Part shown: positions 1 through 34,399 of the stretch, piece by piece
Position numbering within the stretch: position 1 is the stretch's first letter
How the letters are laid out: each line of letters starts with the position of its first letter
IMG/VR virus record: IMGVR_UViG_3300048115_000452
Span: 1 to 34,399 of that record
Source of the DNA: a virus
Length of the DNA stretch: 34,399 nt
Reading direction: 5' to 3' (one strand)
Position numbers and translations under genes: made by a program
The notes under the pieces: generated by a model
The model's database searches: none
Told to the model about the DNA's origin: nothing
What the model saw: the letters and a program-made list of their open reading frames with translations, nothing else

Positions 1-113
1 TTTCTTAAGCGTTGGAAAACAATTTTTTGTACTTGCCCTATGCTTTCTAGGCAATCCTCAATCGGTATGCTGGTTAGAGCTGCGCCTCGTGGGCATCCAC
101 ATAATAATCCCAT
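1..113 (-). CDS. N-terminus of an unknown, probably structural phage protein (partial)
   Basis: An ATG at 113 opens a reading frame that stays open to the left edge, giving about 37 residues beginning MGLLCGCPRGAALTSIPIED. The start is cysteine- and glycine-rich (CGCP), followed by a segment ending near GQVQKIVFQR. The gene follows a terminator and a promoter-like site, so it probably opens a new transcription unit. The window's right edge holds the tape measure, so on a circular map this gene would lead into the head and tail cluster. From memory, similar short openings occur in Bacteroidota phage tail or structural proteins, but I cannot assign a family from this fragment. Confidence 0.55.
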   Translation of the reverse strand, partial: MGLLCGCPRGAALTSIPIEDCLESIGQVQKIVFQRLR

Positions 114-177
114 TTTTTTTAATTTTTAAAGGTTAATATTAATCGCCTGCCCGTCAGCTTGAAGTTATTTTACATTA

Positions 178-186
178 GCAAATCTA
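178..186 (-). promoter_or_regulatory. Bacteroidota-type -7 element before the left-edge gene
   Basis: The minus strand reads TAGATTTGC, a perfect match to TAnnTTTGC. It lies just past the terminator at 202-235 and about 65 bases before the ATG at 113. No good TTTG box is present 17-21 bp upstream; that region is only T-rich. Transcription would start near 170. Confidence 0.4.
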
Positions 187-201
187 CAAAAAATTTATTA
201 T

Positions 202-235
202 AAAAAAACCCCACCGATTAGAGTGAGGTTTTTTC
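202..235. terminator. Bidirectional intrinsic terminator
   Basis: A-rich and T-rich arms flank an inverted repeat: AACC-C-CAC pairs with GTG-A-GGTT with one C/A mismatch and an 8-base loop. The run of seven A on one side and six T on the other makes it a U-tailed hairpin in either direction. It lies directly after the stop of the 252-596 gene, which it should terminate. Confidence 0.7.
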
Positions 236-251
236 TTTTTTTATAATAACG

Positions 252-596
252 TTAGTTTGTCCTAAATGGCATACCGCCGCTACTTCCGTTTGTATATGTT
301 TTTAAAGCTCTTAACTGTTTAATCTTTGGCTTATACCTGTGCTTGCCTTTTTGGTTAAATAAAGTTGCTTTTTGCTCTGCTAAAAACATAGGCTTTTTAA
401 ATAATCCTTTGTAGCCTACTCCTGTTTTTAACACTTTGGTTAACTGTACTGGTGCAGTAGCAACTAATACGCTAACCTCTTGGCTGTCCGCCTTTACAAT
501 TTCAGTTCCTACATCATCATCTAACCCAGTAGGATTATCTGCTGCATAAGCACTAAATGTAAAAACTAAACACAATAAATAAAATACTTTTTTGAT
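252..596 (-). CDS. Small secreted or periplasmic protein of unknown function, probable ATC start
   Basis: The mature part begins ADNPTGLDDDVG and runs about 96 residues to a basic end (GSSGGMPFRTN). The first conventional start, TTG at 575, would leave a signal peptide without its charged N-region. Reading upstream to ATC at 596 gives (M)KKVFYLLCLVFTFSAYA followed by ADN, a textbook signal peptide with AYA cleavage; an in-frame stop lies 21 bases further up. I therefore take ATC as the likely initiator, or a mutated ATG. A -7 element at 630-637 fits transcription from just upstream. The gene ends at a strong terminator and looks monocistronic. I recognise no domain; secretion from the infected cell suggests an envelope role. 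Confidence 0.6.
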   Translation of the reverse strand: MKKVFYLLCLVFTFSAYAADNPTGLDDDVGTEIVKADSQEVSVLVATAPVQLTKVLKTGVGYKGLFKKPMFLAEQKATLFNQKGKHRYKPKIKQLRALKTYTNGSSGGMPFRTN

Positions 597-629
597 TTTT
601 AAAGTGGTTTTAAGTTAAACATTAGATTT

Positions 630-637
630 CAAATATA
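630..637 (-). promoter_or_regulatory. -7 element TATATTTG upstream of the secreted-protein gene
   Basis: TATATTTG on the minus strand overlaps the stop region of the preceding gene. It would start transcripts near 625, about 30 bases before the ATC at 596. No convincing TTTG box is visible at the usual distance, so the call rests on the -7 match and its position. Confidence 0.4.
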
Positions 638-874
638 CTATATTTTTGTTAATACCCAGCCCGCATCTAAATACTCCTGTAATTTATTAGGATGTACCTG
701 CTTACTGGTTTTTCCTTGCCTTATCCATTTCCAGCCTGCCGCCTCCTTTTCTACCTCTACCCCTCTAGCTTTTGGTAATGCTTTTTTTGCAGCTCTGCGC
801 ACTTCTTTATTTTGTGAACTGCCTACTTTATTACTCTTGCGCTTTGTATCGGGTTTTGCCTTTCCGTTCCTCAT
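638..874 (-). CDS. Small basic unknown protein with a C-terminal GW motif
   Basis: 78 residues, very rich in lysine and arginine in the first half (MRNGKAKPDTKRKSNKVGSS). The C-terminal half reads GWKWIRQGKTSKQV, then a helix, then YLDAGW. The pattern V-x-x-x-x-L-x-x-Y-L-x-x-G-W is common at the C-termini of small phage proteins and phage-borne HNH/GIY-YIG nucleases, where it is thought to help DNA binding; here no nuclease domain accompanies it. The start overlaps the end of the upstream gene by 44 bases in another frame, so a later start is possible, although no other ATG follows closely. A nucleic-acid-binding accessory protein is plausible but not shown. Confidence 0.5.
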   Translation of the reverse strand: MRNGKAKPDTKRKSNKVGSSQNKEVRRAAKKALPKARGVEVEKEAAGWKWIRQGKTSKQVHPNKLQEYLDAGWVLTKI

Positions 875-1307
875 AATTTAAGTCTTTTGCCCATTGCTCT
901 AAACGTGCTAGCGTTTTCTTTAAGTACGCTACTCTGTTTTTTTGCTGGGCTTTGTTTTTAATACTTCGTAGCTCTTGCTTTATTGAGCTAATTCTATTTA
1001 CTGCCAGCTCATTAGATAAGCGGCTTTGTTTTTGCTTAACAATTTGGCGGAGCATTTTACGCTTTACTGATTGCTTATTGAGTGTTATATACAGCTCGTA
1101 CAGCTCGGGCTTGTTTATTTGCATAAACATAATACTATCGGCATAGTACCTATCCAGTATGTCGTCCAGTTTGTCGTCTGCGCTATAATACGCCTCTACC
1201 GCCTCCTGTGTTTTTAACTCCTGTACGGCGCAGGCTTTCATTTCCCTAATACCGTACAGTCGTTTTACTTGTAGCTTTCGCCTGTTTAATGTTCCTGTCG
1301 TTGCCAA
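831..1307 (-). CDS. Helical protein of unknown function
   Basis: 158 residues, strongly charged. It has a mid-section rich in tyrosine and acidic residues (YYSADDKLDDILDRYY) and a long basic helical or coiled-coil second half from about residue 80. It follows the GHKL-ATPase-like gene after 3 bases and is probably co-transcribed from P4. I do not recognise a family. The length, helical character and position after the terminase would suit a head-assembly or DNA-binding helper, which is inference from position only. Confidence 0.55.
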   Translation of the reverse strand: MATTGTLNRRKLQVKRLYGIREMKACAVQELKTQEAVEAYYSADDKLDDILDRYYADSIMFMQINKPELYELYITLNKQSVKRKMLRQIVKQKQSRLSNELAVNRISSIKQELRSIKNKAQQKNRVAYLKKTLARLEQWAKDLNYEERKGKTRYKAQE

Positions 1308-1310
1308 TAC

Positions 1311-2597
1311 CTATAATGCAAATGCGTTTTTCATTTTCATATAACTTACAAACTCGGTTAGCATAGCTGTTTGAAACGCTCTTGTTTCGTCCGCTACCTT
1401 GTACTTTATATGTATAAATTCCTCTAGTATAGTGTTAACTATCTCGTTAACTCCTTTATCTAGGCAAAGCTCGGATAACAATATAGTTTCCTCGTATGCA
1501 GCACCTAGTATTTCCTTATCATCAAATATAACTAACTTTATATCATACTCTACCTCAAAACTACACTCCTTTAGAAAATATAATGCTTTTTTTAGAGTTT
1601 CATTATGCAGTAAACTCTCTTGCTCTATAACTCTAAACATTGCACCCTTTTTGGTTACTTTAAAGTTATCGCCTACATTTTCATCGCCTATAATACCACG
1701 TACAGATTTAAAAACCTCGGTAGGTAGTATTACGTGATTATGCACCTCGTCAGCCTTAAGTAATCCAGCGTAGCCTCTTGGTGCTAGATTTATCTCTTTA
1801 AGCACCTTTACAAAAGTTTCGGAGGCGTTAGCTGTACTTAAAGTAACAAACTCCGATACATTACCCTCTATAAGCTCGTGGCTTTGGCATTGGTGTAGAG
1901 CTTGCTTTATTACCTCCTCGTTATCGCATTGGTATATTAAGCTCCAAATCTTTTTACCTATTTCCCACGAGTATTTTACTAACCTGTTTTCGTCTATGTC
2001 TATGTTTTTAAAATCATAATCGAAAACGCTTTGCTTATTTGATATATGGCATTTTATACCTCTGCGGTAAACATTTGCGTTATTACCCGTGCTTTCCAAT
2101 ATACGTCCCTCTGCACACTCAAACAATACTTTTTTGTTAGTAGCGAAATAGTCGTCAAAATCTGCTATAAACTTCTTAACCTCCGTTTTGTTCTGTATAT
2201 AAAAATGGGTTTCGTTTTCCTTTGGCTCTATCTCCTGCACAAAATCCATAGTACAACCTCCCTCATCTAAAGCGTTACAATATATTTCACGTATTGCCTG
2301 CCATAACTGCCAATCTTTACCCATTTCCGTAGTTATAGATGTTTTTTGCCCATCTATAACCACCACCTTAAAATCCTGCTCTCTAAAACGCTCTGCCTCG
2401 GTAGTTATTTTTACCTCTTTTTCGCCAGCCATTATAACCAGCTCAAAATCGTTTCTTAACAAATAAGCTATCGCATACTTGTTACCGCTACCGAATTGCC
2501 CTATTTTGGTTTCGTCGTTTTTCTTTGTTGATGCTCCTAATAAATATAAACCTCTTGGGTCTATAACTCCGTTGTTTTTAATTCTAATGTAATTCAT
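1311..2597 (-). CDS. GHKL-type ATPase domain protein (Hsp90/MutL/histidine-kinase fold)
   Basis: 428 residues. Residues 32-45 read IGQFGSGNKYAIAY, a glycine-rich ATP-lid-like motif, and residues 103-113 read REIYCNALDEG, resembling the helix with catalytic Glu and Asn of GHKL ATPases (N-box). Similar proteins with IGxFGSGNKYA and NAxDEG motifs occur in tailed phages and are annotated only as ATP-binding proteins. The C-terminal third contains LEEFIHIKYKVADETRAFQ, which recalls the family's C-terminal segment; its E/H pair might be metal-binding, but there is no HExxH. The order of the two motifs is reversed relative to classical kinases, as in some permuted GHKL families, so ATP hydrolysis should not be assumed. 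It lies in the P4 transcription unit. Confidence 0.6.
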   Translation of the reverse strand: MNYIRIKNNGVIDPRGLYLLGASTKKNDETKIGQFGSGNKYAIAYLLRNDFELVIMAGEKEVKITTEAERFREQDFKVVVIDGQKTSITTEMGKDWQLWQAIREIYCNALDEGGCTMDFVQEIEPKENETHFYIQNKTEVKKFIADFDDYFATNKKVLFECAEGRILESTGNNANVYRRGIKCHISNKQSVFDYDFKNIDIDENRLVKYSWEIGKKIWSLIYQCDNEEVIKQALHQCQSHELIEGNVSEFVTLSTANASETFVKVLKEINLAPRGYAGLLKADEVHNHVILPTEVFKSVRGIIGDENVGDNFKVTKKGAMFRVIEQESLLHNETLKKALYFLKECSFEVEYDIKLVIFDDKEILGAAYEETILLSELCLDKGVNEIVNTILEEFIHIKYKVADETRAFQTAMLTEFVSYMKMKNAFAL

Positions 2598-2623
2598 AAT
2601 CCGCTCTTATTTAAAGGGGCTAA

Positions 2624-3505
2624 TTAAAGCCCCGTGTTATTAATAAAACTTAATTGCTTTAATGCGTAAATAGCATTACCTGTATGTTTTCTGCACCAGC
2701 ATTTCCAATGCGGCGACCATCTAAAACCATTGCTTTTTATCTCTGTTATAATTTCTTTACTTGGTTTTTCGTCGTGAAATATTTTAACCCTATCATCTGC
2801 TATTGTGGCATAACCTCCGTCAAAAGTAATATCCTCCCAGTTACTTTTACGCTCTATACGGTTTGTCATTACGATAACCTTTTGGCTAGTTCTTTTAATT
2901 GTAGCGTTATTGTTTGTTAATATAAAGGCTGGTATCTTATACTTACCTCCTCTTTGCTCTATTAACTTTAAAGCATCATAATCGTAACCCATTTCTTTAA
3001 GGTATTTAAGCAGCTCGTAATGGTCTTGTATTTTGCATTTTCTAATCTCTGCGTTTATCTCTTTGTACTCGGCTTGGTTATTTAGTAAAAGCTCTAGCCT
3101 ACGCTCTGCTATATCCAGCTCCTCCTCGGGGCTTTTGATTGGCACTCTGTTTACTGCCTTAAAATACTTTTCCCTCCATAAGTAAAAAGCATCACATTTA
3201 TTACGCTCTGCATTATTTGCTTTTCTCGCTTTCCTTACTGGGAAGTTAGAGCCTCCTGTAATCATAGATGATATACAGTTACTCTTAGCTCTCATCCATT
3301 CGCTAAACTTGGCTATAAATTTCTCTTTGTAATTACCTTGCTTATCGCCTAGCTCTTTTAAATCCTCCTCTAACATTTGACTATACTGCTTTACACAGCT
3401 TGTAGCTCTCTTTTCGGGGCTAAATGATGTATAGCTGTGCGCTCTATAACATAAATCCCATAACTCTGAAAGTATTAAACCCTCTACGTCTTTTTTTGTA
3501 CTCAT
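2624..3505 (-). CDS. Phage/mobile-element unknown with C-terminal WSPHWKCW-type module
   Basis: I start at ATG 3505 (MSTKKDVEG), giving 293 residues. An ATG at 3538 would add 11 residues, but the leader motif ACCGAGAGC sits six bases before 3505, the same spacing as at the 14107 gene. Residues about 70-110 contain SNCISSMITGGSNFPVRKA, a conserved block of phage and conjugative-element proteins. The last 50 residues hold SNGFRWSPHWKCWCRKHTGNA and ALKQL, a module (xGFRWSPxxxxWxRxxTxNA) found at the ends of many phage and polyvalent mobile-element proteins. No catalytic motif is clear. It sits between the P4-proximal gene and the GHKL gene. Confidence 0.55.
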   Translation of the reverse strand: MSTKKDVEGLILSELWDLCYRAHSYTSFSPEKRATSCVKQYSQMLEEDLKELGDKQGNYKEKFIAKFSEWMRAKSNCISSMITGGSNFPVRKARKANNAERNKCDAFYLWREKYFKAVNRVPIKSPEEELDIAERRLELLLNNQAEYKEINAEIRKCKIQDHYELLKYLKEMGYDYDALKLIEQRGGKYKIPAFILTNNNATIKRTSQKVIVMTNRIERKSNWEDITFDGGYATIADDRVKIFHDEKPSKEIITEIKSNGFRWSPHWKCWCRKHTGNAIYALKQLSFINNTGL

Positions 3506-3511
3506 TTTTTT

Positions 3512-3520
3512 GCTCTCGGT
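3512..3520 (-). promoter_or_regulatory. Leader motif ACCGAGAGC, six bases before ATG 3505
   Basis: Exact copy of the nine-base motif shared by six leaders in this window; complementary to the GCUCUCGGU segment of the predicted RNA at 21229-21302. If the upstream ATG at 3538 is used, the motif would instead be read as KTES. Confidence 0.6.
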
Positions 3521-3547
3521 TTTGTGTGCCATTGGCACGGTTAAAAA

Positions 3548-3775
3548 TTATTTTTCTATTCGTCCGTTTAAAGGGAAAAGCTCGGTAGTAACCAGCGTAC
3601 CCTTTTTTATTTTACGTTTATTACTTAACTGTATATCCTCGGTAAGTGTTTCGGTTTTTCTACCTGCATAACCAAATACGGTGCGGTCTGCTTGCTCCAA
3701 TCGTATAGAGCCTACATATTTGCCCTGTACTAAATAATCTACGGAGTAACCTACTGTTTTAAATTTAACTGCCAT
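3548..3775 (-). CDS. 75-residue unknown protein, first gene after promoter P4
   Basis: I start at MAVKFKTVGYSVDYL (ATG 3775). A longer frame to 3829 would have to be read through the -7 box of P4, upstream of its transcription start, so it cannot be made from P4. The protein is short and beta-rich in appearance (VDYLVQGKYVGSIRL), with a basic stretch NKRKIKKGT. The leader carries ACCGAGAGC three bases before the start. No family recognised. As first gene of the P4 unit it should be made with the same timing as the P1 and P2 genes, that is early or middle. Confidence 0.55.
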   Translation of the reverse strand: MAVKFKTVGYSVDYLVQGKYVGSIRLEQADRTVFGYAGRKTETLTEDIQLSNKRKIKKGTLVTTELFPLNGRIEK

Positions 3776-3778
3776 TTC

Positions 3779-3787
3779 GCTCTCGGT
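3779..3787 (-). promoter_or_regulatory. Leader motif ACCGAGAGC in the P4 transcript
   Basis: Exact motif with GAA between it and ATG 3775. The next base is G, which extends complementarity with the predicted RNA at 21229-21302 to ten base pairs, the longest of the six sites. Confidence 0.65.
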
Positions 3788-3800
3788 GTTTAAATATGAT

Positions 3801-3832
3801 GCTAAATTAAACTTTATCTTTAATACCACAAA
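3801..3832 (-). promoter_or_regulatory. Repeated phage promoter P4
   Basis: On the minus strand: TTTG at 3832-3829, a 19-bp spacer, then TAATTTAGC at 3809-3801 (one base from TAnnTTTGC). The spacer holds ATTAAAGATAAAGTT, nearly the same as in P1-P3. The transcript would start near 3795 and its short leader contains ACCGAGAGC. It lies just after the large terminase gene, so the following genes can be expressed apart from it. Confidence 0.75.
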
Positions 3833-3837
3833 CTTTT

Positions 3838-3855
3838 ATTAAACTTTTTTTTTAA
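3838..3855 (-). promoter_or_regulatory. Upstream operator-like copy at P4
   Basis: The plus strand from 3838 reads ATTAAACTTTTTTTTTAA, 17 of 18 identical to the dyad block ATTAAACTTTATTTTTAA in the spacers of P1 and P2. It begins 32 bp from the equivalent block of P4 at 3806-3823. It overlaps the last codons of the terminase gene. Confidence 0.5.
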
Positions 3856-5372
3856 TTAGCTCGTCGTACTCCTTTGCTCTTTTTACGTCCAAAATGCTCA
3901 TCGCAAGCGTAACCTAGTAAATCTACATACTCGTCGTGCGTTGCTTTTGGATAGGTTGTTATTTGTGATACAAATTTATCATTCCAGCTACCTTTTACCA
4001 ATATTACACGCCCTGCCTCTACCTTTGGGCTTAATACTGCCAGCCTTGCATCTTTCCCGTCGCTCACTAAAGAGCCTTTTATAAGTATAGAACTTAAATC
4101 TGTAACCTCCTTAAGCATTTGGTCTAAACTATGCCCCGAGGCTTTAGGCTCAATATACACACGACTACGATTACCTACGCCGTACATATCGCAGTACCTA
4201 GGTGTTTCTTTAAGTAAATCGGGCATTTCTAAATAATCGCTTTTTGCGTGGCGTATATAAAGCCTATTGCGGCGTTTATCATATCCTGCAAGCATTAAGC
4301 CTGTCGGGTCGTTTGCTGTTTTCTTTGTGTACGCACCATCTACCCACAAATCCCAAACAATACCCTGCGGTACTTCGTGTTCCTCGCAGTACTCAAACCA
4401 GCTTTCTTTTACCTTACCGCCGCCTTTTGGCGTTGGCTCTTGGTCGTATTGCCCTGCAAAATCGTAAGAACCTAGTAGCTGCTCCTGCTCCTCTAGTATG
4501 CCCTCGTGTAGCCTATTATCATCTAACAAGCCGTTTACATAGTTAGCTCGTAGCTCGGGAGGTTGTACGTCGCCCGTAGCTCTTGCTGGCAGCTTTATAT
4601 TACGTATATCTTTTTTTATACCTAACAAATAACCAGTCGGGTCTTGCTCGTGTAGCCTCTGCATAATGCCAATAGTAGGCGTAACCTCCTTGTCTTTTTT
4701 ACGAGTTGGCAGCACCTTACTTGCGTGCCTGTTTGCTTTATTACGTACCTGCTCGCTATTTGCTTTCTCCACATCTATTAAATCATCCCATATAATTAAA
4801 TGGGCGTGCTTACCTATAATAGCACCGCCTACCGAGGTAAAAAACCTAACACCCCCGAAGTTATTACGCCAGTCCTTTTCATTATCTTTTGTAAGGTGCA
4901 TATACTTACCAAACTTTTGATAAAACCGAGGTTGAAAATACTTATTGTAGCGTGCGCTCTTAATAACGTCTTTACTCTTTAAGCTATGGTCGGTAGATAA
5001 ATCGTTGCTGTGGGTAGAGGTAATAATAACAAAGTGCGGAGCGTGTAGCCAAGCCCAGTTCCCTAGTTGCTGGGTAACTATGGTACTCTTTGTCATACCA
5101 GGAGGGATATTTATAATAACATCTTTGTCCTTTGGCTGCTTTGCTATTGCTTGCTCTACAATCTTTTGCAGCTCGTAGCAAAGGTATTTGATATGCCAGT
5201 TTAAATGCAGCTCTGCATCTTGGTTTATTATATCCCAAAACTCAATAAAAAATTCGTAAAAACTGTCTGCGCATTCGGCAGCTCTTACAGCGTATAATCG
5301 CTCTAGCTCTTTGGCTTGGCTCTCTACCTGTTTTTTCTTTTGTAGTATTAATTTTTCATCTTTAGTTTGCAT
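3852..5372 (-). CDS. terL: Terminase large subunit
   Basis: 506 residues, the usual length for this enzyme. It is the ATP-driven DNA-packaging motor with a headful/cleavage nuclease that docks on the portal. Walker A is PPGMTKST (residues 90-97), Walker B is LIIWDD (192-197), and RLHEQDPTGYLL near 239-250 is the conserved coupling region. The C-terminal RNase H-like nuclease starts around Asp345 (WVDGAY), with later acidic positions in IEPKASG and DEYVDLLGY. It overlaps the small subunit gene by 11 bases, typical of a terS-terL pair. The portal gene expected next is not seen; other genes follow instead, so portal and capsid must lie outside the window. Confidence 0.92.
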   Translation of the reverse strand: MQTKDEKLILQKKKQVESQAKELERLYAVRAAECADSFYEFFIEFWDIINQDAELHLNWHIKYLCYELQKIVEQAIAKQPKDKDVIINIPPGMTKSTIVTQQLGNWAWLHAPHFVIITSTHSNDLSTDHSLKSKDVIKSARYNKYFQPRFYQKFGKYMHLTKDNEKDWRNNFGGVRFFTSVGGAIIGKHAHLIIWDDLIDVEKANSEQVRNKANRHASKVLPTRKKDKEVTPTIGIMQRLHEQDPTGYLLGIKKDIRNIKLPARATGDVQPPELRANYVNGLLDDNRLHEGILEEQEQLLGSYDFAGQYDQEPTPKGGGKVKESWFEYCEEHEVPQGIVWDLWVDGAYTKKTANDPTGLMLAGYDKRRNRLYIRHAKSDYLEMPDLLKETPRYCDMYGVGNRSRVYIEPKASGHSLDQMLKEVTDLSSILIKGSLVSDGKDARLAVLSPKVEAGRVILVKGSWNDKFVSQITTYPKATHDEYVDLLGYACDEHFGRKKSKGVRRAN

Positions 5373-5946
5373 CTGCGGATTTGCCCATATTTTTAAGTAT
5401 TCTAGCCTTTTCTTTTTCTATATCCTCCTCGGACATAGGGGTAACTCCCACACCTACCGAGCCGCTAAACTCTACTTTTTTAGGTGCTGCATAACCTAAC
5501 AACTCCTTACGCCTATCCATACAAGACATAACCTTATCTAAAAATCTAACATCGCCGAAAGTTTCCTCTATACTGCGCTCCTTTATACTGCCTCCTGCTA
5601 CCGTACCGCCGTCTGTACTACCTCCGTTTATTTTAGTTGTACGCTTACCTCCTTTGCTTTTTTCCCAAGCTGCCCAGCACTCGGCTTCTATAACATCGAG
5701 CTTACGCAGTTCTCTATCTACTACCAAGTCTATCGTTTCCTTTCGCTCCTCTCGCCAATCCTGCAAAATCTTTTTTACATCGTATGCTATTTGCGAGTAA
5801 ACCAAAGTATAATCCTTTTCAGCCTCTTTATTAGCAGCGTTTAAAAGCTCTGCTATTTTTCGGTAAGGCGTGGATTTAACCAGCTCTTTAGATATAAATA
5901 GCTTATCCTCCTCTATTTGTTTGTCCGTTCTTTTATTTGCTGCCAT
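5362..5946 (-). CDS. terS: Terminase small subunit-like DNA-recognition protein
   Basis: 194 residues directly upstream of and overlapping the large terminase gene, in the classical order. The N-terminal 60 residues look like a helix-turn-helix (PYRKIAELLNAANKEAEKDY). The middle is helical (RKLDVIEAECWAAWEKSK), followed by a Gly/Thr/Ser-rich linker, then GDVRFLDKVMSCMDRRKELLGY, a segment I associate with small terminase-like proteins of Bacteroidota phages. It would bind the packaging site and hand DNA to the large subunit as an oligomeric ring. The assignment rests on position, length and domain layout. Confidence 0.7.
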   Translation of the reverse strand: MAANKRTDKQIEEDKLFISKELVKSTPYRKIAELLNAANKEAEKDYTLVYSQIAYDVKKILQDWREERKETIDLVVDRELRKLDVIEAECWAAWEKSKGGKRTTKINGGSTDGGTVAGGSIKERSIEETFGDVRFLDKVMSCMDRRKELLGYAAPKKVEFSGSVGVGVTPMSEEDIEKEKARILKNMGKSADAN

Positions 5947-5950
5947 AATT

Positions 5951-6196
5951 CTACTGATCTACTTTTACAAAATTACACTCAAAATAAGCCTTTCCTATTG
6001 CTGGGCTTATTATTAATTTGTCGCCTACTTTATAGGCTACATTTCCCGCATCTATATCGTGGTCTCGCAAGCCTACTGGCTGGCGCAACTTATTTACGTA
6101 TTTCTCTACTATTACGGGCTTACCCTTAAATCCAAGCTCTTTACATTGTTTTAGTACGCTCTCGGGTAATTCGTTGTTTTTACAATCTGCTTTCAT
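5951..6196 (-). CDS. 81-residue unknown protein
   Basis: Starts at ATG 6196, overlapping the end of the AdoMet-decarboxylase-like gene by 17 bases, and ends four bases before the small terminase gene, so it is translationally embedded in this operon. It has a small helical start with one cysteine (KADCKNN) and then short strands (KPVIVEKYV, DKLIISPAIGKAYFECNFVKV). No recognised family. The tight linkage to the decarboxylase homologue invites the idea of a partner protein, but nothing in the sequence shows it. Confidence 0.5.
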   Translation of the reverse strand: MKADCKNNELPESVLKQCKELGFKGKPVIVEKYVNKLRQPVGLRDHDIDAGNVAYKVGDKLIISPAIGKAYFECNFVKVDQ

Positions 6197-6497
6197 TCTC
6201 TTTATAGTTATAAATTGGTGTGTCTTGCTTTAACATTTTTAAGAACATTTTTTGCTTAAATCCGCTACAACTACTTAACTCTATATAAGTACCTCCCTGC
6301 TCGGGAAAAGTATGTATAGCGAAATGGCTCTCTGCCAGTAGCCATAATGCAGTATATCCTTGCGGCTCAAATTTATGTTCTACCTCATTAAGAACGGTAA
6401 AACCTGCTCGCTTAAGCAGGTTGTCAAATTTTTGTTTTAATTCCTCTTTGTCGGTGCTTTTAATCCAGCCCGAAAAGCTCCATATCTTCGCTATCAT
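6180..6497 (-). CDS. AdoMet decarboxylase-like pyruvoyl enzyme (SpeD/SpeH family)
   Basis: 105 residues, close to bacterial class 1b SpeD length. The core reads EHKFEPQGYTALWLLAESHF followed by AIHTFPEQGG. ES at 56-57 is the self-cleavage site, whose serine becomes the pyruvoyl group. His62 and Cys77 stand 5 and 20 residues after Ser57, the same spacing as Ser63, His68 and Cys83 of the Thermotoga enzyme. The enzyme would decarboxylate S-adenosylmethionine for spermidine synthesis. Some SpeD homologues, including viral ones, are known to act on ornithine or arginine instead, so the substrate is open. The N-terminus overlaps the methyltransferase gene by 38 bases. No spermidine synthase is seen nearby. 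Confidence 0.8.
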   Translation of the reverse strand: MIAKIWSFSGWIKSTDKEELKQKFDNLLKRAGFTVLNEVEHKFEPQGYTALWLLAESHFAIHTFPEQGGTYIELSSCSGFKQKMFLKMLKQDTPIYNYKENESRL

Positions 6498-7812
6498 ATT
6501 CTAGCTCTTTATAAGTGTTTTTTATCTCCTTTGGGTCGCCCTTGTAAAATACTAAAATATTCTGATGGCATTTACCTACCTTTCTGTTTTTCATAAACCT
6601 ACCTACTCGCTGCGGTAAAGTACCTACTGGCTCTACGTAAATCATTTCGTTATAAAGTATAGCCCCGTAGCTATTCCACATACGGCGTATATCATCTACA
6701 AACAAACGGTAAGCATCTTTTTTATCTCTAATATCCCCTACAACTATTACAGCAAATCGGTTTTCTTTTAGAGCCTTGTAAGCTCCTGCAAAAGAGTTGT
6801 CTAGTATTTGTAAAAACTCGGTGTAGCTTGCTTGGTTACTTGCATCGTTATCTAACTCGCTGTAAACCTCTAAATCAAAATATGGCGGGCAACTAAAATA
6901 CAAGTCTTGGCTGTTAGGTTTGAAATGCTTTGCTACATTCTGCCCGTCGTCGCATACGTATTTTGCATTAAGACCAGCAGCTTTTACTCTGCGGTTGTTT
7001 ATATCTGCCTGCTCCTTACGCAGCTCTATACCTTTGAATTTCATTTTGTAACTAGCAGCTACATACCCAAAAACCGTATCGCCCGCAAAAGTATCAAAAG
7101 CATTACCGCCCTCTATACCATACCAGTAACTTACAAGCTCTGCCATTACTGGGTCTAAAATAGAAACGCCGTCGTTAATGTTATTTATGATATTATCGCC
7201 TTTAGATAGTGTACCCTCCCTGCTTTCGCCTTGGTCTTGTATTATTTCTTTCCACGCTTTTTTACGCTGCATCCAGTAACCTTTACGGCTATCTAAAACA
7301 CTAAAAGGCGGCACTATAAATCTTTCTGTTAGTTTACGGTGCGCCTCTTGTTTTTTACTCTCTTTTACTTGCAGAGCTTTTACGTCTTGCTCGGGAATAC
7401 CCCACTTTAACAAATCTACATCTTGCCACTCCTCGGCTAGTATTTCGTGCGACCAGTAACCAGTTAGAGCGTTAGCTGTAATATTTGCCTTTTCTCTTTG
7501 CGCATCATTCCAGCGTACAGCTCTATAATTAAATTTTTGCTCTTGCCAAATTACGTGTCCTATCGCTACCGTTCCCTGTTTTGTTGGCTCTTTGTACTTC
7601 TCACTTATAACTACCTCGCACTCCTCTAGGTTTATGATTTTACTACGCTGGTTTCCGCTTATTATCTCGCCTGTATTTAAATCGTGTACTATACCACTAA
7701 TATCCCCAAGCTCTAGCATATTTTTTTCTAGCTCTCTTTTTCGGTCGTCTGTTATATGCCTTGGGTTTTTGTGATACTCTTTTACGTTAGTTATTTTCTG
7801 CTTTTTCGCCAT
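6460..7812 (-). CDS. ParB-like nuclease/DNA methyltransferase fusion
   Basis: 450 residues from MAKKQKITNV (ATG 7812; an ATG at 7821 is three codons earlier). The N-terminal ~110 residues form a ParB/Srx-like domain with SGNQRSK in the place of the ParB box. The C-terminal half is an amino-methyltransferase with FDTFAGDTVFGYVAASY as the SAM-binding region and CPPYFDLEVYSE as catalytic motif IV (S/D-PPY type), so N6-adenine or N4-cytosine methylation is expected. Such ParB-methyltransferase fusions are widespread in phages and probably mark phage DNA against host restriction. It is the second methyltransferase gene here, beside the split one at 14505-15394. The last 38 bases overlap the SpeD-like gene. 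Confidence 0.82.
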   Translation of the reverse strand: MAKKQKITNVKEYHKNPRHITDDRKRELEKNMLELGDISGIVHDLNTGEIISGNQRSKIINLEECEVVISEKYKEPTKQGTVAIGHVIWQEQKFNYRAVRWNDAQREKANITANALTGYWSHEILAEEWQDVDLLKWGIPEQDVKALQVKESKKQEAHRKLTERFIVPPFSVLDSRKGYWMQRKKAWKEIIQDQGESREGTLSKGDNIINNINDGVSILDPVMAELVSYWYGIEGGNAFDTFAGDTVFGYVAASYKMKFKGIELRKEQADINNRRVKAAGLNAKYVCDDGQNVAKHFKPNSQDLYFSCPPYFDLEVYSELDNDASNQASYTEFLQILDNSFAGAYKALKENRFAVIVVGDIRDKKDAYRLFVDDIRRMWNSYGAILYNEMIYVEPVGTLPQRVGRFMKNRKVGKCHQNILVFYKGDPKEIKNTYKELEYDSEDMELFGLD

Positions 7813-7861
7813 TTGTCGCACTTTCGTTTTATTGGTGTGGTATTTTATTGATTAAATGCAG

Positions 7862-8626
7862 TTAAGCCAGCAAAAGCCATAATAAGCCAAATACGACCGC
7901 TACTACAATTACAAATATAGAAATAATTACCTTATAGCCGTCTTTTACTGCTTGGCGGTTATATACTTGGCTGTAATCTACCTCTACATCTATGTTATGT
8001 ACAGCCTCGCTATTGTATGGTACAAACTCCATTTTATCTACTACTAAATTCCATATCCCTAACTGCCCCTTTACTGGGTACTCTACCAATCTGCTCGGGT
8101 TACGTAAAAACCAGCCATAACCTTTTAAATCTTTTCGCTCCTCTTTTGGTATGCAAGTTAAATGCCATTCCTCGGGCGTTAAATCCTCTAGCCTTTTCGT
8201 TTCGTAAAGCTCTACTAAAGCTAACATACAACCGCTTTGCATTTCCTGTATCTCGGGTGCTTTACTACTACATATTACAAGCTCGCCCCTGTAAAAAGTG
8301 TTTTTACTCCTTACCTCTATTTTCTTTTTTCCTTGGGCTATCCATTCGGCGTATGGGTTTTTTACCGTTAAAGCCTTTTTTCTTTCGTGTAAGTTCTCGT
8401 CGTAATCTTTATTACTGTACTGCATTATTTCTAAAGTTTTGTTTATTGTTTTTATATCCGATTTTATAGCAAGCTCTCCGTAGGTGTTTAATGCAAAACA
8501 CAAGTAAGTTAACTGGCTGGCTGTAAAATTCAATTTATTATCAAGTATATACCTGTACAACTTATTTAACTCCGCTAGGTTGTACCTGTTATCATAGGCT
8601 TTTATTAATATCTCGGTTTCATCCAT
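7862..8626 (-). CDS. ASCH-domain protein with C-terminal membrane anchor
   Basis: I start at MDETEILIKA (ATG 8626), one base after the upstream stop, giving 254 residues. Residues 1-80 are helical. Residues about 84-205 match an ASCH domain, the PUA-like fold thought to bind RNA or modified nucleotides: ALTVKNPYAEWIAQGKKKIE, GELVICSSKAPEI, GCMLALVEL, and GQLGIWNL near the end. The last 25 residues (VIISIFVIVVAVVFGLLWLL) are a hydrophobic membrane segment, which is unusual for an ASCH protein. Codons 3-5 contain ACCGAGA, part of the leader motif, which may be chance. Confidence 0.7.
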   Translation of the reverse strand: MDETEILIKAYDNRYNLAELNKLYRYILDNKLNFTASQLTYLCFALNTYGELAIKSDIKTINKTLEIMQYSNKDYDENLHERKKALTVKNPYAEWIAQGKKKIEVRSKNTFYRGELVICSSKAPEIQEMQSGCMLALVELYETKRLEDLTPEEWHLTCIPKEERKDLKGYGWFLRNPSRLVEYPVKGQLGIWNLVVDKMEFVPYNSEAVHNIDVEVDYSQVYNRQAVKDGYKVIISIFVIVVAVVFGLLWLLLA

Positions 8627-8627
8627 T

Positions 8628-8975
8628 TTAAAAAGGCTCTTGCTCCTCAATATAACAATCCTTATAAATATAGCCTAACCTTTTTACCATAGCCTTAAGC
8701 TGGTGTTTATGGTCAACTCTAAATAAACCTATATACTTTTCCTCTTGCACCTGCGCAGGAGGTATCCCGTCGGCAGTAACAAACTCCGCAGCTTGCCATA
8801 CCTTGTACTCCGTTTTAAAACTATCTGCTACCCAATCGCTTTCCATTATTATATACTCGCAACCTGTACACTCGTGTACGTAGCTATTCCAAATAAAAGT
8901 ACTGCAAACCTCCCCAACTTGTTTACTATTACAAGCGGGGCAGGTTATTACTTCATATCTTAAATGCTCTGTCAT
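8628..8975 (-). CDS. Zinc-ribbon protein of unknown function
   Basis: 115 residues. Two CxxC pairs, CPACNSKQ near residue 12 and CTGCEY near residue 36, separated by an aromatic strand, form a zinc ribbon in the first 45 residues. The rest is mixed, with a tryptophan-rich helix and a C-terminal domain ending EEQEPF. It lies three bases after the SSB stop codon and abuts the ASCH gene. A role in nucleic-acid binding within the replication operon is plausible. The C-terminal part has no recognisable match. Confidence 0.6.
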   Translation of the reverse strand: MTEHLRYEVITCPACNSKQVGEVCSTFIWNSYVHECTGCEYIIMESDWVADSFKTEYKVWQAAEFVTADGIPPAQVQEEKYIGLFRVDHKHQLKAMVKRLGYIYKDCYIEEQEPF

Positions 8976-8978
8976 TTT

Positions 8979-9398
8979 TTAAAATGGTAAGTCGTCGGGT
9001 TCGTCGTTACTTGTAGTTGGTGCTGGTGTGCTTTGTTGAGGTGCTGCCGTTTGTCCGCTCTGCCCTTTTGTGGTTAAAAATGTAAACTCTCTTACGTGTA
9101 CCTCTGTGCTGTACCTATCTTGCCCTTGCTGGTCTTGCCACTTACGAGTTTTTAAACGCCCCTCTACATACACCTTATCGCCTTTGCTTAAATATTTCTC
9201 GCATATCTCCGCCTGCTTGTTTTTAACTACTATGTTATGCCAGTCTACATTCGTAACCTTTTCGTTAGTCTGCTTATTTGTGTAGCTCTCGTTAGTAGCT
9301 AAAGGGAAACGCCCTATACAACCGCCACCCTCAAAATGATGCATTTTAACCTCGTCGCCTAAATGCCCTATTAATATTACTTTATTTACTGTACTCAT
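8979..9398 (-). CDS. ssb: Single-stranded DNA-binding protein
   Basis: 139 residues with the whole bacterial SSB pattern: N-terminal VNKVILIGHLG, a GRFPLATNE strand, VDWHNIVV, and KGDKVYVEGRLKTRKWQDQQ. These are the OB-fold elements that bind single strands as a tetramer. A disordered Q/P/T linker leads to the acidic tip DDLPF, the usual docking tail for replication and repair partners (exonucleases, primase, RecO). Its place among an exonuclease, a resolvase and nucleases fits phage replication and recombination. The stop of the upstream gene overlaps its ATG by four bases. Confidence 0.95.
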   Translation of the reverse strand: MSTVNKVILIGHLGDEVKMHHFEGGGCIGRFPLATNESYTNKQTNEKVTNVDWHNIVVKNKQAEICEKYLSKGDKVYVEGRLKTRKWQDQQGQDRYSTEVHVREFTFLTTKGQSGQTAAPQQSTPAPTTSNDEPDDLPF

Positions 9399-10000
9399 TG
9401 CTCTATTCGTGTTAATGATTCAAAAATTAATTCACTCTTAATACCTGTATTATCGGGGTGCGGGTCGTGTACCATTTTGGCGTTTTGGAATAAAACTACG
9501 TGGTGTACATTTTTATCTCTAGGACTTACACCGCTTACCATATACACACTATCATCGTATAAATGTCCGTCTATTTGTTTAAGCTCCCAGCCCCTTTCTT
9601 TTAACCATTCTACTAAACGGTTATACCAGTCCTTTTCTTCGTAATGCTCTTGTATTTGTATTACCTCCTCGGGGTTTGCTGCACCAATTATACAAGCGAT
9701 TGCGGTAGGGAAACAATTACCCTCTTGCTCGGGCGGATTATGTAGCCTTGTCTGTTTGTGAGGCACAAAATCTAATACTGGGTTTTCTGCGTGTAAACTT
9801 ACTGGCTGCAAAGGCTGGTTAAATGTTAACTGGCGTAGGTATATTTTTTTACTACCTATAACCTGCTCTATTTCTTCATCGGTAAGCTCCCAGCAAGTTA
9901 CTACTTGCCCCTGCGGGTCTCTATATGCTGGTAACGTGCCGTACTCGTCTTGTTCCTTACCAAATTCTACGTTTGTGTGTCTTGTTTTTACTGGTTTCAT
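9395..10000 (-). CDS. Papain-like cysteine peptidase-like protein
   Basis: 201 residues. The second half shows a cysteine-peptidase layout: GNCFPTAIACIIG with Cys96 following Asn at the head of a helix, NVHHVVLF with His166/His167 starting a strand, and MVHDPHPDNTG with Asp179 as the third position. Phages carry related predicted peptidases with GNCxxA and HDPHPS motifs. The target is unknown. The N-terminal ~85 residues are different and contain CWELTDEEIEQVI. It sits between SSB and a small helical protein, overlapping both by four bases. An amidase or transglutaminase-like activity cannot be excluded. Confidence 0.65.
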   Translation of the reverse strand: MKPVKTRHTNVEFGKEQDEYGTLPAYRDPQGQVVTCWELTDEEIEQVIGSKKIYLRQLTFNQPLQPVSLHAENPVLDFVPHKQTRLHNPPEQEGNCFPTAIACIIGAANPEEVIQIQEHYEEKDWYNRLVEWLKERGWELKQIDGHLYDDSVYMVSGVSPRDKNVHHVVLFQNAKMVHDPHPDNTGIKSELIFESLTRIEQ

Positions 10001-10416
10001 AAGTCTGTAAGTTTTAAATTTTCTTTTGCGTAATCTGCTACCTCTATCGGTGTTTTACCCTCTCTTAGTAGCTTCATTAACTCGTCTTTATTCGCCTCTG
10101 CATTATACTTAACCTGCATAATTAAATCGGTTTTAAGTAGCATACAGTCTAAATGAAAAGCTGTCGATATTTCTTTGCCGTAATTCTTTTTTTTGCAGTA
10201 CTCAATCCATTTTAATTTTAAACGGTTATACTCCTGCTGGCTTATTACATTCCAGTCTAGTTTATCCTCCTCAAAATAACATATAGAGTAAAAGGCATTT
10301 ATATAACCTTTTAGCTTTAATTGAATACGCTCTAACTCTTTTCTTTGCGCTCTGCTTATTATTGGTTTAAGCTCTGCGTTTAAATCTACTACTTTGCCGT
10401 TTTTAGTATTATCCAT
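9997..10416 (-). CDS. Helical protein of unknown function in the replication operon
   Basis: 139 residues, mostly helical and charged, beginning MDNTKNGKVVDLNAELKPII. Two cysteines near residues 46 and 74 are isolated, and no motif points to an enzyme. The C-terminal part (REGKTPIEVADYAKENLKL) resembles a short ankyrin- or helix-turn-helix-like motif but is too brief to call. It overlaps the exonuclease gene by eight bases and the peptidase gene by four, so translation is coupled. Confidence 0.5.
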   Translation of the reverse strand: MDNTKNGKVVDLNAELKPIISRAQRKELERIQLKLKGYINAFYSICYFEEDKLDWNVISQQEYNRLKLKWIEYCKKKNYGKEISTAFHLDCMLLKTDLIMQVKYNAEANKDELMKLLREGKTPIEVADYAKENLKLTDL

Positions 10417-11152
10417 TGGTTAAAATTTTTCTGATTTTGTTTTTTGTGTCTGCTGGGAAATCACTACGCAATACCCAGTCGGCATATTGTGGCTCGTCTT
10501 TTACTGGTGTGTCTTTATGTTTGCCAAAGCTCCAATATACAACCCCCTCAACCTCGTACAACTTACCAGCGTAGTCGTGGCGTTTCTTATCGCCTTGGCA
10601 AAGTTCATCTATTTGCGCAGGGCTTAACTGCTCGCCTATTTTTTCTAATTGAGCAAATAATATTTCTGCCGTAGCTATAACATCATTTAAAGCATCGTGC
10701 GCACCGTCCAGCTCCTTACCTGTATAACGCTTGTAAGTTTCCTCTAGTTTATGGCTGTTTACTTTGCGCTCTAGCTTTAATACATCTACAAAACTTATTT
10801 CCTCGCCAGCTTGCGGGTACTCGATGCCTGCACGGCTAAACTCCTCAATAAGTAAAGGCACATCAAAGTTATCACTATTATAACCAGCAATATCGCAGCC
10901 GTGTAATTGCTCTGCTAGGCTCTTGGCTATTTGACTAAACAAAGGCGCACCTACTACCATTTCGTTAGTAATTCCGTGTACCTCTGTCGCCTCTGCTGGT
11001 ATATCCATTTGAGGGTTTACAAGAGTTTTCTTTTGTTCCTGCTCGCCGTTAGGCATAATTTTTAAAAGTGCTATTTGCACTATCCTATCTTTAACCGTAT
11101 TTACTCCTGTCGTTTCTAAATCGAAGAATACGATTGGTTTTTCTAGTATCAT
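10409..11152 (-). CDS. DnaQ-like 3'-5' exonuclease with extra C-terminal domain
   Basis: 247 residues. The DEDDh exonuclease motifs are complete: FFDLETTG (residues 9-16, Exo I), GYNSDNFDVPLL (Exo II), and HDALNDVIAT (Exo III with His before Asp). The family removes nucleotides from 3' ends and acts in proofreading, RNA turnover or repair. After about residue 180 a short domain follows (WSFGKHKDTPV and QYADWVLRSDFP), which matches the small module found at the C-terminus of several phage and bacterial DnaQ-type exonucleases (GKHKG...YxxW). No polymerase gene is in the window, so a stand-alone role is likely. Confidence 0.88.
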   Translation of the reverse strand: MILEKPIVFFDLETTGVNTVKDRIVQIALLKIMPNGEQEQKKTLVNPQMDIPAEATEVHGITNEMVVGAPLFSQIAKSLAEQLHGCDIAGYNSDNFDVPLLIEEFSRAGIEYPQAGEEISFVDVLKLERKVNSHKLEETYKRYTGKELDGAHDALNDVIATAEILFAQLEKIGEQLSPAQIDELCQGDKKRHDYAGKLYEVEGVVYWSFGKHKDTPVKDEPQYADWVLRSDFPADTKNKIRKILTNG

Positions 11153-11589
11153 TGATAATCGTTTATTAAAAGTTGTATTATTTTTAGGTTTCCCTTGTAA
11201 ATACGCATACTCTTACGCTGCGTTTCGTTTTCCCATTGCTGATGATGATTAAAGCAAAGTATATTTTTATTACGTGGGTCGTGTGCTTTCTCGGGGTTTG
11301 CTCCACGGCTTAAAATATGGCTCACGTAAACACTACTGTAATTATGTAGAGGTTTTGCGCACTCCTCGCAATAATGCGGGCTATGTTCCCAACACCAAGC
11401 GTAAAACCTTTGGTTAGCTTGCACTACATTTCCCTTACCTATAAAACTATGCCCAAATAATTCTCTTTGTATAGCAATACGCAGAGGAGGGTTTATATAG
11501 AACTTTTTAAAATCCTGTAATGGCTGGTAGCCCCTTTCTACTGCCATTTTATACTCCTCTGCGATTGTTATTTTTATAGGTAACTGCAT
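11149..11589 (-). CDS. HNH/NinG-like nuclease
   Basis: 146 residues. From residue 74: CEECAKPL, then VSHILSRGANPE, then NKNILCFNHHQQWEN. This gives a zinc-binding CxxC (74, 77), a catalytic-type His91 in SHILSRGA, and Cys112 with His115/116 in the last helix. The layout resembles phage HNH and NinG/Rap recombination nucleases, which cut branched DNA; in NinG the equivalent block reads HYISRGA. The N-terminal 70 residues are unrelated and rich in aromatic residues. It adjoins the DnaQ-like exonuclease with an ATGA overlap. Confidence 0.7.
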   Translation of the reverse strand: MQLPIKITIAEEYKMAVERGYQPLQDFKKFYINPPLRIAIQRELFGHSFIGKGNVVQANQRFYAWCWEHSPHYCEECAKPLHNYSSVYVSHILSRGANPEKAHDPRNKNILCFNHHQQWENETQRKSMRIYKGNLKIIQLLINDYQ

Positions 11590-12225
11590 TTACTCCTCCT
11601 CGGTATTATTTAGAGCCTCCTCCATTAAATCGAGCTGGTCGCTTTTCTCGCCTGCTGCTGCCATTTTGCCGTCCACTTGGTCGTCGTCAAATGCCATTTC
11701 AAGCTGCGCCTGTTTACCGTTTATTACATACTCAAATACTTCGCCCTCTAAATCGGTCATAAGGTTTTCTAAATCCTCCTCAAAACCGTATTTAGTACCG
11801 TTGTACTTTAAACGCTGGCTATTTATAGCTACCTCTTGCCCCGTTTCTGTTTTTAACTTGGCAGTAATTATAATACCCCTGTTATCCTCTTTACCGCTTA
11901 AGCTAACACCTGTAACGGTAATTTTAGTAACCAAGCTCTTAAACTTTTCGTCTAAAAATTTAATTTGCTTGGCGGTTGCCATAAACACTTTACTATCTCT
12001 AATCTCATTAATAACAGAGAAATAATAAATCTGTGCCATATACCCACGTAGCACGTCTAGGTATTTAGTTAAATCGGGGTGCGGGGTCTTGTCTGATTTA
12101 ACTTGTTTTTGGTCGTGGTACACCTCTACCCCCGTAGTTTCCTCCACTTCAAAATTAACCTCCAAGCCTTGCCCTTTGGTTTTTACTTTTCCGAGCGTAA
12201 ACTGCTCTAATTGCGTGTTTTTCAT
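11590..12225 (-). CDS. Unknown phage protein of the recombination/replication cluster
   Basis: 211 residues. The N-terminal half is beta-rich (QFTLGKVKTKGQGLEVNFEV), the centre is helical (YLDVLRGYMAQIYYFSVI), then come more strands (ITVTGVSLSG), and the C-terminal 60 residues are strongly acidic (MAFDDDQVDG, ending NNTEEE). The acidic tail and modest size suggest a DNA-mimic or partner-binding region. Proteins of this layout occur next to nucleases in Bacteroidota phages, but no function is known to me. Its stop codon directly abuts the HNH gene's ATG. Confidence 0.5.
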   Translation of the reverse strand: MKNTQLEQFTLGKVKTKGQGLEVNFEVEETTGVEVYHDQKQVKSDKTPHPDLTKYLDVLRGYMAQIYYFSVINEIRDSKVFMATAKQIKFLDEKFKSLVTKITVTGVSLSGKEDNRGIIITAKLKTETGQEVAINSQRLKYNGTKYGFEEDLENLMTDLEGEVFEYVINGKQAQLEMAFDDDQVDGKMAAAGEKSDQLDLMEEALNNTEEE

Positions 12226-12242
12226 TTGTTATAAAAATTAAG

Positions 12243-12395
12243 TTATTTATTAAATGGTTGGTAAAATCCTACTTGAAATAATTGAACGTGCCAACCTAAC
12301 CGCTCAAATTGTTTTTTTGCTTTTAGTGCCTCCTCATAAACTAAATCCTTTTGTTTTTCCTGCTCGCCCTCTTTACGAGCTACTACTGTAATCAT
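12243..12395 (-). CDS. 50-residue unknown protein
   Basis: ATG at 12395, TAA at 12243-12245: MITVVARKEGEQEKQKDLVY, a helix rich in Glu and Lys, then RLGWHVQLFQVGFYQPFNK. The helix-strand pattern with codon usage like its neighbours, and its fit into an otherwise empty gap between two genes on the same strand, support coding. It starts about 33 bases after the TOPRIM gene stop. No family recognised. Confidence 0.55.
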   Translation of the reverse strand: MITVVARKEGEQEKQKDLVYEEALKAKKQFERLGWHVQLFQVGFYQPFNK

Positions 12396-12428
12396 CTTGC
12401 CAGCTAAAGGGTTTACTCGGGTGCTTTT

Positions 12429-13325
12429 TTACTCCTCCGTTTCGCCACTTAATTCGTCGTTTACATATTTTTTTACAATACCTCTAAACTCTGTACGCTC
12501 CTCCTCCTCTTGCTCCATAAGCTCGTCGTGCAATTCTTCATCAAATATACTATTTATAGCCTGCTCGCATAATCTTTGCAGCTTACTAGGTTCTACCGCA
12601 TCTAGTTCTACCTGTCCTAATCCTCCCCATTTAGCACTCCTGCTATCTCCTGCTTTTACTGGGGCAGGCGGCAACCCCCATTCTACTACCTGCTCCTCCA
12701 TAAGCGCAAACCTGCGCACCTCTACACCTATACCCAGCTTTGTTAAATTTGCCTCTATACTTCTAGGAATATCCTCGCCACTAGGGTCGTAATCTCCAAA
12801 ATAAAGTATAATAGGTGTTTTGCCCTCTGCTTTTGCCTCCTTAAATCTTTCCGCAGCCTCATTAACAAACGTTAAACTTGGGTAGCCTTTACAAGCTCCT
12901 AAAGCTACATCTAAACGCTTACACGGTTTTTGAAACACACCTTGCAAAGCCTTTTTCTCTATAAACACCTCGGGGTAATACGGTTGGTTTTCCCAGCGAT
13001 TTTTTTGGTAGTTTTTCATATAATAACCGATAGCCCATTTTGCAGTATCTACCCTGCTCGAAACGTCGGTTTTATTATAGTCGGTTTCCCCTATCATTTC
13101 CCTATCATTATCACTAAACACATCAAAATCTATAAGCCCCTCCCAACGTGCTTCTATCATAGCACTTACTACTCGTTTATAGTGCCTCATAGTGTTAGTC
13201 ATACCTATACTTACTAGCTGGTAGTGTAACCCTCTAATCGTTAAAACTCCTTTTTCGTAACGGCTAACTATATCAATAGCGTTTTGCGTTATCCAGTTCC
13301 TTGTAAATTCGTCTCTTTTTGCCAT
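12429..13325 (-). CDS. TOPRIM-domain protein, topoisomerase VI A/Spo11-like
   Basis: 298 residues. Residues 1-60 form a helix-turn-helix-like region (RGLHYQLVSIGMTNTMRHYK). The TOPRIM half begins with the conserved glutamate in FIEKKAL (Glu123) and continues with YFGDYDPSGEDI (DxD-x-x-G, 178-183), the metal-binding motif that follows in topoisomerase VI A subunits. LPPAPVKAGDSR and ELDAVEPSKLQ follow, typical of this phage TOPRIM family. The catalytic tyrosine of true topoisomerases cannot be placed confidently; Tyr35 in RGLHYQL is a candidate position. DNA cleavage or binding during replication is likely. It lies seven bases after the next upstream gene. Confidence 0.65.
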   Translation of the reverse strand: MAKRDEFTRNWITQNAIDIVSRYEKGVLTIRGLHYQLVSIGMTNTMRHYKRVVSAMIEARWEGLIDFDVFSDNDREMIGETDYNKTDVSSRVDTAKWAIGYYMKNYQKNRWENQPYYPEVFIEKKALQGVFQKPCKRLDVALGACKGYPSLTFVNEAAERFKEAKAEGKTPIILYFGDYDPSGEDIPRSIEANLTKLGIGVEVRRFALMEEQVVEWGLPPAPVKAGDSRSAKWGGLGQVELDAVEPSKLQRLCEQAINSIFDEELHDELMEQEEEERTEFRGIVKKYVNDELSGETEE

Positions 13326-13331
13326 TATATT

Positions 13332-13772
13332 TTAAATTAAATTACTTGGGTCTTCTACATATACCCCGTACTCCTGCGCAGCAATATCTTTTAAATGCTC
13401 TATAAAAAAAACTAACTGCTGGTTATCTAAATCCTCTAAATCAATTACAGAGCTTTCCCATTTTCGCAGCTCCTCGTTATAAACCTCTTTAATAGTTAAA
13501 GGGCTTTCGGATCTCAATTTCTCGTCTGTTTGCTTTAGTGTTAATCGCTCGCCTTGTAAAAGTAAAGCCCTCTGCATATCGGGTACTATCTTTTTTTTGT
13601 AGTAAACTATTAACGGCACACTTAACGGGGTTGTTTTTGTTACCTCGATAGTCATAGTAAAAAAGCTGTTTTTCCATTGCTTAAAATACTCCTGCATATC
13701 TTGCTTATTGGAAATCATAAAGCCGCCGTCTTTATTAGTTTGTCCGTAAATAACTAAATCCCTGCGCCTCAT
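13332..13772 (-). CDS. Unknown protein, about 146 residues
   Basis: The frame from ATG 13772 begins MRRRDLVIYGQTNKDGGFMI, overlapping the previous gene by four bases (ATGA), a convincing coupled start. Strands early in the protein (FFTMTIEVTKTT, VPLIVYYKKKIVPDMQRALL) and helices later (VFFIEHLKDIAAQEYGVYVE) suggest a compact alpha/beta protein. I recognise no catalytic motif. It lies in the operon between an unknown 112-residue protein and the TOPRIM protein. Confidence 0.55.
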   Translation of the reverse strand: MRRRDLVIYGQTNKDGGFMISNKQDMQEYFKQWKNSFFTMTIEVTKTTPLSVPLIVYYKKKIVPDMQRALLLQGERLTLKQTDEKLRSESPLTIKEVYNEELRKWESSVIDLEDLDNQQLVFFIEHLKDIAAQEYGVYVEDPSNLI

Positions 13773-14107
13773 ATTTTCCCTTTTACTTTGTCTATTAACT
13801 TATCCATAGCTCGGTTATAATAAGCCTCGAAATCTTGGTCGTTAATATGTTCAAACCAGTATTCGTAAATAGCTCCTCGTAGTTTTTTGCTTGCGCTTTG
13901 TCCTTTGTCGTTTACCCCTATACGTTTATCACGCATAGCCAGCTCTGCCTCTTGCGTAATTTTATCGGCACTAAACAATAAATAACCTGGTGCTTTCTCT
14001 ATATAATGCTCGTCTATTTCGCTTACTGTATCGGTAGTAGTAAATATTACCTTTGTTTGTGTTTCCTGTCGCTCTGTTTTAGCGTGCTTAACTGTAATTT
14101 TTAACAT
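13769..14107 (-). CDS. 112-residue unknown protein with the regulated leader motif
   Basis: Starts at ATG 14107, six bases after the leader motif ACCGAGAGC. The N-terminal half has strands and many threonines (KVIFTTTDTVSEIDEHYI); the rest is helical and charged (EAYYNRAMDKLIDKVKG). No family recognised. A near-match to a -7 box (TATAAATTGC) lies about 20 bases upstream of the motif, but no promoter of the P1-P4 type is present. Confidence 0.6.
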   Translation of the reverse strand: MLKITVKHAKTERQETQTKVIFTTTDTVSEIDEHYIEKAPGYLLFSADKITQEAELAMRDKRIGVNDKGQSASKKLRGAIYEYWFEHINDQDFEAYYNRAMDKLIDKVKGKI

Positions 14108-14113
14108 CTTTTT

Positions 14114-14122
14114 GCTCTCGGT
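14114..14122 (-). promoter_or_regulatory. Leader motif ACCGAGAGC before ATG 14107
   Basis: Exact motif, six bases from the start codon, in a gap of about 50 bases between genes. Nine base pairs possible with the predicted RNA at 21229-21302. Confidence 0.6.
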
Positions 14123-14159
14123 TTTGTTGGTGCAATTTATAAATAATTTTTAATTAATC

Positions 14160-14342
14160 CTAACCTGTAAAAAATTCTCTATCTATTGCTCCGTGTATTA
14201 ACGGGCAAGCATCTTGCCCTAATTTGTTTACCGTGTTACGCTCGTGTGTACACATTTCTTTTTTATAATATTGACAGTTTTGCATAGCGCAGCTATTAGT
14301 TACTGCTAATTGCTTACGATATTTAAACTCTCTTTGCTCCAT
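14160..14342 (-). CDS. 60-residue cysteine-rich protein
   Basis: Contains NSCAMQNCQYYKKEMCTHER and later DACPLIHG: four cysteines plus histidines arranged C-x4-C-x7-C-x13-C, which looks like a small zinc-binding fold. The N-terminus is basic (EQREFKYRKQLA). Its ATG follows the stop of the next upstream small gene by one base. Function unknown; nucleic-acid binding is plausible. Confidence 0.55.
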   Translation of the reverse strand: MEQREFKYRKQLAVTNSCAMQNCQYYKKEMCTHERNTVNKLGQDACPLIHGAIDREFFTG

Positions 14343-14343
14343 A

Positions 14344-14496
14344 TTAAAACATAGACGGGTTATTGTGATTGTAAATATACTTATCTACCGCTTGCTCTGC
14401 CGATTTACTTTGCATTAAAATATCTTTGTTTCGTGTTTTAAAATACTCTTTTTGCAAAGCCCTCATTTTACTAACTAATTTTATAAATTCCTCCAT
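14344..14496 (-). CDS. 50-residue helical unknown protein
   Basis: ATG at 14496 and TAA at 14344-14346: MEEFIKLVSKMRALQKEYFK, then TRNKDILMQSKSAEQAVDKY and a short end NHNNPSMF. It is an amphipathic helical protein filling the gap between two accepted genes, one base before the next ATG. The tight packing and codon usage support coding. No function can be given. Confidence 0.55.
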   Translation of the reverse strand: MEEFIKLVSKMRALQKEYFKTRNKDILMQSKSAEQAVDKYIYNHNNPSMF

Positions 14497-14504
14497 TATT
14501 GTAT

Positions 14505-14741
14505 TTATGTAAATAAATCTACTTGCTTACTTTCGCACATACAAATAGTATCGTTATGCTGCCCGCCGTGTGCTACTATTAATATTTCATCAATTATAAA
14601 CCCTCTTTTTTTACCCATACCGTTACTATTCCAACTAAAAGATAAAACCTTACCAGTAGGCTTAATTACTCTGTATATTTCATCTTTTAATTTACTCCAA
14701 AAACTAGCCTGTGTAGTTTCCATATTCACGGTTATAAACAA
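14505..14741 (-). CDS. C-terminal fragment of a split adenine-type DNA methyltransferase
   Basis: Reads ITVNMETTQASFWSKLKDEI, then IKPTGKVLSFSWNSNGMGKK and ILIVAHGGQHNDTI. These are the C-terminal motifs of a phage DNA methyltransferase family whose N-terminal half, with DPPYSPRQ, is at 15086-15394. In intact relatives the two meet as GLxVxxETTxASFW. Here 344 bases and another gene lie between. Possible starts are TTG 14741 or ATG 14723 (METTQASFW). No frameshift is seen inside the fragment, so it may still be translated and complement the N-terminal piece as a two-chain enzyme, or both may be remnants. Confidence 0.75.
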   Translation of the reverse strand: MFITVNMETTQASFWSKLKDEIYRVIKPTGKVLSFSWNSNGMGKKRGFIIDEILIVAHGGQHNDTICMCESKQVDLFT

Positions 14742-14747
14742 ATAAAA

Positions 14748-14996
14748 TTATTCGGGGTCAGTAATCTCACACCAAAAGGTTACGTCTGTCATTTCCCATC
14801 CATAAGGGTGTGTATCATTGTCAGAGCATATCCTTAATCCCATTTCATCCTCTAATACTACTTTCTCTATATCCCAACCACTATTTGTCGGCACAGCAGC
14901 TAAAAATGGCTTGTCATATATCGATTCCCAGATATAACCTTTTTCGCTTTCGGTTATTTGGGCAAAGTGCATGTCTTTTACGTTAATCCAGTTCAT
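14748..14996 (-). CDS. DUF551-like small protein inserted in the methyltransferase gene
   Basis: I start at MNWINVKDMHFAQITESEKG (ATG 14996; an ATG at 15017 adds seven residues). The opening MNWIxVK, the spaced tryptophans and the C-terminal pattern VTFWCEITDPE recall the DUF551 family, whose members are common in phages and of unknown function. It sits wholly between the two methyltransferase fragments. A small hairpin (CAAGGG/CCCTTG, 15016-15038) lies just before it. The gene therefore looks like cargo inserted into the methyltransferase gene. Confidence 0.6.
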   Translation of the reverse strand: MNWINVKDMHFAQITESEKGYIWESIYDKPFLAAVPTNSGWDIEKVVLEDEMGLRICSDNDTHPYGWEMTDVTFWCEITDPE

Positions 14997-15085
14997 AATT
15001 TTATCAGTTAATAACAAGGGCTATAATTCATTCCCTTGCAAGGTTTATATTTAATTCAATGTTTCGTCATTATATGGGTACGAAA

Positions 15086-15394
15086 TCATAGCCAAACCGT
15101 TAAACCTAACTTTGTGTAACACTCCTTTATTTGCCTTGGCGAGTATGGAGGGTCAAACAAAACCACATCAACGCTATTACTCTTTACGGTTTTTAAAAAC
15201 TCTAAAGCATCTAAACTAAAATCACATTTATAAACTGGGTCTATATCGTTAGTTACTTTAGCCATACGGTTTTTATTAGCAAAAGGGTCTATACTGTAAT
15301 CGTTCGTACTTAAATGCCTGCCTATAAAATTACGTATTGCTTTAATATCAAACGTATTGCTATTAGGCATTTCCCACTCTCTAGTTATCTTCAT
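15086..15394 (-). CDS. N-terminal fragment of a split adenine-type DNA methyltransferase
   Basis: 102 residues: MKITREWEMPNSNTFDIKAI, IDPFANKNRMAKVTNDIDP, then VDVVLFDPPYSPRQIKECYT. SIDPFAN and NDIDP form the SAM-binding part, and DPPY is catalytic motif IV. The frame then leaves the family consensus after KLGLTV and stops two codons later (WL). The missing half is at 14505-14741. The start overlaps the resolvase gene by 14 bases. Alone, the fragment has the catalytic motif but lacks the remaining fold. Confidence 0.75.
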   Translation of the reverse strand: MKITREWEMPNSNTFDIKAIRNFIGRHLSTNDYSIDPFANKNRMAKVTNDIDPVYKCDFSLDALEFLKTVKSNSVDVVLFDPPYSPRQIKECYTKLGLTVWL

Positions 15395-15920
15395 TAAATA
15401 ACTCCTTTTGCGCAGCAGGAGGTAAACGCTCCATTACCCAGTTAATATCTGTGTTAAATTTAAGCCTACCGAAATGAACAATACAAAGCGCATCACTATT
15501 CCATAACGTAGCCTTAACCTCGGGGTAGTATTGTGCAGCAGCAGCTTTATACCTATCCTTACGGGCTTTTTTATCCTCGCCTTTTTTTCGCAAGTTTAAA
15601 CCGTGCTGCCAGCTCTGCGGGTAAACCTGTACAAAAGGTATTTTTGCCAAAGTTAATACTGTCTTAAGCTGCTCAAAATTAGCCAGCATTTTATCTATAC
15701 CAAAACGCTTACCGCCTGTATCGGTGTCGCTTTTCCAGCTTGATACTTTTTCTATAAAGCATATTGGTTTCTCGTAAGTCTCTTTAACGTAGTTTAGATA
15801 CTCTGCTAGATCACTTACATTTTTTGGCATCTTAGCTACACTTATACCAGCTTTGTAATTGTATAGTGCTATACCTCCGCCAGCTCCAGGGTCGATGCCT
15901 ATTATTGTTTTTACTTTCAT
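15381..15920 (-). CDS. RuvC-like Holliday-junction resolvase
   Basis: 179 residues with an RNase H fold typical of RuvC: IGIDPGAGGGIALY (Asp10), CFIEKVSSW (Glu57), and WNSDALCIVHF (Asp143) as acidic metal ligands. A conserved block KKARKDRYKAAAAQYYPEV precedes the last motif. It would cut branched intermediates during phage recombination or packaging. The start ATG 15920 overlaps the stop of the preceding gene by four bases, and the leader motif variant ACCGAGAGT lies within the end of that gene, two bases before the ATG. Confidence 0.85.
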   Translation of the reverse strand: MKVKTIIGIDPGAGGGIALYNYKAGISVAKMPKNVSDLAEYLNYVKETYEKPICFIEKVSSWKSDTDTGGKRFGIDKMLANFEQLKTVLTLAKIPFVQVYPQSWQHGLNLRKKGEDKKARKDRYKAAAAQYYPEVKATLWNSDALCIVHFGRLKFNTDINWVMERLPPAAQKELFNEDN

Positions 15921-16849
15921 TTACTCTCGGTTTTAATTTTTATTACTGTTTTTATATCCGTTTTCTCCGCTATAAGTTTATCGAAATAATCCTTTATAGC
16001 CTTGTTATTTTCTATGCTCTCGGCTTGGCTTAAAAGTATAGTGTCAATCTTATTTTTATGATAATTTGCGATTACGCCCTTTTTTTGTATGCGGGGTGCA
16101 TCACTAACGATAAAAGTTCGATACGCTTTGTCAATGGCTGATTTGCTCGGCTCGGGTTTTTTCTCTAAAGCTCCCTGCTGTATAAACTCATTTATAAAGA
16201 TGCTTAATATAAATCTAGGCTCTACTCCGTTATCTCGGTAATTATAAAACGCCTTGTATATATCCTCTATAAATGCCTTTTTGTTGGCTGCCTTTTGCTC
16301 CTCCGTAATTACATTAACTGGGGCAGGCAGAGCTTTACGAGCCTTAAACCAAACTTTGTTCTTTTTAGCTCTGTAAGCGTTTAGTATTTTAGTGTAGTAC
16401 TCCAAGCTAAATGCTTGGTAGTGGTTTTTATCGGGGTTGCCGTTTTTATCTTTTGGTAGCCATTCGTCAAGCTCGCCAACTGCTGCCAACTCAAACGCTA
16501 GTTTTACCTCCTTAAAACTAAAATCTTTGTAGTATTTTTTTAGTGTATCAAAAAAACGAGTAGCATCGTATTTCATAACCTCGGCGTTATTCCAATCCTT
16601 AACCCCTATATCACGGCAAATAAATTTAGTAGCAGTAGCTACCTTTTTTACCAGCTCTTGGTCGGCTATCTTTCTTATAGGCGTTTCTATTCCCGCCTGC
16701 GCAATCATTAAATCGTTATCTGATAATTTTATTTGCACCTCCGCAGCTTGTAGTAGTGCTGCTTTTTGCTCTAGGTAGTAATCTTGTTTGTAAGTTAATA
16801 GAGCATTGCTCTTTTTTACGGCTGGTAACATTGTTATCTTTTTTGTCAT
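15917..16849 (-). CDS. Replication-associated protein of unknown type, first gene after promoter P3
   Basis: 310 residues from MTKKITMLPAVKKSNALLTY. It is helical and basic, with RFFDTLKKYYKDFSFKEVKL, WLPKDKNGNPDKNHYQAFSL and a long helical C-terminus ending KTESK. The first ATG at 16849 is only one base from the -7 box of P3, so transcripts from P3 would begin after it. The methionine at residue 7 (ATG 16831) is then the likelier start for that promoter, and 16849 could be used only on readthrough RNA. The position before the resolvase suggests a helicase loader or replication protein. The KTESK end is the leader motif of the next gene read in frame. Confidence 0.6.
   Translation of the reverse strand: MTKKITMLPAVKKSNALLTYKQDYYLEQKAALLQAAEVQIKLSDNDLMIAQAGIETPIRKIADQELVKKVATATKFICRDIGVKDWNNAEVMKYDATRFFDTLKKYYKDFSFKEVKLAFELAAVGELDEWLPKDKNGNPDKNHYQAFSLEYYTKILNAYRAKKNKVWFKARKALPAPVNVITEEQKAANKKAFIEDIYKAFYNYRDNGVEPRFILSIFINEFIQQGALEKKPEPSKSAIDKAYRTFIVSDAPRIQKKGVIANYHKNKIDTILLSQAESIENNKAIKDYFDKLIAEKTDIKTVIKIKTESK
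15923..15931 (-). promoter_or_regulatory. Leader motif variant ACCGAGAGT before the resolvase start
   Basis: One base differs from the other five sites (final C to T). The change keeps pairing with the predicted RNA at 21229-21302 through a G-U wobble. It is two bases from ATG 15920 and lies inside the upstream coding sequence. Confidence 0.5.
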
Positions 16850-16850
16850 T

Positions 16851-16883
16851 GCTAATTTAAACTTTATTTTTAATATACACAAA
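16851..16883 (-). promoter_or_regulatory. Repeated phage promoter P3
   Basis: TTTG at 16883-16880, a 20-bp spacer containing ATTAAAAATAAAGTT, and TAAATTAGC at 16859-16851. It matches P1, P2 and P4 except for one extra spacer base and an altered -7. It has no clear second dyad copy upstream and no ACCGAGAGC leader. Its start point should be near 16845. Confidence 0.7.
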
Positions 16884-16891
16884 CTACTAAA

Positions 16892-16937
16892 CAACTGTCA
16901 ATAAAAAACATTAAAACGTTTTTTATTTTGGAGTTGT
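16892..16937 (-). terminator. AT-rich inverted repeat, possible terminator before P3
   Basis: Outer arms ACAACT/AGTTGT and inner arms AATAAAAAAC/GTTTTTTATT enclose an eight-base loop. It lies between the stop of the 102-residue gene and the -33 box of P3, where a terminator is expected. The stem is almost pure A-T, so termination may be weak. Confidence 0.4.
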
Positions 16938-16943
16938 AAAACA

Positions 16944-17252
16944 TTAAGGTTTTAGTTCAATGTATTTTTCTGTTTTAGAATCGTACATAAATAACCTTGT
17001 TGGTGCATTGTGTATTTGCTCAAGTTGTTTATTTAATGATTCTTGCATTTTTTTAGAGTTTAAGTCAACCTCAAAAGTATGTGTGTGCTTATCCTTAACG
17101 CTTTCACAACTACGTGTAACCGCAATAGCTTCTTCAAGGCTTTTTATATAATCTCCTACATCACCAGAAACGTAAAATTCATTTCCATTTTCAAGTGTCA
17201 TATAGTAATTATGTCTTCCGTTTACATCTATAATTTTTTTATATTTAGTCAT
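16944..17252 (-). CDS. 102-residue unknown protein
   Basis: MTKYKKIIDVNGRHNYYMTL, then strands (EFYVSGDVGDYI), a helix, and a C-terminus with TRLFMYDSKTEKYIELK. It seems a small alpha/beta protein with few charged clusters. It stands between the replisome-organiser-like gene and P3, with about 67 bases of upstream non-coding DNA that carry a palindrome (17291-17312). No family recognised. Confidence 0.55.
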   Translation of the reverse strand: MTKYKKIIDVNGRHNYYMTLENGNEFYVSGDVGDYIKSLEEAIAVTRSCESVKDKHTHTFEVDLNSKKMQESLNKQLEQIHNAPTRLFMYDSKTEKYIELKP

Positions 17253-17290
17253 TATCTATTAAGTTTTGTTTTTAATTCACGCTACTGCGG

Positions 17291-17312
17291 TTACACAAAC
17301 CGTTGTTTGTAA
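17291..17312. repeat. Short inverted repeat between two genes
   Basis: TTACACAAACCGTTGTTTGTAA contains ACAAAC-CGTT-GTTTGT, a six-base-pair dyad that could be a hairpin or a protein-binding site. It lies between the replisome-organiser-like gene and the 102-residue gene. No promoter boxes are clear around it. Confidence 0.3.
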
Positions 17313-17319
17313 TTTGCTG

Positions 17320-18093
17320 CTACATACCTAAATACTCCTGCATTTCTTTATCAAGTACTGCCTGCTCCTGTTCTGTTTTTATTATTTGCAGCCTACCCTT
17401 GTTTTTATCGCCTCTCATAAAAGTACGAGCCGTAGCTATCCAGCCGTCTGCATCCCGTGTAACTTTTTTTATGTCGTTCCAGTCCTTTATAGCGTTATAA
17501 TAATAATTAATATCCACGCCTAAATTTTTCGCCTCGGTCAATTTTTTTTCAAATATTTCAAAATCAAATACTAGAGAATTTTTAAAAAGGGTTTTCTTTT
17601 TTGGGTTTGGTGCTGTACCAAATAAATCGTTTTTCTCTTGTGGCTTTGCCTTGTGTGGCTCTGCGGATTTTTCCGCAGGCTCAAATACTTCTTTTTCTGA
17701 ATTAAGTATTTGTTTATTATCAGTATTATTAAGTGTAGTAGATTTTCCGCCGCCGTTTTCTTCCGCTGCCGAACTTTTACGCTGCGGTTGTTTTACCGTG
17801 TCGGAAAAATTAGGGTACGGGTTTAAAGTAATATCATTACCTCCAAACTTTCCGCCTTGCCCTTGCTTTTGAGTTACCACAATCCAGCCAGCATTTACTA
17901 ACTCCTTCATATACTTAATACGAGTGTCTTTACTACACCCCATATCCTTTTCTATAACCGAGTTATGGTACTTCCAATCGTTAGGCTTGCTACATAAGTA
18001 AACAAATAAAAACCTTGCATCCCTTGTTAAATTAGGGTCATTAATTAGTTGGTTTGGTATTTGCGTAAAATCTCTTTTTAGTAAGTTATTCAT
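17320..18093 (-). CDS. Replisome-organiser-like protein with N-terminal winged helix
   Basis: 257 residues from MNNLLKRDFTQIPNQLINDP (ATG 18093). A longer frame to 18138 would be read from inside the terminator hairpin and is rejected. Residues 1-95 form a replication-initiator-type winged helix: ARFLFVYLCSKPNDWKYHNS, then a recognition helix GCSKDTRIKYMKELVNAGWI. A disordered Ser/Gly/Glu-rich linker (about 100-160) leads to a C-terminal helical part (NSLVFDFEIFEKKLTEAKNL, then ATARTFMRGDKNKGRL) that recalls DnaD-like or helicase-recruiting tails. It probably binds the phage origin and recruits a host or phage helicase. Its start is two bases after the U-tract of a strong hairpin. Confidence 0.72.
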   Translation of the reverse strand: MNNLLKRDFTQIPNQLINDPNLTRDARFLFVYLCSKPNDWKYHNSVIEKDMGCSKDTRIKYMKELVNAGWIVVTQKQGQGGKFGGNDITLNPYPNFSDTVKQPQRKSSAAEENGGGKSTTLNNTDNKQILNSEKEVFEPAEKSAEPHKAKPQEKNDLFGTAPNPKKKTLFKNSLVFDFEIFEKKLTEAKNLGVDINYYYNAIKDWNDIKKVTRDADGWIATARTFMRGDKNKGRLQIIKTEQEQAVLDKEMQEYLGM

Positions 18094-18143
18094 AAATAAA
18101 AAAGCTAACGCTTTCGGGGGTGCAGCCCCTACTCGCATTAGCT
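18094..18143 (-). terminator. Strong intrinsic hairpin, terminator or attenuator in the leader of the replisome-organiser gene
   Basis: Minus strand arms AGCTAATGC and GCGTTAGCT (nine pairs with one G-U) surround an inner GGGG/CCCC stem, followed by TTTTTTATTT and immediately ATG 18093. It should end transcription from operon 2. Because the ATG follows at once, and a -7 element lies 40 bases before it, read-through may be controlled. Confidence 0.75.
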
Positions 18144-18184
18144 ATTAAAATATTTTTTTATTTGAGTTCTGCACTACTCTTGGT

Positions 18185-18193
18185 GCAAATATA
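18185..18193 (-). promoter_or_regulatory. -7 element TATATTTGC before the terminator hairpin
   Basis: Perfect TAnnTTTGC match just after the stop of the Gp3-like gene. No TTTG at the expected distance. A start near 18180 would give a leader of about 85 bases containing the hairpin at 18094-18143. Confidence 0.4.
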
Positions 18194-18197
18194 TAAA

Positions 18198-18911
18198 TTA
18201 TTCATTACCTGTACCTAATTGCGGAGCTGGGGGTACTTGTAACATTGTACCCTTAACTGCCTCTATATTTTCCTTGCTTTGATTTGGCACTAAACTAACA
18301 ACTGGGTAACGGCTTGCTACTCCTGGCTTTTGGCTCTTTGCAAATACTACGTTTAAATCAAAAATAACACCTCTTACGCTGCCTCTACTTTGTAACATAG
18401 CATCAAATGTATCACGTATAGCAGGTATCGTACTAGCCACTCCTTTAGTACTGTACTCCCAGTAACCAGCAATATCTTTGATTTTAGGCATTATAAACCT
18501 TAAAGATAGGGTAACCTCCCAGCCTTTGCCGTTCCTTACCTTATCATCTACCTTTTGCATTATTTCGGGGTGTTTCTCCGTAGTGTACTCCTCGTACTTT
18601 TGCGCCTTTGCGTTCCATACCTCAAACGTTTCGCCGTCGCCTCTTGCATATAGCTTACCCTGTTTATCCCTATACTCGTATCGCTCCTCGCACATACTAG
18701 CAGGGCTATCCTCCCAAAAAACTATCTGTATAGTATTTGGCTTGTTAGGGTATGCTGCATTAAACATACTGGCATACTTACCAGTAGCTAAAAAATAGTC
18801 GCAACTCCTAGGCTGCCCTTTGTCGTTTTTAAATCCTGTTTTTATTAACCCAACCCTAGGCAGCTTAAAGCCGCCTATTTGCTCGGGTCTTTTAATTCTA
18901 CCTTTTGCCAT
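18198..18911 (-). CDS. Gp3-like (recombination-directionality-factor fold) phage protein
   Basis: 237 residues. The N-terminal half shows RVGLIKTGFKNDKGQPRSCD, YFLATGKYASMF, KPNTIQIVFWEDS, then ERYEYRDKQGKLYARGDGE. This series is that of the phage Gp3-like family, in which the phiC31 gp3 protein controls integrase direction; many members occur in phages without an integrase and have an unknown main role. No integrase is seen here, so I do not infer excision control. It may bind DNA in replication. It lies four bases after the preceding gene and ends operon 2. Confidence 0.5.
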   Translation of the reverse strand: MAKGRIKRPEQIGGFKLPRVGLIKTGFKNDKGQPRSCDYFLATGKYASMFNAAYPNKPNTIQIVFWEDSPASMCEERYEYRDKQGKLYARGDGETFEVWNAKAQKYEEYTTEKHPEIMQKVDDKVRNGKGWEVTLSLRFIMPKIKDIAGYWEYSTKGVASTIPAIRDTFDAMLQSRGSVRGVIFDLNVVFAKSQKPGVASRYPVVSLVPNQSKENIEAVKGTMLQVPPAPQLGTGNE

Positions 18912-18914
18912 ATC

Positions 18915-19187
18915 TTAAGCGTTAAAATAACTCTCAAACAATTTATCCGAAATCTCTAACCCCTCGTTTTTGCAATGCTCCATAAAAGCAGCTACTACTT
19001 TGGTGTTATGCTCTGTCTTTTGCTCCTCGTTATTTAAGTTAATAATACTATTTGCTGGGGCAGGTACAAAAAACCCACCCGTACAATTATCTTCATTATC
19101 AAAAGTAAATACAGCAGCACCGTTTTCTATATACTCTACTACTGCAAAACCTCTTACGTCGTTTCCTAAACTATTAAATAAATCCAT
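18915..19187 (-). CDS. 90-residue unknown protein
   Basis: MDLFNSLGNDVRGFAVVEYI opens a beta-rich half with acidic turns (FDNEDNCTGGFFVPAPANSI), then a linker and a helical end (KVVAAFMEHCKNEGLEISDK). No catalytic motif is clear. Two or three bases separate it from both neighbours, so it is part of a tightly packed operon with the 98-residue gene and the Gp3-like gene. Confidence 0.55.
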   Translation of the reverse strand: MDLFNSLGNDVRGFAVVEYIENGAAVFTFDNEDNCTGGFFVPAPANSIINLNNEEQKTEHNTKVVAAFMEHCKNEGLEISDKLFESYFNA

Positions 19188-19189
19188 AA

Positions 19190-19486
19190 TTATTTAGTTA
19201 TTGGTGTTATCTCTACGCCCGCCTCTGTAAGTACAGTTACGCACATATCTTTAATAAAACCATCCTCTAGGCTGTCGTGAAACATTTCTACTAACTGGCG
19301 TAGTTTTGGCGCAGCAGCCATAAGTTTAGCGTTTGCTATTGCCTCCTCTCTACTAACATCGGCAAAGGTGTTAACCTCTGCCAATAATTTAGTTTTGTCT
19401 TTAGTTTTTATTAACTGCTCGTTGCTGTTATCGTTATAATCCTCGTAAGTCCAATCGCCTTGCGTATGTCCGTTTATAAATGCCAT
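19190..19486 (-). CDS. 98-residue phage protein with ANAKLMAAAP motif
   Basis: Contains REEAIANAKLMAAAPKLRQL, a segment very common in small phage proteins of unknown function (ANAxLIAAAPELL). The N-terminus is a short beta domain (HTQGDWTYEDYND). Its start overlaps the stop of the exonuclease gene by one base (TAATG). A role in recombination is suggested only by its place after the exonuclease. Confidence 0.6.
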   Translation of the reverse strand: MAFINGHTQGDWTYEDYNDNSNEQLIKTKDKTKLLAEVNTFADVSREEAIANAKLMAAAPKLRQLVEMFHDSLEDGFIKDMCVTVLTEAGVEITPITK

Positions 19487-20553
19487 TACTTTACTGGTTT
19501 TTCGTTATCGGTTTTACGTTTTTTAACCAACTCGCTTAACGTCATTTCTACAACGTTGTTATCCAGCCCAGCATCCAAGTTTATAACACCCTCTACAATA
19601 GTAACGGTATTAATACGTTTATCGCTCTCTATACGTGCCAGCTCTACAAGGTACTGCAACTTGTTACGGCTCTTTGCCTCGGTTTGGTCTTTTAGGTTGT
19701 ACGTTGGCGTAGCTCCTCGCCAATCTTTAGGCGACCAGTTAAATACTCGCTCTACTTGCTTGTTAGGGAAATGGTGTTGCCACATTTCCGTATATGCTTG
19801 TAGCTGTATCTCGTGTTCCTCGTAAAAGCCTTTACGCCCACTTTTAAAATCTACAATAGCGATAAATGTTTGCTCTTTTTTGGTAGCCTTTGGTTTACCC
19901 TTGTTTACACCGCTCTTATAAGTTTCGCCCCAGTAACCTTTTACCTCTTGTGTCATTTCGCATACCAAATCAATAGCACCAGCGTAGCCGTCGGTAGGGT
20001 GTGTTAGCACTATCTCAATAGCTAAAGGTTTTACCTTGCAATCTATCATAAACTGCGCAAATGCTAGTATATCCTTTTTAAGTTCGTCGGCGTGGTTAAT
20101 AAAATCTACTGGCAGCTTTTCTGCCTCTATAAACGCCTTAAGTTTTTCCTTAAGCGTTCCAGTATCGTACTTACGTGCTATAAGCAGCTCCGCTATTTCT
20201 GTGTGCATAAAAGTACCATAGTCCGCTCGCTCCTGTGCATAGTTACGGCTTTCCTCGTAACCCATATCTGCAATCCACTTAATTAAGTGCGGGCTGGTTG
20301 GCATTGTTTGCTTTATCATCGTTGTAACCGATGTAAAAAATACTGGCTCTTGTGCCTCGTTAAAAGTGTAGTAATACCTGTGCTTACCTCCTTTTAATCG
20401 GTAAACCATTTCGGGCTGCTCTACCAGCGCATCGGTATTAAAAAATACTGCCACCATTTCCTCCGCAGTTAATCCTTGTGCCAACTCATACACTCCCGCA
20501 GGCTGGTCGTTCATCATTTCCTCAAATGCTTTGTTTTCGCTCTCGTTACTCAT
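19486..20553 (-). CDS. PD-(D/E)XK exonuclease, RecB/Cas4/lambda-Exo-like
   Basis: 355 residues. The nuclease motifs are complete: YGTFMHTEIAELL with His117, AIEIVLTHPTDGYAGAIDLV with Glu180 and Asp195, IAIVDFKSGR with Asp235-x-Lys237, and EEHEIQLQAY with Gln250/Tyr254. This is the RecB-family nuclease core used by phage recombination exonucleases to resect double-strand ends. With SSB, the resolvase and HNH it forms a recombination set; no annealing protein is recognised, although the neighbouring Gp3-like or 211-residue protein could serve. Codons 3-5 carry ACGAGAGC, one base shorter than the leader motif. Confidence 0.85.
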   Translation of the reverse strand: MSNESENKAFEEMMNDQPAGVYELAQGLTAEEMVAVFFNTDALVEQPEMVYRLKGGKHRYYYTFNEAQEPVFFTSVTTMIKQTMPTSPHLIKWIADMGYEESRNYAQERADYGTFMHTEIAELLIARKYDTGTLKEKLKAFIEAEKLPVDFINHADELKKDILAFAQFMIDCKVKPLAIEIVLTHPTDGYAGAIDLVCEMTQEVKGYWGETYKSGVNKGKPKATKKEQTFIAIVDFKSGRKGFYEEHEIQLQAYTEMWQHHFPNKQVERVFNWSPKDWRGATPTYNLKDQTEAKSRNKLQYLVELARIESDKRINTVTIVEGVINLDAGLDNNVVEMTLSELVKKRKTDNEKPVK

Positions 20554-20554
20554 T

Positions 20555-20722
20555 TTATTGCTCTGTTTTAATTGTTAAACATACTATACTCATTAATCCG
20601 CTCACTACCATTATAAAATACTGGTGTGCAGCTCCGTAAAATGCAGCCGCTATAAAAGCACCTACACAAATAAGCCCTAACAAAAAGGCAAATATTCTAT
20701 TTACTATACGCTCCGCTCTCAT
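20555..20722 (-). CDS. 55-residue membrane protein
   Basis: ATG 20722 overlaps the end of the regulator gene by 26 bases, and TAA lies at 20555-20557, one base before the exonuclease start. After a basic N-terminus (RAERIVNR) come two hydrophobic stretches, FAFLLGLICVGAFIAAAFYG and FIMVVSGLMSIVCLT. It therefore looks like a small two-helix inner-membrane protein. Its early-operon position makes it a candidate for host-takeover or exclusion, which is inference. Confidence 0.6.
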   Translation of the reverse strand: MRAERIVNRIFAFLLGLICVGAFIAAAFYGAAHQYFIMVVSGLMSIVCLTIKTEQ

Positions 20723-21002
20723 ACTTATCAAGTGTTTTAGGGTTCATAGGCTTTATGCCAAATAAAAAGTTTGCATCTACGCCAGTTACAGCGCATATAT
20801 GTTTTACCCAAGCTGGGTCAACCCTAGTAGTCTTACCGTTTACTAGGTTGCTCATATTAACGGGCAAGGTTTTAGGCTTTGCTCCCTTAAATAACTCTTT
20901 AGCCAAATCTATTTTTTGTATAGTTGGCTCGCTTTTAGCCTTGGTCTTTTCGTGGTAATCCAAAGCCTCGTTAATCCTTAATGCAGGTTTGTTTTCGCTC
21001 AT
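20697..21002 (-). CDS. XRE-like helix-turn-helix transcription regulator
   Basis: I start at MSENKPALRINEALDYH (ATG 21002), giving 101 residues. Longer frames to 21101 run over the preceding small gene. Residues about 35-80 form the helix-turn-helix (IDLAKELF, then VNMSNLVNGKTTRVDP, then VKHICAVTGVDANFLFGI), like Cro/CI-type repressors of the XRE fold with an insertion. The tail PMNPKTLDKYES is short, so it is Cro-sized rather than a CI-type two-domain repressor. It is the second gene after P2, whose spacer and upstream region carry repeated dyads; it is the best local candidate to bind them. Confidence 0.7.
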   Translation of the reverse strand: MSENKPALRINEALDYHEKTKAKSEPTIQKIDLAKELFKGAKPKTLPVNMSNLVNGKTTRVDPAWVKHICAVTGVDANFLFGIKPMNPKTLDKYESGAYSK

Positions 21003-21018
21003 ATAAAATTTATTAAAA

Positions 21019-21153
21019 TTAATCGTAGTAATCTGCCTTTTGGCACTCTTTAGAGCAGTAGTATTTATTATCTGTCGGCTCGCCGCAGAAACTACACTCA
21101 TTATCTTTTTCCTCGTCGTAAGGGTTTGCTGTTTTCCAGTCGTCGTATGTCAT
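21019..21153 (-). CDS. 44-residue zinc-ribbon protein
   Basis: ATG at 21153, TAA at 21019-21021: MTYDDWKTANPYDEEKDNE, then CSFCGEPTDNKYYCSKECQK and ADYYD. Cys pairs C-x2-C and C-x4-C around a short beta turn make a treble-clef or zinc-ribbon knuckle like those of MYND/HIT-type or DUF2116 proteins. It is first in the P2 unit and has the exact leader motif three bases before its start. Its small size means many gene finders skip it. Confidence 0.7.
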   Translation of the reverse strand: MTYDDWKTANPYDEEKDNECSFCGEPTDNKYYCSKECQKADYYD

Positions 21154-21156
21154 TTT

Positions 21157-21165
21157 GCTCTCGGT
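21157..21165 (-). promoter_or_regulatory. Leader motif ACCGAGAGC in the P2 transcript
   Basis: Exact motif, AAA, then ATG 21153. It is about 70 bases downstream of the predicted RNA gene that carries the complementary sequence. Confidence 0.65.
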
Positions 21166-21176
21166 TTAATTATACC

Positions 21177-21208
21177 GCTAAATTAAACTTTATTTTTAAT
21201 ATAGCAAA
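21177..21208 (-). promoter_or_regulatory. Repeated phage promoter P2
   Basis: TTTG at 21208-21205, a 19-bp spacer and TAATTTAGC at 21185-21177. From the spacer's ATTAAAAATAAAGTT to the end of the -7 box it is identical to P1. Transcripts would start near 21171 and carry the ACCGAGAGC leader. It follows the terminator at 21230-21263 directly, marking an operon boundary. Confidence 0.8.
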
Positions 21209-21213
21209 TGATA

Positions 21214-21231
21214 ATTAAAATTTATTTTTAA
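21214..21231 (-). promoter_or_regulatory. Upstream operator-like dyad at P2
   Basis: Minus strand TTAAAAATAAATTTTAAT: perfect dyad TTAAAA-ATAAA-TTTTAA, differing from the spacer element of P2 by one base (T for G). It begins 32 bp upstream of that element, about three helical turns. Confidence 0.55.
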
Positions 21232-21302
21232 AAAAGAAACCCCAGCACCGAAGTACTAGGGTTGGTCGCAGATATACCGAGAGCGGTCGGATATAAGCGG
21301 AG
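21229..21302 (-). ncRNA. Predicted small RNA with anti-leader hairpin
   Basis: Between a consensus promoter (21308-21336) and a strong terminator (21230-21263) lies a stretch of about 74 nt with no reading frame. Its 5' part folds as ACCG-CUCU-CGGU, flanked by AUAU arms, with CUCU in the loop. The segment GCUCUCGGU (21284-21276) is the exact complement of the leader motif ACCGAGAGC present at five phage genes, and a sixth site pairs with one G-U. The 3' part is the C(UUCG)G-capped terminator with a U-tail. The layout (short, own promoter, exposed pyrimidine-rich loop, intrinsic terminator) is that of bacterial trans-acting small RNAs. Pairing next to start codons would be expected to hinder, or by unfolding help, translation. 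Alternative: an untranslated leader or DNA operator with chance complementarity. Confidence 0.6.
21230..21263 (-). terminator. Intrinsic terminator with UUCG tetraloop
   Basis: Minus strand AACCCTAGTAC-TTCG-GTGCTGGGGTT: eleven pairs with two G-U wobbles and a canonical C(UUCG)G loop, followed by TCTTTTTT. It ends the predicted RNA and separates operon 1 from P2. Confidence 0.85.
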
Positions 21303-21307
21303 TGCTA

Positions 21308-21336
21308 CAAATATAGACTTTTTTTAGGTTTACAAA
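21308..21336 (-). promoter_or_regulatory. Consensus promoter of the predicted small RNA
   Basis: TTTG at 21336-21333, 17 bp, TATATTTG at 21315-21308. It matches the Bacteroidota primary-sigma consensus at every fixed position. The -33 box overlaps the last codons of the 62-residue gene. The start would be near 21302. Unlike P1-P4 its spacer lacks the dyad. Confidence 0.7.
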
Positions 21337-21518
21337 ACCTTTTTAATCCATTTTTGCATCTGCATACCGCTAGGCATAGTAACCAGCCACAGCTCTTGCT
21401 CCTTATTTGCAGCTAGTTTACGTACTAGCGTTACCTCTGCCTCTGCTTGGGTTTCAAACATAACGTCCTTATAAACCGTTTTTTGTTGCCCCTCTTGTAA
21501 TTGTGTGTTTTTAGCCAT
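21330..21518 (-). CDS. 62-residue unknown protein, last gene of operon 1
   Basis: MAKNTQLQEGQQKTVYKDVM, then a helix (AEAEVTLVRKLAANKEQE) and strands (LWLVTMPSGMQMQKWIKKVL). It is compact and amphipathic with no cysteines. A TATATTTGT element lies 16-24 bases before the ATG, so it may have its own promoter. Its stop codon is shared with the small RNA's promoter region. No family recognised. Confidence 0.55.
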   Translation of the reverse strand: MAKNTQLQEGQQKTVYKDVMFETQAEAEVTLVRKLAANKEQELWLVTMPSGMQMQKWIKKVL

Positions 21519-21533
21519 TTTAAGCGTGTTTCT

Positions 21534-21542
21534 ACAAATATA
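21534..21542 (-). promoter_or_regulatory. -7 element TATATTTGT before the 62-residue gene
   Basis: Matches TAnnTTTG and would give a leader of only about ten bases before ATG 21518. No TTTG box at 17-21 bp upstream. Confidence 0.35.
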
Positions 21543-21545
21543 CTA

Positions 21546-21716
21546 CTATTTGGTTAGCTCATTACTAAAACGCTTAATATACACCTGCGCATAACTAGCC
21601 ATAGCCTGTCTAATAACTACATAAAGCTCCGTATGCTTTTCTTTAAATTCCTCTAGGTTAAAATCTGTAAACTCTTTTTTAGCCTCTTGCTCTAGTATTT
21701 TATCTGCCTCGCTCAT
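21546..21716 (-). CDS. 56-residue helical unknown protein
   Basis: ATG 21716, TAG 21546-21548: MSEADKILEQEAKKEFTDFN, then a helix EEFKEKHTELYVVIRQAMAS and YAQVYIKRFSNELTK. It is entirely helical and charged; its start overlaps the end of the DUF6283-like gene by 17 bases, a coupled arrangement common in this operon. No function can be assigned. Confidence 0.55.
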   Translation of the reverse strand: MSEADKILEQEAKKEFTDFNLEEFKEKHTELYVVIRQAMASYAQVYIKRFSNELTK

Positions 21717-22020
21717 TGTTTTTGTGATGATTTACGCACTCCTTTTCAGTATCGAAAATTAAATGCCTGTTAATTATTTTTAGTTTCCTGCCAAACGCTA
21801 GAGCCATACGGTAAAAAGCATTACCCTTACCTTTTATAGCTATATGCCCAGCGCATTGTCTTTTTTGTTTATCCTCGCCGTATGCTGTTTTATGGCACAC
21901 AAAACTATCCGTCTCTAGTATCTCCTGCATACGCTCTGCTCCTAACCATCCCTTTTTAGTGTCTTTTATAAACGGGCAGTTATCGCAAGGCGCAGGCATA
22001 AATGGTAATTTATCGAACAT
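21700..22020 (-). CDS. DUF6283-like cysteine-rich protein
   Basis: 106 residues. The pattern PAPCDNCPFIKDTKKGWLG, FVCHKTAYGEDKQKRQCAGH and then IAIKGKGNAFYRMALAFG is that of DUF6283, small phage and actinobacterial proteins with CxxCPF, CHKT and CAGH motifs that should bind a metal. Known members are uncharacterised. The protein overlaps the coiled-coil gene by 11 bases. Confidence 0.7.
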   Translation of the reverse strand: MFDKLPFMPAPCDNCPFIKDTKKGWLGAERMQEILETDSFVCHKTAYGEDKQKRQCAGHIAIKGKGNAFYRMALAFGRKLKIINRHLIFDTEKECVNHHKNNERGR

Positions 22021-22282
22021 CTAACAACTGGTTTTTTAAATCATCTACTTGCTCCTCCAACTCCTCTAGTCTCTGCTCTAAATCTTCCACATTGTATTTT
22101 TCGGTTTCTAAATCACTTTCCAAATCTTCTATTTGGTTTTCCGCCTCTTTACGCATATCCTCATTGCTAGAGCGTACAGCTTCAAAATTATTTTCTAAAT
22201 CTTGGTATATACCGTCCACATAATTTTTAATAAAATTAGCTTTTTGCTCCCCCTCTAGCATTGGGCTACACTCATCTAACAT
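22010..22282 (-). CDS. Coiled-coil protein, probably longer at the N-terminus
   Basis: From ATG 22282 the protein has 90 residues, of which the last 55 form a continuous acidic coiled coil (NQIEDLESDLETEKYNVEDL). The frame stays open upstream to ATA 22369, adding 29 residues (MGFDYGYTC-type start written IGFDYGYTCPDIDRG). The extension is Cys- and Asp-rich and reads like a real protein N-terminus, recalling small phage coiled-coil proteins that start near YTCPxID. An in-frame stop lies six bases further. I therefore suspect an ATA start six bases after the RNase HI stop. Function unknown. Confidence 0.6.
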   Translation of the reverse strand: MLDECSPMLEGEQKANFIKNYVDGIYQDLENNFEAVRSSNEDMRKEAENQIEDLESDLETEKYNVEDLEQRLEELEEQVDDLKNQLLDVR

Positions 22283-22372
22283 ATCGCTTAAATGGCTCTC
22301 TAAATCTGTTTTTATACCGTCTATCCCTCTATCTATATCGGGGCAGGTATAACCGTAATCAAATCCTATACT

Positions 22373-22852
22373 TTAATTATTTTTTTTACAACTTACACCG
22401 CCGTCGTTAATATCTAGCCTACCAACATTTGCCAGCTTATCAGCCATTTCGTTAAACTCGTTACCATTATGCCCTCGCACCCAAGTAACATTTAACGTCG
22501 TGCCTCTATCTTTATGGCTCTGCCTTACTCTGCAAAACCTTTCCCATACGCCAGCATTCATCTTGCTACTCAATTTATTTTTAGCAATCCAGTTATCTAG
22601 CCATTGGTTAATCCCGTCAACGCAGTATTTACTATCGCTGTAAATATCTATCGTATGCCCTCCGTCTATGTTCTCTAAAGCCTTTATTATTGCTTTTAGC
22701 TCCATACGGTTATTAGTGGTGTCTCTATACTTTCCACTACTATATTTTTTCATATAGTTTTCGCCTTTAAATTTTGCTGTTATTACATAGCCGTAACTCC
22801 CTACGCCTATCTCGTTGTTACAGCTCCCGTCTGTGTACACGCTTATTATCAT
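22373..22852 (-). CDS. rnhA: Ribonuclease HI
   Basis: 159 residues. All type-1 RNase H residues are present: YTDGSCNN (Asp8), NRMELKAII (Glu51), IYSDSKYCVDGI (Asp73), VRGHNGNEFNEMADKLA (His128 and Asp138). It degrades RNA in RNA-DNA hybrids, removing primers during phage DNA replication. The C-terminus (VSCKKNN) is short. The start overlaps the stop of a small zinc-ribbon gene (ATGA). Confidence 0.93.
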   Translation of the reverse strand: MIISVYTDGSCNNEIGVGSYGYVITAKFKGENYMKKYSSGKYRDTTNNRMELKAIIKALENIDGGHTIDIYSDSKYCVDGINQWLDNWIAKNKLSSKMNAGVWERFCRVRQSHKDRGTTLNVTWVRGHNGNEFNEMADKLANVGRLDINDGGVSCKKNN

Positions 22853-22995
22853 ATAAAATAATTATGGTTTGTTTTTATTATAACACGCTTACCGCATTTT
22901 TTGCAGGTGTAAACGTGTTTCTGTACAAAGCTATGTTTATATTTTAGCTTTTTACTTTTGCAGCTCTCGCTATCGCAAATAAGTTGCTGGCTCAT
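22849..22995 (-). CDS. 48-residue zinc-ribbon protein
   Basis: ATG 22995 (overlapping the preceding TAA by one base) to TGA 22849: MSQQLICDSESCKSKKLKYK, then a strand HSFVQKHVYTCKKCGKRVII and KTNHNYFI. Cys pairs C-x4-C and C-x2-C make a zinc ribbon typical of small nucleic-acid-binding proteins. It is packed between two genes with one- and four-base overlaps, which supports coding despite its size. Confidence 0.65.
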   Translation of the reverse strand: MSQQLICDSESCKSKKLKYKHSFVQKHVYTCKKCGKRVIIKTNHNYFI

Positions 22996-23243
22996 TATTT
23001 GGAGTAAAACGTAACTCTTACCCCACTACGTAGTTTACTTGTGTGTTTGTCTAATCCACTATTAAAAGCACGCTCTACAAACTTATTAGTAAATTCTAAA
23101 CCCACTAACCTAATTAAACCCGATACACCTAAAGCGGTGTTTAAGTTCTTGCCGTACTTGTTAGTAGTATGGGCTTTAATTCTAAAGTTTTGGTTAATTT
23201 CTTTTGTGGAGTACTTAAGTCCGTCATAAATTGAAAATTCCAT
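22995..23243 (-). CDS. 82-residue unknown protein, first gene of operon 1
   Basis: MEFSIYDGLKYSTKEINQNF, then a basic stretch, ALGVSGLIRLVGLEFTNKFV, and a C-terminal part KHTSKLRSGVRVTFYSK. Mixed alpha/beta, basic. Being first after P1, with the exact ACCGAGAGC leader, it should be among the earliest and most tightly controlled products. No recognised family. Confidence 0.6.
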   Translation of the reverse strand: MEFSIYDGLKYSTKEINQNFRIKAHTTNKYGKNLNTALGVSGLIRLVGLEFTNKFVERAFNSGLDKHTSKLRSGVRVTFYSK

Positions 23244-23246
23244 TTT

Positions 23247-23255
23247 GCTCTCGGT
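23247..23255 (-). promoter_or_regulatory. Leader motif ACCGAGAGC in the P1 transcript
   Basis: Exact motif, AAA, then ATG 23243: the same leader end as at P2, although the coding regions are unrelated. Confidence 0.65.
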
Positions 23256-23268
23256 TTTTATTTATATG

Positions 23269-23300
23269 GCTAAATTAAACTTTATTTTTAATACACCAAA
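23269..23300 (-). promoter_or_regulatory. Repeated phage promoter P1
   Basis: TTTG at 23300-23297, a 19-bp spacer containing ATTAAAAATAAAGTT, TAATTTAGC at 23277-23269. Start near 23263; the leader ends in ACCGAGAGC before ATG 23243. It follows the late-region terminator by about 100 bases and opens the early genes. Confidence 0.8.
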
Positions 23301-23308
23301 AGAAAGCT

Positions 23309-23326
23309 ATTAAAATTTACTTTTAA
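23309..23326 (-). promoter_or_regulatory. Upstream operator-like dyad at P1
   Basis: Minus strand TTAAAAGTAAATTTTAAT: dyad TTAAAA-GTAAA-TTTTAA, the same element as upstream of P2 with one base changed, 35 bp from the spacer copy. Confidence 0.5.
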
Positions 23327-23396
23327 TTGTTATTTTTTGCAAAAACTTAATTTAAAGGCATTTCTTTTTACTGATAACTGTTTTACTATTGTGTAT

Positions 23397-23420
23397 AAAA
23401 AAAGCCGTAAAACACGGCTT
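23397..23420 (-). terminator. Intrinsic terminator of the late operon
   Basis: AAGCCGT-GTTTT-ACGGCTT followed by a T-run on the minus strand: seven-pair stem and U-tail, 28 bases after the stop of the spanin-like gene. Confidence 0.85.
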
Positions 23421-23447
23421 AAAATTAGTTTGAGTTAAAAATGTCTT

Positions 23448-24023
23448 TTAAAAGATACTGAAACCTAGTTGCGCCCCGTAAAATATCTCTTTATTGTAGT
23501 AACCAAGGTTAAAACCTATTGCTATTTTTTTAGTTAAGTATGTAACTCCTATACTTGGCAGTATTGTATCTAGCCCGTCTATTTTTCCTAAAGCTGGTAT
23601 TTGCTCTACTCTTAAAAAACCGTAAAGCCTTGGGTTTGCTTTTTTCTTTCCCTCATACCCGAGCTGTAAAGAACTATAACGCTGTACGTCTTGGCTTAAC
23701 TTAAATATTTGTGCGTTTTGCTGCTTTATGGTTTCAAGCCCTTGCAGGTTTTTGTTAGCTAGTGCCTGTATGGTACTATCCTGCTTACGTATAGTCTCCT
23801 GTAATTCCTTGTTTACTTTTGCTAAACGTTTCTCGTTACGTATAATCTTGGCTACGTCAATCGTTTTTTCCTTTGTTAGTGTTACCGTCTGCTGCTCCTG
23901 GTTTATACTTACTTCTTGCGACTTCATCTGCTGCGGTAATAAAATCAATATTATAATTAGGGTTAACGCTCTTGCGCTTTGCTTGATTATACCAGTACTT
24001 ACTATCTGTTTTAGCTTTTTCAT
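23448..24023 (-). CDS. Exported coiled-coil/beta-barrel-like protein, possible outer spanin
   Basis: 191 residues. The N-terminus has a basic start and a hydrophobic core (LTLIIILILLPQQMKSQEVS) like a signal peptide cut near MKS. Residues about 50-115 are coiled coil (KRLAKVNKELQETIRKQDST). The last 60 residues alternate strands (ITYL-like VTYLTKKIAIGFNLGYY, FYGAQLGFSIF) and end in phenylalanine, like outer-membrane barrel strands. Its first 167 bases overlap the preceding inner-spanin-like gene in another frame, as Rz/Rz1 genes do. It would link to that protein across the periplasm at lysis. Possibly an unconventional spanin partner without a lipobox. Confidence 0.55.
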   Translation of the reverse strand: MKKLKQIVSTGIIKQSARALTLIIILILLPQQMKSQEVSINQEQQTVTLTKEKTIDVAKIIRNEKRLAKVNKELQETIRKQDSTIQALANKNLQGLETIKQQNAQIFKLSQDVQRYSSLQLGYEGKKKANPRLYGFLRVEQIPALGKIDGLDTILPSIGVTYLTKKIAIGFNLGYYNKEIFYGAQLGFSIF

Positions 24024-24222
24024 TGTCTTGTGTTAATTGGTTAATAATACGGTTACGGCTATTTATAACCGTGTCCTTTTGTTTTAAAGCGTTTTGTTTT
24101 TCGCTCTCTAAATCCTTTTTTACTTGATCTATTAAACCGTTAAACTGGCTGCGCTGGTAAAAATGATTACCAACGCCCAGCAAAGCAATTACTACCAAGG
24201 CTATTATATAGTATTTTTTCAT
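23857..24222 (-). CDS. Inner-membrane spanin-like (Rz-type) protein
   Basis: I start at MKKYYIIALVVIALLGVGNH (ATG 24222), one base after the endolysin stop. 121 residues: a single N-terminal membrane helix, then a long periplasmic coiled coil (VKKDLESEKQNALKQKDTVI) and a polar tail ending NTNKGKND. This is the architecture of Rz-type inner spanins, and it directly follows the endolysin-like gene. The coding region overlaps the next gene by 167 bases in another frame, which strengthens the spanin reading. Confidence 0.65.
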   Translation of the reverse strand: MKKYYIIALVVIALLGVGNHFYQRSQFNGLIDQVKKDLESEKQNALKQKDTVINSRNRIINQLTQDNEKAKTDSKYWYNQAKRKSVNPNYNIDFITAADEVARSKYKPGAADGNTNKGKND

Positions 24223-24223
24223 A

Positions 24224-24805
24224 TTAAAACTCATTTAATAAAAAGTATGTTACCCTGTTTTGGTCTAATAAATCGGGTAAGGTTTTGTAATAATCCTGCG
24301 GCTCGTTAGCTACTTGGCAGCCTGTACTCCAACCTCCTATAATCCATTTGCGTAATTTAGTCCATCGGTCGTAACTATTAGTATGGAAGTTTAAACCTTT
24401 CCAGCTTTCCCACTTCCAGTCAGTACTCGGGTCGTCGTAACTTTTTTTACGTATTACCTTAAATGCGCCTACTTGCCTTAAAGCTCTCATTTTGCCCTTA
24501 TGTAAACCGCCTTGCCAAACATCATAATAACACTCGTCGGCTTTTATCTCGGCTGCTCCTTTGTTATTCCATTTAAAATAATTTGCATAACCATACGCCC
24601 CGCTATTTGTTGTACCAGTTAGCACGTTTACACATTCTAAATCCTTGTTAAAGTGGTAAAACTTATCATCATAAATATTAGGCGTATTCTCGTTACTCCT
24701 AACACCTATTAAAAAATCCTCGTCGGGAAACCCGTTAAAACTGTTTAAGTTAACTACTCTGCTTATTAACTCCTCCGTTGTATAATTCCTTACCTGCGTG
24801 TACAT
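24224..24805 (-). CDS. Endolysin-like protein with L,D-transpeptidase-type motif
   Basis: 193 residues. Residues 139-164 include NFHTNSYDRW (His141) and GGWSTGCQVAN (Ser160, Cys163), resembling the H...S-x-G-C motif of YkuD-fold enzymes, which make or cut peptidoglycan cross-links. It lies between holin-like membrane genes and the spanin-like pair, the expected place of an endolysin. The rest, rich in aromatic residues (YFKWNNKGAAEIKADECYYD), has no known domain that I can identify. No signal peptide is present, so export by holin is likely. Confidence 0.65.
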   Translation of the reverse strand: MYTQVRNYTTEELISRVVNLNSFNGFPDEDFLIGVRSNENTPNIYDDKFYHFNKDLECVNVLTGTTNSGAYGYANYFKWNNKGAAEIKADECYYDVWQGGLHKGKMRALRQVGAFKVIRKKSYDDPSTDWKWESWKGLNFHTNSYDRWTKLRKWIIGGWSTGCQVANEPQDYYKTLPDLLDQNRVTYFLLNEF

Positions 24806-24807
24806 AA

Positions 24808-25071
24808 TTATTCTTTTTTATCGTTTTCTTTGGTTATTTTTTCTAGCTCCTCCTGCCTAATTTTACGATTAATTTTGTTCATTTTTAACTTGTGCGGTAT
24901 TGTAATTACAAAGTAAACAAACCCCGCTAGAGCCATTAATGTTTTAATAGTATTATCTAGGCTTGAAAATAAGTCTAAATCTATTAATGGTAGTAAGTCC
25001 ATTAACGTAAGCCCCCACACGCTTAAGAAAAACGTATCGAGGAAATTAATTATTGCTTTTAGCTTTGACAT
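24808..25071 (-). CDS. Small membrane protein, holin candidate
   Basis: 87 residues. Two hydrophobic segments, FLDTFFLSVWGLTLMDLLPL and MALAGFVYFVITIP, are followed by a highly charged C-terminal tail (NRKIRQEELEKITKENDKKE). Two membrane helices, a charged tail and the position immediately upstream of the endolysin-like gene fit a class II holin. It overlaps the next upstream gene by 26 bases. Three membrane proteins lie here in a row, and which one is the holin cannot be settled from sequence. Confidence 0.55.
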   Translation of the reverse strand: MSKLKAIINFLDTFFLSVWGLTLMDLLPLIDLDLFSSLDNTIKTLMALAGFVYFVITIPHKLKMNKINRKIRQEELEKITKENDKKE

Positions 25072-25417
25072 TGAATTTTAATTTTTCGGTTAAGTAATAG
25101 ATTAAAAAAGCTAGTCCTATCTTACTCATACCATAGCCCCGCATTGCAAAAAGCATTAAATGTAGCAGGTCTAATACAGTTACTATAAGTATAAATTTTG
25201 TTGCCCTCTTATCAATTCCCTTACTGAAATGTAGGCAGTAGGCTAGTATTAAAAAGTTTATTGCATTACTGTAATACATAGCAAAAAAATCTAACCTAGT
25301 GCTGCGCTCTACAAACAAAGCAAGCCCTAGCCTCATTTTTGTTCCAAAAAACAAGGTAGGTACTTGCCCTATTACAAAGGTTAATAAAAGTACTATGCTC
25401 TTAAGTTTACTGCTCAT
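25046..25417 (-). CDS. Polytopic membrane protein of the lysis cassette
   Basis: 123 residues with three to four membrane segments: IVLLLTFVIGQVPTLFFG, FFAMYYSNAINFLILAYCLH, and FILIVTVLDLLHLMLFAM, then GLAFLIYYLTEKL and a basic tail. It begins 11 bases inside the preceding gene. Members of Bacteroidota phage lysis clusters of this kind are uncharacterised; antiholin or holin roles are possible. Confidence 0.5.
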   Translation of the reverse strand: MSSKLKSIVLLLTFVIGQVPTLFFGTKMRLGLALFVERSTRLDFFAMYYSNAINFLILAYCLHFSKGIDKRATKFILIVTVLDLLHLMLFAMRGYGMSKIGLAFLIYYLTEKLKFNVKAKSNN

Positions 25418-25748
25418 CGTCGTCGTCGGGTAACTCGCCCCCTATACCTCTAGCTCTTGCTTGGTTTTTTGCTTTAGGAAACAATAATCTTTCTAGTAAC
25501 TTAAGTACGGCACTATGGAAACCAAACGCTAAAAAGAAGCTGGCAACCCATATACCTAAATTTAAACCAGCAGTTAAGGCGTATATACCTGTAACTATGG
25601 TGCTAATAATCAAAACCTGTACGGTCGTATCTAAACTCTTTAGTATAGGCGTGGCTCTAATAAAATAGCCCGAGGCTATTACTAGGGCAAATACTACCCA
25701 GTCTATCATAGGTAGCAAATAATTCCAAATGTCATTTAAGTAATTCAT
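25407..25748 (-). CDS. Holin-like membrane protein with acidic tail
   Basis: 113 residues. Three hydrophobic stretches (LPMIDWVVFALVIASGYFI, VQVLIISTIVTGIYALTAGL, GIWVASFFLAFGFHSAVLKL) and a C-terminus that ends GGELPDDDDEQ. Three helices and a charged tail match class I holins. It is the first of three membrane genes between the fibre and the endolysin-like genes. Confidence 0.55.
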   Translation of the reverse strand: MNYLNDIWNYLLPMIDWVVFALVIASGYFIRATPILKSLDTTVQVLIISTIVTGIYALTAGLNLGIWVASFFLAFGFHSAVLKLLERLLFPKAKNQARARGIGGELPDDDDEQ

Positions 25749-25769
25749 AATTTTAATTTATAGTTATTG

Positions 25770-28727
25770 TTAATTTATTAATTTATACACATCTTGCTCA
25801 AAGCACTTTAATACTTTAGGTGATGCGTTTACATCAAATAGACCAGGTGTAGTTGTGGAAATTCCTAATGAATGACCTACAGGTTTTGGCAATGGCTGAA
25901 CAAAAGGCTCATTTACTTTAAATCTTGCACCTGTGCTATATCTTTCAATTCTAGAACCCGGTGGAATACATCTAACAACATCGCCATTACCTGCTTTATC
26001 TAACATAATTACTAACTGACTAGGGTTATCAATTGTATCTTGATTGGTAGCTTTTCTTACTTTACCATTACCCATCATAAAACCTGGAGAACCAACTGCA
26101 TTTGCACTATCAATATCTTCGTAAATTAAATGTTTTACGCCCTTAAATTCTGGGTAATACTCCCTAGCTACTTTAAATTCGCTTGCAGTTGCTACAGCAC
26201 CAATTACTGCGTTTATGTCTGCAATTATATCTGCGTTTGATTGTGCTGTGTAATCTTGATTAAATGTTATTGTGTAGTCTGTACCATTTATTGTAATAAC
26301 CAACGTTTTGTTTACACTTGTACAATCGCCTAATCTATAGCCTAAAGAATGAATGTTTGTACTTTGCACAGTATCTTCTTTAATATTCCAATAACCATAA
26401 GCAAACCCACTTAAAGACTGCACACCATCTTTATAAGCATATTTATACTGTTGATTGTGAAAATATTTATTTTGTTTTACTACGAAATCTGCACTATCGC
26501 CAATTAAATCATTAAATGCTGAAGCTGTTTGGTCAAATCTAACAGTTGCAGAAGCACCTGTTGCAATGGTATCTATTCGCAAACACATATCATCACAATT
26601 ATAATTACGAACTGCCATAGGCAGAGTATCATGTAATTTTACAATAGTGTCTGAACTATCTGCTTTTAAATTTGTTATTGATAAACTTTTGTAAACTAAC
26701 TTAATTGGTGTAACAATTGGTAATTGCCCAACAATTTGAAATATACAAGATTGATTGCTTCCTAAATTTTCCCAAACCACTGCACCATCTGCATTATAAC
26801 TTTCCATTATAGCCTTAGGATGCTCATAAATTGTTATAGATGGTTTATCAAAATCGTAATTATTATGCCCATACAAAAAGTTTTGAGTGTGTCTAAAAAC
26901 ACAATTTCTAACAATTAAAGTTTCACCATCATTTGAACCATGTCCAAAAGGTGTACCTACACCCCATCTTGCTAAAGCATCGCCTGTATTACCTTTATGC
27001 CAAATGAAAATATTTTCCATTAATGCAGATTTATCTTTATTTAAACCTGCAAACCCACCATCTCTATGAATTGCATACCTACCTGCTCTTAAAATAATGC
27101 CTAAATCTTTAATAAAACCACTATTTTCAAAATATAAAGTCTTATATAATTCATAAGCAAAAGAACCACCTAAATTATTATCTAAATTGGTTAATAATGT
27201 AGATAAATACATACCTTTCCCTTGTAAGTTTACCCAGTCTTTAGGTTTTGCTAAATGATAATAATTACGTTCTGCATCATAGTTGAATTGACTATCTATA
27301 AGAGCATCAAAAGTATTTTCTCCTATTTGTATTGTTACTTGGTTTTCTTCACTTAATCCCGTTAAGCTATTTATAACATCCTGTATAGCATTTCTTCCGT
27401 TAAAATCTGCGGCAGAGCGATGTCTCGATACCGTTATTATTTTTTGGTTTGGTTTTATTACTCTGTTCTTTAAACTGTCTTTATTTACACCAATTAAATG
27501 ACTTAAACCCGTATGTAAAGTATAGTTAACACTTTCTAAAGTAACATTAACCGACTGACTTACGGTGTTTGTATTTTTAAAACCTAAATAAAATCTATAA
27601 TAATTTTCGTTATCTAGGTCTTCCTGCGTTACAATATGCTCTATTGTAATAGTATGAGTTAAATTACCCGAACTAATTTGCTCTTGATAATTATAATTTG
27701 CTGCTGCTGTGGATATTTGGCTGCCGTCTCTAAATTTTTGCTCTATTATTTGCCAACTTTGCGGCTGCGAAATCTCATTATAATTAGTTACCTGTATTTC
27801 TACAACTAACTTTATAATGTTTCCAACTTTTAAATTATCGTCTTTTTGAAATAATGATTTATTGATTAACCAATATGTATCATTACCTGTGCTTGATGCT
27901 GGTATTTGAAAACCGTTATTTATTACTGTTGAGCCATTGGCTAGAGTTAATTTATTTACAATCTCTTTACTTACGCCTACATCTAAAACTTTATTAATTA
28001 CATCATTTAAGTATTTGATATTATTTTCTAGCAAAACGGTTGTGTATTTAGAAAACTCCTCAAAATACACATCTATATTTACATTATGCAACGTAGTATC
28101 CGTAAAGTATAAAAACACACTTGTATAACTACTTAAATCCCCTTTGTATATATACTCATATTTACCGTCTGCTCTTACAACCCAGTTTAACACTTCTATT
28201 GTTGTACCCCCGCTACCTTTTAAAGTTCCTGTATGATTATGAGTAGATACAGCTTTTAAGTATGTTTTTTTATTGGTAGCATCCAAGTTTAAGCCAAAAT
28301 ATTTATCTTGGTAATTAGTATTTTTCGGTATTTTGAAAACCTTGTCATATATCCAGCCAAAATCCGATGTTACTACCGTAGTTTCTGCCCTGTAATCTAT
28401 TCTTTCATGCAAAGGAGTTAAAGAAAAATCATACATTTTATGCTTTTCCCAAGTATTATTTAAGTACTGTAAAAAGACTAATTCATTACTCACTTCTATA
28501 CCTCCAAAATTTGGATAAATACCATTTTTATAAGCGATATAAAACTGTTTGTTTTCAGGAGTACCCGGGTTAGTATTTAATTCTGCTATCCCTTTGAATA
28601 AACTATCCCCTAATTGTTCTATAATGTTATTATTCAATAAGTCTTGTAGTATCTGCCCTGTTATTTCTTCGTTACCATTAGCTGTTATTACTGCTGTTAC
28701 TGCGCTTTTTAATGTTTCCCAAGCCAT
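25770..28727 (-). CDS. Tail fibre or tailspike protein
   Basis: 985 residues. The N-terminus MAWETLKSAVTAVITANGNE, followed by QILQDLLNNNIIEQLG, is the kind of attachment segment found on Bacteroidota phage fibres. The rest is long, beta-rich, Asn/Thr/Gly-rich, and contains repeated short strands such as NTVSQSVNVTLESVNY, EALIVRNCVF-like segments and ITIYEHPK, suggesting a right-handed beta-helix or similar trimeric spike. It lies after the tail proteins and before lysis, the usual place for receptor binding. By eye this gene is more AT-rich than its neighbours, consistent with recombinational exchange of host-range modules. No enzymatic motif is certain. Confidence 0.7.
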   Translation of the reverse strand: MAWETLKSAVTAVITANGNEEITGQILQDLLNNNIIEQLGDSLFKGIAELNTNPGTPENKQFYIAYKNGIYPNFGGIEVSNELVFLQYLNNTWEKHKMYDFSLTPLHERIDYRAETTVVTSDFGWIYDKVFKIPKNTNYQDKYFGLNLDATNKKTYLKAVSTHNHTGTLKGSGGTTIEVLNWVVRADGKYEYIYKGDLSSYTSVFLYFTDTTLHNVNIDVYFEEFSKYTTVLLENNIKYLNDVINKVLDVGVSKEIVNKLTLANGSTVINNGFQIPASSTGNDTYWLINKSLFQKDDNLKVGNIIKLVVEIQVTNYNEISQPQSWQIIEQKFRDGSQISTAAANYNYQEQISSGNLTHTITIEHIVTQEDLDNENYYRFYLGFKNTNTVSQSVNVTLESVNYTLHTGLSHLIGVNKDSLKNRVIKPNQKIITVSRHRSAADFNGRNAIQDVINSLTGLSEENQVTIQIGENTFDALIDSQFNYDAERNYYHLAKPKDWVNLQGKGMYLSTLLTNLDNNLGGSFAYELYKTLYFENSGFIKDLGIILRAGRYAIHRDGGFAGLNKDKSALMENIFIWHKGNTGDALARWGVGTPFGHGSNDGETLIVRNCVFRHTQNFLYGHNNYDFDKPSITIYEHPKAIMESYNADGAVVWENLGSNQSCIFQIVGQLPIVTPIKLVYKSLSITNLKADSSDTIVKLHDTLPMAVRNYNCDDMCLRIDTIATGASATVRFDQTASAFNDLIGDSADFVVKQNKYFHNQQYKYAYKDGVQSLSGFAYGYWNIKEDTVQSTNIHSLGYRLGDCTSVNKTLVITINGTDYTITFNQDYTAQSNADIIADINAVIGAVATASEFKVAREYYPEFKGVKHLIYEDIDSANAVGSPGFMMGNGKVRKATNQDTIDNPSQLVIMLDKAGNGDVVRCIPPGSRIERYSTGARFKVNEPFVQPLPKPVGHSLGISTTTPGLFDVNASPKVLKCFEQDVYKLIN

Positions 28728-28738
28728 TATGTTATTTT

Positions 28739-29596
28739 TTAGTTATTAAAATCGTTATTAAAGTCGTTGTTAAAATCCCCGCCAGTTTGTATAATACCTC
28801 TACCTGTTTTCTTTATAATGGTGTCGCACTCAAATTCTACCTCCATTACTGCAAGGTTTCCCTGCTCCTTCCATTTAGGTTCAAAGATAATATTTTCTAC
28901 TTTATAGGTTTTTCCCTTAAAATATATATTTATAAAGTCGTGCATACGCACAATCCTTAAAGCATCGCATAGGTATTCGGGTGCTAAAAACTCAAATTTG
29001 TATTTTTTCTCACTTACCTGCTTTTCGATAAATATATACCCGTCTCGCTTTTGTGCCTGCTCCTCAAAAGGGTATTCAGGTTTACCTATCTCTGTTTTTA
29101 AATAACAGTAGTTTTTAAAAGGTGCTGTATAATCTATATGCCCACCTGTGTACTCCAAGCTCTCGCTATCGCTGTACTCTAATTTTAAAAACTGGCTTAA
29201 ATCTTCCACTACTGTAAATACCTCGCTGTACCAAGTATTATTCGCATCGCCTAACTCTAGGTAATACTGTCCTGCCTCCATTATTAAACTAGGAAATACT
29301 AAAGCCGAGGGGTTAATAATTAGATCATACCCAGCACCCGCAAACTCTTTTACGTTTAAGCCTGCTGTATTCATTTCGGTAAGTATGTTAGTAGTCGCTC
29401 CTGTACTCAATCTGTGCAGTAACGCCTTGTTTACGGCTGTACCTGCGCTGTGCGTTCTGTTTATTTGAAACGGTAGCATACGAGCGTTACCTACTATTAG
29501 CGGGAATATGTCGCCATACGCATAGTCTTTTCTATGGTTTTGCTCTTCTAAAGAGCTGTAAAATGGTAATATATTTAGATTGTTATTTGGTATCAT
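28739..29596 (-). CDS. Tail/baseplate protein with C-terminal tetrapeptide repeats
   Basis: 285 residues. Mixed alpha/beta with strands in the first half (KDYAYGDIFPLIVGNARMLP) and a second half with KYKFEFLAPEYLCDALRIVR and MEVEFECDTIIKKTG. It ends GGDFNNDFNNDFNN, three copies of DFNN encoded by 12-base repeats. Such endings occur in Bacteroidota phage tail proteins, as far as I recall, and may be flexible connectors to the fibre encoded next. The start overlaps the stop of the 849-residue protein by four bases (ATGA-type). Confidence 0.6.
   Translation of the reverse strand: MIPNNNLNILPFYSSLEEQNHRKDYAYGDIFPLIVGNARMLPFQINRTHSAGTAVNKALLHRLSTGATTNILTEMNTAGLNVKEFAGAGYDLIINPSALVFPSLIMEAGQYYLELGDANNTWYSEVFTVVEDLSQFLKLEYSDSESLEYTGGHIDYTAPFKNYCYLKTEIGKPEYPFEEQAQKRDGYIFIEKQVSEKKYKFEFLAPEYLCDALRIVRMHDFINIYFKGKTYKVENIIFEPKWKEQGNLAVMEVEFECDTIIKKTGRGIIQTGGDFNNDFNNDFNN
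28742..28777 (-). repeat. Three tandem 12-base repeats encoding DFNN
   Basis: Consensus GAYTTTAAYAAC three times, then the stop codon. The copies differ only at third codon positions, so the protein repeat is conserved better than the DNA, suggesting selection on the peptide. Confidence 0.75.
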
Positions 29597-32142
29597 TCTG
29601 TATCGTGTTTAATCGTTCCTTTTACTATGTAGCTCTGCATATCTACTGCCAGCTTTTTTACTATCCCGTCGCCTAGGCTAGTCTTAACTAACTGGTACGG
29701 GTTTATATTTTGACCTGCTGGGAAAGATACCTCTTGCTTTTTTTGCCTTGTATTGTTTTGAAACAAAAAAGTTTCTGCGTTATTAATCCTTACGTGGTCT
29801 GCTGGCAAGTCGTAAATATGGTATTTTGGATGCAGAGCTACCCAGCTTAAGAAACCGTTTTGCATTACCGTTTCAGAGTTAAAACCTAGGTTAGCCTCTA
29901 TAAAAGGCACTCTATACCTACCACTTAATAACACGGTGCTTATTAAACAAAACCCGTCCTTACTTACTTCCTGCGGGTTTGCCTGCACATAATCTATATC
30001 TGTGGTTATGCCGCTTACGTTTAAATCCTCTATACGCCCCTCCTGCACGTAGTTACTCAATATATCAATATTATACCCCTCAAAAGGCGGCGTAACGTCG
30101 TCCATCCAACCGTATTCAAAGCGTTCGGGCATACTTTCCTTATCAAACTCCCATTTGTTTTGCGCAAACTCCCACTTTTTACCGTTCCTTGGCTGTCTTA
30201 ATTGCGTTAAATCAGAGCCTACTATCGGCGTATTATTGTACGTGCCTCCGTTTTGATACCATTTTATATGCTCTAGGCGCAGCTTACCGTTTTCTACGTG
30301 CCAGTATATTTTAAAAGTATCTCGCATCATTTTTAGTATCTGCCCTAAAGTGGTTTCTGACTTGGCTGCTGGCTGGTCGTAATTAGCAGAAATTAGGTTT
30401 GATTTAGGAGTTAAAAAGTATTGCAGGTTACTAGCGTATGCAGTAGCTATACTGCCCCCGTCAAAATCCAAATAACTAAAGCCTCCTAGCGGGTTAGTTG
30501 TACTGTAAAGTATCTCGCTATGCTCTGTATTGTTTACAAACGATACATTACTGCCAGCAGCTACTAATAGCTTTTGTATTACAGAGTGCAACGGGAACGC
30601 ATCACGTAAAGTAAAATCTTGCCCGTCTATAAACTCGGTGTAACGTATGTTTATATCCGTGAAAAACCACAAACTTACTGCACGCCAATTACTAGAACTT
30701 ATAGGTGTCGGGTCGCTTAATCCTGTACTTGGTGCTACTAGGAATTTTTTATAATACTTACCTGCATCGGGTGCGCCGTCGGGTACTCGCCCGTACTTGG
30801 TTGGTAAATCCTCGAACTGGTCGTAAATAGCAAACTTGTTATTACCAAGGTTGTACCCTATAACACGCTTGTAGTTACTGTTATTTGCTACTATGTCGTC
30901 GCTTGGTACAGCGTAGGAGCTTGTACCTCTTACATCTAATAAATCGGTATAATACCTAACGTATATACGGTACTCCGTAAAGTAAAAACTACCTGTCTCG
31001 CCGTTTACTCCGTTAAAAGGCAAAAGGTTTACCCCGCTTTCCCTCCAATTAGTAAAACCTGTCTGATAAAGTATAGCGTTATCTGAAACCCGTTGTATTT
31101 TATACCTATACCTAGTAAAGTGAAAAAAGGTCGTATCGCTTTCCTCTATAAGCCTATAAAGACCGTTAGCGTTTAACCTATTATCATCATACGTACCCGT
31201 TATATCTGTACTTAAACTACTTGCGTAACTCGCTGGCACTACTCGTATGTTTTGAGTATTGTAAAACTTGTAGGTATTAGTTAGAGCTCTATGGTCAAAT
31301 ATTGGGTCGGTTTGTATTTCCTGCTCCCAATGCGTACCGCCTAGTATATTGGTTATTACTGTATCGCCTGGTATATAAACCTGTATAAGTGGTCGCTTCC
31401 TTAAATCTACCTCTTGCAGCTCGGGCGCAAGCTCTATAAGGTTGCGGGTTTTTTCCATTCCCGACAAAATAGCGTCGTAGTAATCGTATGGCTTTGTTTT
31501 AATCTCTACTATACGGTCGTCGCCGTTCCATTTACAATCGGTTTTATAAAAGTACCCTGTATAATCCTCTAGCCTACCCTCACTATCGTAAATAGTAATA
31601 AACATTTTTTCGTCAAACGGTATCCCTGCTATAAAGTCGTAATCGCCTCGTACCAGCTTTAAATTACCGCTTAATTTCTCTCTATAATATTGCTGGTTAG
31701 CTGCCATATCGTAACCCCTTGAGAGCTTTTTATATACTGGCTGTACTGCTCTACTTATGTAATACTTTACAAATGCACTACCGCTACCCTCTGTTAACCC
31801 CGTTGTTTCAATATCTAGCGTTAGCTCTGTCCTATGAAAAGAAACTTTAGCATACAATATACCAGCAGCAGGATTAAAGTTTGTTATATCGCTTGAAATA
31901 GCCCCGCTAACAAAATCCTTTTTATCATCGTAATAGCTAATATCTCTAGCTGTAATACCCGTACCCTTGTGTAGCTCGTGTACTGTACCTGCCTCTATTG
32001 GGATATAATCAGTAGTAAAATAATTAGGGTCGCTGCTTGTTACCCCTGTGTTACCAGTAACTTTAATACCCTTAATAACACGTAAGGGGTCTAATAAATT
32101 AGCCCCGTTTGTGTTTCTGTATTTTAAACTCCAACTATACAT
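29593..32142 (-). CDS. Large tail protein, likely baseplate or tail-tip component
   Basis: 849 residues immediately downstream of the tape measure, overlapping it by eight bases. It is long, beta-rich and tyrosine-rich (RNTNGANLLDPLRVIKGIKV, IVEIKTKPYDYYDAIL, WKFAQNKWEFDK-type segments). The middle contains FTDINIRYTEFIDGQDFTLR and LLVAAGSNVSFVNN, typical of the large tail-tip proteins that follow the tape measure in siphoviruses of Bacteroidota. It would join the tail tube to the distal fibre. No enzymatic motif is seen. Confidence 0.6.
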   Translation of the reverse strand: MYSWSLKYRNTNGANLLDPLRVIKGIKVTGNTGVTSSDPNYFTTDYIPIEAGTVHELHKGTGITARDISYYDDKKDFVSGAISSDITNFNPAAGILYAKVSFHRTELTLDIETTGLTEGSGSAFVKYYISRAVQPVYKKLSRGYDMAANQQYYREKLSGNLKLVRGDYDFIAGIPFDEKMFITIYDSEGRLEDYTGYFYKTDCKWNGDDRIVEIKTKPYDYYDAILSGMEKTRNLIELAPELQEVDLRKRPLIQVYIPGDTVITNILGGTHWEQEIQTDPIFDHRALTNTYKFYNTQNIRVVPASYASSLSTDITGTYDDNRLNANGLYRLIEESDTTFFHFTRYRYKIQRVSDNAILYQTGFTNWRESGVNLLPFNGVNGETGSFYFTEYRIYVRYYTDLLDVRGTSSYAVPSDDIVANNSNYKRVIGYNLGNNKFAIYDQFEDLPTKYGRVPDGAPDAGKYYKKFLVAPSTGLSDPTPISSSNWRAVSLWFFTDINIRYTEFIDGQDFTLRDAFPLHSVIQKLLVAAGSNVSFVNNTEHSEILYSTTNPLGGFSYLDFDGGSIATAYASNLQYFLTPKSNLISANYDQPAAKSETTLGQILKMMRDTFKIYWHVENGKLRLEHIKWYQNGGTYNNTPIVGSDLTQLRQPRNGKKWEFAQNKWEFDKESMPERFEYGWMDDVTPPFEGYNIDILSNYVQEGRIEDLNVSGITTDIDYVQANPQEVSKDGFCLISTVLLSGRYRVPFIEANLGFNSETVMQNGFLSWVALHPKYHIYDLPADHVRINNAETFLFQNNTRQKKQEVSFPAGQNINPYQLVKTSLGDGIVKKLAVDMQSYIVKGTIKHDTE

Positions 32143-34399
32143 ATACTCGTTTTACGTTTTTGTAAACCTCTACCAAATTACCGTCCGCATCGGTGTACCT
32201 CTGTACCTCCCCGTTTGCTCGTATAGCTGCTAGATGTTCCTCTGTTTGCTTTAAATCTACACTATCATATCCAGCGTTAATAATTGGCGGCATTTGCTCT
32301 GCTGGTATAAATGCGTTACTGTACGTATGCTCAAACGTACCTTTGTTAAGGCTGTTTATAAGGTTTGGCAGTATGCCCTTGTACTTTCGGGTGCTGCTCT
32401 TTTTGATAATAGCCATAGCCTCGCCTCCCTCTGCTGTGCGCTGCTTACCGCTTTTAGTCGTACCTATTGGTATATCGTTACCGCTTGCGTGGCTACCTCC
32501 CTGTAAAAACTCTAGCCCTCCCTCGCCAAACTTTTCTTTTGCTACGGACTTGGCTTTTATCTTACTGGCTGCATAACTTGCCCACATTACCCCTACTGCT
32601 GCGGCTGCTAATCCTGGTCCGATTACTGGGATGCCTGCCAAGGCTTTCCATATCTGCACACTACTGGTAATTAAGCCGCTTACCTGCATAGCTGTATCTA
32701 TTGCCTCCTGCGCCTTTTGTGCCTTTTGCTTTTCCTTAAGAGCTTGCGCCTCTTGCTTTTTCTTTAGCTCTAGCTCTCGCTGGGCATTAAGCACGTTATT
32801 AGCATACCCGTTATTACGTGCCTCTATTTCTTGGTCGTACCTACTTTGTGCCGCATCGGTTTCCTCCTGTGCTTTTTGTAGCATTACATCTGCCGCCTCT
32901 ACTCTTGCAGCTAACATATTACGCACGTTATCCAATGCAAACGATACGCTTTCGCTTATAGCTGCCTTTTGGTCGTCGTCTAACTTAAGCCCTACTAAAT
33001 CGTATATGTCTTTTTGGTCGCCGCTACCAACGTTTTTAATTTCTTGGTCGAGCTTCTTAATAACGTTTTGCATTTGCTTTATCTGCAAATCCGTAAGCTG
33101 CCCGCCTATACGTTTGTTTAAGTCAAGTATAGCCTGCAAACGTTTCTTTTCTGCCTCTAGGCGCAGCTTTGTTTTCTCTGCCTCCGTTTTCTGCATTAAA
33201 TCTATCTCGCTATCCGCTAAAGCTCTCTGCTGGTCTATTGCTCCTACACCAGTATCAAACTCCTTTTTTGTTTTTGCAAGTGCTGCCCTCTTATCCTTGG
33301 CTATTTTATCGGCTGCCGCTTTCTTATCCGCTACCTCCTTATCAGTCCATTTTTTATTTATAGCTGCTCTTTGGCGTGCTGCCCATTCCTCAAACGTATT
33401 AACATCTAACCCGTAGCCTACCCATTTCTTTTTCTTTTCGCCTAGCTCTATCTCTAATAGTGCAAGCTCTCGCTGCTGGGCGTTCTCTATTGCGTTAGCT
33501 ACTAACTTCTTTTTGTTTAACTCCTCTTGATGCGCCTTATCTCTTAACGCTTTGAGCTTATCGTAATTAGCTGCGTTTCTCTCTGCCTGTGCTATTAGAG
33601 CCTTTAACTCTGCTGCACTTCTGCCCTGTGTATCTATTTTAAGCTCCTTGGCTCTTTTCTGTAACTCCTCTAGTGTTTTTTTAGTTTTAGCCTCCTCTCG
33701 CTTAACATACTTATCTAGGTAATCCCCGTTAAGTTGGTTAATACTTTCAAGCGCACCCTTTTCCATTAGTTGAGCCTCCGCTAAACGTGCCTGTAACTTT
33801 TGGATATACTCGCCCGATAGCTTTTCCATTTCTACCCTAGCTATTTTACCGCCTTTCATTACTGGGCGTGCTATATCTCCGTCAGCATCCCTACGACTTA
33901 ACTGTGCTTGTACATCTCTTATAGTGTGCTGGTAATCCTCTAACGCTTCCTTTTCCTCCTCGATAGCCTCCTTATTACGAAACTTTAAAAGAGCTTTTTG
34001 CGTACCTATAAAATCCCTAGCCTTTTCGCTGCTTATATCTAGTGCATTACCATACTCGTCAAACGCTGTAATAGCAGTAGGTACTATTTTACTAATATCC
34101 TCTATAACCGTTTCTAAACGCTCCTGCTCTACATTGCTTAACTCGGTTTTATCCTTTAACGTATCGTACTCATCTATTAACGGTACTAGGTTAGTCTGTA
34201 AATCTATAACGTTAGCCGCCTGCTCCTCAAACTGTGTGCGTAAGTCTTTTGCTGGTGTAATAGCCTTTATAATACTAGAACCTAACGAGTACATAGCGTT
34301 AGTAAAGTTTGATATAAACCCAGTACCAGCAGCAGATTTAAAGTTCTCTAGATTGGCGTTAAATTGCTCTTGTGAGTTTGCCGCCTCGTCTAATACTCT
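32135..34399 (-). CDS. Tail tape measure protein (C-terminal part, open at the right edge)
   Basis: The frame remains open past ATG 34294 to the window's end, so the gene begins outside; about 754 residues are visible. Long alpha-helical, Ala/Lys/Glu-rich coiled coil with many repeats of basic helices (KADKIAKDKRAALAKTKKEF, LRLEAEKKRLQAILDL), then a hydrophobic segment (IWKALAGIPVIGPGLAAAAV), then FGEGGLEFLQGGSHASGNDI and GGEAMAIIKKSS. This GG-rich end is characteristic of tape measures of Bacteroidota phages. It sets tail length and helps DNA entry. Its size and position support a long-tailed (sipho- or myo-like) virion. Confidence 0.85.
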   Translation of the reverse strand, partial: RVLDEAANSQEQFNANLENFKSAAGTGFISNFTNAMYSLGSSIIKAITPAKDLRTQFEEQAANVIDLQTNLVPLIDEYDTLKDKTELSNVEQERLETVIEDISKIVPTAITAFDEYGNALDISSEKARDFIGTQKALLKFRNKEAIEEEKEALEDYQHTIRDVQAQLSRRDADGDIARPVMKGGKIARVEMEKLSGEYIQKLQARLAEAQLMEKGALESINQLNGDYLDKYVKREEAKTKKTLEELQKRAKELKIDTQGRSAAELKALIAQAERNAANYDKLKALRDKAHQEELNKKKLVANAIENAQQRELALLEIELGEKKKKWVGYGLDVNTFEEWAARQRAAINKKWTDKEVADKKAAADKIAKDKRAALAKTKKEFDTGVGAIDQQRALADSEIDLMQKTEAEKTKLRLEAEKKRLQAILDLNKRIGGQLTDLQIKQMQNVIKKLDQEIKNVGSGDQKDIYDLVGLKLDDDQKAAISESVSFALDNVRNMLAARVEAADVMLQKAQEETDAAQSRYDQEIEARNNGYANNVLNAQRELELKKKQEAQALKEKQKAQKAQEAIDTAMQVSGLITSSVQIWKALAGIPVIGPGLAAAAVGVMWASYAASKIKAKSVAKEKFGEGGLEFLQGGSHASGNDIPIGTTKSGKQRTAEGGEAMAIIKKSSTRKYKGILPNLINSLNKGTFEHTYSNAFIPAEQMPPIINAGYDSVDLKQTEEHLAAIRANGEVQRYTDADGNLVEVYKNVKRVYV

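Follow-up and report, generated by a model that had tools for sequence, protein, structure and literature searches.

The window analyzed here comprises positions 1-34,399 of virus record IMGVR_UViG_3300048115_000452, and the features considered below lie on its minus strand (Table 1). Five exact copies of the nonamer ACCGAGAGC are found on this strand, each 3 or 6 nt before an ATG, and a sixth leader site is ACCGAGAGT, with one mismatch. The preliminary description had placed one nine-base motif before six starts; its position holds at all six, and its identity at five, site 15923-15931 being one base off. On both strands together, six exact copies are observed against 0.11 expected from 100 dinucleotide shuffles of the window (the maximum in any shuffle is one). 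The sixth exact copy, absent from the earlier list, is on the plus strand at 21276-21284. The sequence ACCGAGAG occurs seven times in the window, six times upstream of starts and once as this opposite-strand copy, and thus the proposed comparison with the frequency elsewhere, run on this record, bears the earlier observation out.

Table 1. Predicted small RNA cassette, putative target sites and genes, and promoter copies in the window
Feature	Position	Strand	Details
Putative target site ACCGAGAGC	3512..3520	-	6 nt before ATG at 3505
Putative target gene, primase-like	2624..3505	-	phrog_19458, E 2e-25
Putative target site ACCGAGAGC	3779..3787	-	3 nt before ATG at 3775
Putative target gene, 75 aa	3548..3775	-	no family match
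Promoter copy TTG-N19-TAATTTAG	3802..3831	-	upstream of 3779 site
Putative target site ACCGAGAGC	14114..14122	-	6 nt before ATG at 14107
Putative target gene, 112 aa	13769..14107	-	no family match
Putative target site ACCGAGAGT	15923..15931	-	2 nt before ATG at 15920; G-U pair predicted at last base
Putative target gene, Holliday junction resolvase	15381..15920	-	phrog_1770, E 7e-31
Probable target site AACGAGAGC	20539..20547	-	within codons 3-5 of exonuclease gene
Probable target gene, exonuclease	19486..20553	-	phrog_298
Putative target site ACCGAGAGC	21157..21165	-	3 nt before ATG at 21153; immediately follows predicted sRNA gene
Putative target gene, 44-aa cysteine-rich protein	21019..21153	-	phrog_35839
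Promoter copy TTG-N19-TAATTTAG	21178..21207	-	upstream of 21157 site
Predicted sRNA, ~74 nt	21232..21305	-	5' end approximate
Predicted sRNA promoter	21308..21335	-	TTG, 17-nt spacer, -7 box TATATTTG
5' hairpin of predicted sRNA	21267..21299	-	outer stem CGC/GCG, inner stem CCGA/UCGG, loop CCGCUC
Predicted seed GCTCTCGGT	21276..21284	-	exact reverse complement of leader motif
Predicted intrinsic terminator of sRNA	21232..21263	-	T-run on minus strand
Putative target site ACCGAGAGC	23247..23255	-	3 nt before ATG at 23243
Putative target gene, 82-aa protein	22995..23243	-	phrog_32997; target in both family branches
Promoter copy TTG-N19-TAATTTAG	23270..23299	-	upstream of 23247 site

A promoter copy is common to three of the six sites (3779, 21157 and 23247), and the other three lack it; a copied promoter as the sole explanation of the motif is thus ruled out, as had been argued from the start. 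The site recurs on genes for proteins similar to the 112-aa product of gene 13769..14107 in P2559S, G002, G003 and G004. The stretch 20539-20547 is probably a seventh target site. Its core CGAGAG begins 8 nt after the A of the exonuclease ATG, and in gut relatives ATGAGAGCGA or ATGAGAGC is present at the start of exonuclease-like genes.

Read on the gene strand, the plus-strand copy is GCTCTCGGT, the exact complement of the motif. It lies in an unannotated gap between an ORF ending at 21330 and an ORF starting at 21153, and this complement has a single gene-strand occurrence in each of the window, P2559S, G002 and G003. The gap contains a putative small RNA (sRNA) gene with a promoter, a 5' hairpin and a terminator, the -7 box TATATTTG of the promoter being of the Bacteroidota type. 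The predicted fold of the sRNA has a z-score of -5.53, and none of 200 shuffles is equally stable. In cofolding with the predicted sRNA, five of the six leader sites rank in the top 8 of 44 starts; the start at 15920 ranks 16th, and ranks 3 and 4 are occupied by two motif-less starts. No Rfam match was found for the window, where the sole sub-threshold hit (sR52, E 0.36) lies elsewhere, or at gathering thresholds in L173 and L175. A known RNA family, including C4 antisense RNA, was rejected, as no curated covariance model matches in the window, L173 or L175.

Homologues sharing the promoter-hairpin-terminator layout were found in 14 phage genomes, which range from Croceibacter phage P2559S, of marine origin, to phages of Bacteroides and Parabacteroides in the gut. 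All 14 cassettes have a TANNTTTG box before the hairpin and a T-tailed hairpin; the scan required the box, and 13 of the 14 had been found earlier without that requirement. TTG is present at N19 in eight of the 14; it is missing or off-spacing in the other six, N17 being seen in two. CGCTCTCGGT is invariant in all 12 aligned sRNAs, and the terminator stems vary in sequence across the homologues, the hairpin form being kept. The covariance model of branch B of the family weakly matches the branch-A RNAs (E 0.02-0.63, 1.16 Mb searched), with L179 (E 0.1) and L271 (E 0.44) interspersed among these hits. The branch-B pattern has five matches in IMG/VR; G006 and G007 carry the cassette, and G005, G008 and G009, without it, were dropped. 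L217 retains a target-like leader and the terminator, the sRNA body being apparently lost.

Prophage or host copies were sought in genome contigs, where the branch-A exact pattern has no match and the branch-B one has six, in unrelated taxa, with approximately seven expected by chance for 18 bases according to our estimate. The branch-B model gave one match (E 0.005, chance level) in 395 genomes of one phylum. A search for diverged sRNAs in PD691P3, tant8-1 and B40-8 yielded several promoter-terminator cassettes, with no matching leader motif by eye. A broad scan of viral contigs for the motif followed by ATG was set aside, the matches listed being mostly chance.

Among the phages with the cassette, P2559S has all nine of its gene-strand CGAGAG hexamers within -20..+14 of annotated starts, a region comprising 4.4% of positions (log10 p -12.2). 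The gut branch differs: AUCGCUCUC is the sequence exposed in the loop, and AGAGCG/GAGCGA is the motif at the start sites, sometimes just past the ATG. These hexamers are enriched at starts of AS73P1 (GAGCGA 10/20, AGAGCG 9/16) and C1_85S2P (GAGCGA 7/20, AGAGCG 6/15), and no enrichment of ACCGAG was found at starts of the gut relatives. This register shift of loop and motif between branches supports pairing of the predicted sRNA with the start sites. Moreover, G013 has an altered seed, UCGCUCAAAG; a 13-nt perfect complement of it runs into an ATG, and a second complement, of 9 nt, abuts another ATG. Taken alone, the hexamer enrichment at starts is weak in G013, as it is in TCUEAP2, BKO1-3 and G003. 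One-mismatch sites lean toward G-U-compatible changes without statistical significance (p 0.08-0.40), and GAGGGCG variants are confounded with the Shine-Dalgarno-like GGAGG. Tabulating 8-nt matches of every sRNA against every genome gave a noisy result, since the A+T-rich flanks were included.

Because it exactly complements the exposed loop of a predicted phage sRNA, the motif is most likely a docking site for one phage-encoded RNA controlling translation of many viral genes. The preliminary description had left the choice between RNA and protein as the recognizing molecule; RNA is favored, the exact complement being displayed in a hairpin of the phage's own conserved predicted sRNA, and the ACCG half of the motif, which had rightly seemed to need its own explanation, is part of this 9-nt complement. 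We consider it likely (with a probability of about 0.82) that a trans-acting phage sRNA of ~74 nt pairs at the starts of six or more phage mRNAs (probably seven), most likely repressing them. At the sequence level this reading is supported by the complementarity, by the promoter-hairpin-terminator cassette and its conservation, and by the matching shift of seed and targets between branches. The features expected of a trans-acting sRNA are present in the sequence: its own promoter and intrinsic terminator, an exposed and conserved seed able to pair with several mRNAs from other loci, and a seed and targets that change together (the branch register shift and the 13-nt match in G013).

We infer that the sRNA is made and that it pairs and represses in the cell. 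It would be transcribed from its own promoter and ended by the intrinsic terminator, and its 5' hairpin would present the seed, with CCGCUC in the loop running on into the stem strand UCGGU. Pairing with ACCGAGAGC adjoining the start codons would start from the loop and then melt the short stem, so that the site where the ribosome lands is covered; such coverage makes translational repression the most likely consequence, and, given pairing, we regard repression as the probable effect. Occlusion fits the way the sites move around the AUG: they precede it, adjoin it or follow it closely, even within one gene family such as the RecN-like ATPases. Genes for replication and recombination are prominent in the putative target set, whose repression would act as a post-transcriptional switch during infection.

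Other readings of the motif can be weighed against these data. Its distance from the ATG is that of a Shine-Dalgarno sequence, and the ribosomes of Bacteroidia, to which the hosts belong, do not recognize Shine-Dalgarno sequences (PMC9976891). It could serve as an alternative recognition signal of Bacteroidota ribosomes, which rarely use Shine-Dalgarno pairing. However, no enrichment of the start-site motif was found in four phages lacking the sRNA (P2559Y, B40-8, phi17:1 and tant8-1), of which P2559Y infects the same Croceibacter strain as P2559S, and many gut sites follow the AUG, a position incompatible with such a role. These two observations speak against a host ribosome signal, which we consider extremely improbable, and agree with the earlier statement that the motif is not a Shine-Dalgarno sequence. 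Against the sRNA reading, duplex energies at some starts of the same control phage P2559Y equal those of weak targets. A DNA operator for a phage transcription factor, with one inverted intergenic site, would account for the three sites just downstream of the copied promoter, but the motif follows start codons rather than promoters, the gut sites are inside the first codons, and the inverted site always shows an RNA fold and is closely followed by a terminator; we consider this reading very improbable.

Binding of ACCGAGAGC in mRNA by a phage protein, with the intergenic copy being unrelated or a decoy, is hardly more plausible. The T4 protein RegA is a translational repressor acting at start regions of many early mRNAs, and the position of the motif adjoining start codons would suit a repressor of this kind. 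Yet in every family member the single copy is reversed in sense and stands inside a promoter-terminator cassette, and the register of the motif shifts with the cassette loop between branches. The likeness to RegA is that of one phage factor addressing start regions of many mRNAs, RegA being a protein and the factor here a predicted RNA. Finally, the same sRNA might pair with the leaders and activate or stabilize the mRNAs, for example by 5'-end protection or factor recruitment. Three of the leaders are short and place the motif no more than ~20 nt from the predicted transcript start, where pairing could shield the 5' end. The other three window sites lack a promoter copy, so they are probably not close to a transcript 5' end, and sites in gut relatives extend over the AUG or come after it, a position at which pairing would prevent initiation. 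Activation is thus unlikely, though less so than the preceding alternatives.

Among known systems, the phage antisense RNAs c4 (P1/P7) and sar (P22) pair with phage mRNA and block translation initiation, c4 pairing around the ribosome binding site through complementary stretches that are likely in RNA loops (PMC12197685). They resemble the predicted sRNA in pairing with phage mRNA at initiation; as described there, each acts on the ant mRNA, whereas the sRNA here would have at least six scattered targets. The sRNAs VpdS (VP882) and PreS (lambda) likewise act in trans on mRNAs, as predicted here; according to the same review they use Hfq and act on host RNAs, VpdS also on phage RNAs, whereas the evident set here is the phage's own start sites. 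A literature search of open-licence papers found no published account of Bacteroidota phage sRNAs.

In position the motif also resembles the Start-Associated Sequences (SAS) of cluster K mycobacteriophages, described in PMC3203893 as a short, asymmetric motif that precedes many unrelated starts by 3-7 bp and keeps one orientation, Anaya, Adephagia, Angelica and CrimD having in addition a single inverted copy; their role was given as not known in 2024 (PMC11373665). Start-proximal position, single orientation and the lone inverted copy are shared with the leader motif, but the SAS consensus GGGATAGGAGCCC differs from it in sequence and contains a Shine-Dalgarno. No link of SAS to an sRNA was found in titles and abstract openings of open-licence papers. 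The inverted SAS copy is a perfect loop complement in six of the 11 loci examined. The hairpin loop is changed in Amgine, Ekdilam and Unicorn, with the SAS itself unchanged in Amgine and Unicorn (the two examined), and the hairpin copy is absent in Yuna and Marshawn; seed-target covariation, sought in Unicorn and Amgine, was not found. We advance only tentatively the possibility of a widespread, undescribed class of start-codon-blocking viral RNAs in phages from the sea to the human gut, in which one sRNA would be a master switch of translation for the replication and recombination module, as an RNA counterpart of RegA, and of which SAS, at least in Anaya-like phages, may be an independent instance.

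The phage sRNAs presented in PMC12197685 have a single target or are largely host-directed; in the present case, a single sRNA appears to govern a conserved regulon within the phage genome itself, linked by a seed that can be read from the sequence. Phages of Bacteroidota in the gut and the sea, hosts in which Shine-Dalgarno signals are seldom used, would thereby have a testable layer of control. Moreover, a start-site motif combined with one inverted copy in the loop of a hairpin offers a search recipe for similar systems, and a candidate explanation for the SAS of mycobacteriophages.

The window, a complete IMG/VR virus record of 34,399 bases, has nearly all of its genes on the minus strand. 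In it, the leader motif ACCGAGAGC occurs in six exact copies (both strands counted), against 0.11 copies expected. Five of these are located 3 or 6 nt upstream of an ATG. They account for five of the six leader sites named in the preliminary description, while the remaining site is ACCGAGAGT, separated from its ATG by 2 nt; the sixth exact copy, overlooked there, is on the plus strand, and in the gene direction it reads GCTCTCGGT, a perfect match to the motif's reverse complement. The suggestion that the motif is not merely part of a copied promoter holds for three sites that have no promoter copy, while the other three follow the repeat TTG-N19-TAATTTAG. A fourth copy of this repeat, without the leader motif, immediately precedes an ATG (~16848), and hence transcripts of the gene there may have almost no leader. 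Just 5' of the site at 3512 is a short hairpin with a perfect stem (GTGCC-AAT-GGCAC); in Croceibacter phage P2559S, a hairpin of other sequence (GCCCC..GGGGC) takes the equivalent position, and thus the stem seems to be maintained through compensating changes.

The GCTCTCGGT copy is located within an unannotated gap. It is preceded by TATATTTG, which fits a -7 box of the Bacteroidota type, with TTG 17 nt ahead of the box, and is followed by an 11-pair hairpin and then a T-run on the gene strand. Between 21304 and 21232 the sequence (73 nt) is predicted to form two hairpins (-28.4 kcal/mol, z -5.53; none of 200 shuffles was equally stable), the motif complement being carried by the loop CCGCUC together with the neighbouring stem strand, UCGGU. 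Seven 9-mers have at least three leader copies in the window, and for two of them the gene strand also contains a complement: that of ACCGAGAGC is in this cassette of a predicted small RNA (sRNA), that of AAAACCGAG elsewhere. No Rfam family matched the cassette.

Locations of the features discussed
Feature	Sequence	Position	Strand
Leader site ACCGAGAGT	window	15923-15931	
Exact ACCGAGAGC copy opposite the genes	window	21276-21284	+
Predicted sRNA, ~74 nt	window	21232-21305	-
Fourth promoter copy	window	16855-16881	
Short hairpin upstream of a leader site	window	3526-3538	
82-aa protein (phrog_32997)	window	22995-23243	
Counterpart hairpin, P2559S	L130	~1985-2005	
sRNA terminator remnant, G011	L217	3326-3406	
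G+C hairpin leaders	L173	~23000-23060, 24990-25030	
Promoter-to-terminator cassette, PD691P3	L193	35668-35780	
Inverted SAS copy, Anaya	L292 (record)	44871-44883 (~59870-59882)	

The same cassette is present in P2559S, the nearest named relative (74.7% identity across 26% of a 25-kb query), and in four IMG/VR records, G001-G004. In all six genomes of this group (branch A) the top start-associated 8-mer is ACCGAGAG or CCGAGAGC. In P2559S, six of seven ACCGAGAG copies stand ahead of ORF starts and the remaining one is the sRNA, while all nine gene-strand copies of CGAGAG fall at -20..+14 of annotated starts, a region comprising 4.4% of positions. Enrichment is weaker in G003 (CCGAGA 5/21). Sites are kept in several of these genomes at similar genes, encoding the 82-aa, 44-aa and 112-aa proteins, the exonuclease and the resolvase, the latter site being AACGAGAGC in P2559S and G002.

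Homologues were found in distant relatives (branch B): Elizabethkingia phage TCUEAP2, Alistipes phage AS73P1, Bacteroides phages C1_85S2P and BKO1-3, Parabacteroides phage PDS1, and IMG/VR records G006 and G007. Their orientation relative to the genes is opposite, with a TANNTTTG box on one side and a terminator on the other. All 12 aligned RNAs share the stretch CGCTCTCGGT unaltered, whereas they differ in their flanks, loop lengths and terminator stems. In the branch B fold the GGUUA part is paired in the stem, and AUCGCUCUC is exposed in the loop. If it is pairing with the loop as exposed that defines the leaders, those of branch B are expected to move from ACCGAGAGC toward GAGAGCGA, and this shift is observed. 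At annotated starts GAGCGA (10/20) and AGAGCG (9/16) are the two most enriched ATG-free 6-mers in AS73P1 and rank second and third in C1_85S2P (7/20 and 6/15), with ACCGAG at 1/34 and 0/26, respectively. At ORF-based starts they rank first and second in both phages and in PDS1; GAGCGA ranks second in G007 and ninth in G006, and enrichment is weak in BKO1-3 and TCUEAP2. Some variants (GAGGGCG in GGAGGGCG), which could be Shine-Dalgarno sequences, are not taken as proof.

The branch B covariance model also picked out IMG/VR record G013, whose family member (E 5e-7 within that genome) has a changed seed, UCGCUCAAAG. The longest match to it elsewhere in the genome, TTTGAGCGATTAT, is perfectly complementary over 13 nt and extends into the ATG of a 55-aa ORF, and a second match of 9 nt abuts another ATG; since hexamer enrichment is weak here (TGAGCG 4/18), the changed-seed case rests on these two sites. 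The model places branch A RNAs at the correct positions, but with E 0.02-0.63 in 1.16 Mb and similar-scoring non-family matches intermixed, so that this placing is supportive and not proof.

Phage P2559Y, which infects the same host strain as P2559S, as well as phi17:1, tant8-1 and B40-8, have no sRNA, and CGAGAG, GAGAGC and ACCGAG are unenriched at their starts. Of 94 loci found for the 82-aa protein, 80 were looked at; GAGAGC precedes the start in seven, and six of these have the sRNA, which was not found within the 19-kb fragment of the seventh (L219). In G011 the branch B terminator is retained, hairpin and seed are gone, and the 82-aa leader is still GAGAGTGA, possibly reflecting a recent sRNA loss. 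In many relatives (L210-L282) the leader of the 82-aa gene is of another kind, with a G+C hairpin (for example GACGGGGCGTTTTCCCCGGA) ahead of the start that may be a further start-site control element; similar leaders occur in L173. In a gap between genes, Parabacteroides phage PD691P3 has a promoter-to-terminator cassette of ~100 nt that may encode another small RNA.

No account of such an sRNA was found in the open-licence literature searched. Going by PMC12197685, it would resemble the c4 and sar RNAs in that pairing blocks translation initiation, but differ in acting on many genes; like VpdS or PreS it would act in trans, but its predicted targets are start sites of the phage itself. A possible parallel, with mixed evidence, is provided by the Start-Associated Sequences (SAS) of cluster K mycobacteriophages, for which PMC3203893 describes a single inverted copy in each of four genomes and PMC11373665 gives the role as still unknown in 2024. 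In Mycobacterium phage Anaya the only inverted SAS lies where a strong hairpin exposes its 10-nt loop, CCTCCTATCC; the hairpin is in an unannotated gap, a region found in 149 phage records. Six of the 11 cluster K loci examined have the exact loop complement in the hairpin; in the other five it is changed (Amgine, Ekdilam and Unicorn, with SAS itself unaltered in Amgine and Unicorn) or missing (Yuna and Marshawn).

Complementarity, cassette, conservation and register shift are seen in the sequences themselves, while transcription of the sRNA, its pairing in the cell, repression and timing are inferred. Repression is the most likely effect, with an activating role of the sRNA as the main rival. 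Branch B sites take the forms ATGAGAGCGA, AGAGCGATG or lie further 5', and at the RecN-like gene the distance to the start differs among phages; such variable placement fits a block of initiation and not a spaced ribosome signal. Leader sites are favoured by duplex and cofold energies, which are not decisive alone, and a G-U test on the sites was not significant.

Predicted targets with named functions mostly belong to DNA replication and recombination. In the window they are the primase-like protein, resolvase and exonuclease, along with the 82-aa, 112-aa, 75-aa and 44-aa proteins; P2559S adds gp49 (annotated helix-turn-helix domain), gp02, gp04 and gp20 (virion protein). Candidates in branch B are the exonuclease, replication initiator, RecN-like ATPase, polymerase exonuclease, radical SAM enzyme, MazG-like protein, amidase and the 82-aa protein. 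In the most likely course of repression, a host-type promoter of its own would drive the sRNA, the loop of which would nucleate on the leader GAGC, and the short stem would then open; the resulting 8-9 pairs would cover the start region and block 30S binding, so that early or middle proteins would be lowered in a coordinated way.

Follow-up and report, generated by a model that had tools for sequence, protein, structure and literature searches.

A predicted small RNA gene with its own promoter and terminator

The window, by which we mean the whole stretch of viral DNA analyzed here (34,399 nucleotides, IMG/VR record IMGVR_UViG_3300048115_000452), contains a predicted small RNA (sRNA) gene whose elements lie on the minus strand:

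21230..21304, minus strand: small RNA gene, ~75 nt; the 5' end near 21302-21304 is estimated by promoter spacing, and the 3' end lies within the U tract
21333..21336, minus strand: upstream promoter element TTTG, with a 17-nt spacer to TATATTTG
21308..21315, minus strand: -7 box TATATTTG, Bacteroidota consensus TAnnTTTG
21267..21299, minus strand: 5' hairpin presenting the seed, CGC..AUAU.CCGA-(CCGCUC)-UCGG.AUAU..GCG (MFE and centroid fold)
21276..21284, minus strand: seed GCUCUCGGU, complement of the leader motif
21238..21263, minus strand: terminator hairpin AACCCUAGUAC-UUCG-GUGCUGGGGUU, 11 bp with a C(UUCG)G cap
21230-21239, minus strand: U tract 3' of the terminator hairpin

A joint scan of the whole window for a Bacteroidota-type promoter and an intrinsic terminator within 125 nt returned this gene as the sole promoter-to-terminator unit in 34 kb. 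Judged from sequence alone, it is an independent short unit with its own promoter and intrinsic terminator; a transcript has not been observed. A preliminary description of this DNA had placed the RNA at 21229-21302. The gene unit stands, and we assign it to the minus strand at ~21304-21230 with a predicted length of ~75 nt. The consensus promoter (TTTG-17-TATATTTG) and the C(UUCG)G-capped terminator described there are both present. The consensus string TAnnTTTG appears in PMC7366714, and the TTG/TTTG-n-TAnnTTTG promoter arrangement is retained in the sRNA homologues introduced below.

The predicted window RNA is much more stably folded than shuffled sequence, with a z of -5.5. As first proposed, the 5' hairpin contains GCUCUCGGU, the exact complement of the leader motif ACCGAGAGC; this seed begins in the loop and continues along the 3' arm of the inner stem. 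The hairpin itself had to be redrawn. In place of ACCG-CUCU-CGGU, the best and conserved structure is CCGA-(CCGCUC)-UCGG with a lower stem, and in the fold from Croceibacter phage P2559S the CCGA/UCGG stem is retained whereas the ACCG/CGGU stem is broken (AACG). Rfam 15 covariance models gave zero matches in the window and none in the homologue from Parabacteroides phage PDS1 at E up to 5.

The seed is complementary to sites at phage start codons

Sites complementary to the seed precede six genes of the window:

23247..23255, minus strand: leader site ACCGAGAGC, 3 nt before the ATG of CDS 22995-23243 (82 aa, phrog_32997)
21157..21165, minus strand: leader site ACCGAGAGC, 3 nt before the ATG of CDS 21019-21153 (44 aa, four-cysteine protein)
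15923..15931, minus strand: leader site ACCGAGAGU (G-U at the last base), 2 nt before the ATG of CDS 15381-15920 (Holliday junction resolvase, phrog_1770)
14114..14122, minus strand: leader site ACCGAGAGC, 6 nt before the ATG of CDS 13769-14107 (112 aa)
3779..3787, minus strand: leader site ACCGAGAGC(G), 3 nt before the ATG of CDS 3548-3775 (75 aa), with a tenth pair to the seed
3512..3520, minus strand: leader site ACCGAGAGC, 6 nt before the ATG of CDS 2624-3505 (phrog_19458, primase)

All six sites are on the minus strand, which is the coding strand, 2-6 nt ahead of the ATG; five of the six are unlinked to the sRNA gene, and complementarity spans 8-10 nt. The motif copies reported earlier before the starts at 3505, 3775, 14107, 21153 and 23243 were found exactly where they had been placed, the tenth base pair at the 3775 site was present, and the resolvase (CDS 15381-15920) is indeed among the targets. 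The ninth motif base is variable among relatives, leaving ACCGAGAG as the core. Counting both strands, this 8-mer occurs seven times in the window, with six copies start-proximal and the seventh being the sRNA gene itself (binomial 6e-9); all sense copies (6/6) are near starts. When up to one mismatch is allowed, ACCGAGAGC has 21 matches against 3.6 expected and a maximum of 9 in 100 shuffles.

The window leaders fold weakly, with the motif at least half unpaired and no stable start-masking helix. In cofolding with the full sRNA, three window leaders gained more than 99-100 of 100 shuffled leaders. Equally good pairing with shuffled leaders had been named beforehand as a result that would count against the proposal; shuffled loops or leaders paired worse in most cases, but the sites at 21157 and 3512 were marginal (beaten by 6/100 and 4/100 shuffled leaders) and the resolvase site at 15923 was indistinguishable from shuffled leaders, 43/100 of which did better. 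The sixth site, originally given at 15920, is upheld as a G-U-pairing motif (a variant also written ACCGAGAGT) but not by its cofold.

Several of these sites recur in relatives. The resolvase site sits inside the 3' end of the upstream gene, and relative L005 has the same motif. CDS 21019-21153 is the next gene after the sRNA, and its leader site is retained in P2559S, L005 and L009. The gp55 leader motif of P2559S is that of window CDS 13769-14107, a leader in L004 at 10293 is similar to the one with the window site at 3512, and orthologues of phrog_32997 in other phages have leaders that match each phage's own sRNA.

We also noted that the 44-aa gene at 21019-21153 is absent from ORF lists with a 50-aa cut-off, and that its protein has similar N-termini (M-T/N-YDDWK) in P2559S, L005 and L009. 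Separately, three of the six leaders share a promoter-like block, AAAGTTTAATTTAGC, on their upstream side (3812, 21188 and 23280, minus strand); its counterpart in relatives is GTTTAAATTTGACC, a perfect TAnnTTTG.

Close relatives keep the seed and partly change the targets

The sRNA gene is found at the corresponding place in three IMG/VR contigs and in P2559S, where the annotation has no feature over it. The seed is identical among these close relatives, while the terminator sequence differs by lineage with terminator-type pairing kept. The core ACCGAGAG precedes start codons here too, partly those of other genes: in P2559S the DnaD-like gp49 has it, whereas the resolvase does not. All sense sites of P2559S are start-proximal (4/4). 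A P2559S-like record has five sense sites and one antisense copy, which is its sRNA gene, and the sites inspected in it directly abut an ATG. The leader/loop code of the window clade is ACCGAGAGC/GCUCUCGGU.

Distant phages of Bacteroidota carry homologous RNA genes

More distant phages were reached through phrog_32997, the 82-aa product of the gene with its start at 23243, which is found in Elizabethkingia phage TCUEAP2, Alistipes phage AS73P1, Bacteroides phages C1_85S2P and BKO1-3, and Parabacteroides phages PDS1 and PD491P1. Each of these six phages encodes a homologous RNA gene that has a Bacteroidota promoter, ends in a terminator of its own and runs on the other strand from its neighboring genes. 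The sRNA is thus conserved with promoter and terminator despite its opposite strand relative to the genes in different clades. In this Bacteroides clade the stem CGCAUAACC/GGUUACUGCG encloses a loop with (C)AUCGCUCUC, and CGCUCUCGGU is invariant in ten homologues spanning two clades.

C1_85S2P, PDS1 and PD491P1 have four leaders apiece with the sequence AGAGCGAUG, the exact complement of the loop CAUCGCUCU, start codon included, and the same three phages also have a site at the phrog_32997 leader (GAGAGCGA). Sites of the AGAGCG type precede seven starts in AS73P1 and two each in TCUEAP2 and BKO1-3. Annotated targets in these distant phages include genes for an SMC/RecN-like ATPase and MazG. 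Neither the sRNA core nor the motif was found in PD691P3 or tant8-1, and the exact Bacteroides-type core was absent from the 393 Bacteroidales genomes searched.

Two further observations concern Bacteroides-type leaders. In L172-L176, a GC hairpin (such as CCGGGGCAACCCCGG) often lies directly upstream of the AGAGCGAU site, for example around 10860 in L175 and around 20090 in L173; it possibly protects the 5' end or sets the exposed site. At 1786 in L242, the phrog_32997 leader reads GAGAGUG rather than GAGAGCG and the sRNA core was not found on the 7.3-kb contig. Joint decay of leader and sRNA is possible, as is an sRNA gene outside the contig.

A third clade carries an RNA of the same plan and a different code

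A phrog_32997 alignment, used to search viral and genome contigs, yielded 74 loci. About ten of these encode an RNA of the same plan in new sequence, GUCU..UUACC-loop-GGUAUU..AGAC followed by a terminator, with a loop core of GUAUCGCC or similar. We located the exonuclease gene of this clade by protein similarity, without consulting the motif, and compared each exonuclease leader with the loop of the same phage. L278, L269 and L249 have the leader GCGAUACGAUGG and the loop CCAUCGUAUCGC, giving 12 pairs. The loop of L274, AAUCGUAUCGC, has an extra A, and its leader, GCGAUACGAUU-AUGG, is altered to match (11 pairs). L259, with leader AUACAGGCGAUAUG and loop CAUAUCGCCUGUAU, reaches the maximum of 14 contiguous pairs. 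The leader of L266 (AGCGAUACGA) forms 10 pairs, those of L262 and L297 (GGCGAUAC) form 8, and those of L253 and L261 form just 7 perfect pairs plus a bulged extension. For the sRNA homologue in L243 (-11649), with loop AAUCGCUCAAAG, none of the start codons in the 20 kb covered has a complement of 8 nt. The exonuclease leaders recovered from window-type phages had no 8-nt site, and we therefore infer that the regulon has been rewired between clades.

Relatives in the third clade and elsewhere have a second promoter-to-terminator unit of ~60-80 nt that precedes the phrog_32997 gene by 300-400 nt (L253 +9581, L256 +9681, L262 +9684, L268 +9672, L280 +9583, L283 +9605, L296 +9683). It is possible that this unit is another small RNA or an attenuator.

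Loops and leaders change together

Across the three clades the loops differ, and leaders match their own loop, including leaders picked by gene orthology. What is kept across homologues is the promoter, the two-hairpin shape and the loop core; what has changed is the terminator and stem sequence, the orientation and the target list. Independent change of hairpin and leader motif in relatives, which the preliminary description had set out as a check, is not what we see.

In a matrix of own versus swapped sRNAs, most phages' leaders paired best or near-best with their own sRNA. The trace was 143 against a permutation mean of 106 and was reached by 0/20,000 permutations; within the third clade only, 4/5,040 permutations reached it. 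The matrix leaders were partly motif-selected, which biases the permutation count, and the fair evidence of covariation is the sequence match of the exonuclease and phrog_32997 leaders chosen by orthology. Since the two clades share CGCUCUCGGU, window-clade leaders pair with Bacteroides-clade sRNAs as well, and divergence of the code shows most clearly in the Bacteroides and third clades. The cofold gain exceeded that of 100/100 shuffled leaders in 7 of 11 tested pairs.

Other measures were less discriminating. In most phages, own and shuffled loops could not be told apart by a duplex-energy count across all ATG-ORFs; internal ATGs swamp the signal and make this count uninformative, and it was replaced by exact-complement and orthology tests. 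K-mer enrichment alone failed to single out the shorter motif in the most distant phages. MAFFT misaligned 5' stems from different clades, and we compared the stems fold by fold, with no formal pair count. Matches in IMG/VR of short DNA patterns from around the seed were mostly unrelated coding sequence, and only those with a promoter and terminator were retained; L227 was discarded. Statements of absence are limited by contig completeness.

A probable trans-acting antisense RNA directed at phage start codons

The properties expected of a trans-acting base-pairing sRNA, namely its own unit, distant multiple targets and covariation with those targets, are all met at the level of sequence, where gene anatomy, conservation, start-site specificity and the clade-specific match of loop and leader can be read directly. 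Loop-leader pairing is well supported by sequence evolution. We consider it probable that the feature is a phage-borne trans-acting antisense sRNA that represses a phage regulon of early and DNA-metabolism genes at the step of translation initiation. With no transcript data, it is inferred that the RNA is transcribed, that it pairs directly with its targets in the cell, that it represses rather than activates them, and when it acts.

Under this model, the sRNA would be transcribed on its own from a host-type promoter. The RNA would consist of a terminator hairpin and a 5' hairpin whose loop, joined in the window clade by the 3' arm of its stem, exposes a seed of 8-12 nt. This seed would pair with leader sequence on, or up to ~6 nt upstream of, several phage start codons: in the window those of first genes of early operons, resolvase and primase, and in relatives those of exonuclease, SMC/RecN-like ATPase, MazG-like and DNA polymerase genes. 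Pairing would cover the ribosome landing site and block the 30S subunit, so that the whole set would be translationally repressed together. GibS shows that start-codon pairing by an sRNA operates in Bacteroides (PMC7366714). If the sRNA accumulates with template number, it could provide shut-off or copy-number-type feedback on DNA-metabolism genes. We prefer late shut-off or copy-number feedback as the role because the targets are mostly DNA-metabolism genes and first genes of early operons, though with low certainty.

The same pairing could instead act positively, stabilizing mRNAs or recruiting a factor so that the target set is switched on. Our evidence speaks to pairing and not to its sign, and strong hairpins just upstream of the site in several relatives mean that leader structure could matter. 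We nonetheless regard activation as unlikely. Pairing includes the start codon itself in two clades, the window leader motifs are at least half unpaired with no stable start-masking helix to open, and the known Bacteroides start-codon precedent is repressive (PMC7366714). Unmasking is the less natural reading because pairing covers or abuts the start codon and the window leader folds are weak, with much of the motif unpaired.

Readings in which the leader motif does not serve an RNA fare worse. The motif might be a site for a phage protein (a translational repressor or enhancer) or a sequence favored by the ribosome, with the complementary hairpin coincidental, as its position near the start codon and the shared AGCG/GAGC core would allow. 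This is very doubtful: the leaders change along with their own sRNA loop, and Bacteroidota translation initiation favors A at -3, -6, -12 and -13, with no preference for a GC-rich block (PMC6847099). Nor is the hairpin a decoy for a leader-reading RNA-binding protein, because it holds the complement of the motif and not a copy. The alternatives named in the preliminary description, a translation enhancer or a DNA site, both fail to explain the covariation.

We give equally little credence to an sRNA that mainly targets host mRNAs, with the phage leader matches secondary. Several known phage sRNAs do act on the host (PMC12197685), but every sense copy of the core in the window and P2559S is at a phage start, and phage leaders track loop changes. 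That ACCGAGAGC(GGT) is a DNA operator, bound by a phage transcription regulator at the leaders and, reversed, at 21276-21287, is scarcely credible: three window sites do follow closely on a promoter sequence that they share, GTTTAATTTAGC, and the sRNA copy extends into an imperfect palindrome (ACCG-AGAG-CGGT), but the leaders lack the palindrome, loop and leaders covary across clades in pairings that can include the AUG, and the promoter-set position and free orientation of an operator are not seen, the sites being set by start codon and coding strand (always 2-6 nt from the start), also inside operons and even within the upstream gene (15923; P2559S gp48/gp49), so that the resolvase site argues against a promoter-linked DNA site.

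Relation to known systems and significance

RNAI of ColE1 and C4 RNA of P1 are small structured RNAs in which a recognition loop opposes a translation start or leader, a design suited to copy-number feedback. Such plasmid and phage antisense control RNAs are mostly encoded opposite or beside a single target. Unlike them, the phage sRNA described here sits at a separate locus and faces ~2-7 unlinked start sites per phage.

Trans-acting phage sRNAs are already known, among them VpdS, PreS and 24B_1 (PMC12197685). VpdS of vibriophage VP882 likewise is phage-encoded, acts in trans and affects phage and host mRNAs, but it is Hfq-bound and belongs to a lysogenic Vibrio phage, and the review describes no start-site motif that spans a clade and covaries with a loop (PMC12197685). 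PreS of lambda and PAK_P4as15 of PAK_P4 are also phage sRNAs, the latter proposed to repress phage-gene translation (PMC12197685). PreS targets host dnaN through Hfq, whereas PAK_P4as15 is antisense to a single gene, and neither has a multi-gene start-site code. Within Bacteroidota, GibS of Bacteroides thetaiotaomicron pairs across target start codons and is repressive there (PMC7366714), but it is chromosomal, ~145 nt long and directed at metabolic targets through a long single-stranded 5' seed, and we saw no sequence relation to it. Obvious homologues of Hfq or ProQ are lacking in Bacteroides (PMC7366714).

We found no Bacteroidota phage sRNA family described in Rfam, in the P2559S annotation or in the open-access literature searched, and within the same literature no phage sRNA precedent for a clade-specific start-site code over many of the phage's own genes. 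Trans-acting phage sRNAs and Bacteroidota start-codon sRNAs are thus known; for this phage family and its clade-specific code we found no record.

Described phage sRNAs are few, come mostly from phages of Gammaproteobacteria, and several rely on Hfq. Here a conserved predicted sRNA with a multi-gene regulon of its phage's own start sites appears in a phylum without Shine-Dalgarno pairing and, in Bacteroides, without an obvious Hfq. We lean toward the view that in a widespread family of Bacteroidota tailed phages, from marine Flavobacteriia to human-gut Bacteroidales, one sRNA serves as a private post-transcriptional master switch, whose clade-specific loop/start-site code has diverged from phage to phage and come to address different DNA-metabolism genes, each switch reading its own code best. 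The cultured members P2559S, PDS1, C1_85S2P, TCUEAP2 and AS73P1 make this claim directly testable. If true, these phages would supply a natural set of Bacteroidota sRNA-leader pairs of differing specificity and would raise the question of how they time their DNA metabolism.
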